From Rhodocyclaceae bacterium (GTDB lineage Bacteria; Pseudomonadota; Gammaproteobacteria; Burkholderiales; Rhodocyclaceae), in contig JACAEF010000041.1 in the NCBI GenBank assembly GCA_013388985.1, forward strand, positions 1 through 36,983: a DNA stretch of 36,983 nucleotides. Direction: 5' to 3'. The notes under the pieces were generated by a model. The model ran no database searches. It was not told where the DNA came from and saw only the letters and a program-made list of their open reading frames with translations. Below, piece by piece: positions 1 to 36,983 of this stretch; positions within the stretch are counted from its first letter, which is position 1; every line of letters starts with the position of its first letter. The position numbers and the translations under genes were made by a program.

Positions 1-330
1 AGCCGCGAAAACGCCCGCCGCCAGCTGCGCGAGCTCTCTGGCAAGATCGCGGTCTTCCACACCGGAGTGTGCCTCCTGAACAGCGCGAGCGGGCGACATC
101 ACCTGCGCGGCGTCAGCACCGAAGTGCGCTTTCGCGAGCTCGCCGATGCCGAAATCGAGCGTTACCTCGACAAGGAGGATGCGCTCAATTGCTCCGGTAG
201 CGCCCGCTCGGAAGGCCTGGGCATCAGTCTGCTCGAATGGATGAGAAGCGACGACCCGACCGCGCTCGTGGGCCTGCCGCTGATCGCGCTATGCGAGATG
301 CTGCGCGCCGAAGGGTGTGAATTGCCTTGA
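1..330 (+). CDS. Maf family nucleotide pyrophosphatase, YceF type (5' truncated)
   Basis: The reading frame is open from base 1 and ends at the TGA at 328-330, so the N-terminal part lies outside the window. The visible part carries the C-terminal Maf signature [18 protein letters not shown] followed by [18 protein letters not shown], which is the pattern of the YceF branch (7-methyl-GTP pyrophosphatase) rather than of the dTTP/UTP-specific YhdE branch. Maf proteins hydrolyse non-canonical or modified nucleoside triphosphates in the cytoplasm as house-cleaning enzymes. The stop codon overlaps the start of the downstream methyltransferase gene, so the two are probably cotranscribed. Family assignment is secure; the exact substrate is inferred from the motif. 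Confidence 0.9.
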
Positions 331-1037
331 ATGGCACGCTGTATCTGCTGCCGACGGCATTGGGCGAATCGCCCTGGCCGCTGGTGCTGCCGGCCGGCAC
401 GCGCGAAATCGCCTGCCGGCTGCGCCATTTCGTCGCCGAAAACGCCAAGACGGCGCGCGCGGCGCTCAAATGGCTCGATCATCCCGTGCCGCTGCGCGAG
501 ATCGCCATCGAACAGCTGCCCGAGCCGCTAAAGCCGGACGACGTCGAACGGCTGCTCGCCCCGCTGCGGGAGGGCGCGGATCTCGGCCTGATGTCGGAAG
601 CCGGCTGCCCGGGCGTCGCCGATCCCGGTGCCGCGCTGGTGCGCCGCGCTCATGGGCTGGGCATCGCGGTCAAGCCGCTGGTCGGCCCCTCCGCGCTGCT
701 CCTGGCGCTGATGGCCTCGGGGCTCGATGGTCAGCGCTTCGCCTTTCACGGCTATCTGCCGCAGCGCGAACCCGAGCGCAGCCGGCGCATCGTCGAACTG
801 GAAAAACGTTCGCGACAGAACTGCGAGACCCAGCTGTTCATCGAAACGCCTTACCGCAACGAAGCGTTGTTCGCCGCCCTGCTCGCCGCCTGCCGGCCGG
901 ACACCTGGCTGTGCGTCGCCAGCGACCTGACGCTGGCGACTGAATGCATCGCCACCCGCCGCATCGCCGACTGGCGGTGCCGTGCCGCCAGCGCCGAGTT
1001 TCAACGCCGGCCGACGGTATTCTTGCTATTGGCCTAA
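327..1037 (+). CDS. SAM-dependent methyltransferase, RsmI-like (tetrapyrrole methylase fold)
   Basis: This 236-aa protein opens with [12 protein letters not shown] and contains [14 protein letters not shown] and [14 protein letters not shown], the glycine-rich and SAM-binding motifs of the RsmI/tetrapyrrole methylase family. RsmI 2'-O-methylates C1402 of 16S rRNA. This copy is shorter than the usual 280-300 aa and lacks the extended C-terminal region, so it is probably the short RsmI-like paralogue found beside maf in betaproteobacteria, and its substrate is not certain. The only suitable start is TTG at 327, which overlaps the maf stop (TTGA), implying translational coupling. The last 20 codons contain a degraded copy of the dispersed repeat (980-1002). 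Confidence 0.85.
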
Positions 1038-1038
1038 A

Positions 1039-1269
1039 TCAGGCCGCCAACGGCATCTCCCGCCTGCCGGAGCCTGTTTCGACGATCAGACGCCCATCGT
1101 CCTCGCTCAATTGCTCATTGGCGTTGAGCAGCTCGATGCCGTAGATCGTCCCATCGGCAGCCAGATCGACATTCACCGAATCGCTGAGCTGGAGCGTCGT
1201 CACCGGCCCGCGCTTTTCGTGGAAACGCAGGTAGGCCACGTTGGCCAAAGGGTCATAACTCAGTTTCAT
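1039..1269 (-). CDS. DUF2283 family protein, possible antitoxin partner
   Basis: A 76-aa protein starting MKLSYDPLANVAYLRF and continuing with VNVDLAADGTIYGIELLNA, the typical DUF2283 pattern (YD...D.LYI ... V.VDLD..G.IVGIEIL.A). Its ATG overlaps the TGA of the full-length DUF4258 frame (ATGA), with a GGGAGGGCGGC ribosome-binding region just upstream, so the two genes form a coupled pair. DUF2283 genes are frequently found next to DUF4258 genes, and a toxin-antitoxin relationship has been proposed from that adjacency; no function is shown here. It is the last gene of the leftward rluC-gph-sppA run and converges on the methyltransferase gene one base away. Confidence 0.8.
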   Translation of the reverse strand: MKLSYDPLANVAYLRFHEKRGPVTTLQLSDSVNVDLAADGTIYGIELLNANEQLSEDDGRLIVETGSGRREMPLAA

Positions 1270-1529
1270 GCCGCCCTCCCGAAAAATTTCACGATCACCG
1301 TGATCACCAGCCAGTCACCTTCCTCGGCGACAGCCTACGCCTCGATCTGCTTGCCCGTGTAACGCTTGCCCATCCATTCTCCGTCGCAGGCGAAGTTGCC
1401 GCGAAAGCCCGTCCGACCGAACTTGGCTGGGAAGCGTTCGCCCTGCTCCACCACGGCGATGACCTCGGCTTCTTCAGCGCCACGCTCGGCCAGACGTTCC
1501 AAGGCGTGCGGATGAAATCGTACGCCCAT
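1266..1529 (-). pseudogene. DUF4258 family gene interrupted by one in-frame stop
   Basis: The frame starts MGVRFHPHALERLAERG, the N-terminal motif of DUF4258 (RelE-like fold suspected). It stops at a TAG (1335-1337) after GKQIEA. Reading through that TAG, the same frame continues AVAEEGDWLVITVIVKFFGR to a TGA that overlaps the DUF2283 start codon. The read-through sequence is the expected C-terminal beta-hairpin of the family, so the gene looks like a recent single-base inactivation, most simply TGG to TAG. The truncated 64-aa product would lack the last strands. The alternative is a sequencing error at one base. It lies 10 bp after sppA on the same strand. Confidence 0.75.
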
Positions 1530-1539
1530 CGTCTTTGCT

Positions 1540-2496
1540 TTAGCGAATGCTAAAGCGCGTCAGCGCGGAGCCGAAGGCGGCGGCGGCATCGGCGCCGAAG
1601 CGGCGCGCGAATTTCTCGGCGAAGTTGGGTTTCACCGTGTAGTCGCGCACGTCCTCGGCGCCGAGCACGTCGCGAGCGACCGATTCGACGGTGCCGAAGC
1701 CGTCGGCCAGCCCCAGTTCGACGCTCTTCGCGCCGGTCCACATCAGCCCGGAGAACATCTCCGGGGTTTCCTTGAGCCGGTCGCCACGTCCTTTTTTCAC
1801 CTCGTCGATGAACTGACGGTGGATCTCGTCGAGCATCTCCTGGGCATGGGCTTTGTGACGTTCGTTCTGCGGCGAGAAGGGATCGAGGAAGCCTTTGTTC
1901 TCGCCGGCGGTCATCAGCCGCCGCTCGACACCGAGCTTTTCCATCGTGCCGGTGAAGCCGAAGCCGTCGATCAGCACGCCGATCGAGCCGACGATGCTCG
2001 CCTTGTCGACGAAGATCTTGTCGGCCGCGGCGGCGACGTAGTAGCCGCCCGAGGCGCAGACGTCCTCGACGACCACATAGAGGGGCTTGTCCGGATGCTT
2101 GCCGCGCAGGCGGCGGATTTCGTCGGCGATGATGCCGGCCTGCACGGGGCTGCCGCCGGGGCTGTTGATGCGCATCACCACGCCCACCGCGCCCTTGTCG
2201 TCGAAGGCTGCCTGCAAGGCGCTGAGCACGTCGTCGGCATTCACGTCGCCCTTGGCCTGGATCACACCCTGCAGGTCGATCAGCGCAGTATGGCGGGCAG
2301 CCTTTTCGGGATTGATGGCGCTCCAGTCGATCACCGCGGCCAGCAGGATGGCCAGATAGGCAAAGCCGAGCAGCTTGAAGAAGATCCCCCAGCGCCGCGC
2401 GCGACGTTGCTCGGCCACCGCAGCCAGCGCCACTTTTTCCAGCACCTTGCGTTCCCAGTTTCCCTCTTCCGCCACTGCTTCCGCCTTCCCGCTCAA
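1540..2496 (-). CDS. sppA: S49 family signal peptide peptidase, SppA type
   Basis: This 318-aa protein has a single N-terminal membrane segment (about residues 39-57) and then a periplasmic S49 protease domain. Visible motifs are RINSPGGSP, the nucleophile region DVCASGGYYVAAAADKI (Ser149) and KASIVGSIGV, with Lys201 in AGENKGFLD. The 52-residue Ser-Lys spacing matches the dyad of short, Bacillus-type SppA rather than the tandem-domain E. coli 67K form. SppA cleaves residual signal peptides in the inner membrane. The assigned start is TTG directly after the gph TGA; no good ribosome-binding site precedes it, so the true start may lie a few codons further in (for example the GTG at codon 7). 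Confidence 0.9.
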   Translation of the reverse strand: MSGKAEAVAEEGNWERKVLEKVALAAVAEQRRARRWGIFFKLLGFAYLAILLAAVIDWSAINPEKAARHTALIDLQGVIQAKGDVNADDVLSALQAAFDDKGAVGVVMRINSPGGSPVQAGIIADEIRRLRGKHPDKPLYVVVEDVCASGGYYVAAAADKIFVDKASIVGSIGVLIDGFGFTGTMEKLGVERRLMTAGENKGFLDPFSPQNERHKAHAQEMLDEIHRQFIDEVKKGRGDRLKETPEMFSGLMWTGAKSVELGLADGFGTVESVARDVLGAEDVRDYTVKPNFAEKFARRFGADAAAAFGSALTRFSIR

Positions 2497-3153
2497 TCAA
2501 GCATTTTCGTTCAGCCACGTCGCCAGATCGGCGACGGATGCCGCACAGTATAGCGGCGACACTGCTTCCAGCGCGTCGCGCGGATGTGCGCCATAACCGA
2601 CCGCGACGGCAGGAACGCCGGCATTTTGGGCCATCAGCAGATCGTGGGTCGTGTCGCCGATCATCAGGGTTTGCGCCGGCGCGATGCCGAAGGTCTCCAT
2701 CAGCTCGAGCAGCATCTGGGGATGAGGCTTGGAATGGCATTCGTCGGCGCAGCGCGTGGCATGGAAATAGCTGTCCAGACCGGTGTGGGCGAGCGCCCGG
2801 TCGAGGCCGATGCGCGATTTGCCGGTCGCCACGCCGAGGCGATAGCCGCGCCCGGCCAGCTCGCGGACCAGCTCTTCAGCTCCGGCAAACAGCGTCAGTT
2901 CGTGGTCGCGCGACAGGTAATGGTGGCGGTAGCGCGCCACCAGCTCGGGATAATGCGCTTCGGGCAGATCGGGCAGCGCGTGGCGCAGCGCCTCGCCCAG
3001 GCCCAGGCCGATGATGTGACGCGCGCGTTCCTCGGAAGGCGGATCGAGGCCGAGATCGCGCGCGGCCGCCTGCACGCTGGCGACGATCATCGCCGCCGAA
3101 TCCATCAGCGTGCCATCCCAGTCGAAGACGATCAATTCAAAGCGCTGCCGCAT
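2497..3153 (-). CDS. gph: HAD-IA hydrolase, phosphoglycolate phosphatase-like
   Basis: The 218-aa protein carries all HAD motifs: motif I FDWDGTLMDS with the nucleophile Asp11 and acid Asp13, a helical cap, motif II VATGKSR, motif III lysine in SKPHPQMLL, and motif IV MIGDTTHDLLMA. This is the subfamily IA arrangement of phosphoglycolate phosphatases, which remove 2-phosphoglycolate. The position between rluC and sppA is the common betaproteobacterial one, where such genes are annotated gph or HAD-IA. Its start overlaps the rluC 3' end by 17 bp and its stop abuts sppA, so the three genes are one operon. Exact substrate is inferred. Confidence 0.88.
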   Translation of the reverse strand: MRQRFELIVFDWDGTLMDSAAMIVASVQAAARDLGLDPPSEERARHIIGLGLGEALRHALPDLPEAHYPELVARYRHHYLSRDHELTLFAGAEELVRELAGRGYRLGVATGKSRIGLDRALAHTGLDSYFHATRCADECHSKPHPQMLLELMETFGIAPAQTLMIGDTTHDLLMAQNAGVPAVAVGYGAHPRDALEAVSPLYCAASVADLATWLNENA

Positions 3154-4090
3154 TTTCGCTGCCGATCCGTTTCATGAAGTTTTCCAGTTCCGCGGGCAGG
3201 GGCGCCGCCAGCACGAGCGGCTCGCCGCTGACCGGGTGCGGCAACCGCAGGGAGGCCGCATGCAGGAACATGCGTTTGAGCCCCTCTTTTTGCAAGGTCT
3301 TGTTGAGCGTGAAATCGCCATATTTCTCGTCGCCGAGGATCGGAAAGCCCAGATGCGCGAGATGGACGCGGATCTGGTGGGTGCGGCCGCTCTTCAGCTC
3401 CACTTCGAGCAGGCTGAATTCGCCCCAGGGTGTTTGCCACTGGCCGAGGAGGCGCACGACAGAGTGCGCCGGCTTGCCCGCCGCATCGACGCGCACGCGC
3501 CGTTCGCCTTCCGCCGTCAGATATTTGTGCAAGGGCAGCCGGACGTTGCGCAGCCGGTCGCGCCAGCGGCCTTTCACCAGGGCCAGATAGCGCTTCTCGA
3601 CCTCCCCTTCCCGAAACAGGTCGTGCAGCCTCAATAGCGCGCTGCGCTTCTTGCCGATCACCAGCAGCCCGGAGGTCTCACGGTCGAGGCGATGCGCGAG
3701 TTCGAGGAATTTCGCCTGCGGCCGCGCCCGCCGCAGCTGCTCGATCACGCCGAAATCGACGCCGCTGCCGCCATGCACCGCGACACCCGCCGGCTTGTCG
3801 ATCACCAGCAGTGCCTCGTCCTCATGGACGATCATGAATTCCCGGGCGGGTGTCGCCGCTTCGTCCCTGACTTCCGGGATGCGCAGCGGCGGCACGCGGA
3901 CCACGTCGCCCGACGCCAGTCGCCGCTCGGCGCCGACCCGTCCCTTATTGACGCGTACCTCGCCGCTTCTCAGGATGCGGTAGATGTGGCTCTTGGGCAC
4001 CCCCTTGAAGGTCTTGAGCAGGAAATTGTCGATGCGCTGCCCGGCGGAGTCCTCATCGACTTGAAGAAATGTGACGGATTCTTTACCCAA
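3137..4090 (-). CDS. rluC: 23S rRNA pseudouridine synthase RluC
   Basis: A 317-aa RluA-family enzyme. Residues 18-68 form an S4 RNA-binding domain (QRIDNFLLKTFKGVPKSHIYRILRSGEVRVN). The catalytic motif is AHRLDRETSGLL with the nucleophile Asp136, followed by RTHQIRVHLAHLGFPILGDEKYG, the C-terminal RluA signature. RluC modifies U955, U2504 and U2580 of 23S rRNA in E. coli. The start is TTG (4090) with the purine-rich AAAGAACGAG before it. Its orientation, divergent from rne, is the classical rluC | rne arrangement of proteobacteria, which supports RluC over RluD. First gene of the leftward rluC-gph-sppA operon. Confidence 0.93.
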   Translation of the reverse strand: MGKESVTFLQVDEDSAGQRIDNFLLKTFKGVPKSHIYRILRSGEVRVNKGRVGAERRLASGDVVRVPPLRIPEVRDEAATPAREFMIVHEDEALLVIDKPAGVAVHGGSGVDFGVIEQLRRARPQAKFLELAHRLDRETSGLLVIGKKRSALLRLHDLFREGEVEKRYLALVKGRWRDRLRNVRLPLHKYLTAEGERRVRVDAAGKPAHSVVRLLGQWQTPWGEFSLLEVELKSGRTHQIRVHLAHLGFPILGDEKYGDFTLNKTLQKEGLKRMFLHAASLRLPHPVSGEPLVLAAPLPAELENFMKRIGSENAAAL

Positions 4091-4113
4091 CTCGTTCTTT
4101 CACAATATAATGC
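4084..4113 (+). promoter_or_regulatory. Candidate rne promoter
   Basis: A perfect TATAAT lies at 4108-4113, 18 bases after TTTACC (4084-4089, 4 of 6 matches to the sigma70 -35 box). It points toward rne, giving a leader of roughly 440 nt before the rne ATG. It overlaps the 5' end of the divergent rluC gene. Confidence 0.55.
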
Positions 4114-4559
4114 GCCGGCTCAGCCATCCACGGATGACGTGCCCGGCGACACGAAGCGGTCCCGGGGCGACTCCCGCCGATGTTGCCGGCAGCCCTGCCG
4201 CCCGCCATTCTACGGGCACCGGCTGCCGTCATGGGGCATGACACTTCCGCTCGACTGGCCGCACGACGCACTCATACCGTCCGGCCGGCGCCGGAACCCC
4301 GTTCTCGCCTTGCTGGCCCAGGTGAAGTCGCTCACCGCAAGTTGCGACACGTATCGATATTTTTTCGCGCACAGACAGGCTTCGATAGGCGCGGCCGTTC
4401 GTCCTCATGACGGGCCGTGCGATCCGACAAACCCTCAACCCATTTGCCCACCCCGCACCCCTCGATCCCGATGGTGCCGATCCCGCAAATCCGTTAGAAA
4501 ACGCCACGATCCCGTGGCGCGATTTGTCGTGCCTGCCTGCGTGCCGAGCAGGAGCACAG
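4091..4559 (+). promoter_or_regulatory. Long rluC-rne intergenic region and rne 5' leader
   Basis: This 469-bp stretch holds no convincing gene; the open frames crossing it lack family features. It contains the candidate rne promoter and a compact hairpin at 4502-4519 (CGCCACG, four-base loop, CGTGGCG), 41 bases before the start codon. In enterobacteria the long rne 5' UTR is the target of RNase E autoregulation through stem-loops. The long leader and hairpin here fit that role, but the structure is not recognisably the enterobacterial one, so autoregulation is an inference. Confidence 0.5.
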
Positions 4560-7181
4560 ATGAAACGCATGCTGTTCAATGCGACGCAGGCCGAGGAACT
4601 CCGCGTCGCGATCGTCGATGGTCAGAAACTGATCGACCTCGACATCGAATCGGCCGCCAAGGAGCAACGCAAGAGCAACATCTACAAGGCGGTCATCACC
4701 CGCATCGAGCCTTCGCTCGAAGCCGCCTTCGTCGATTACGGTACCGAGCGTCACGGCTTCCTGCCGTTCAAGGAAGTCGCGAAGAGCTATTACCAGCCCG
4801 GTCTCGAACCCGGCCGCGCGCGCATCCAGGATGCGTTGAAAGTCGGCCAGGAGCTGATCGTCCAGGTCGAAAAGGACGAGCGCGGCAACAAGGGCGCGGC
4901 GCTGACCACCTACATCTCGCTCGCCGGCCGCTATCTGGTGCTGATGCCCAACAACCCGCGCGGCGGCGGCGTCTCGCGCCGCATCGAGGGCGAGGACCGC
5001 CAGGAACTGCGCGAAGTGATGGACCAGCTCGAAGTGCCGCCCGGCATGAGCCTGATCGCCCGCACCGCCGGTATCGGCCGCAGCGTCGAGGAGCTGCAGT
5101 GGGACCTGAACTACCTGCTGCAGCTGTGGCGCGCGATCGAAGGCGCGGCGCAGGCGCAATCCGGCGCCTTTTTGATCTACCAGGAATCGAGCCTCGTCAT
5201 CCGCGCGATCCGTGACTACTTCCAGCCGGACATCGGCGAGATCCTGATCGACACCGACGACATCTTCGAGCAGGCCCAGCAGTTCATGAGCCATGTGATG
5301 CCGGCGAACGTCAATCGGGTCAAGCGCTACCGCGACGACGTGCCGCTCTTTTCCCGCTTCCAGATCGAGCACCAGATCGAGTCGGCCTACTCGAGGCAGG
5401 TGAATCTGCCCTCCGGCGGCGCGGTGGTCATCGACCACACCGAGGCGCTGGTGGCGATCGACGTCAACTCCGGCCGCGCCACCAAGGGCGCCGACATCGA
5501 GGAAACCGCGCTGAAAACCAACCTCGAAGCCGCCGACGAGATCGCCCGCCAGCTGCGCTTGAGAGACCTGGGCGGCCTGATCGTCATCGACTTCATCGAC
5601 ATGGAGTCGCCGAAGAGCCAGCGCGAAGTCGAGAACCGCCTGCGCGAAGCCCTGCATCACGACCGCGCGCGCGTGCAAACCGGCAAGATCTCGCGCTTCG
5701 GCCTCTTGGAGCTCTCCCGCCAGCGGCTGCGCCCGGCCTTGGCCGAGACGAGCTACATCACCTGCCCGCGTTGCACCGGCACCGGCCACATCCGCTCGAC
5801 CGAATCGGCGGCGCTGCACATCCTGCGCATCCTCGAAGAGGAGGCGATGAAGGAAAACACCGGTGCGCTGCACGTGCAGGTGCCCGTCGATGTCGCCACC
5901 TTCCTGCTCAACGAGAAGCGTCCGGACATCGCCCGCATCGAGCTGCGCCACCACGTCAACCTGACGATCATCCCGAACCGCTATCTCGAAACACCCCATT
6001 ACGAAATCGTCCGGCTGCGCCATGACCAGCTCAACCAAGAAGGGATCAGCCTGCCGAGTTACGAAATGGCCGTGAAGCCGGCCGAGGAGCCCGCGGCGCA
6101 GGCAAGCAAGGCCGAAGCGAAGGCAACGCGCCCCGAAGCGGCCGTGAAGGGCATCACGCCCGAGCAGCCGGCTCCCACCGTCGCGCCGAAGCCCGCCGAG
6201 GCGGCAGCGCCCGCACCGGGCTTCTTCGCCCGCATCCTGTCTTGGCTCACCGGGGGCAAGAAAGAAGAACCCGTCGTCACGGAAGCGCCGAGGAAGGCCG
6301 CGGCCAGCCAGCGCGAGCGCGCCGAGGGCGCCGAGCGGGGCGGCCGCAACCGACGCGAAGGGCGCGAGCGCGCCGAGAAGGGTGAGCGCCGCGAACCACG
6401 GGAAGCGCGTCAGCCCCGTCCCGAGCGTGGCGAGCGCAAGGAACGTCCCGAAGGCGCGAAGGAGCCGCGTGAAGCACGCACGAATCGCCAGAAACCCGCT
6501 ATAGCCGAACCGGAAGTCCCCCAGCAGGCCGCGCCGGTGATCGCCGCCAGCGAGGGGGGGACCGCCGAAGGCCCAGGAACTGGAGGCCGGCGTCGCGGCC
6601 GGCGTGGCGGACGCAATCGCGGCGAACGGCCGATCGAGGAAGTAGCCGCCGCCGTCGAAGCGGTCGCTTCACCGGCGGCCGAAGCCGTTCCTGCTCAAGC
6701 GCCTGCACCGGAAACGGTATCTGCCGCATCGCCTGCTGAAGCACCAGCGACCGTCACGGAGACTGTGTCCGCTGCCACTGCCACACCCGAAGTCGCCAGC
6801 GCACCCGTAGGTGCCGTCTCGCCAGCGCCGAGTTTGCCCTCCGCCATACCGGTCGAGACAGTGGTCAGCGAGCCCGTGGCGGTAGCGATGGAAGCCGCGA
6901 CTCCCGCAGTGCAAACCCAGCCGCCCGCTGTCACACCGGTCAGCGTGGAACCCTCGCCCGCAGCTCCCGTGCAAGCCGTCAGTCCCCCGGTCGCGTCGCC
7001 GGTCACCGTAGATCTCGCGGCGGAGCTGGCCAAAGCAGGCCTGCAATTGGTCGAGACATCGAAAGCTGCGCCCCGCCCGGCCATCGAGCCGCCACCGCAA
7101 CCCTTGGGCCGCAAGCCCAAGCCCGCGCCGGTGATCAGCAACGAGCCTCTGATAATGGTGGAAACCCGGAAATCAGAATAA
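4560..7181 (+). CDS. rne: Ribonuclease E
   Basis: An 873-aa protein, start ATG chosen for the AGGAG box six bases upstream and the family N-terminus [20 protein letters not shown]. Order of parts: S1 domain (about 37-125) with the 5'-sensor region, RNase H-like and DNase I-like core with catalytic Asp301 in [12 protein letters not shown] and Asp344 in IVIDFIDM, and the zinc-link cysteines Cys402 and Cys405 (TCPRCTGTG). These match E. coli D303, D346, C404 and C407 closely. From about residue 510 the protein is low complexity: Ala/Pro/Glu stretches, then an Arg/Glu-rich RNA-binding block, and a Pro/Ala/Val tail, the usual degradosome scaffold. It performs bulk mRNA decay and rRNA/tRNA processing. 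A near-copy of the dispersed repeat lies at 6813-6835. Confidence 0.97.
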
Positions 7182-7200
7182 TCCAGCGTCATCCGACGGA

Positions 7201-7226
7201 AAAACGCCCGCAGCCGCGGGCGTTTT
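7201..7226. terminator. Bidirectional terminator between rne and the phosphatase gene
   Basis: An 11-bp perfect stem (AAAACGCCCGC and GCGGGCGTTTT, loop AGCC) with A and T runs on the two sides lies 19 bp after the rne stop and abuts the stop of the convergent phosphatase gene. It can end transcription from both directions. Confidence 0.88.
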
Positions 7227-7699
7227 CACTTCTGCCGGTGAAGCCGGCTCAATAGCCCCTCGGTGGCTTCCTCGACCAGATCGAGGACGATTTCGAAGCC
7301 TTCCGGCCCGCCGTAATAAGGGTCGGGCACTTCGTCGATGCCCCGCTGCGGCGCGAATTCGAGGAACAGGCCGAGCTTGCCGTGGTGCTCCAGCGGACAC
7401 ACCTGGCGCAACAACGCCAGGTTGTCGCGATCCATCGCCAGGATGCGGTCGAAACGCACGAAATCGAATTCATTGACCTGGCGCGCTCGCAAGCCCGAGA
7501 GATCGTAGCCACGCCGCTTCGCCGCCTCCTGCGCGCGCCGGTCGGGCGGATTGCCGACGTGATAGCCATGCGTGCCGGCCGAGTCGAACTCGAAAAAATC
7601 CTGCAACCCCCGCCGCTTCGCCAACTCACGCGCCACGCCCTCGGCCGTGGGGGAGCGGCAGATGTTGCCCATGCAGACGAACAGAATGCGTTCCCGCAT
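7226..7699 (-). CDS. Low molecular weight protein-tyrosine phosphatase
   Basis: A 157-aa protein beginning MRERILFVCMGNICRSPTAE. Cys9-(X)5-Arg15-Ser16 is the LMW-PTP P-loop, and EVPDPYYGGPEGFE carries the general-acid Asp, so all catalytic residues are present. Length equals the family standard. These enzymes dephosphorylate tyrosine kinases of exopolysaccharide export or arsenate-like substrates (ArsC type lacks this DPYYGG motif); no kinase is nearby, so the target is unknown. The ATG lies 5 bp beyond the ybaB stop, placing it last in a dnaX-ybaB-phosphatase run. Confidence 0.92.
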   Translation of the reverse strand: MRERILFVCMGNICRSPTAEGVARELAKRRGLQDFFEFDSAGTHGYHVGNPPDRRAQEAAKRRGYDLSGLRARQVNEFDFVRFDRILAMDRDNLALLRQVCPLEHHGKLGLFLEFAPQRGIDEVPDPYYGGPEGFEIVLDLVEEATEGLLSRLHRQK

Positions 7700-7704
7700 G
7701 GGCT

Positions 7705-8031
7705 CTAGAACGGCAGCTTCATGCCCGGCGGCAGCGGCAGGCCGGCGGTCAGGGAGCCCATGCGTTCCTGGACGGTCGCTTCGGCACGGCGGTTGGCATC
7801 GTTGACCGCTGCGGCGATCAGGTCTTCGAGCATTTCCTTGTCGTCCATCACCGACGGATCGATGGTGACGCGCTTGACGTCGTGCTTGCAGGTCATCACG
7901 ACCTTCACGGCGCCGGCGCCGGATTGGCCTTCGACTTCGAGACTGGCCAGCTCTTCCTGCGCCTTCTGCATGTTCTCCTGCATCTTCTGCGCCTGTTTCA
8001 TCAGGTTGGCGATGCCGCCTTTGTTCAGCAT
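7705..8031 (-). CDS. YbaB/EbfC family nucleoid-associated protein
   Basis: A 108-aa protein with the family pattern [38 protein letters not shown], then [27 protein letters not shown] and a C-terminal [12 protein letters not shown]. YbaB proteins form small dimers that bind DNA without strong sequence preference and shape the nucleoid. The long N-terminal helix is the dimer interface. The gene follows dnaX by 11 bp, the same order as dnaX-ybaB(-recR) in many proteobacteria; here recR is not next and a phosphatase gene takes that place. Confidence 0.95.
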
Positions 8032-8042
8032 GTCGTGTTCCT

Positions 8043-9599
8043 CTACAGGGGTTTGATGGTGGATTCGTCGATGCTGGCGTCGAACAGGTCGCAGACTTCG
8101 CGCACGAAGGGATCGCCCTCGATCGCGGCAATCGCCTGTTCCTGACGCTCGCGCTTCAACTGCTCGGCGCGCGCCTTCGGCGTGGCGCCGCTCGGCGTGC
8201 CGAGCTGGATTTCGAGAGTCACTGGCTGGCCGAAATGTTTCGCCAGCTCGGCGCGCAGCTTGTCCTGGTGCATCTGCAAGAAGCGATGCGCCGGATCGAG
8301 ACGCAGCACGATCTTCTGCCCCTCGCGTTCGACCAGCTCGCAATGCTGGGCGAGCTGGCGCGCCATGCCGGTGAGCGCGTTGCCTTCGACCAGCGCATGC
8401 CAATCGTCCGGCACCGAGGCATCCGGCGCGGCGGCCGCTGGCGCAGGCGCGACAGCTGCAACCGTCTTGCGCTGCGGAGCAGCTGCCGCGGATGCGCGTG
8501 CGGACGGCTCTTCGCCCCCGCCCGGGCGGAAGGCGAAGAGCCGCAGCAGGGTCATGCCGAAGCCGGCCGCCTCGTCGGGCGCCAGCGCCAACTCATCCCG
8601 TCCATGCGTGACGATCTGGTAGCACAGCTGGAGGAATTCGGGATCGAGCCGCTCGGCATAGGGTGCGAGCCGCGCTCGCTCGGCTTCGTCGAGCAGCGCG
8701 TCCGGCGCGAACTGGGCGAGCGCGATGCGGTGGAACAGGGTCGCCAGCTCCTGCAGCGCCGACGAGAAGCTCAGGCTGCGCTCTTCCATCGTCCTGGCGA
8801 CCGCGAGCATCGCATGGATGTCGCTGGCGGCGAGCCCGTCGAGCAGCGCGAACAGGTGGTCGTCGCCGACCGTGCCGAGCATCGTCCGCACGCCCTCTTC
8901 CTCGACGCGGCCGGCGCCGTGCGCGATCGCCTGGTCGAGCAGCGAGAGCGCATCGCGCATCGAACCGGCCGCGGCCTTGGCCAGATGCCGGAGCGCTCCC
9001 GCCTCGAAGTCGATGCCTTCGGCCGTCAGCACGCGCGACAGATGCTCGGTGATCAGCGCCGGCGGCATCTGCTTCAGGTTGAACTGCAGGCAGCGGGAGA
9101 GCACCGTGACCGGGATCTTCTGCGGATCGGTGGTGGCGAGAATGAACTTGACGTGTTCCGGCGGTTCTTCGAGCGTCTTCAGCATCGCATTGAAGGCATG
9201 GCCCGAGAGCTGATGCACTTCGTCGATCATGTAGACCTTGTAGCGGCCGGAATTGGGCGCATAAGCGGCCTTTTCCAAGAGCGCCGCCATGTCCTCGACA
9301 CCGCGGTTCGAGGCGGCGTCCATCTCGACGTAATCGATGAAACGGCCGGCGTCGATCTCGCGGCACGGCGTGCATTCGCCGCACGGCGTGGGCGTGACGC
9401 CCTTCTCGCAGTTGAGCGCCTTGGCCATGATGCGCGCGATCGTCGTCTTGCCGACGCCGCGCGTGCCGGTGAACAGGTAGGCGTGGTGCAGGCGCTGCCG
9501 TTCGAGCGCATGCGTCAGCGCCCGGACGACATGCTCTTGTCCGACGAGCGTGTCGAAGGATTTCGGGCGCCACTTGCGGGCAAGAACCTGATAGCTCAT
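8043..9599 (-). CDS. dnaX: DNA polymerase III subunit gamma/tau
   Basis: This 518-aa AAA+ clamp-loader ATPase starts [21 protein letters not shown]. Walker A is GTRGVGKTT (residues 45-53), a zinc module follows ([12 protein letters not shown] plus an upstream Cys), Walker B/DEAH-like is MIDEVHQLS, and sensor 1 is [19 protein letters not shown]. Domains I-III are complete. After about residue 370 comes an Ala/Pro linker and a shortened tau C-terminal domain, so the protein is shorter than E. coli tau (643 aa). I see no A-rich slippery heptamer in the coding strand, so production of a separate gamma form by frameshift is not supported. First gene of the dnaX-ybaB-phosphatase run. Confidence 0.96.
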
Positions 9600-9655
9600 G
9601 CCCGCGATTCTACGGCGAAACCACCGCCAGCCAGCTGCGCGGTCGTCTCGCGATC

Positions 9656-9801
9656 AGAGCTTGTGAAAAATTTCGTCGCGAGCGGCCCGAGGGCAAGGCG
9701 CACGGAGCGCAGCGACCAAGACATAACAACCAGTTAGGCGCGGGAGCGAGCACCGCGCAACACAGCCATCGGGACGCACAGCAGAAATTTTCACAAGCTC
9801 T
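9656..9801. mobile_element. MITE-like element with 18-19 bp terminal inverted repeats
   Basis: The ends AGAGCTTGTGAAAAATTTC (9656-9674) and GAAATTTTCACAAGCTCT (9784-9801) are inverted copies differing by one A. They enclose about 110 bp of G+C-rich, non-coding sequence. The right end coincides with the stop codon of the Spy-like gene and the left end lies 56 bp upstream of dnaX. Size, terminal repeats and lack of coding capacity fit a miniature inverted-repeat element; a long terminator hairpin for the Spy-like gene is an alternative. No clear target-site duplication is visible. Confidence 0.6.
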
Positions 9802-10334
9802 CAGCCTCGTGGCGCGGGGGGCGGCGCCATGTGGGCAGCGCGGCCGCCCATCGGCCCCTTGCCCATCCGGGCGACTTGCTGGTCGGCGATGGCTTTTTGT
9901 TCGGGCGTGAGCGCCGCGTAGAGGCGGTTGAAGCTCTCATGCACCGCCTTCATCGCGGCGAGACGCTCTTCCATCAGACTTTCCCGCTTCGCGAGTCGCT
10001 CGGGCGCGCTGAGCTTGGTGTCGTCCGCCAAGGCGCGTATCTCGGCCAGCCCCTTGCCTGCCTCGGCCTGCACCTTCTCGGCATAGGCATTCCACAGCGC
10101 TTCCTGCTCGGGCGTGATCTTGAGGTGATATTTGAGGTAGTCCAGATGAGCGCGGGCACGCTCGGCGGGATCGAATCGCATCGCTGCATGCCGACCCATC
10201 TTGCCCATCGGCCCCGGCCCCATACCGGGGCCGGCCGGGTTGCCGGGCGCGGCGGCCTGGGCGAAGGCGAGGCTGCTGAGGCCGGCGGCGACGAGCAGGC
10301 CGGCGACGGTCTTGTAAGAATGTGAATGACGCAT
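9801..10334 (-). CDS. Spy/CpxP-like periplasmic protein with LTxxQ motifs
   Basis: A 177-aa protein with a clear signal peptide (HSHSYKTVAGLLVAAGLSSLAFAQA, cleavage after AFA or AQA). A Gly/Pro/Met-rich stretch follows, then a helical region with two LTPEQ-type motifs, KITPEQEALWNAY and LTPEQKAIADQQV, which define the Spy/CpxP superfamily. The C-terminus is again Met/Gly/Pro/His-rich, which may bind metal. Spy-type proteins are ATP-independent periplasmic chaperones or envelope-stress dampers; a role in metal or envelope stress is inferred. AGGAGA lies seven bases before the ATG. The gene stands alone between the SRP RNA and the MITE-like element. Confidence 0.8.
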   Translation of the reverse strand: MRHSHSYKTVAGLLVAAGLSSLAFAQAAAPGNPAGPGMGPGPMGKMGRHAAMRFDPAERARAHLDYLKYHLKITPEQEALWNAYAEKVQAEAGKGLAEIRALADDTKLSAPERLAKRESLMEERLAAMKAVHESFNRLYAALTPEQKAIADQQVARMGKGPMGGRAAHMAPPPAPRG

Positions 10335-10341
10335 CGGTTTT

Positions 10342-10367
10342 CTCCTGTAGGTTGTTGAACACAGGAG
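10342..10367 (-). promoter_or_regulatory. Hairpin covering the ribosome-binding site of the Spy-like gene
   Basis: CTCCTGT and ACAGGAG form a 7-bp stem with a 12-base loop, and the AGGAG half is the Shine-Dalgarno sequence of the Spy-like gene. Folding would hide the ribosome-binding site. A control by RNA thermometer or trans factor is only an inference. Confidence 0.4.
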
Positions 10368-10393
10368 AGATTAAGCGCCCGGCTTGTAAGCCG

Positions 10394-10421
10394 TTTATAT
10401 CGCTGGAAGGCCGGAATGTAA
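10394..10421 (-). promoter_or_regulatory. Candidate promoter of the Spy-like gene
   Basis: On the minus strand TTACAT (10416-10421) and TATAAA (10394-10399) are separated by 16 bases, with the transcript starting about 50 bases before the ATG. Match to sigma70 is moderate. Confidence 0.35.
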
Positions 10422-10441
10422 CCGGATGTGAAGGAAGGAGG

Positions 10442-10539
<98 letters not shown>

Positions 10540-10558
10540 CGACGCAGTTTATCAGCAT

Positions 10559-11431
10559 TCACCCCCGACTGCCGGCCCCCTCCAGCCAATCGCGCACGAT
10601 GGCCACCTGCGCATCGTCGAGGAACATCGGCGCATGGCCGACTTCCGGGATCTCGACGCTCTCGGCCCTGGGGCCGCGCTCGTGCATCGCGGCGACGGTC
10701 TCGCGCGTGAGCAGATCGGAGTTCGCGCCGCGAATCACCAGGGTCGGGCAGCGGATCGCGTCAAAGAGCGGCCACAGGTCGATGTCCTGGCCGTCGCGGG
10801 CGGCTACCGCATAGGGCACGGCGATGCCGGGGTCGTAGCGCAGCTGGAAGCGGCCGTTCGGCCCCGCCTTGATCACATGCTGCGTCAGGTGCCGCCACTG
10901 CGCGTCGGTGAGCGGGCCAAACGGCGCGGCGATGACGCGGATATAGGCCTCCGCCTCCTGCGGCGAGGCGAAGTCGGGCGGCGTGGCGAGATATTCGCCG
11001 ATGCGCGCGAGCGCCGCCGCCGGGATCGAGGGCCCGACGTCGTTGAGGATCAGGCGTGCGATCGGCGTCCCCGGCTGCGCCGCCAGGGCCATGCCGATGA
11101 TGCCGCCCATCGAGGTGCCGAGCCAGTCGACTTGCTCGACGTCGAGCCGCGCGATCAGCGCGACCATGTCCTGCGCATACTGGGGAATCGCGTAATGGTG
11201 CGGATCGCGCAGCCAGTCGCTCATCCCGCGGCCCACCACGTCGGGGCAGACGACGCGATAGCGGTCGGCGAGGCGTTCGGCGAGATAGTCGAAATCGCGC
11301 CCGCAGCGCGTCAGCCCATGCACGCAGACCAGCACGCGCGCATTGGCCGGATCGCCCCACTCGACATAGGCCATCTTGTGAAAACCGGCAGGGGACAGGC
11401 ACTGGACGAACTTCTGGCGCATCGCGGTCAT
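10559..11431 (-). CDS. Alpha/beta hydrolase
   Basis: A 290-aa alpha/beta-hydrolase fold protein. The oxyanion region VCVHGLTRCGRDFD, nucleophile elbow GTSMGGIIG, acidic region VIRGANSDLL and catalytic His in PEVGHAPMF are all present, so the Ser-Asp-His triad is intact. No signal peptide. The substrate cannot be read from sequence; such proteins are often annotated as carboxylesterase or meta-cleavage-type hydrolases. The ATG at 11431 overlaps the comEC stop (ATGA) so translation is coupled; a second ATG at 11422 has a better spacing from GAAGGA and may be the true start. Confidence 0.85.
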   Translation of the reverse strand: MTAMRQKFVQCLSPAGFHKMAYVEWGDPANARVLVCVHGLTRCGRDFDYLAERLADRYRVVCPDVVGRGMSDWLRDPHHYAIPQYAQDMVALIARLDVEQVDWLGTSMGGIIGMALAAQPGTPIARLILNDVGPSIPAAALARIGEYLATPPDFASPQEAEAYIRVIAAPFGPLTDAQWRHLTQHVIKAGPNGRFQLRYDPGIAVPYAVAARDGQDIDLWPLFDAIRCPTLVIRGANSDLLTRETVAAMHERGPRAESVEIPEVGHAPMFLDDAQVAIVRDWLEGAGSRG

Positions 11432-13734
11432 TCCTTCGCAACGAAAGCCGTATTGTGCCAGTAGCGGCGAGTGGCTTCCCTTTCCCGCCGCAGTGCCGTC
11501 CCACCAGCGCCGACTTTCAGCGTCACCGCGCCATCGCGGTCGGTGCGGTGGATGTTGGCATCGGCATAGCGCGCCAGCACTTCGGGATGGGGATGGCCGA
11601 AGCGGTTGCGGTAGCCGACCGGAAAGACGATCTCCCGCGCGCCCACCGCCGCGACGAAGGCCGGCGACGAGGTCTTCTTCCCGCCATGATGCGGCGCGAC
11701 GAGGATGTCGGAGCGCGCATCGTCACGATGGCGCGCGAGGAACTCGGCTTCCGCCTTGGCTTCGAGATCGCCCGGGACCAGCACGCTGCCGTACGGCGAT
11801 TCGATCTTCAGCACGCAGGAAAGCGCGTTGCTCGGCGCCTTCCGCTCGTAATCCTGCGCCGGCGGATGCAGCACGCGAAAGCGCACGCCATCCCACTCCC
11901 AGCCCTGCCCGTCGGCGCAGTGGCGCTCTTCGACGGTCACGGGCACGGCGGCCAGCAGCGAATCCGCGCCGCCCGCATGATCGCGATCGGCATGGCTGAC
12001 GATCAGCGTGTCGAGCCGCCGCACTCCGACCGCGCGCAGATAGGGCACGAGGATGCGGCTGCCGGCATCGGCTTGCGCCCCCGCGCCACCATAGGCCGGC
12101 CCGGCATCGAACATCAGGTCGTGCGTCGCCGTCTGCACATGCACCGCCTGCCCCTGGCCGACATCGAGCACGGTGAGCTTCAGTTCGCCCGTTCCGGGCC
12201 GCTCGGGCGCGATCAGGAACAGCGGCAGGAACAGCAAGGCGCCCGCCCAGCGCGCCGGAAAGCCGCGCGGCAGCAGCAGCCAGGCGACGCCCACCACCGC
12301 GACCGGCACGCACCATACCGGCGGCGCCTGCTGCTGCCAAAGCGCGCCCGGCAGATGCGCCAGCCAGCCGAGGAAATCCATCAGCGGCACGAGCAGCGCA
12401 TGCGCAAGCGTGAGCGCCCAGCGAAAGCCCGGCAGGCTGCCGACGAGCGCCAGCGGCGTAATGAGGAGGCTCACCAGCGGGATCGCCACCGCGTTGGCCA
12501 GCGGCGAGACGAGTGAGACCTGCTGGAACAGCGCGAGCAGCAGCGGGATCAGGCCCAGCGTGATCGCCCATTGCGCGCGCAGCCAGTCGATCAGCCAGTG
12601 CCGCCGGCTCAAGCCCTGCGCGCCGACGTAGAACAGCAGCGCCACGGCGCCGAACGACAGCCAGAAGCCGGCGGCGAGCACCGCCCACGGATCGGCGAGC
12701 AGCACCAGCAAGAGCGCTGCCCCCAGCACCGTCGGCGCGGCAAGGTTGCGGCCGGAGAGCAGGGCCAGCACGACGACGCCGAGCATGTAGAGCGTGCGCT
12801 GCGCCGGAATGCCGAAGCCAGCGAGCAGGGCATAGACGAACGCGCCGGCGAAGCCGGCGACGGCGGCGGCCTTTTGCGCCGGAAGGAGCAACGGCAGGCG
12901 CGGATGACGGCGCCACAGCGCCGAGACGAGCCAGGCCACGAGCCCGCCGATCATCGTCACGTGCAGGCCGGAGATCGACATCAGGTGCGTGATGCCGGTG
13001 GCCGAAAACAAGCGCCATTGCTCCGGCGGAATCGCCTGCTGGTCGCCGATCGCCAGCGCCGCCAGCACGCCGGCATAGGGCGCGTCGGGCAGCGCGCGCT
13101 CGATGCGCGAGCGCACCGCCTCGCGCAGCCGCTCGACCGACCAGCCAGCCGCCGCCTGCCGTCCCGTCAGCGCCGACTTTCGGACATAGCCCGTCGCCCG
13201 CAGCCCCCGCTCGAACAGCCAGCCCTCGTAGTCGAAGCCGTGCGGATTGACGTTGCCATGCGGCCGCTTGAGCCGCACGATGAACCGCCAGCGCTCACCC
13301 GCATGAGGCATGGCACCGGCGCCGCCGTCTTCCTCGTCCCCCTCCTCCTCGGCTTCGGGCGAAAACTGCCGGTACCAGGAAAGCAGGATGCGCGAGGGTA
13401 CCGGCGCGTTCGCGGCTTCCGGTTCGAACACGAAGCGCACGCCGCGCACCGGGTCACCCAAGCGTTGCGGCAGCTCGGCAATGACGCCGGTCATCTCGAT
13501 GTCGCGGCCTTCCCATTCCACCGGCAGCGCATCGTCGAGCCGCCAATGCGCGAAGCCGCCGGCCCAGACGAAGCCGAGCAGCGCGGCGCCGAGTATGCCC
13601 AGGCCGCGCCGGCGCAATAGGGACAGCGCAAGGCCCAGCGCGCCGAGCGCGGCGAGAAAAATCGGCGCTGGCAGCACGGCACGCTGCTGCAACCACCACA
13701 CGCCGAGCGCGAAAGCCAGCACGCGCCACGGCAT
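11428..13734 (-). CDS. comEC: ComEC/Rec2 family DNA uptake channel
   Basis: A 768-aa inner-membrane protein. Parts in order: N-terminal membrane segments and DUF4131/OB-type region, the competence domain with many helices (GITHLMSISGLHVTMIGGLVA is the classic motif), and a C-terminal metallo-beta-lactamase domain (LTVLDVGQGQAVHVQT, LIVSHADRDHAGGADSL, LVAPHHGGKKTSS). ComEC carries single-stranded DNA into the cytoplasm during natural transformation. Start ATG 13734 is chosen for the GGGGG stretch eight bases upstream and the MPWRVLAFALGVWW membrane start. Two copies of the dispersed 23-bp repeat lie inside the gene, one read as RKSALTGRQ before the competence domain and one at the C-terminus. 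Comment on uptake sites: see findings. Confidence 0.95.
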   Translation of the reverse strand: MPWRVLAFALGVWWLQQRAVLPAPIFLAALGALGLALSLLRRRGLGILGAALLGFVWAGGFAHWRLDDALPVEWEGRDIEMTGVIAELPQRLGDPVRGVRFVFEPEAANAPVPSRILLSWYRQFSPEAEEEGDEEDGGAGAMPHAGERWRFIVRLKRPHGNVNPHGFDYEGWLFERGLRATGYVRKSALTGRQAAAGWSVERLREAVRSRIERALPDAPYAGVLAALAIGDQQAIPPEQWRLFSATGITHLMSISGLHVTMIGGLVAWLVSALWRRHPRLPLLLPAQKAAAVAGFAGAFVYALLAGFGIPAQRTLYMLGVVVLALLSGRNLAAPTVLGAALLLVLLADPWAVLAAGFWLSFGAVALLFYVGAQGLSRRHWLIDWLRAQWAITLGLIPLLLALFQQVSLVSPLANAVAIPLVSLLITPLALVGSLPGFRWALTLAHALLVPLMDFLGWLAHLPGALWQQQAPPVWCVPVAVVGVAWLLLPRGFPARWAGALLFLPLFLIAPERPGTGELKLTVLDVGQGQAVHVQTATHDLMFDAGPAYGGAGAQADAGSRILVPYLRAVGVRRLDTLIVSHADRDHAGGADSLLAAVPVTVEERHCADGQGWEWDGVRFRVLHPPAQDYERKAPSNALSCVLKIESPYGSVLVPGDLEAKAEAEFLARHRDDARSDILVAPHHGGKKTSSPAFVAAVGAREIVFPVGYRNRFGHPHPEVLARYADANIHRTDRDGAVTLKVGAGGTALRREREATRRYWHNTAFVAKE
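11495..11517 (-). repeat. Dispersed 23-bp repeat, copy 1 (comEC 3' end)
   Basis: Matches AAAGTCGGCGCTG + NCNN + GACGGC on the minus strand with one mismatch at position 15. It encodes part of KVGAGGTALR near the ComEC C-terminus. Confidence 0.85.
13158..13180 (-). repeat. Dispersed 23-bp repeat, copy 2 (inside comEC)
   Basis: Perfect at all fixed positions on the minus strand, in the sense direction of comEC, and read in frame as KSALTGRQ. Confidence 0.9.
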
Positions 13735-13746
13735 TACAATGCCCCC

Positions 13747-14322
13747 ATGAAGCACTGGCTGCGCAAGCACATGCCGGACCACGCCGCGGTGAAGGAAAAC
13801 CGCTGGCTATACCCGTTCCGCAACACGCTGCTGCATCCGCGGCTGTGGCACCTCAACCGCCACTCTGCCGCCGGCGCGGTCGCGGCAGGGCTTTTCTGCG
13901 GGCTGATTCCCGGGCCGTTCCAGATGCTCGGCGCGGCAATCTGCGCCGTGATCTTCCGCATCAACCTGCCGCTGGCGCTCTTCACCACGCTCTACACCAA
14001 CCCCTTCACGATCGTGCCGCTTTATGTCATCGCCTTCGCGCTCGGCGAGGGAATGTTCGCGCTGCTGGGCCACCCAAGGCGCGCCTTCGTCGCCCCGCCG
14101 GACTTCGGCGACCCGGGCAGCGAGACGCTCTCCGCCTGGATCGGCGCGCTGATCGACTGGATGCTCCAGCTCGGCGCCCCGCTCGCCTGGGGGCTGGTGC
14201 TGCTGGCCAGCCTGCTCGCCGTCATCGGCTATTTCGGCGTACGCATCGCCTGGCGCATCTGGCTAGTGCGGGCCTGGCGCCGGCGCCGCCTCAAGCGGCG
14301 CCAATCGGCCATCGCGCAGTAG
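13747..14322 (+). CDS. DUF2062 family membrane protein
   Basis: A 191-aa protein with the DUF2062 pattern: [67 protein letters not shown], then a second membrane region near residues 150-175 and a basic C-terminus ([12 protein letters not shown]). Function is unknown; the family is an integral inner-membrane protein of about two to four helices. The ATG is only 12 bp from the divergent comEC ATG, with no ribosome-binding site visible; a TACAAT six bases upstream would give a leaderless mRNA. Its 3' end overlaps the lolD 3' end by 60 bp on the opposite strand. Confidence 0.85.
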
Positions 14323-14970
14323 CAAGCGGCGCTGGCAGGCATTGGCCAGCGCCATGTCGTGGGTGACGATGACGAGGCTGGTGCGATGTGCGGCGTTCAG
14401 GCGCAGCATCAGCGCGAAGACTTCGTCGGCGGTATGGCGGTCGAGGTTTCCGGTCGGCTCGTCGGCGAGGATGCAGGCCGGCTGCGTCACCAGGGCGCGG
14501 GCCAGCGCCGCGCGCTGACGCTCGCCGCCTGAGAGCTCGCCGGGGCGGTGCGCAAGCCGCGCGCCCAGCCCCACTTCGGCGAGGATCGCCGCCGCCCGCT
14601 CCTCCGCTTCGCCTTTCGCCATGCGCCGGATCAGCAAGGGCATCGCGACGTTTTCCAGCGCGGAAAATTCCGGCAGCAGGTGATGGAACTGATAGACGAA
14701 GCCGAGCGCCTCGTTTCTGAGCCGGCCGCGCTCGGCTTCCGAGACCCGGGCCAGATCCTTGCCGAGCAGATGCACGCTGCCGGACGTCGGCACATCGAGC
14801 CCGCCCAACAGATGCAGCAGCGTGCTCTTGCCCGAACCGCTCGCGCCGACGATCGCTGCCGTCTCGCCAGCGCCGATTTCCAGATCGACGCCATCGAGCA
14901 CGCGCACCTCCTCCTGCCCCTGGCGGAATACCTTGGTCAGCCCGGCACAGGTCAGCACCGCTTCACTCAT
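14263..14970 (-). CDS. lolD: Lipoprotein-releasing ABC transporter ATP-binding protein LolD
   Basis: A 235-aa ABC ATPase with Walker [10 protein letters not shown] (42-50), Q-loop [21 protein letters not shown], signature LSGGERQR, Walker [13 protein letters not shown] and the H-loop VTHD. The QFHHLLPEF stretch is characteristic of LolD. With LolC/E it extracts lipoproteins from the inner membrane for LolA. The ATG at 14970 overlaps the lolC stop by 8 bp, so the two are cotranslated. The C-terminal 20 codons overlap the convergent DUF2062 gene. The [10 protein letters not shown] stretch coincides with a near-copy of the dispersed repeat (14858-14880), here explained by the conserved ABC sequence. 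Confidence 0.95.
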
Positions 14971-16213
14971 AGCGCAGCGCCTCGGCGGGATTGACGCGCG
15001 AGGCGCGCCAGCTCGGATAGAGCGTCGCCAGCACGGTGAGGCTGAACGAAGTGACGCTGATGATCCAGACATCCGACCAGTGCAGGTCGGAAGGCAGGTC
15101 GGAGATGTAATAGACATCCTTGGCGAGGAACTGGATGCCGAAGACACGCTCGATGAACGGCACCACCGTCTCGACGTTCAGCGCCAGCGCGACGCCGCCC
15201 GCCACACCGAGCGCGAGGCCGATCGCGCCGATCAGCGTGCCCTGGATGACGAAGATACGCATGATGCTGCCGGGGCTCGCGCCCAACGTGCGCAGGATCG
15301 CGATGTCGGCGCGCTTGTCCTGCACCGTCATCACCAGCGTCGAGACGATGTTGAAGGCCGCCACCGCGACGATCAAGAGCAGGATCAGGAACATCATGTT
15401 CTTCTCGATCTGCACCGCGCGGAAGAAGTTGGCATGGCTCCTCGTCCAGTCGGTGAGCCGCAAACCGGCCGGCAGGCTGGCGGCCAGCTCGCGCGCCACC
15501 TGCGGCGCGGCGAACAGGTCGTCGAGCTTCAGGCGCACGCCGGAGACCGCATCCCCCATCTGGTAGAGCTTCTGCGCGTCCTCCATGCGCACCAGCGCGA
15601 GACCGCTGTCATATTCGAACATGCCGACCTCGAAGATGCCCACCACGGTGAATTGCTTCATGCGCGGCAGCACCGCCGCCGGCGTCACCACGCCCTGCGG
15701 TGCGATCAGCGTCACCTTGTCGCCGGGATAGGCTTGCAGCGCATAGGCGAGATCGCTGCCGAGGATGATGCCGAACCCGCCCGGCTGCAGGTTTTCCAGC
15801 CGGCCGGCCTTCATGTGGCGGGCGAAATCGGCCACCTTCTCCTCATCATTCGGCAGGATGCCGCGCACCAGCACGCCCTTCACCCGCCCGGCGAGCGAGA
15901 GCATCGCCTGCTGCTGCACATAGGGCGCCGCCGCGAGCACCCGGGGATGTTTGCCAGCCTGGGTGATTGCCGTTTGCCAATCGTCGAGCTCGCCCTCGGC
16001 GCCCATGATCTGGACATGCGAAGCGACACCGAGAATGCGCGTCCTGAGCTCCTTCTGGAAGCCGTTCATCACCGACAGCACGACGATCAGCGCCGCCACG
16101 CCTAAGCCCAGGCCGAGCATGGAAATCAGCGAGATGAAGGAGATGAAGCGGTTGCCGCCGCCCGGCTTCCTTGCCGCCGTGTAGCGCAGACCGATGAGGG
16201 TTTCGAAGGCCAT
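14963..16213 (-). CDS. lolC: Lipoprotein-releasing ABC transporter permease LolC/E
   Basis: A 416-aa permease. It has the N-terminal segment [60 protein letters not shown], a large periplasmic domain (about 50-270), and three C-terminal membrane helices around [21 protein letters not shown], ending [15 protein letters not shown], the LolC/E hallmark. Only one permease gene sits with lolD here, as in species that use a LolF-type homodimer or place the other permease elsewhere. The start ATG lies 10 bp from a perfect palindrome shared with the divergent gene. Confidence 0.94.
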
Positions 16214-16219
16214 TGGGGC

Positions 16220-16235
16220 GGCATGTTAACATGCC
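16220..16235. promoter_or_regulatory. 16-bp perfect palindrome between divergent lolC and the RpfE-like gene
   Basis: GGCATGTTAACATGCC lies in the space between the two divergent start codons, six bases upstream of lolC and just before the RpfE-like start. Its symmetry and location fit a dimeric repressor operator; no regulator is known. Confidence 0.4.
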
Positions 16236-16237
16236 TC

Positions 16238-17212
16238 ATGCACCTGACTTTGCTGGTTCCCGGCCTCTTGCTGCCGGTCGAAATCCTCGAGGGCACCACC
16301 TACGACCTCGCCGCGCCGCACCTGTCGCTGATCCTCGGCCGCGGCCGGCGGAGCGAGCTGCCGGACGATGCGCTCGCGCACCTCTTCGGCCTCGAACGGC
16401 TGCCTGCGGCGGCGCTGCGCAAAGTCGGCGCTGCCGGGACGGCACCCGGCGAGTGGCTGTGCCTCGACCCCGTGCATTGGCAGGTCGGCGCCGGCGGCGT
16501 GACGCTCGACGACCCCGCCCGCCTCGGCCTCGACGCCGCGGAAAGCGCGGCGCTGCTCGCCGCGGTGCAGCCCTTGTTCGCCGACTGGGGCGAACTCTCG
16601 GCTTCCGCCCCAGGGCGCTGGGAACTGCGGCTCGAACAACCCCTCGCGCTCGAAACCCAGCCGCTTCACGAGGCCATCCACCAGCCGATCGACCCGCAGC
16701 TCCCGGGCGGCGCCGCTGGCCCGGCCTGGCGGCGCCTTCTGCTCGAAGCGCAGACGGTGCTGCACGATCATCCGGTCAATCGTGCCCGCGAAGCCACCGG
16801 CCGCCCCACCGCCAACAGCCTGTGGCCGTGGGGTCTTGGCGCCCTGCCGGCAAAGATCGAGTCCGCGTTCGATGCCGTCCTGAGCGACGACCCGGTTATC
16901 GCGGGTCTGTGTCGCCATACTGGCATGACTTGCCATGCCGTGCCGCAACGCATGCCGCCGTCTGCCGGCCGCCTGCTGGCGATCGTCGACACGCTCGCCA
17001 TGCCCGCGCGCACGCTCGATGCGCTGGCCTGGCGCGACGCCCTGCTGGCGCTGGAACGCGACTGGCTGGCGCCGGCGCTGGCCGCCTGCCGGACGGTGAG
17101 GCTGATCGGCACCCGGCTGGGCTGGCAGCCCGCCGCCATCGCCTATGCTTGGCAGCGTGCCGACCGGCTGCGCTTCTGGCGCCGCATGCTTCCACTCACC
17201 GCATTGAAATGA
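16238..17212 (+). CDS. RpfE-type regulatory / phosphoglycerate mutase-like protein
   Basis: A 324-aa cytoplasmic protein beginning MHLTLLVPGLLLPVEIL. It resembles the betaproteobacterial proteins annotated as RpfE-type regulatory protein or cofactor-independent phosphoglycerate mutase homologue that lie just before recJ; the LWPWGLG motif and the C-terminal WQPAAIAYAWQRADRLRFWRR region are typical. No catalytic activity is established for the group. An alternative start at 16223 lies inside the palindrome. The stop overlaps the recJ ATG (ATGA). The dispersed repeat at 16421-16443 is in frame, read as KVGAAGTAP. Confidence 0.6.
   Translation: MHLTLLVPGLLLPVEILEGTTYDLAAPHLSLILGRGRRSELPDDALAHLFGLERLPAAALRKVGAAGTAPGEWLCLDPVHWQVGAGGVTLDDPARLGLDAAESAALLAAVQPLFADWGELSASAPGRWELRLEQPLALETQPLHEAIHQPIDPQLPGGAAGPAWRRLLLEAQTVLHDHPVNRAREATGRPTANSLWPWGLGALPAKIESAFDAVLSDDPVIAGLCRHTGMTCHAVPQRMPPSAGRLLAIVDTLAMPARTLDALAWRDALLALERDWLAPALAACRTVRLIGTRLGWQPAAIAYAWQRADRLRFWRRMLPLTALK
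16421..16443 (+). repeat. Dispersed 23-bp repeat, copy 3 (RpfE-like gene)
   Basis: Perfect at all fixed positions, in the sense direction of the gene containing it. Confidence 0.9.
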
Positions 17213-18900
17213 CCCACATCACGGTCCGCCCCGTCCCCCAGCGTGCGCGGCTGATGCTGGAGCAATCCGGCGTGCATCCGCTCCTGGCGCGGCTTTACGC
17301 GGCACGCGGCATCACCACGGCCGACGAGCTCGACACCCAGCTCAAATCGCTGCTGCCTCCTGAAGGCATGAAGGGCCTCGACGCGGCGGCCGCCCTGCTG
17401 GCCGACGCCGTGCAGGCGGGCAGGAAGATCCTCATCGTCGCCGACTACGATTGCGACGGCGCCACCGCCTGCGCGGTGGGGATGCGCGCGTTGCGGGGGT
17501 TCGGTGCGGCGGTCGATTACCTGGTGCCCAACCGCTTCGAGACCGGCTATGGCCTCTCCCCCGAAGTGGCGCGGCTCGCGGCGGCCAGAAGTCCCGACCT
17601 GCTGGTCACGGTCGACAACGGCATCGCCAGCGTCGCCGGGGTGGCGGAAGCGAAGCGGCTGGGCATGCAGGTGATCGTCACCGACCATCATCTGCCCGGC
17701 CACGAGCTGCCGGCTGCCGATGCGATCGTCGATCCGAACCAGCCGGGCTGCCGCTTCGCGAGCAAGGCCATCGCCGGCGTCGGCGTGATGTTCTACGCGA
17801 TGCTCGCCTTGCGCGCGGAACTGCGGCGGCGCGGCCATTTCGCGTCCCGCCCGGAGCCCGCGCTCGCCAGCCTGCTCGATCTCGTCGCCCTCGGCACGGT
17901 CGCCGACGTCGTGCCGCTCGACCGCAACAACCGCATCCTCGTCGCCCAGGGGTTATCGCGCATCCGCCAGCGCCGCATGTGCCCGGGCATCGCCGCCCTG
18001 CTTTCGGTCGCCGGCCGCGATCCGGCCCGCGCCGGCACCTTCGACCTCGGCTTCGCCGCCGGCCCGCGCCTCAACGCGGCAGGACGTCTGGCCGACATGA
18101 GCCTCGGCATCGAATGCCTGATCACTGACGATCCGGGCCGCGCGCTCAACATCGCCCAGCAGCTCGACGCGATCAACCACGAACGCCGCGCCATCGAAGC
18201 CGAGATGCGCGAAGCCGCTGCGATCCACCTCGAAGAGTTCGATGCCGCCGAGCGCGCCAGCGTCGTGCTGTTCGATCCCGGCTGGCATCAGGGCGTGATC
18301 GGCATCCTCGCCGGGCGCGTCAAGGAAAGGCTGCATCGCCCCACCTTCGTCTTTGCGCGCGGCGAAGGCGGCGAGCTCAAAGGCTCGGGCCGCTCGATTC
18401 CCGGCTTGCATCTGCGCGACGCGCTCGATCTGGTCGCCAAGCAGCAGCCGGACCTGCTCAAGCGCTTCGGCGGCCATGCCGCCGCCGCGGGGCTGACGCT
18501 GATGGAGCGCGACCTGCCGGAGTTCGCAACCCTGTTCGAGCGAGTCGCGCGCAGCCTCCTATCCCCCGCGACGCTGACGCGCACGCTGGAAACCGACGGC
18601 GCGCTCGAAGCCGCCTACCGCGGCCTGGATACGGCGCGATTGCTGCAAGGCGCCGTCTGGGGGCAGGCATTCCCCGCGCCCCTGTTCGCCGACGAATTCG
18701 AGGTCGTGCAGCAGCGGCTGCTCAAGGACCGGCACCTGAAACTGACGCTGCAACAGGGCCGCGCGCGCTTCGAGGCGATCCGCTTCAATCACCCGGAGGG
18801 CGCCCCCGACCGCATCCGCGCCGCCTACCGTCTCGACATCAACGAATGGCAGGGGGAGACAAGCGTGCAGCTCGTGCTGGAGCATTTCGAGGCCGCATAA
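17209..18900 (+). CDS. recJ: Single-stranded-DNA-specific exonuclease RecJ
   Basis: A 563-aa DHH-family nuclease. Motif I is ILIVADYDCDGATA (Asp79, Asp81, Asp83 region), motif II VTVDNGI, motif III VTDHH (DHH at 159-161), motif IV around LGTVADVVPL, and the DHHA1/RecJ OB part has KGSGRSIPGLHLRDAL and FGGHAAAAGLTL. All metal ligands are visible and length matches the family (about 565-577). RecJ degrades ssDNA 5' to 3' in recombination, mismatch and base-excision repair. Start ATG overlaps the previous TGA. It is followed by a small conserved gene, not by prfB as in several relatives. Confidence 0.97.
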   Translation: MTHITVRPVPQRARLMLEQSGVHPLLARLYAARGITTADELDTQLKSLLPPEGMKGLDAAAALLADAVQAGRKILIVADYDCDGATACAVGMRALRGFGAAVDYLVPNRFETGYGLSPEVARLAAARSPDLLVTVDNGIASVAGVAEAKRLGMQVIVTDHHLPGHELPAADAIVDPNQPGCRFASKAIAGVGVMFYAMLALRAELRRRGHFASRPEPALASLLDLVALGTVADVVPLDRNNRILVAQGLSRIRQRRMCPGIAALLSVAGRDPARAGTFDLGFAAGPRLNAAGRLADMSLGIECLITDDPGRALNIAQQLDAINHERRAIEAEMREAAAIHLEEFDAAERASVVLFDPGWHQGVIGILAGRVKERLHRPTFVFARGEGGELKGSGRSIPGLHLRDALDLVAKQQPDLLKRFGGHAAAAGLTLMERDLPEFATLFERVARSLLSPATLTRTLETDGALEAAYRGLDTARLLQGAVWGQAFPAPLFADEFEVVQQRLLKDRHLKLTLQQGRARFEAIRFNHPEGAPDRIRAAYRLDINEWQGETSVQLVLEHFEAA

Positions 18901-18940
18901 CGGGTAAGATGTCCGCCCGCCCCCCATCGGAGAGAGAACC

Positions 18941-19222
18941 GTGAACAACGAAACCCTATCGAAGGAACAACGCATCCTGCGCGTGCTGCGCAAGGTGCTT
19001 GGCAACATCGTCAAGGACACCGCGCCGCGCCCCGGCCGGCCCAACCCGCTGCAGGAGAGCACGATCGAGGACATCCGCGGCCTCTTCGCGCTGATCGCCG
19101 AACGCGAGCGCGAGCTGGCGAACGAAGCCGGCATGACGGCGAAGGAACGGCCGTATTTCAGCGACGAGCCACAGAGCACGCATACGCTCAAGCTGCACCG
19201 GCCGGCAAAGAAACTCAACTGA
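18941..19222 (+). CDS. Small conserved protein of unknown function
   Basis: A 93-aa protein, start GTG with GGAGAGAG eight bases upstream. It has a helical N-terminus (KEQRILRVLRKVLGNIVKDTAPRPG), a Pro-rich NPLQESTIEDIRGLFALIAERERELA segment and a basic end KLHRPAKKLN. It looks like a betaproteobacterial conserved hypothetical; the pattern DTxPxPGxxxPL...T..DI...L.LI..RE.EL recurs in that group as I recall, but I cannot name a domain. No membrane segment or signal peptide. It follows recJ by 40 bp and is probably cotranscribed. Confidence 0.7.
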   Translation: MNNETLSKEQRILRVLRKVLGNIVKDTAPRPGRPNPLQESTIEDIRGLFALIAERERELANEAGMTAKERPYFSDEPQSTHTLKLHRPAKKLN

Positions 19223-19317
19223 AATTCGGCGCCGAAGGTGCGAGCAGCGGAGGGGGACCCGCCACAGGCGGGGGTGTTGCGACCGCGAGCGCCGCCGGCA
19301 CGGCACTCAGGTCCCCA

Positions 19318-19680
19318 TCAAGGCGCCGCGCGCGCCTGGTCGATCAGCTCGGCCAGCTGCTGCCGTTCCGCGGCATCCAGCCGGTCGATGTTCTTCTTCC
19401 AGTGGTAGGTCGAATAGTTCGCCTGCACGTATTGCCAGCCGAGCGCCCCATAGGCATCGACGCTGGCCTTGAGCTTGGGAATCGCCTCGACGACCCGCTT
19501 GAACTGCGTCCAGCTCAGGCGCTGCAAGCGCCGCTCGAGGTCGGCGCTATCCAGCGCCGCCACATCCTCCGCCTGGGGCCGTTGCGGCGCCGCGCGGCTT
19601 TCCATCGATACGGCCGGCACCGCCCAGAGCATGCCGAGCGACACGATCGCTGCGGCAAAACGCTTCGATGACATAGACAT
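19318..19680 (-). CDS. Small exported protein of unknown function
   Basis: A 120-aa protein starting MSMSSKRFAAAIVSLGMLWA, a typical Sec signal peptide with likely cleavage near PAVSMESRA. The mature part is helical and charged (LERRLQRLSWTQFKRVVEAIPKLKASVDAYGALGWQYVQANYSTYHWKKNI). No domain recognised. It ends just before the SRP of the recJ operon in convergent orientation and lies next to the integrated element; its upstream side abuts the attL region, so its original promoter may have been separated or kept, which cannot be told. Confidence 0.65.
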   Translation of the reverse strand: MSMSSKRFAAAIVSLGMLWAVPAVSMESRAAPQRPQAEDVAALDSADLERRLQRLSWTQFKRVVEAIPKLKASVDAYGALGWQYVQANYSTYHWKKNIDRLDAAERQQLAELIDQARAAP

Positions 19681-19707
19681 GGCTCCGACCGACCCCGGAA
19701 ATGGCAA

Positions 19708-19732
19708 GGGCCCAACACGCCGTGCTGGGCCC
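19708..19732. terminator. Strong hairpin next to attL
   Basis: GGGCCCA and TGGGCCC form a 7-bp stem with inner CACG/CGTG pairing. It sits 12 bp from the tRNA 3'-half repeat and was probably the terminator of tRNA-Asn before the element inserted. There is no strong T run on the minus strand. Confidence 0.5.
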
Positions 19733-19744
19733 CTGACCGTGTTC

Positions 19745-19789
19745 TGGCTCCCCGACCTGGGCTCGAACCAGGGACCTACGGATTAACAG
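19745..19789 (-). repeat. attL: 45-bp copy of the tRNA-Asn 3' half
   Basis: Identical over 45 bp to 32912-32956, the 3' half of the intact tRNA-Asn including CCA and anticodon loop part. Identity stops sharply on both sides. It marks the far end of the integrated element and is a tRNA remnant that lacks the 5' half. Confidence 0.95.
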
Positions 19790-19907
19790 ACCCCAAGTCA
19801 GGAGCGAGGGCGCATTCCAGCGAATTCTGGAAACTTTTCAACCAATTGATTTTAAATACTTTCAAACTGTTCCATCACCGCGCTTAGTTCTACGATGTTC
19901 TTGCCTT

Positions 19908-19948
19908 TTGTGTAATTTTCCATGCCCGATTACACAGGAATTACACAA
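19908..19948. promoter_or_regulatory. Candidate integrase arm-type sites, left end
   Basis: Two direct copies of ATTACACA(A/G) (19929-19948) and one inverted copy TTGTGTAAT (19909-19917). The 20-bp unit at 19929 is identical to 32844-32863 at the other end of the element. Confidence 0.6.
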
Positions 19949-20022
19949 GGATTCTGGCCCAAGGCCAGTATTGACAAAGGCTGGCGGGCAAGACGCGGCG
20001 GACAATCTTCTGCCAGTCTTGA

Positions 20023-20045
20023 AGAGTCGGCGCTGTCGGGACGGC
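20023..20045 (+). repeat. Dispersed 23-bp repeat, copy 4
   Basis: One mismatch (position 2). It lies 13 bp beyond the stop codon of the leftward Abi gene. Confidence 0.85.
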
Positions 20046-20058
20046 GGTAGCGGTGCAG

Positions 20059-20961
20059 CTACGCTCGCCAGAGCGGGCGATTGCGCCAGTCGACAGGAAA
20101 TCCAAGACGATCTGCCCGCACCTTGGGGTGCTCGGTCAGCAGATCGGCCAAGCGCTGGCCCCAATGGGTATCCGGCGAAACCACCTTCAACAGCACCTCG
20201 GCCATCACCGCCTGCGCGTAGAAGCGCATCGTGTCTTGCAACTCGGCCGCGTATTGCTTGGCCTGGATCGGCTTGATGGTGTAGGTGCGATTCCACAAAC
20301 GCTGGTGGTGGGCCGCCAGATTGCGCAGGTAGGACAGCGCGTGGAGCCACGAGGCGAGCACGGCACCATCCAGGCCGAAAGCCTTGGCGACGGGCTTCTG
20401 GTTCTGGCGGGTCAGGCTCTTGAAGGCTTGCGACACCGTACCGAAAGACAAGACCTCGAACACCATCCACGACGGTGGCAGTTCCGGGTCGCCATATTTG
20501 TCGTAGTAGTGCTTGATGAAGGTCTGGCGCATCGCGGCGCGCGACTTGTCGTGGCCGATGTCATCCTTGATGCGCTCGATGAATTTGTCGTGCCGGTAGC
20601 TGGGCACGAAATGAGCGGCATCCATGAACCAGTGTGGGCCGTGCAGTACGCTCATCGTCTGCGAAAACTGAGCGCGGAAAGCAACCTCGATGCGCTCTAC
20701 CGCATCCATCACCGCCAGCCGCAGCTTGCGGTCGAAAACGTAGAGGTCGAGGATGTCCTCGAAACTGACCCCATCGAGGAAGCGATGCGAGCCGTCGGCG
20801 TTGTAATTCACCTGAAACGGCAGCGCGTAACCGGCCAGGCGGTAGTAGCCGACAAAGCGCAGGTAATGCCTGGCGCGGTCCTCGTCGACGATCACCTGCC
20901 CGCGACGCTTCAGCAGCGCAATCTGATCGTCAATCGAGGTGGCAGGCTTGGCGAACTTCAT
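20059..20961 (-). CDS. Abi_2 (AbiD/AbiF) family HEPN ribonuclease
   Basis: A 300-aa protein with the Abi_2 pattern: KPATSIDDQIALLKRRGQ, FVGYYRLAGYALPFQ, GVSFEDILDLYVFDRKLRLAVMDAVERIEVAFRAQ and the catalytic HEPN motif R213-N-L-A-A-H218 inside LRNLAAHHQRLWNR. Abi_2 proteins give abortive infection against phage, and the HEPN R-X4-H motif marks metal-independent RNA cleavage. The ATG at 20961 is chosen because the family N-terminus starts there; the longer upstream frame runs through the leader hairpin. The gene sits directly behind a promoter and a structured terminator-like leader, the arrangement of the abiF RNA motif. Last gene of the element's cargo. Confidence 0.9.
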   Translation of the reverse strand: MKFAKPATSIDDQIALLKRRGQVIVDEDRARHYLRFVGYYRLAGYALPFQVNYNADGSHRFLDGVSFEDILDLYVFDRKLRLAVMDAVERIEVAFRAQFSQTMSVLHGPHWFMDAAHFVPSYRHDKFIERIKDDIGHDKSRAAMRQTFIKHYYDKYGDPELPPSWMVFEVLSFGTVSQAFKSLTRQNQKPVAKAFGLDGAVLASWLHALSYLRNLAAHHQRLWNRTYTIKPIQAKQYAAELQDTMRFYAQAVMAEVLLKVVSPDTHWGQRLADLLTEHPKVRADRLGFPVDWRNRPLWRA

Positions 20962-20965
20962 GGGC

Positions 20966-21018
20966 AATAAAAAACCCGCCGGGGTGCGCTTGCAAGCAGA
21001 GGCGTGGCGGGTGTTATT
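20966..21018 (-). ncRNA. AbiF-type leader RNA with terminator-like fold
   Basis: On the minus strand, ACCCGCC (21006-21012) pairs with GGCGGGT (20974-20980); the loop holds the 10-base palindrome GCTTGCAAGC that can fold or dimerise, and the outer stem is followed at once by six T. The U run ends eight bases before the abi ATG, leaving no normal ribosome-binding site. Position, size (about 50 nt), outer stem and U tail match the abiF RNA motif known upstream of Abi_2 genes. It probably gives a free small RNA by termination and limits toxin expression. Identity with the Rfam model was not computed. Confidence 0.7.
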
Positions 21019-21024
21019 AGATGC

Positions 21025-21054
21025 AGTATATGAGGCAGCCCCGGCGATGGTCAA
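21025..21054 (-). promoter_or_regulatory. Sigma70 promoter for the AbiF-type RNA and abi gene
   Basis: Minus-strand TTGACC (21049-21054), 18-base spacer, TATACT (21025-21030). Transcription would begin near 21018, about 6 bases before the outer hairpin stem. Confidence 0.75.
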
Positions 21055-21111
21055 GGCCAGAATGTTACGGGCAAATCTGGAGCAGTGCCGGAAAACCCTT
21101 GTGAATCTGCA

Positions 21112-21134
21112 AAAGTCGGCGCTGGCTAGACGGC
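21112..21134 (+). repeat. Dispersed 23-bp repeat, copy 5
   Basis: Perfect at all fixed positions; lies 33 bp beyond the stop of the leftward 278-aa gene and upstream of the abi promoter. Confidence 0.9.
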
Positions 21135-21167
21135 AGGCGATTTTGCGAAACAGATTGAGCCCCGCTG

Positions 21168-22004
21168 CTACCGGCCTGATCGCAGTTCCTTGAGTTTCAC
21201 CAGCATCGCCAGCGTGCGCTCGAACTTCCGGTCCAGATGGGTTTCGTAGCGGGCGATCTTTTCCAGCCGATGCACTTGCAAACCCTCGCCGATGGCCTGC
21301 GCCTTGATCGCCTCGTGATGCTGGGCTTGGCGTTGCATCGCAATGCAAAGCGGCATCAGGTGTTCGCGGATGAACTCGGCCAAGCCTTCCGCCGTGGCGG
21401 GATATTCCTCATCGTCGACATACTCCTGCCACCAGTCGCGCGAATCCGGCAGCAGCGCGCGCAGCGCCTTGTCATAGGCATCGTCACCGCCACGTCGCAG
21501 GATGGCGGCGGCCCTCTCGGTAGCCGCCAGATCGTGCTGAGCCTCGCGCTGCCTCTCGGTGACGTCGGCCGGGCTCATGCCCACCAGATCGCGCAAGTCG
21601 GTGCCCTGCTTTGGCAAGCCGCGTTCGAATGGCACAGCGGCCATGACCGGGCTGGGCGAATGCCAGTCCTCATCGTGACGATCATTCACCACGGACAGCA
21701 GACCGCGATTGATCGTAGCGCCCTCGGCGACCATGACCCGCCGCTTGCGCCACATGATGGCAGCCAGGTCTTCAACCAGATGCATTTCGGTCGCGCCAGC
21801 CGGCTGGTGCTCATCCACCAGCGCGGCCAGCAGATCGGCAAACTCGGCGGCGTCCTCGTGCGGCAGCACGGTGCAGCGCGAAAGGATGCCGTGCTTCACC
21901 GCATTGAAGCGCACGGCCTGATAGTTCGCCGACGGCGCGTGAATTGGCTCGGGTCGAATATGCCTGACGGATGGAGCGATTGGAACAGACTGGGTGGCGG
22001 TCAT
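21168..22004 (-). CDS. Unknown 278-aa protein with NAxKHG N-terminal motif
   Basis: Start ATG has GGGAG seven bases upstream. After a Pro/His-rich leader comes NYQAVRFNAVKHGILSRCTVL; an N-A-x-(K/R)-H-G-(I/L)-x-S motif recurs at the N-terminus of many unassigned island and phage-associated proteins. The remainder is mostly helical and charged (EHQPAGATEMHLVEDLAAIMWRKRR; ATERAAAILRRGGDDAYDKALRALL; LDRKFERTLAMLVKLKELR), with no membrane segment or catalytic motif I can identify. It lies between the toxin-antitoxin operon and the Abi gene, so a defence or mobility role is possible but not shown. Confidence 0.75.
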   Translation of the reverse strand: MTATQSVPIAPSVRHIRPEPIHAPSANYQAVRFNAVKHGILSRCTVLPHEDAAEFADLLAALVDEHQPAGATEMHLVEDLAAIMWRKRRVMVAEGATINRGLLSVVNDRHDEDWHSPSPVMAAVPFERGLPKQGTDLRDLVGMSPADVTERQREAQHDLAATERAAAILRRGGDDAYDKALRALLPDSRDWWQEYVDDEEYPATAEGLAEFIREHLMPLCIAMQRQAQHHEAIKAQAIGEGLQVHRLEKIARYETHLDRKFERTLAMLVKLKELRSGR

Positions 22005-22087
22005 GTGGCGACTCCCAATGATGATGGTGATGCCAGCGATTTTCCCAGACTATCGACCATCTTTCATTGCTTAGTCAAAGCTATCGA

Positions 22088-22110
22088 AAAGTCGGCGCTG
22101 GCAAGACGGT
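22088..22110 (+). repeat. Dispersed 23-bp repeat, copy 6
   Basis: One mismatch (last base T). Located 83 bp upstream of the leftward 278-aa gene. Confidence 0.85.
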
Positions 22111-22266
22111 ACCCACCTACTGACTGCCCGGCGCAGCCGGACAGCGAGCGTGCCAGCAGGCGCGCAAGCGCGGCCCGGATGTTGAGCGTAAGCCACCCAT
22201 CGCGCAGCGCTGACTGAAACCACGCGCAGCGCCGAATAACGGTGTTGGGACGGCCGGGGGCGCAAG

Positions 22267-22369
22267 ACATAACAGACCATTACCCGAACCCGCAGGGCGC
22301 GTCAGCGGTCGGCCACCAAGCGAAGTCCGGCGTAGCGACTGGCCGACTTTGGGTAATGCGCTGTTATGT
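22267..22369. repeat. Nested inverted repeats, integron attC-like
   Basis: Three nested pairs: ACATAACAG/CTGTTATGT, ATTACCC/GGGTAAT (each three bases further in on both sides) and GTCGGCCA/TGGCCGAC. Length 103 bp, unequal spacing on the two sides and an outer GTTATGT resembling a relaxed R' core site are attC-like. No integron integrase or cassette array is nearby, so this is only a resemblance. Confidence 0.4.
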
Positions 22370-22511
22370 TCAATCGCTTGCGATTTACCCCAGGCCGGCC
22401 TGGCTGCAATCGAGCACCGCGAGCAAGCCGGGGTTGAGGTAGCCGACGGAGCCGCGAGCGAAGCTGGCGGCGAAGGCGGCGGGCAGTATGCGACTACGCT
22501 AGCGGAGGGCA

Positions 22512-22534
22512 AAAGTCGGCGCTGCCGGGACGGC
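22512..22534 (+). repeat. Dispersed 23-bp repeat, copy 7
   Basis: Perfect at all fixed positions, in the non-coding stretch. Confidence 0.9.
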
Positions 22535-22883
22535 GATAGCGAGAGAGACAAAGCCGTGGCGCGCAGCGCGACGGCGTGGTGGAGTACGCGACACGGTAGC
22601 CACCTGCAAGCCGCAAGCCGGCGAGCAGCTTTACCGCTGGCCGGCGCAGTGGCGTAGCGGCGGCGGTGCAGGAGGGAATAGCGGTCGAGGTGCGCACAAA
22701 GCCAGGGCGCGGCCTTATGCGCGCTGGCGTGGATCAGTCCGTGACGCGGTAGCCCGGCAGGCGGCTTGCGGCGCCCGGTGACTCCTCCACGCGCCAGGAG
22801 CAAGCCGCATGACGGGCGTTCGGAGGGTGATGCGGAATTCGCGCGCTACGTCGGTTCGGGAACTGACACACTGGACGCAGTGA

Positions 22884-22906
22884 AAAGTCGGCGCTGGCGC
22901 GACGGC
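22884..22906 (+). repeat. Dispersed 23-bp repeat, copy 8
   Basis: Perfect at all fixed positions; ends 9 bp beyond the stop codon of the leftward SecB-like gene. Confidence 0.9.
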
Positions 22907-22915
22907 AAGCTGCCG

Positions 22916-23341
22916 TCAAAGTCCAAGCGGCAGGCCCTGAACCTGAAAGCCCATCGACATCAACTCGCGGCGAAAGTGGCTGGCGGCCAGCGGAAATGCC
23001 TGCGCTGCCAGCACATACTGATGTTGTTCCTGCTCGAAGCGTGGCAACAGTTCTGTCTCGGTCGTGCCCGGCGGGTAAGTGAAGCGCGCCTCATATTGCG
23101 CCGATAAATCGGCCAGCGACTGGTCCGGGGTCTCCTTGACGACGGCTTTACCATCCATGCGGATCGACACAATGGCCTCGAAGTTTCCCTCGGGTGTCGA
23201 AGGAACGCCCAAGCCGATTTCTATGGTTGGCGTCATCGAAAACATCACTTCCATGCGTTCGGTGCGCGGAAGCGCGTTGCGAGAATTGAACTCGATGACG
23301 CGAAACGTCATCAGGCGCGGGCGCAAGCTGGGATTGTCCAT
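22916..23341 (-). CDS. SecB-like chaperone of a toxin-antitoxin-chaperone operon
   Basis: A 141-aa protein, start ATG one base after the antitoxin TGA (a GTG at 23368 inside the antitoxin gene is the alternative). The middle holds FEAIVSIRMDGKAVV and SAQYEARFTYP beta strands, and the end AAQAFPLAASHFRRELMSMGFQVQGLPLGL matches the conserved C-terminal helix region of SecB-like proteins. In TAC systems such a chaperone protects an aggregation-prone antitoxin. Its place as third gene after MqsR and MqsA is the main support; sequence similarity alone is weak. Confidence 0.7.
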   Translation of the reverse strand: MDNPSLRPRLMTFRVIEFNSRNALPRTERMEVMFSMTPTIEIGLGVPSTPEGNFEAIVSIRMDGKAVVKETPDQSLADLSAQYEARFTYPPGTTETELLPRFEQEQHQYVLAAQAFPLAASHFRRELMSMGFQVQGLPLGL

Positions 23342-23342
23342 G

Positions 23343-23918
23343 TCAATGCAGTGTGCCGCGCAGCTCACCGTGCGGGGCGGAGTAAAGGATCATGCGGCGG
23401 ACGGTATGAGGTGCGTCTTCTTGCGATTGCATCTGCTTGACCACGAACTCGATGATGGCCGGGCGCAACTTAGCACGCATCGTGCGCGGCGGAATCTCCG
23501 CCGTCATACCCTTCAAGGCAACAAGCTCCGCGAACGCCTCCTCGCTTCGCTGCACCAGTCGTAACAGATTGTCCATCGACACTGAATGCACAACGTCATC
23601 CGTCTCGTATTTGCTGAAAGCCTTGGGGCCGCCACCGAACAGACGTGCCGCCTGATCCTGGGTGATGCCATACTGCTCGCGCAACGCGCGAATCTCGGCA
23701 CCGGTCAGCAGGCCATCGACCGACTTGCGAAAAGCCACCACGGCGCGCTTGTTGGCGCGGCTATCAGCGTCATCCGTGAGTTCAGAACCGCAGGCATCGC
23801 ACTCGGCAAAGCGCAGCGTTACCCTGCCTTGATGGCCGGCGTACTCGGTGACCGTATCCTCTACCCGCGAGGTCAAATGGCCCTCGCCGCACAGCGGACA
23901 CAGCGTTTTGTCGCTCAT
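23343..23918 (-). CDS. MqsA-type antitoxin with C-terminal extension
   Basis: A 191-aa protein, start ATG 23918 with GGGGAAG five bases upstream. The N-terminal zinc module has Cys7, Cys10, Cys40 and Cys43 (CPLCGEGHL and ECDACG). An Xre/HTH domain follows (LTGAEIRALREQYGITQDQAARLFGGGPKAFSKYETDDVVHSVSMDNLLRL), the MqsA fold with the GGGPKAFSKYE hallmark. E. coli MqsA ends near residue 131; here about 55 extra residues remain (PRTMRAKLRPAIIEFVVKQ...), fitting the chaperone-addiction tail of TAC antitoxins. It should bind the toxin and repress the operon. Confidence 0.88.
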   Translation of the reverse strand: MSDKTLCPLCGEGHLTSRVEDTVTEYAGHQGRVTLRFAECDACGSELTDDADSRANKRAVVAFRKSVDGLLTGAEIRALREQYGITQDQAARLFGGGPKAFSKYETDDVVHSVSMDNLLRLVQRSEEAFAELVALKGMTAEIPPRTMRAKLRPAIIEFVVKQMQSQEDAPHTVRRMILYSAPHGELRGTLH

Positions 23919-23932
23919 GATCTTCCCCGTCT

Positions 23933-24343
23933 CTAGCTCGATGTATGACAAGACACGATCAGAATCAGCTTGCCCGACTTACCCAATGCAAATTTCAAAA
24001 AGTACTCGATGCGAAAAGACTTACCGGCGGCTTCGATGAATTCAAGGCGCTTGAGCGTGTAGGCATCGCACGCCGCCCAGCTATTGCCGTTATCGCACCA
24101 TTCCGAATCCCGGTAATCTTGTTTCGTCAGTTCCCGAATCAAGCCGCCCACATCATCCGTATCAAACCCCAATTTGGCCACATCCTGCATGCAGCGGCGC
24201 GTCCAGAGATTCAAGCTGCCCGCTTGAAGCGTCAGCGCCTGCACGTCGGCAAGTGGATACAGCGGCCCGCCAGCGATTTTTCGGCTCTCGCCGTCCTTCG
24301 GTAAAACCCCATTGAAGGCCGACAAGTTTTTGAATGGTACCAC
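23933..24343 (-). CDS. MqsR-like mRNA interferase toxin
   Basis: A 136-aa protein encoded just upstream of the MqsA-type antitoxin, with a 14-bp gap. It contains GGPLYPLADVQALTLQAGSLNLWTRRCMQDVAKLGFDTDDVGGLIRELTKQDYRDSEW and an ending RIEYFLKFALGKSGKLILIVSCH, which follow the MqsR order (PxYPLxxV..L, LGFD..D....I..L...DFYKS, strand-rich C-terminus with phosphate-binding Lys). MqsR is a RelE-fold ribonuclease cutting at GC-rich trinucleotides. The start is GTG at 24343, inside a palindromic candidate operator. Toxin-first order is that of mqsRA. Confidence 0.82.
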   Translation of the reverse strand: MVPFKNLSAFNGVLPKDGESRKIAGGPLYPLADVQALTLQAGSLNLWTRRCMQDVAKLGFDTDDVGGLIRELTKQDYRDSEWCDNGNSWAACDAYTLKRLEFIEAAGKSFRIEYFLKFALGKSGKLILIVSCHTSS

Positions 24344-24350
24344 GATGGTA
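24338..24350. promoter_or_regulatory. Candidate MqsA operator at the toxin start
   Basis: TACCA-CGA-TGGTA is a 13-bp inverted repeat that includes the toxin start codon. MqsA binds short palindromes in its own promoter, so an autorepression site is plausible. Confidence 0.4.
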
Positions 24351-24501
24351 AGTTCCGTGTTCTTCCGTTAACGGCCAAGGAGGGCCAATAATGAGTGTGA
24401 AAACCTGTGGTTTCTGTGCGGCGGGCCGGCCAGTCGAATGCTATTAGCGAGCATTTTAAGCGGCACACAAGGGCGAGCCACCCCAAAGTTGGTGCTGATC
24501 A

Positions 24502-25929
24502 CTACGCCCCGGCAATCTCATCGCGCAGCATCTTTAGCGCGCCCTGTTCCAACGTCCACGCCTCGTCGCGCAGGCGGTTGGCGTCAAGCACCAAGGCGGC
24601 AATGGCTTTGCGCTCGGGGTCGGGTAGGAGTGGCACGGAGACTTCTCCAGCCATGAAGCGGTCGAATTCGAGAATCACCGAGCCGTAGCTGTATCGAGTA
24701 ATCAACGCTTGGCCGTAATCGCTTGCCAGCCACGCATAGAGATAGCCGGCTTTCTCGTCGTCTGCCGGGATGATGCGCAGCGCGTGCTGATTGGCCGCCC
24801 AGCCGTTCATGTAGGCGGGGATGATCTGAACACGGCCAATCGTGCCGGAACAGGTAATCGCAATCGTATTCGTGGCGAGCGCAATCTCTTCCATATCGTC
24901 CGTGTGCGCGCCACGTGCCAGCCCTTTCAACTCGATGGGATCGACCTGGAAAAGCTGCTTACTGGAAAGCAGCGGGATACCGCCCTTGGGCACATAGACG
25001 CGCTTGCGGAATTTGGTGACGGCGTTGATCGCCTGGGTCAGCCGCGCATCGGAGAGCGGCAGTACCGGCAAGCCGCTGGCGCGAAGCTGTTGCTCAACCC
25101 AACGCGCCGTCGGGTTATGAAACGAGGCATCGAGCCGGCCGGCCCAATCGGCGGCGCGGATGGTGCCGACCACCGGGCCATGATTCAGCGCCGGCAAGGG
25201 CGGCAGTTTCAGCGCGGCGCGCAGTCGCGCGTCGGCGGCATCCAGTTGGTCGTTGGCCGCGTCGCGTTTCAAGGCGGCATCGACAAAGGCGCGGCCGATG
25301 GCGATGCGGCGAATGGCGGGGAGATCGGGGATCAGGACGCGCTCAAGGTGGTGGGGCTCGATGTGCTGGACCACCGAACCGTAAGTCAGGCCGACCAGTT
25401 GCGCGCGGCCCCATTGTGTCCGCAAGAACGCCGCGACATAACCCGCCGTGTCACGATCCGGCGCGGTGATGCGAATGGCGTGCTCTGACAATACCCAGCC
25501 CGCCATGCGCGGGGACGCCAGGCTGACATTGCCAATGGTGCCGGAACGAGAAACCAGCACCGTCCAGGGCTGGATGAGTAGCTGTTCGAGTTTTGGCGTG
25601 TGCTTGCGGCTCAGATAGTTGCCGCGTTCTGGTCGCAGTCCGATGATGTCGGAACTGGAAAGGAAGGGAACGCCATTCGTTTCGCCAACATAGACGCGCG
25701 GAAACCTGGCCCCGTTGTGTGCGTCTTGGCATACCCCGCCTTCCCCCAACACCGCCTTGAGCGGATGCGGGCACGCCTGCAACTCCGCGATGGCTTGTCG
25801 CGCTTCGAGCGCGTAGGCGGAGGCTTCGAGACGCAGTCCCGCGCCCATGACTTCGGTCAGGCGCACGCCGACGCTGCGGCTGGCCAGATGCGCCTTGCCC
25901 TGCGAGTGAGCGCGGGCGGTCTTCACCAT
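24502..25929 (-). CDS. Restriction-modification specificity subunit (HsdS type)
   Basis: A 475-aa protein with two target-recognition domains and a visible internal repeat. TRD1 has GVPFLSSSDIIGL, VSRSGTIGNVSLASPRMAGWVLSEHAIRI and YGSVVQHIEPHHLERVLIPDLP. TRD2 has GIPLLSSKQLFQV, ITCSGTIGRVQIIPAYMNGWAANQHALRI and YGSVILEFDRFMAGEVSVPLLPDPE. Conserved helices follow each TRD. Such subunits read a bipartite DNA target for the methylase partner. The ATG overlaps the methylase stop by 7 bp (ATGGTGA), so both are cotranslated. A degraded copy of the dispersed repeat lies at 24485-24507, over the stop codon. Confidence 0.9.
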   Translation of the reverse strand: MVKTARAHSQGKAHLASRSVGVRLTEVMGAGLRLEASAYALEARQAIAELQACPHPLKAVLGEGGVCQDAHNGARFPRVYVGETNGVPFLSSSDIIGLRPERGNYLSRKHTPKLEQLLIQPWTVLVSRSGTIGNVSLASPRMAGWVLSEHAIRITAPDRDTAGYVAAFLRTQWGRAQLVGLTYGSVVQHIEPHHLERVLIPDLPAIRRIAIGRAFVDAALKRDAANDQLDAADARLRAALKLPPLPALNHGPVVGTIRAADWAGRLDASFHNPTARWVEQQLRASGLPVLPLSDARLTQAINAVTKFRKRVYVPKGGIPLLSSKQLFQVDPIELKGLARGAHTDDMEEIALATNTIAITCSGTIGRVQIIPAYMNGWAANQHALRIIPADDEKAGYLYAWLASDYGQALITRYSYGSVILEFDRFMAGEVSVPLLPDPERKAIAALVLDANRLRDEAWTLEQGALKMLRDEIAGA

Positions 25930-27932
25930 CCGAGCACCGCCGACTTTTTCCAGTCGAGAAATTCGCGCGCAACGACGGGGGTATCGTCATCGACCTGTTT
26001 GGTCGGCCGCAGCACGCGGCGGCTGGCGTCGCCTTGGGCGCCAACCTCATACAACTCGGTTTCCTCGCCCTCGGGCGGAAACAGGATTTCCTCGCCGTCG
26101 TCGTTGCGTTTGTAGAGCACGTTGCCGCGCTTGTCGTGGCCGATGGCGAGCGTCTGCGCCATAAAGATTTCGTAGTCGTCGAGTTGCCCCTGCTTTTCTT
26201 CCTTGCGCATTTCGTCGGCGGTTTTCTTCTGCAACAACAGCACCGAGGTTTGCGTGCCGTTGTTGGGCTGGAAGGTGTCCGGATGCAGGTCGATGCTGGC
26301 GACGATGCGGCAATGGATCATGATCCACCAGCGCACATATTCCAGGTCGGGATTGCCGAGAATGCCATCGGGCAAAACGATGGCCATGCGGCCGCCGGGT
26401 TTGAGCAACTGCCAGCAGCGTTCGATGAAAAGGATTTCCGGCGGGCGCGTGCCGTAAAGCTCGTCGGTCATCCGCCAGCGGCCGTCGTCGCCTTTCTTCC
26501 AGACATGGGCTAGATCAAATTGCGCCAGGGTTTCACGGTCGGAGACGGGCAGCTTGCCGCCGAAGGGCGGGTTGGTGGCAATGACGTCCCAGTGACCGAT
26601 GCAGTCCGGCCCGCGCAGTTCGGCGGGGTCGATCTCCAGCGCCTTGGCGAGCTTGTCGCGGAATTCAGGCTCCCATTGATGCGGATGGGAGAGGCTGTCG
26701 TTTTGCAGGATGTTGCCGGAGCCGTCGTTGTTCATCACCATGTTCATCTTGGTGGCCTTGACCAGCTCGCGGTTGATGTCGAAGCCGAAGAAACAGCGTT
26801 CGGCGGTCTCGCGAATCTTCTCGTTCAGCACTTGCCGGTAGCCATCGCCGGACGGCATGTCGCGCAGCGAGCCTTTGAGTCGATCAATGACTTCGTTCAT
26901 GGCGATGACCAAGAAGCCGCCCGTGCCGCAACTCGGGTCCAAAATCTTCTCGCCCGGCTTCACGTCGAGCATCTGGATGGCCATGCGCTGAACGTTGCGC
27001 GGGGTGAAGAATTCGCCGCGGTCGCCGCGAAGGTTGCTGCCAATCAGTTCCTCGTAGGCTTTGCCCTTCACGTCGATGTGCGTGTCGAGGAAGCTGTAGC
27101 GTTGCAGTTCGCCGACGATGTAGGCGAGCGAGCGCGGCTTGAGAGTAATGACGTCGTTGGCGTCAAAGATCGCCGGATAGCGCTTCTTCACTTCGTTGAA
27201 AATCTTGCCGATGCGGTTCTGCACCGTCAGCCGGCCATCGTTGCTCGCCTTCTCCTTGGCCGTGGCGTAGAACTCCAGCGGCTTGGGGATGTTGCGCTCG
27301 TCGTGAATCTTGCAGAAGATGACCTTCAGCAGCTCGAAAAAGGCTTTGTCCTTCGGCAGGCCGTCGGTGATGTAGATATGGTCGTGACAGGTACGGAAGG
27401 AAAACAACAGGTTGTCGTCGGTCGAGCGCATTAGGCGCTCGCGCGTCGGCCGGTCGGTGTCGTCGATATTGCCGTCGTGCGCGGGGATGTCGTTGGGTTC
27501 CTCCCACTGCACGCGCCCCTCGGCTTCGATGCGGCGAAAGACCGACTTGTGCCGTCCGTTGGTCCACATGCCCCACTGCGCATTAGGGCAGGACGACAGG
27601 TAGGACTTGAGCTGATCCTCGCCGTCCTTTTTGTCGGAAGGCTTCACTTTCTCATGCTTGCATTCGATGATGATGTCGATGTGTTCCTGCTTGTGCAGAG
27701 CGCCATCGGGGAAGATGGCGATGTCGACGCGCTTGGTAGATGAGCCCACCTTGATCGGGAATTCGACGGCGATGCGTTCCGGCTTGTAGCCCAGTTCCTT
27801 GACCAAACGACGCTCGATGTTCTGTCGGACATATTCCTCGGGCGTGTCATTGCGGATCGTGCCGTCAATGAAGTCGCAGATTTTTCCGTCGGGCAGCGTG
27901 GTAATCAGCGGGGCGGTCATCTTTTCTGCCAT
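25923..27932 (-). CDS. N6-adenine methylase fused to an N-terminal PD-(D/E)XK domain (R-M subunit)
   Basis: A 669-aa protein, start ATG 27932 (MAEKMTAP), preferred to the TTG at 27956. Residues about 35-140 resemble the HsdR N-terminal nuclease domain: D70 in RVDIAIF and E90-x-K92 in DIIIECKHEK form a PD-(D/E)XK core. From about 285 comes an HsdM-type methylase: GSNLRGDRGEFFTPRNV, SAM motif I LDPSCGTGGFLVIAMNE (332-341), motif IV NPPFGG (454-457). No separate helicase/endonuclease HsdR gene exists in the window. With the adjacent S subunit this looks like a two-gene BcgI/type IIB-IIG-like or minimal type I-like system. Confidence 0.88.
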   Translation of the reverse strand: MAEKMTAPLITTLPDGKICDFIDGTIRNDTPEEYVRQNIERRLVKELGYKPERIAVEFPIKVGSSTKRVDIAIFPDGALHKQEHIDIIIECKHEKVKPSDKKDGEDQLKSYLSSCPNAQWGMWTNGRHKSVFRRIEAEGRVQWEEPNDIPAHDGNIDDTDRPTRERLMRSTDDNLLFSFRTCHDHIYITDGLPKDKAFFELLKVIFCKIHDERNIPKPLEFYATAKEKASNDGRLTVQNRIGKIFNEVKKRYPAIFDANDVITLKPRSLAYIVGELQRYSFLDTHIDVKGKAYEELIGSNLRGDRGEFFTPRNVQRMAIQMLDVKPGEKILDPSCGTGGFLVIAMNEVIDRLKGSLRDMPSGDGYRQVLNEKIRETAERCFFGFDINRELVKATKMNMVMNNDGSGNILQNDSLSHPHQWEPEFRDKLAKALEIDPAELRGPDCIGHWDVIATNPPFGGKLPVSDRETLAQFDLAHVWKKGDDGRWRMTDELYGTRPPEILFIERCWQLLKPGGRMAIVLPDGILGNPDLEYVRWWIMIHCRIVASIDLHPDTFQPNNGTQTSVLLLQKKTADEMRKEEKQGQLDDYEIFMAQTLAIGHDKRGNVLYKRNDDGEEILFPPEGEETELYEVGAQGDASRRVLRPTKQVDDDTPVVAREFLDWKKSAVLGW

Positions 27933-28085
27933 GAACTTCACTCGAATGGAATGCAAAAGCCGGAGACATGCGCCGCCGGCTGAATTAGAAGAATGCTACC
28001 TGATCGCGTCAAGGGATAGGCTGGAAAGTGACGGGCAAATCCGGGATATTCTCCGGCTAGTCTGGCTCATAGGGCGCGCCATCGC

Positions 28086-28108
28086 AAAGTCGGCGCTGGC
28101 AGGACAGC
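28086..28108 (+). repeat. Dispersed 23-bp repeat, copy 9
   Basis: One mismatch (position 21). It ends 5 bp beyond the stop codon of the leftward DUF3987 gene. Confidence 0.85.
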
Positions 28109-28113
28109 ACACA

Positions 28114-30312
28114 TCAGGCTTTCACCTTCGGATTCACCCGATACCGCACATGCCCGCGCATCTGCCAGCCTGCCGCCTGGGCATCGCGCAACAGCCAGCC
28201 GGCCTCGGTCAGTTCGCCCAGGGCTTGGGCGACGATCTCGGGGTCGTCGAGCAGGCTCCATTGCTTGCGGTAGATGTCGCGGGCAGTGAAGGTTTCCAGC
28301 CCGTCGAGCGCGCCGGCCTGGATGCGCCGGGCCAGTTCGCCCGCAGCCTGACTTTGCAGCATCTGACCAAGGGCGAAGACACGGCGGGCGTGGGCGGCGA
28401 GGTAGCTGCACCAGCCTTGCGCGCGGCGGGCGGCAGCCTCCGACACCGGACCGGGCGCTAGGCCCTGCCGGATGGCGTCGGCGCGGTCGATCAGGTGAAA
28501 CAGCAGCGCCAGCGCGGCAAAGGTCTTGGGTTGCTTGGAGAGGTATTCGACGATCAACGGCGGCGCCTCCGGCGCTTCGATCTGGTTCAGGTGCAGGTCG
28601 TCATACCAGGCGTTGAAAACTTCCTGCGCGGCATCGGCAAAGCGCAGGTGGGGAATCTTGCCGTAGCGGTCGGTTTCGCCCATCAACGCGAAGTCGGCGC
28701 GCGCCAGGGTATCGAAGACGGCGAAGGCGGTATCGCGCGCGGCGGCGTCCGGGTATTCATCGACCATGCCGGTATAGGCTGCGGTGTCGGGATAGACCAG
28801 CAGTTGGAAGCGTTGCAAGAGGCCGTCGTTTTCCTGCCGGGCCTGATAGAGATAGCCGCGCACCTTATCGGGCTGGGTGCCGCCGAGAATGGAGACGCAC
28901 ATGTTGTCGCAGATGACATGCCCGCGCCCGATGCGGTCCAGCGGAAAACTGCCGTGGCCGTTCCAGGCTTCGAGATAAAAGGCGCGATCTTGCTCGTGGC
29001 CTTGTTTCTCCCAGCCCTTGAGCAGGCCGACGAGTTCATCACGGAAGACGAGGATGCCGCGCGGGTTGGCGGAGAGCAAATCGTGCAGGGCTTCGATGGT
29101 GACGTCGTTGGTGCGAAAGCGCGCTTGCAGTGTGCCGGTGGGCGGGGCGGTGAGCGCGGCGAGCTCGGCCTTGATGATCGCGGCGGGACGCACCTGCAAA
29201 ATTCGGCGCTGGCGGGACGGCACTTCCTTCTTGCCCTTGGCTTCAACATAGGCATCGGCTTCGGTTTCCAACCGCGCTTCTTCGCGCTCGGCCTTGATGG
29301 CGGCTTCGAGCTCCTTTTTCAGGAGCTTCTGCTTGATCTTGGTTTCGGGGTCGGCCGCAACGGCCTTGGCCTGCTGGGTGCCTTCCTTGGCGGCGACTTC
29401 CAGACGGCCGAGCGCCTTGAGCATCTCGGCGAGAGACGGGGTTTTCTTTTTCGAGGGCGGGCCGATGATGCCGCCCCACAGGTTGGGAATCACCAGCCAG
29501 TCATCCTTGCGCTTGGGGCGGATGCCAACGGCGGCACCGACCACGGCGGCCAGCGCCACCAGCGCGCCGACGGCGCAGTAATCGACCGGGCATTGCATGC
29601 GATAGGCCACGTCGGCGACCCAGCCGCGCAGCGGCGCGGGGATCAGGTCGGTGTCGAGCGCCGGCACGGCGGGTAGCTGCTGGCCGATGGCTTCGGGCTG
29701 CGGCAGGGCGTCGTATTCGGCCTGGCGCGCGGCGGCGATGAACGGCGCAGGGTCGAGCCAGTCGCCGGGCAGGCGCTCGAAGTGGCCTCCGCCTGGAGGC
29801 GCAAGAAATGGCTGCGAGAGTTTTTCGGCGCAGGCATCCAGCCCCGGCAGGTCGAGTGTCATCGCAAACTGCCGATAGGTGCCTATCCAGTCGCGCGCCG
29901 GCACGGGTGCGGCCAAGGGCAAAATCACGCGCAGCCGCGGCGCCGTTGGGGTGCTGCGCTTGGTGGTGTAGATCGCGGCTTCCCAGCCGGCCAGCGCGGC
30001 GCGGATGCGGTCGAGGTCGGCTTCTTTGTCGATGTCGAGCACCAGCGCGGTCATGGCGATCACATTGGCGTCGTGGCGCGTGCTACCCGGCTTGAACTCA
30101 GCAAAGATCAGCGCGGGAGCGGCTTCCGGGTTGGCGACGCGCGGTGCGGCCTGCATCTGCGCGAAACGCTCCACCAGTGCGTCCCAGCGGGTCTCGGCCG
30201 ACTCGATCTGGTTCGACCTGACGCCGCCTTTCTGCAGGGCGTAGCGCAACAGTCTGTCCAGTGTGTCAGTCACCATTCCCGGGTTCGGCGCGATTTTCTC
30301 CAGGGCGTTCAT
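28114..30312 (-). CDS. Primase-polymerase-like / DUF3987 helicase-like replication protein
   Basis: A 732-aa protein, start ATG 30312 overlapping the stop of the CHC2 gene (ATGA). Residues about 60-190 look like an archaeo-eukaryotic primase-type domain (TALVLDIDKEADL with the acidic strand, AIYTTKRSTPTAPRLRVILPL). Then comes DUF3987: VDYCAVGALVALAAVVGAAVGIRPK, a degenerate P-loop GPPSKKKTP (284-292), RFRTNDVTIEALHDLL, FRDELVGLLKG and SILGGTQPDKVRGYL. Such proteins start or unwind DNA for replication of plasmids and satellites. The odd feature is VPSRQRRILQ at about 364-373, encoded by an in-frame copy of the dispersed repeat within a charged coiled linker. Confidence 0.82.
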   Translation of the reverse strand: MNALEKIAPNPGMVTDTLDRLLRYALQKGGVRSNQIESAETRWDALVERFAQMQAAPRVANPEAAPALIFAEFKPGSTRHDANVIAMTALVLDIDKEADLDRIRAALAGWEAAIYTTKRSTPTAPRLRVILPLAAPVPARDWIGTYRQFAMTLDLPGLDACAEKLSQPFLAPPGGGHFERLPGDWLDPAPFIAAARQAEYDALPQPEAIGQQLPAVPALDTDLIPAPLRGWVADVAYRMQCPVDYCAVGALVALAAVVGAAVGIRPKRKDDWLVIPNLWGGIIGPPSKKKTPSLAEMLKALGRLEVAAKEGTQQAKAVAADPETKIKQKLLKKELEAAIKAEREEARLETEADAYVEAKGKKEVPSRQRRILQVRPAAIIKAELAALTAPPTGTLQARFRTNDVTIEALHDLLSANPRGILVFRDELVGLLKGWEKQGHEQDRAFYLEAWNGHGSFPLDRIGRGHVICDNMCVSILGGTQPDKVRGYLYQARQENDGLLQRFQLLVYPDTAAYTGMVDEYPDAAARDTAFAVFDTLARADFALMGETDRYGKIPHLRFADAAQEVFNAWYDDLHLNQIEAPEAPPLIVEYLSKQPKTFAALALLFHLIDRADAIRQGLAPGPVSEAAARRAQGWCSYLAAHARRVFALGQMLQSQAAGELARRIQAGALDGLETFTARDIYRKQWSLLDDPEIVAQALGELTEAGWLLRDAQAAGWQMRGHVRYRVNPKVKA
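29199..29221 (+). repeat. Dispersed 23-bp repeat, copy 10 (inside the DUF3987 gene)
   Basis: One mismatch (position 4, G to T). Antisense to the gene; the coding strand reads PSRQRRI. Confidence 0.85.
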
Positions 30313-30629
30313 GGCGTGGTCCTCCATGCGCCCAGTTCCTTGGCGGCGGCAACGAAGCCGAGGCCGTAGCGCGCCATGTGAAAGTCCAGCACGCCGCGCC
30401 CGTGTGCGCCGCATTCGGGAACGTGGCAGCGGAAAGCGCCGGTTTCGAGATTTACCGTCAGGCTGGGGTGGGTGTCGTCGTGGAAGGGGCAGCGCGCCGA
30501 GGCATGGCGGCCACTATTACCCGTTGGGCGCAGGCGCTCCAGCTCGGCGGCGTAGTAGGTGAGCGGATCGGGCAGGCGGGCGCGGTCGAAGCGGTCGAGA
30601 CCGTGCCGGCCCGGTACCAAGGTGCGCAT
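30309..30629 (-). CDS. CHC2 zinc-finger primase-type protein
   Basis: A 106-aa protein with one DnaG-type zinc-ribbon: Cys47, His50 (CPFHDDTHPSL), Cys68 and Cys73 (FRCHVPECGAHG). The C-x2-H-x17-C spacing equals that of DnaG; the last pair is C-x4-C instead of C-x2-C. It has only the zinc-finger part, with no TOPRIM domain, and probably recognises template or origin DNA for the next-encoded primase/DUF3987 protein, to which it is translationally coupled. The start ATG 30629 is chosen 10 bp after the AlpA gene; a GTG at 30650 is possible. Confidence 0.85.
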   Translation of the reverse strand: MRTLVPGRHGLDRFDRARLPDPLTYYAAELERLRPTGNSGRHASARCPFHDDTHPSLTVNLETGAFRCHVPECGAHGRGVLDFHMARYGLGFVAAAKELGAWRTTP

Positions 30630-30639
30630 CGCGAAATGC

Positions 30640-30885
30640 TCAAGCCGCACGTTGTTTGGCCTGGGCGGTGCTGGTCAGGCGGCCTTGGGAAGTCATCCAC
30701 TCGTCAACGTCGGCCCGGAAATAGAAGATGCGGCCACGCTTGACGAATTTCGGGCCGGTGCCATTGCAGCGCATCATCGCCAGGGTTTTTTCCGATAGCC
30801 CGGTGTAGATCGAGGTATTCCGGGTGTCCATGCGGCCGTCCGGATAGGTGACAACGTCGAGAGTTTTGAGTTGAGCCTGCGTCAT
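30640..30885 (-). CDS. AlpA/excisionase-family DNA-binding protein
   Basis: An 81-aa winged helix-turn-helix protein of the HTH_17/AlpA type: DTRNTSIYTGLSEKTLAMMRCNGTGPKFVKRGRIFYFRADVDEWM has the helix-turn-helix, the wing (FVKRGRIFYF) and the DVDEWM end typical of the family. AlpA proteins act as excision factors or regulators of integrase and replication genes on satellites such as P4. Start ATG 30885 has GGAGG at the right distance. It heads the leftward chain alpA-CHC2-DUF3987 and is transcribed from a promoter overlapping that of the divergent regulator. Confidence 0.88.
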   Translation of the reverse strand: MTQAQLKTLDVVTYPDGRMDTRNTSIYTGLSEKTLAMMRCNGTGPKFVKRGRIFYFRADVDEWMTSQGRLTSTAQAKQRAA

Positions 30886-31010
30886 GAATGCCTCCATATG
30901 TATTGAAAGACAATACAAGATTACTAACAGACACTATAGATTGTCAAAGAACTAATGTGGTGCTAGAATTCCTTAGAAGGAAATTGAACTTCCGAAAGAA
31001 AGGACTTTGC
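30886..31010. promoter_or_regulatory. Divergent control region with overlapping promoters and operators
   Basis: This A+T-rich 125-bp space drives both arms of the element. Leftward: TTGACA (30942-30947), 18-base spacer, TAATCT. Rightward: TTGTCA (30941-30946), 17-base spacer, TAGAAT (30964-30969). The two -35 boxes overlap, so transcription is likely mutually exclusive. Two inverted repeats sit downstream of each start: GTATTG/CAATAC (30900-30916) and TTCCTT/AAGGAA (30969-30982), likely operators for the AlpA or RHH proteins. Confidence 0.65.
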
Positions 31011-31616
31011 ATGGCAACCGAACATCCGGAAAGCAAACGTAAAGGCGGCGGTGGAAAGCTCTCACGTTCCGAGACCGTGACTGTGCGACTCGATCCGAAA
31101 CTGCGCTATCTGGCGGAACTGGCTGCCCGCAAGCAGCGGCGCACGGTTTCGAGTTTCATCGAGTGGGCGGTCGAGCAAAGCTTCCGTGACGTAACCATCT
31201 ATCACGGCAGCGGCTACAACGGCGACGACAACATCACCATCGAGCAGGATGCCGCCGAACTATGGGATGTCGATGACGCGGAGCGATTCGTTCGCCTGGC
31301 TATCAAATATCCCGATCTGCTTACCCACGACGAGCAGATTTTGTGGAAGGTCTTGCTCGATTCCGAATTGCTCGAACCGGCCAGATTCCGCACGGCCAGC
31401 GGCAAGATCGGCTGGCGATGGGATGTCCTCGAAGACTACATTTTTCCCGCGCTGCGCCAAGAGTGGGGCAGTCTCAATCAGTTCGTCGCGGATGGCAAAG
31501 CGCAAGAATGGGCGATGCTCACGCGCAAGGCCATCAAGGAAGGGCGTGTGTACCCGCGCACGCCGCCGTCTTTGAAAGTCACGCAAGCCGACGACACCGA
31601 GGATATTCCCTTCTGA
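31011..31616 (+). CDS. Ribbon-helix-helix-like regulator
   Basis: A 201-aa protein with AAAGGA before its ATG. After a basic Gly/Lys-rich start comes SRSETVTVRLDPKLRYLAELAARKQRRTVSSFIEWAVEQ, which fits a ribbon-helix-helix DNA-binding domain (beta strand TVTVRLD, helix A LRYLAELAARKQ, turn RTVSS, helix B). The remaining 140 residues (WDVDDAERFVRLAIKYPDLLTHDEQILWKVLLDS...) are not recognised. It is divergent from alpA and 12 bp before the integrase gene, so it probably controls the lysogeny-like switch of the element; this is inferred. Confidence 0.72.
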   Translation: MATEHPESKRKGGGGKLSRSETVTVRLDPKLRYLAELAARKQRRTVSSFIEWAVEQSFRDVTIYHGSGYNGDDNITIEQDAAELWDVDDAERFVRLAIKYPDLLTHDEQILWKVLLDSELLEPARFRTASGKIGWRWDVLEDYIFPALRQEWGSLNQFVADGKAQEWAMLTRKAIKEGRVYPRTPPSLKVTQADDTEDIPF

Positions 31617-31628
31617 CCGGAGCCCGTC

Positions 31629-32828
31629 ATGGCCAAGACCTATACCAAACTCACCCGCCCAGCCATGCGCAAATTGGCCACCGGCGGAAAAATCAACGAG
31701 CACGGCATCACCTTCGAGCGGCTGGCCAACGGCGACGGCGTGTTCATCGTCAATGTCATGGTCGATGGCCAGCGCATCCACCGCGTTATCGGTCGCGAAT
31801 CAGAAGGCACCACGCGCACGCAGGCCGAGGAATTCATCGAGAAGGCGCGGCAGGATGCCAAGGCTGGTCGGCTCAATCTGCCCAAGGGCCGCAAGCTGGC
31901 GCTCTCGTTCCGCGAAGCCGCCGAGAAGTACATCGCCAAGCTGGAGCAGGAAGGTGGCAAGGACATCGAGACGAAACGCTACCGGCTTGAGCAACATCTT
32001 GTGCCGTTCTTCGGCGACACACCGCTATCGAAAATCTCCAGCTTCGATGTCGAGCGCTACAAGAAACAACGCGGCACCGAGCCGACGATGCGCCCTAACG
32101 GTCCTGGCGGAAAACCTGTTTTCGGCGGCCCCACCAAGCCGGCGACGATCAACCGCGAACTGGCGGTACTGTCGCATCTGCTCAACAAGGCCATCGAATG
32201 GGGCTGGCTCGATCATCGCCCGGCCACCATCAAGCGCCTGAAAGAGCATGCCGGCCGCATCACCTATCTGACCGTCGAGCAGATCGACCGGCTGCTGAAA
32301 GCCGCCGAGGGCGACCAGAACCGGCAGATTTACCCCTTCATCCGCATCGGTCTGGAAACGTCGATGCGTAAGTCGGAAATCCTCAGCATCCGGCGCGAAC
32401 ATATCGACACGCAACGCCTGGTCATCTACATCCCGAAAGCCAAGGCTGGTGCGCGCGAGCAGCCGATCACCAAGAGCCTAGCCGATTACCTCGAAAACTA
32501 CGTCGCAAGCCTGCAACCCGGCGTCGCCTGGCTATTTCCGTCAATGGGCGCCAAGGAAGGCCGCACCGTCAATCTGGACAAGCCGTTTCGCCGCTGTGTG
32601 CTTGCGGCCGGTCTCGATGTAAAACAGGTGGTGCGCCACACCCTGCGCCATACTGCCATCACGCATCTGGTGCAGGCCGGCGTCGATCTGCCGACGGTCA
32701 AGCGCATCAGCGGCCACAAGAATCTGAGCATGGTCGAGCGCTACAGCCACCAAAACGGCGCGCACATCCAGGCTGCCATGGACAAGCTCGAAGAGCGCTA
32801 CGGGGTGAAGGAGCCGAAAGCGTCATGA
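31629..32828 (+). CDS. Tyrosine recombinase / integrase
   Basis: A 399-aa P4-type or lambda-type phage integrase. Arm-binding N-terminus, core-binding SAM-like domain (about 90-200: SFREAAEKYIAKLEQEGGKDIETKRYRL), and a catalytic domain with Arg247 (GLETSMRKSEIL), Lys region PKAKAGARE, His337 and Arg340 (RHTLRHTAITHL), His363 (ISGHKN) and nucleophile Tyr372 (VERYSH). All catalytic residues are present, so the enzyme should be active. It ends 83 bp from the intact tRNA-Asn and is the last gene on the right arm, the usual place for a tRNA-directed integrase. Confidence 0.95.
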   Translation: MAKTYTKLTRPAMRKLATGGKINEHGITFERLANGDGVFIVNVMVDGQRIHRVIGRESEGTTRTQAEEFIEKARQDAKAGRLNLPKGRKLALSFREAAEKYIAKLEQEGGKDIETKRYRLEQHLVPFFGDTPLSKISSFDVERYKKQRGTEPTMRPNGPGGKPVFGGPTKPATINRELAVLSHLLNKAIEWGWLDHRPATIKRLKEHAGRITYLTVEQIDRLLKAAEGDQNRQIYPFIRIGLETSMRKSEILSIRREHIDTQRLVIYIPKAKAGAREQPITKSLADYLENYVASLQPGVAWLFPSMGAKEGRTVNLDKPFRRCVLAAGLDVKQVVRHTLRHTAITHLVQAGVDLPTVKRISGHKNLSMVERYSHQNGAHIQAAMDKLEERYGVKEPKAS

Positions 32829-32843
32829 CGGGTTCCCGGCGCA

Positions 32844-32863
32844 ATTACACAGGAATTACACAA
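32844..32863. promoter_or_regulatory. Candidate integrase arm-type site, right end
   Basis: A 20-bp segment (ATTACACAGG, then AATTACACAA) identical to 19929-19948 at the left end. It lies between the integrase stop and attR. Confidence 0.6.
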
Positions 32864-32902
32864 AAGCAAAAGGCCCTGCACGACGCGAATCACGCAGGGC
32901 CT
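32862..32902 (-). terminator. tRNA-Asn terminator supplied by the element
   Basis: AGGCCCTGC (32871-32879) and GCAGGGCCT (32894-32902) form a 9-bp stem with a T-rich tail on the minus strand (TTTTGCTTT), just beyond the tRNA 3' end. It would also act on integrase readthrough to some extent. Confidence 0.75.
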
Positions 32903-32911
32903 TGATTTATT

Positions 32912-32956
32912 TGGCTCCCCGACCTGGGCTCGAACCAGGGACCTACGGATTAACAG
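32912..32956 (-). repeat. attR: 45-bp repeat in tRNA-Asn
   Basis: Identical to attL at 19745-19789. The identity covers acceptor 3' side, T arm, variable loop and part of the anticodon stem-loop, a classical integrase target. Confidence 0.95.
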
Positions 32957-32987
32957 TCCGGCGCTCTACCGACTGAGCTATCGGGGA
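32912..32987 (-). tRNA. tRNA-Asn (anticodon GUU)
   Basis: A 76-nt gene including encoded CCA. The acceptor TCCCCGA pairs with TCGGGGA, the D arm is GCTCAGTCGGTAGAGC, the anticodon loop ACTGTTAATC gives anticodon GTT, and the T arm is the usual GGTTCGAGCCC type. Its 3' 45 bases are duplicated at 19745-19789 and serve as attR, so integration keeps the tRNA functional. Confidence 0.97.
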
Positions 32988-33001
32988 ATCGAGAGCCGCG
33001 A

Positions 33002-33030
33002 ATGATAGGGACTTCCGCGTTGTTCGTCAA
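33002..33030 (-). promoter_or_regulatory. tRNA-Asn promoter
   Basis: Minus-strand TTGACG (33025-33030), 17-base spacer, TATCAT (33002-33007). It starts transcription about 8 bases before the tRNA 5' end. Confidence 0.75.
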
Positions 33031-33109
33031 CGCGAATCGAGCGAAAAACTTGCGAGCGACGATGGATTCGTTGTTAAACTTCGCTTTTTGCCCACCGGAA
33101 CTGACCAAG

Positions 33110-33535
33110 ATGGCCGAAGAATATCTGCACAAGCAATTCCCCCCTTACGTTCCCAAAAAGGGCGAGGAATACATGAATCCGAAGCAGCTCGCCCACTTCA
33201 AGAAGATCCTCGAAACCTTGAAGGCCGAGCTGCTGGAGGACATCGAGAAAACCGTGCACACGATGCAGGACGAGGCGACCGTGTTCGCCGATCCCAATGA
33301 CCGCGCCAGCCAGGAATCGGACATCGCACTCGAACTCAGAAACCGCGACCGCGAGCGCAAGCTGATCAAGAAGATCGACGAATCGCTGGCACGCATCGAG
33401 AGCGGCGAATATGGCTATTGCGAGAGCTGCGGCGTGGAAATCGGCTTGAAGCGCCTCGAAGCGCGCCCCACGGCGACGCTGTGCATCGACTGCAAGGAGA
33501 TCGAGGAACGGCGGGAAAAACAAATGGCCAAATAA
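33110..33535 (+). CDS. dksA: RNA polymerase-binding transcription factor DksA
   Basis: A 141-aa protein. It contains [20 protein letters not shown], the coiled-coil tip region [20 protein letters not shown] with the key Asp residues, [19 protein letters not shown], and the four-cysteine zinc finger [26 protein letters not shown] (C-x2-C-x17-C-x2-C). DksA works with ppGpp at RNA polymerase to control rRNA and amino-acid promoters. Start 33110 is chosen because a likely -10 (TAAACT, 33075-33080) lies downstream of the earlier ATG at 33062, which would place that codon before the transcript. Confidence 0.95.
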
Positions 33536-33550
33536 TTGGCCATTTGTTTT
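33518..33550 (+). terminator. dksA terminator containing the stop codon in its loop
   Basis: A 14-bp perfect stem, AAACAAATGGCCAA and TTGGCCATTTGTTT, with loop ATAA. The left arm encodes the last residues (KQMAK) and the TAA stop lies in the loop; a T run follows. Confidence 0.85.
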
Positions 33551-33641
33551 CGGCGCAGGCTGACGTAAGCGAAGCGAACGTCAAGCGCGCGGCCGGAGCC
33601 AGGAACAGATGGCCAAGTGAGCCGCGTTTTCTGCCATCCAT

Positions 33642-33675
33642 AACGAAAAAGGACGCCGCGGCGTCCTTTTTCGTT
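33642..33675. terminator. 34-bp perfect palindrome, terminator of pnp
   Basis: AACGAAAAAGGACGCCG followed by its exact reverse complement. It lies 16 bp beyond the pnp stop and can terminate in both directions between convergent dksA and pnp. Confidence 0.88.
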
Positions 33676-33691
33676 GCGGGAATGGCATGCC

Positions 33692-35806
33692 TTACTGTGC
33701 GGCAGGCGCCTCGCCGGCGTTTTCGGGCTGCAGCGCCTTCATCGACAGGCGCACGCGCCCCTTGTCGTCCATCTCGATCACCTTGACGCGCACGGTCTGA
33801 CCTTCCTTGAGGTAATCGGAAACGGCATTCACGCGCTCGTTGGCGATCTGCGAGATGTGCAGCAGACCATCCTTGCCCGGCAGGATCTGCACGATCGCGC
33901 CGAAATCGAGCAAGCGCAGCACCGTGCCCTCGTAGACCTTGCCGACCTCGACTTCGGCGGTAATGTCCTCGATGCGCTTCTTCGCCACCTGCGCGGCATC
34001 CGAATTCACCGAAGAGATGGTCACCGTGCCGTCGTCCTCGATGTCGATCGTGCAGCCGGTCTCCTCGGTCAGGGCGCGGATGGTGGCACCGCCCTTGCCG
34101 ATCACGTCGCGGATCTTCTCCGGATTGATCTTCAGCGTGATCATGCGTGGGGCATAACTGGAAACCTCCTGGCGCGGCGCGGCCATCGCGGCCTCCATGA
34201 TGCCGAGGATGTGCAGACGCGCCTCCTTGGCCTGGGTGAGCGCCACCTGCATGATCTCCTTGGTGATGCCCTGGATCTTGATGTCCATCTGCAAGGCAGT
34301 GACGCCCGTGCGCGTGCCGGCCACCTTGAAGTCCATGTCGCCGAGGTGATCCTCGTCGCCGAGGATGTCGGTGAGCACGGCGAAACGGTTGCCTTCCTTG
34401 ATGAGGCCCATCGCGATGCCAGCGACATGGGCTTTGAGCGGCACGCCGGCGTCCATCAAGGAGAGCGAGCCGCCGCAGACCGAGGCCATCGACGAGGAGC
34501 CATTCGATTCGGTGATCTCGGAGACGACGCGCATCGAATAGCCGAACTCCTCGGCCGAGGGCAGCACGGCGACCAGCGCGCGCTTGGCGAGCCGGCCGTG
34601 GCCGATCTCGCGGCGCTTCGGGCTGCCGATGCGGCCCGTCTCGCCGGTGGCGAAGGGCGGCATGTTGTAGTGGAGCATGAAGCGCTCACGATATTCGCCA
34701 TGCAGCGCATCGATGATCTGCTCGTCACGGGTGGTGCCGAGCGTGGCGATGACCAGCGCCTGGGTCTCGCCGCGGGTAAATAGCACGGAGCCGTGGGTGC
34801 GCGGCAGCACGCCGGTACGGATCGTGATCGGCCGCACGGTGCGCGTGTCGCGGCCGTCGATGCGCGGCTCGCCATTGAGGATCTGCGAACGGACGATCTT
34901 CGCTTCGAGTTCGAAGATCAGGTTGCCGACGGTGATCGCATCGGGCGCGCCTTCGCCGTTGCTCAGCGTCTCGATCACTCGGTTGGCGATCTCGCGGCAG
35001 CGCTGGGTGCGCGCCTGCTTGCTGGTGATGCGATAGGCCTCACGCAATTCGGCTTCGGCCAGCGCCGCGACCTTGGCGATCAGCGCCTCGTCCTTGGCGG
35101 GCGGCTGCCAGTTCCATTCCGGCTTGCCGGCCACCTCGACCAACTCGTTGATCGCCTGGATGGCGACCTGCATCTGCTCGTGACCGAACACCACGGCGCC
35201 GAGCATCACGTCTTCGGGCAGTTGCTGCGCTTCCGACTCGACCATCAGGACGGCGCTCTGCGTGCCGGCGACGACCAGATCGAGCTGACTCTCGAACAGC
35301 TGCGTGCGCGTCGGGTTTAGCACATACTGGCCGTCGATGTAACCGACGCGCGCGGCGCCGATCGGACCGTTGAAGGGGATCCCGGAGATGGCCAGCGCCG
35401 CGGAGGCGCCAAGCATCGCCGGAATGTCGGGATCCACCTCGGGGTTCGAAGAGAGCACATGGACGATGACCTGCACTTCGTTGTAGAAGCCGTCCGGAAA
35501 GAGCGGGCGCAGCGGGCGATCGATCAGCCGCGAGGTCAGCGTCTCCTTCTCGGAGGGGCGTCCTTCGCGCTTGAAGAACCCGCCGGGAATGCGACCGGCG
35601 GCATAGACTTTCTCGACGTAATCGACGGTGAGCGGAAAGAAGTCCTGACCGGCCTTGACCTCGTCCTTGGCGACGACGGTGGCGAGCACGACGGTCTCAT
35701 CCACATTCACCAGCACGGCGCCAGTGGCCTGGCGGGCGATTTCGCCGGTTTCCAGCGTGACGGTATGCGCGCCGTAGGTGAAGCTTTTCTTGATGGGTGT
35801 GAGCAC
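33692..35806 (-). CDS. pnp: Polyribonucleotide nucleotidyltransferase (PNPase)
   Basis: A 704-aa protein, start GTG 35806 with AAAGGA seven bases before it and the family start [23 protein letters not shown]. It has two RNase PH domains (first: [20 protein letters not shown]; second: [27 protein letters not shown]...IDGQ), then KH ([30 protein letters not shown]) and S1 ([34 protein letters not shown]) domains. It phosphorolyses RNA 3' to 5' and partners with RNase E in the degradosome. The order rpsO-pnp is conserved in proteobacteria. Confidence 0.97.
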
Positions 35807-35839
35807 TGGGGTGTCCTTTAGAAATGGAAGGCCTGACAT

Positions 35840-35882
35840 GCCGGCCACGACCATTCGTCATCTCAGTTCGGTCGTGACCGGC
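35840..35882 (-). promoter_or_regulatory. pnp leader stem-loop
   Basis: GCCGGTCACGACC and GGTCGTGGCCGGC pair over 13 positions (one G-U) with a 17-base loop, between rpsO and pnp, 34 bp before the pnp start. In E. coli a long hairpin here is cut by RNase III and used in PNPase autoregulation; the position and shape match. Confidence 0.65.
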
Positions 35883-35902
35883 CCGAGGCCGGCAATGCGG
35901 CG

Positions 35903-36172
35903 TTACTTGCGCAGGCCGAGGCGCTCGATCAGCACGCGGTAGCTGTCGGCGTTCTTGCGCTTCAGGTAGTCGAGCAGTTTGCGGCGCTGGCTCACCATCT
36001 TGAGCAGCCCGCGGCGAGAATGGTGATCCTTGACGTGGGTCTTGAAATGACCGGTCAGGTCGTTGATGCGCGCGGTGAGCAACGCGATCTGCACTTCGGG
36101 GGAACCGGTGTCGCCCTGGGCGCGCTGGAAATCGGCAACGATCTTCGCCTTGTCGGCAGTGGAAATGGCCAT
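35903..36172 (-). CDS. rpsO: 30S ribosomal protein S15
   Basis: An 89-aa protein starting [89 protein letters not shown], the full-length S15 sequence with its four helices and the HHSRRGLL rRNA-binding motif. S15 binds the central domain of 16S rRNA early in 30S assembly. It stands first in the rpsO-pnp operon. Start ATG is preceded by AGAGA. Confidence 0.98.
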
Positions 36173-36203
36173 GGTTTTATCTCTCAAACACTGGGTTGAA
36201 GAA

Positions 36204-36264
36204 AACGGCTGAGGCCCCGGTTTGATAGAGCGTTACAGCCGTTGGAAAAGAAAGATGAATTATA
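36204..36264 (-). promoter_or_regulatory. rpsO promoter and leader hairpin
   Basis: On the minus strand TATAAT (36259-36264) gives a start near 36252. In the leader AACGGCTG (36236-36243) pairs with CAGCCGTT (36204-36211). S15 often represses its own mRNA through leader structure; whether this hairpin takes part is unknown. No clear -35 box is seen. Confidence 0.5.
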
Positions 36265-36274
36265 TCCGTAAACG

Positions 36275-36305
36275 GACGAAGCCCGGCATCCGCCGGGCCT
36301 CGTCG
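36275..36305. terminator. Terminator of the PEP-CTERM gene
   Basis: AGCCCGGC (36280-36287) and GCCGGGCCT (36292-36300) with outer GACGA/TCGTC pairing form a strong hairpin 15 bp beyond the stop of the leftward PEP-CTERM gene. Confidence 0.7.
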
Positions 36306-36319
36306 TTGAAAAAATGGGA

Positions 36320-36983
36320 TCAATGCTTGCGGCGGCGCAGGCCCGCCAATCCGGCCAGGCCCAATCCGACCAAGACCAGCGATGCTGGCTCAGGAACTCC
36401 ATGTGGGGGCTCAACTTGACCATTACGAACATTGAAGACATATTGCCCCAATGTATCGGAATTGCGCGAACCGCTGATCAATGGGTGGGTGCCATTGTCT
36501 TCGAAGGCGCCGGCAGTCAGCGAATAGGGGAACTGATAGTAGGTTCCAGCTCCGTTCGTCCAGCCGGCTGCCGCTGGCGTCCCGCCGAAACCACCACTCC
36601 CGCCGCTTGCGTCTCCCGTCTCCCACTGGATCTTGTCGTAGTTGAATTCGAAATCGAAGTCACCCGCGGCGATATCCGAACGATCCGTGATGATCAACTG
36701 GAAACTGTTCAGCAAATCCGTGTGATGGGAATAATATCCGACATCTATCCAGTTGACGCCGAACACATTACGGCCATTCAACGTCGCAGTGCCGTAAGTG
36801 ACGACATTGCCCGCCCGCGTGTCCACATCCGCAAAAAACGGCGCCAACATCGCCAAGGACCCTCCCGTTATCCCATAGGGTGTATAGGTCGACAGACCTT
36901 GGGTGAAGGTGACGTTGCCATTGTTATTGACATAGAGCTGGCTCCAGTTGTTGCCGAAGAAGTTCAACGTGAAGCCGATACTC
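36320..36983 (-). CDS. NIDO-domain PEP-CTERM sorted exported protein (5' truncated)
   Basis: The frame is open to the end of the window, so the N-terminus with signal peptide is missing. The visible 221 residues hold a nidogen-like (NIDO) region: NFFGNNWSQLYVNNNGNVTF, APFFADVDTRAGNVVTYG, NVFGVNWIDVGYYSHHTDLLNSFQLIITDR and DFDFEFNYDKIQWETGDASGG. The end is the PEP-CTERM sorting signal VPEPASLVLVGLGLAGLAGLRRRK: the VPEP motif, a membrane helix and an Arg cluster. Such proteins are processed by exosortase/EpsH and exported with exopolysaccharide. The specific function is unknown. Confidence 0.93.
   Translation of the reverse strand, partial: SIGFTLNFFGNNWSQLYVNNNGNVTFTQGLSTYTPYGITGGSLAMLAPFFADVDTRAGNVVTYGTATLNGRNVFGVNWIDVGYYSHHTDLLNSFQLIITDRSDIAAGDFDFEFNYDKIQWETGDASGGSGGFGGTPAAAGWTNGAGTYYQFPYSLTAGAFEDNGTHPLISGSRNSDTLGQYVFNVRNGQVEPPHGVPEPASLVLVGLGLAGLAGLRRRKH

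What the first reader, a model, noticed from the sequence alone, without database searches (positions are those of the whole stretch)
11495..29221. A 23-bp dispersed repeat occurs at least ten times in the window
Copies at 11495(-), 13158(-), 16421(+), 20023(+), 21112(+), 22088(+), 22512(+), 22884(+), 28086(+) and 29199(+) share AAAGTCGGCGCTG + NCNN + GACGGC with 0-1 mismatch at the 20 fixed positions (five are perfect). Chance occurrence is negligible. Near copies lie at 980-1002, 6813-6835, 14858-14880 and 24485-24507. The variable positions are always 14, 16 and 17, like the spacer of a bipartite recognition site. It sits in both core genes and a mobile element, so it is a property of the genome, not of the island. 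The reverse strand begins GCCGTC, which recalls (perhaps by accident) the Neisseria uptake word. Candidate explanations: a DNA uptake or recognition signal, a mobile micro-repeat, or a protein-binding site.
Basis: seen in the sequence. Interest (0 to 1): 0.8.

Follow-up and report, generated by a model that had tools for sequence, protein, structure and literature searches.

The report
Genome-wide DNA self-recognition word with dialects
Some environmental bacteria carry a 24-letter DNA word hundreds of times, spelled in species-specific dialects, which looks like the "self" tag by which competent bacteria prefer DNA of their own kind, in a family where I found no such tag described.

Summary
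The repeat is real and genome-wide. The window genome (2.90 Mb; Rhodocyclaceae by its relatives) holds 505 copies, 257 and 248 on the two strands; the reversed-pattern control finds none. The conserved unit is 24-25 bp, AAAgTCGGCGCTGGC-nnn-ACGGC(A/G), with nothing beyond.

17 of 18 congeners and five other genera carry it. None of 291 sampled genomes from other families of the order has more than 5 copies. At orthologous sites it comes and goes by substitution in place, rarely if ever by insertion. It follows no replication strand, is a DNA-level signal (50 copies in genes against 5.5 after synonymous shuffling) and is spaced too evenly for chance.

Most telling are genome-wide dialects...ACGGCA...ACGGCG...GCGGC or ...ACGGTG by the hundred, also at the same orthologous sites. 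One genome of another genus keeps both ends but changes the middle.

This is the pattern of Neisseriaceae and Pasteurellaceae uptake sequences. I infer a third such system with a longer word. Uptake is untested and the receptor unknown; the ComP-like pilin does not track the dialects.

The parts
979..1001 (-). copy of the word, 2 mismatches at the fixed positions
6813..6835 (-). copy, 1 mismatch, antisense in the RNase E gene (4407-7181)
11495..11517 (-). copy, 1 mismatch, sense in comEC (reads KVGAGGTA)
13158..13180 (-). perfect copy, sense in comEC (reads KSALTGR); the orthologous site in G004 carries the ACGGTG dialect
14858..14880 (-). copy, 2 mismatches, sense in an ABC ATPase gene (reads EIGAGETA); orthologues without the word have the same length
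16421..16443 (+). perfect copy, sense in recJ (16213-18900)
20023..20045 (+). copy, 1 mismatch, ending ACGGCG (rare dialect in this genome)
21112..21134 (+). perfect copy, antisense in the Abi_2/AbiD-like gene
22088..22110 (+). copy, 1 mismatch, outside listed genes
22512..22534 (+). perfect copy, ending ACGGCG, outside listed genes
22884..22906 (+). perfect copy, outside listed genes
28086..28108 (+). copy, 1 mismatch, outside listed genes
11428..13782 (-). comEC (Competence, DUF4131 and Lactamase_B domains), DNA-uptake channel gene by family; context, and site of three copies

Best explanation
The word is a DNA uptake sequence: a self-tag recognised at the cell surface during natural transformation. 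A receptor, probably part of the type IV pilus machinery, prefers DNA that carries the word, so tagged DNA of relatives is taken up and recombined more often; the word accumulates and is kept by this bias. When the preference shifts, hundreds of copies are rewritten in place, which gives species dialects. SHOWN: genome-wide abundance on both strands, selection on DNA rather than peptide, gain and loss in place, even spacing, taxonomic confinement, dialects also at orthologous sites. INFERRED: that uptake during transformation drives it, and that a receptor exists. NOT KNOWN: the receptor.
For: 505 copies, control 0. Mismatch spectrum 23, 25, 12, 9, 5 for 0-4 mismatches against 0, 0, 0, 0.03, 0.3 for permuted motifs in 400 kb. 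263 anchored orthologue comparisons: 129 lack the word, 68 of them with no length change, one with -24; by site 23 of 41 lacking sites have a same-length orthologue, 1 of 41 about -24. No strand rule. Synonymous shuffle 5.5 (max 9) against 50. Even spacing, CV 0.62 against 0.85. Genome-wide dialects in 29 genomes and at orthologous sites. A second middle with the same ends in G028. comEC in the window, prepilins incl. a ComP_DUS member in the genome.
Against: No uptake or transformation data. The ComP_DUS pilin is also in genomes without the word (32 of 32 searched) and does not follow the dialect within the genus. The window's mobile island is not poor in copies, whereas Neisseria DUS are reported absent from recently acquired genes (PMC2397512, passages). 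Neisseria DUS are also reported to face gaps often; here they mostly do not. Of the competence genes I only confirmed comEC and pilins; a regex for ComEA and DprA in sampled stretches of the genus found nothing, which is a weak test over part of the genomes.
Confidence: 0.78

Rival explanations
1. Binding site of a chromosome-organising (nucleoid-associated or segregation) protein. The protein binds the 24-bp word along the whole chromosome and selection keeps hundreds of evenly spaced sites; dialects would follow changes of the protein.
For: Even spacing, genome-wide spread, high conservation, two-block shape.
Against: Selection would have to act on each of hundreds of sites inside genes and rewrite them all in each dialect; orthologous sites turn over freely. 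No replication-strand rule. Not palindromic. The regional distribution was only sampled (20 stretches).
Confidence: 0.13
2. Mobile micro-repeat (REP/MITE-like) that spreads by insertion.
For: Hundreds of near-identical dispersed copies.
Against: Of 129 comparisons lacking the word, 68 show no length change and 1 shows -24. The unit is not palindromic, and dialects change in place.
Confidence: 0.03
3. Recombination or segregation signal read on one strand (Chi- or KOPS-like).
For: Abundant, non-palindromic, genome-wide.
Against: 257/248 copies on the two strands (P 0.72). In G017, 16/16 in the eight sampled stretches 273-1251 kb, where GC skew is positive, and 17/20 in the other twelve. The unit is far longer than Chi or KOPS (recalled).
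Confidence: 0.02
4. A recurrent protein motif seen through its codons.
For: Some peptides recur, such as KVGAGGTA and AVPPAPTF.
Against: Six reading frames and both strands are used, 19 of 69 copies are intergenic, and synonymous shuffling leaves 5.5 of 50.
Confidence: 0.01

Closest known systems
DNA uptake sequence (DUS) and its dialects in Neisseriaceae (PMC3630211, PMC3868556, PMC2397512: passages seen)
   Same: Hundreds of copies, tolerated in genes, species dialects consistent over a genome, betaproteobacterial hosts with a ComP_DUS-family pilin; the reverse strand shares the string GCCGTC with ATGCCGTCTGAA.
   Different: 24-25 bp with two blocks against 10-12 bp; 505 copies against 1,474 in one meningococcus strain; the core CTG conserved in all DUS dialects is not kept (G016 has C or T at position 12, G028 another middle); no uptake data; the ComP-like pilin does not follow the dialects.
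Uptake signal sequence (USS) of Pasteurellaceae (PMC12616744: passages seen)
   Same: Genome-wide over-represented word held to mark self DNA for transformation; receptor still unproven.
   Different: Unrelated word (the USS core is recalled, AAGTGCGGT); gammaproteobacteria; shorter core.
REP/MITE-type dispersed repeats (recalled)
   Same: Many short dispersed copies.
   Different: Not palindromic, no insertion footprint, mostly inside genes, species dialects.

Membership tests
DNA uptake sequences (DUS/USS) | Strong genome-wide over-representation of one fixed word | tested here: met
   505 copies, reversed control 0; mismatch spectrum against permuted motifs
DNA uptake sequences (DUS/USS) | Both strands used, no replication-strand rule | tested here: met
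   257/248; 16/16 and 17/20 by skew half in G017 sample
DNA uptake sequences (DUS/USS) | Copies inside genes, selected as DNA | tested here: met
   50 of 69 in genes; synonymous shuffle 5.5 against 50
DNA uptake sequences (DUS/USS) | Arises in place in homologous sequence, not by transposition | tested here: met
   68 of 129 lacking comparisons with zero length change, 1 with -24
DNA uptake sequences (DUS/USS) | Species-specific dialects | tested here: met
   29 genomes; orthologous sites
DNA uptake sequences (DUS/USS) | Depleted in recently acquired DNA | tested here: inconclusive
   The window's island holds seven copies; a 20-kb stretch of G017 with GC 56% has none; 108 viral-contig stretches not examined
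DNA uptake sequences (DUS/USS) | Closely spaced inverted pairs at gene ends | tested here: inconclusive
   No two neighbouring copies within 200 bp in 400 kb of G017; convergent gaps are preferred; two close inverted pairs appear in lists for G016 and G004
DNA uptake sequences (DUS/USS) | The word enhances DNA uptake or transformation | not testable with these tools
   needs an experiment
Neisseriaceae DUS | 10-12 bp word with core CTG then GAA-like end, in Neisseriaceae | tested here: not met
   Different longer word; middle not conserved; host family differs
Neisseriaceae DUS | Cognate receptor ComP whose sequence follows the dialect | tested here: not met
   A ComP_DUS pilin is present but does not follow the dialect: G013 against G000, same spelling, 56% identity, RNase E 93%
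REP/MITE mobile repeats | Insertion footprint at empty sites | tested here: not met
Chi/KOPS-type signals | Strand bias along the replichores | tested here: not met

The most novel reading that the evidence does not exclude
Rhodocyclaceae hold a third bacterial self-DNA code: a 24-bp two-block word (AAAGTC...ACGGC) whose middle and end change in concert between species. It is read by a receptor other than the ComP/FimT-type minor pilins of the ispH-linked operon, and it acts as a species barrier to gene exchange in environmental bacteria. If the shared GCCGTC block is no accident, this code and the Neisseria DUS could descend from one betaproteobacterial ancestor.
Probability: 0.45. Interest if true: 0.92.

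Novelty: new variant of a known kind. Interest (0 to 1): 0.83.

Why it matters
A 2025 paper states that only Neisseriaceae and Pasteurellaceae are known to choose homologous DNA by such words (PMC12616744, passages). A third case in environmental betaproteobacteria, with several dialects inside one genus, would show that self-tagging of DNA is wider than thought, and would give a natural series for how a reader and hundreds of sites change together. Dialects could also mark where imported DNA came from. The claim makes a direct prediction: natural transformation in Sulfuritalea-like bacteria, with barriers set by a few bases.

Tried and rejected
Mobile repeat, Chi/KOPS and peptide motif: rejected (see rivals).

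Receptor hunt: prepilins of seven genomes (G000, G017, G019, G026 with the word; G005, G023, G028 without the main word) were collected in part and clustered. Not all matches were listed or fetched. Three clusters (GspG-, PilW- and FimT-like by my own recognition) held only the four word-bearing genomes, but FimT- and PilW-like proteins of G005 were seen outside the clustering, so this is no association. The tree of ComP-like pilins is flawed and not used: 17 of 30 loci gave no protein because only one strand was read. ComP-like pilins within the genus do not follow the dialect; FimT was compared by eye only.

Word search in genomes with few or no copies: of 13 sampled (40-312 kb), G028 has a word of the same frame with another middle, G064 a weak mixture, and 11 show none of that frame. 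Samples of 40-80 kb can miss sparse words, and G083 and G067 have other over-represented 10-mers (GGCCCGGGCC 22 against 2; CAGCGCCAGC 21 against 3.9) that I did not pursue. A regex for ComEA- and DprA-like proteins in sampled stretches found nothing. The 108 viral stretches were not examined.

Literature: searches found 0 papers; 136 (15 listed), 29 17, 54 4, 66 28 (15 listed), 67 402 (15 listed), 68 4. Among the titles and abstract starts listed I saw no such word for Rhodocyclaceae. The library lacks most subscription journals and bioRxiv. Four papers were read in passages only: PMC12616744, PMC3630211, PMC3868556, PMC2397512. One of ten searches is unused.

Gene calls are my codon-usage heuristic. 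Comparisons are not independent; 373 of 636 were dropped as weakly anchored.

Full report
OBSERVATION. The word AAANTCGGCGCTGNCNNGACGGC occurs 14 times in the window with up to 3 mismatches, against 0.01 in shuffles. In the whole genome (G000, 2,896,965 bases, 156 contigs) the 19-base core with at most one mismatch occurs 505 times, 257 forward and 248 reverse; the reversed control finds 0. An alignment of 224 distinct copies (up to 3 mismatches) from stretches of the genus shows conservation confined to about 25 positions: AAA, a loose position 4, TCGGCGCTGGC, three loose positions, ACGGC, then mostly A or G, then often C. In 400 kb of the complete congener G017 there are 23, 25, 12, 9 and 5 copies with 0 to 4 mismatches, where 30 permuted motifs give means of 0, 0, 0, 0.03 and 0.3.

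WHO HAS IT. In the genus, 17 of 18 other genomes have 219-688 copies and one (G005) has 2. Of 121 genomes drawn from the family, 12 have 116-560, two have 17 and 20, and 107 have at most 9; the bearers fall in genera g1, g2, g9, g62, g70 and g88. Of 300 genomes drawn from the order (24-mer, up to 2 mismatches), 0 of 291 from other families exceed 5. Contig lengths tie some handles to Rhodocyclaceae or Sulfuritalea records (G001, G009, G011, G018, G019).

WHERE IT SITS. Of 69 copies in twenty 20-kb stretches of G017, 50 are in genes (26 sense, 24 antisense) and 19 between genes, with coding about 82% by my own gene calls. All six frames occur, led by those reading KVGAGGTA (17) and AVPPAPTF (16). 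Shuffling synonymous codons leaves a mean of 5.5 (maximum 9) of 50, so the signal is in the DNA. Of 17 intergenic copies with known neighbours, 10 lie in convergent gaps, which make up 18% of intergenic bases. Copies are spaced more evenly than random placement (CV 0.62 against 0.85, sd 0.08; 2 gaps under 1 kb against 10.3). Strand use does not follow GC skew: 16/16 and 17/20. In the window, copies lie in rne, comEC (three), an ABC ATPase gene, recJ, an AbiD-like gene and a DUF3987 gene.

HOW COPIES ARISE. The first 19.5 kb of the window matches all 19 genomes of the genus. Copies in 21 stretches were aligned with orthologous places. Of 636 comparisons, 263 were well anchored: 134 hold the word (up to 4 mismatches) and 129 do not. 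Of the 129, 68 show no length change, most others change by multiples of three, and one is 24 bases shorter. By site: 59 sites, 18 held by all anchored orthologues, 41 lacking in at least one; 23 of the 41 have a same-length orthologue without the word, and one has a change near -24. The word is thus mostly written and erased in place. In Neisseria, DUS are reported often to face gaps and to arise by recombination (PMC2397512, passages); the same-length pattern here differs in degree.

DIALECTS. Exact counts of four endings in 29 genomes. ...ACGGCA against ...ACGGCG: G000 386/8, G017 357/4, G002 204/6, G013 279/13; G010 43/363, G008 31/306, G015 38/337, G009 31/279, G007 49/341; mixed in G001 333/101, G011 259/174, G003 190/229, G012 111/142, G006 99/57, G014 170/146, G018 77/82. 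G016 has 464 of TCGGCGCYG...GCGGC (0-32 in the other 28) and only 0/4 of the first two. G004 has 244 of ...ACGGTG (0-45 in the other 28) and 2/11. G005 has 0 of all four. Other genera spell mostly ...ACGGCG: G019 23/356, G110 12/361, G157 14/141, G026 12/167, G079 41/321, G087 10/55, G141 28/242, G105 10/59, G153 9/167. In G110 about half of 16 sampled copies begin AGAG. At single orthologous sites species show their own spelling; one comEC site ends ACGGCA in G000 and ACGGTG in G004. G028, at background for our pattern (6 hits), has AAAGTCAG-TCCC-like words of the same frame ending ACGGCG or ACGGCA: 13 hits at spacing 12 in 98.5 kb, 12 of them with AAAGTCAG, and none at spacings 6-11 and 13-18. 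G064 has 7 hits at that spacing, a mixture of the two middles and others, against 0-1 at other spacings.

MECHANISM. Concerted rewriting of hundreds of dispersed sites in place, without insertion and without strand rule, is what biased uptake and recombination of tagged DNA would do. It is the described state of Neisseriaceae, where eight dialects are each conserved within species and act as barriers to transformation (PMC3630211, passages incl. abstract). I therefore read the word as an uptake sequence; this step is inference. The genome has comEC, 15 prepilin-motif matches and one minor pilin of Pfam family ComP_DUS. That family is present in 32 of 32 genomes searched, with and without the word, and in 17 of 19 of the genus; the two misses are incomplete assemblies. 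Within the genus the pilin does not follow the dialect: G013 spells like G000, yet its pilin is 56% identical to that of G000 and 68% to that of word-less G005, while RNase E of G013 is 93% identical to that of G000. The receptor is open.

AGAINST AND OPEN. Between tRNA-Arg and tRNA-Asn (19745-32987) lies an island with integrase, methylase and specificity genes, an AbiD-like gene and a MqsA-like antitoxin gene (searches do not cover it). It is not poor in copies: seven of the fourteen lie there. Two of its five exact copies end in G, as do 8 of 394 genome-wide (one-sided P 0.0035; noticed before testing). This may mean import from a relative with the other spelling. A chromosome-binding protein is not excluded. 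Single full-length copies in distant families (such as G217, G047, G170) may be imported tracts; not followed up.

PRIOR WORK. [quoted passage not shown] My searches, several with capped lists, showed none for Rhodocyclaceae.

Noticed in passing
window 19745-32987: Island between tRNA-Arg and tRNA-Asn with a phage-type integrase (31629-32828), methylase/HSDR_N and specificity subunits, AbiD-like gene, MqsA-like antitoxin and DUF3987 gene; two of its five exact copies of the word have the G ending that is rare in this genome.
   Followed up: partly
L395-L398, L227-L229 (G028): Another genus has a word with the same ends and length but another middle (AAAGTCAGTCCC...ACGGCG).
   Followed up: partly
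L418 (G013) against L250 (G005) and L259 (G000): The ispH-linked minor pilin (ComP-like) of G013 is closer to that of G005 than to that of G000, although RNase E is 93% identical to G000: perhaps a swapped pilin operon.
   Followed up: partly
G170:C3:26361-30944, G047, G217, G312: Few but full-length copies of the word in distant families of the order, in one case clustered within 5 kb; possibly imported tracts.
   Followed up: no
L297 (viral contig): Five copies on one strand, the first four at a regular 316-base step.
   Followed up: no
L407-L410 (G083): Palindrome GGCCCGGGCC 22 times in 80 kb against about 2 expected.
   Followed up: no
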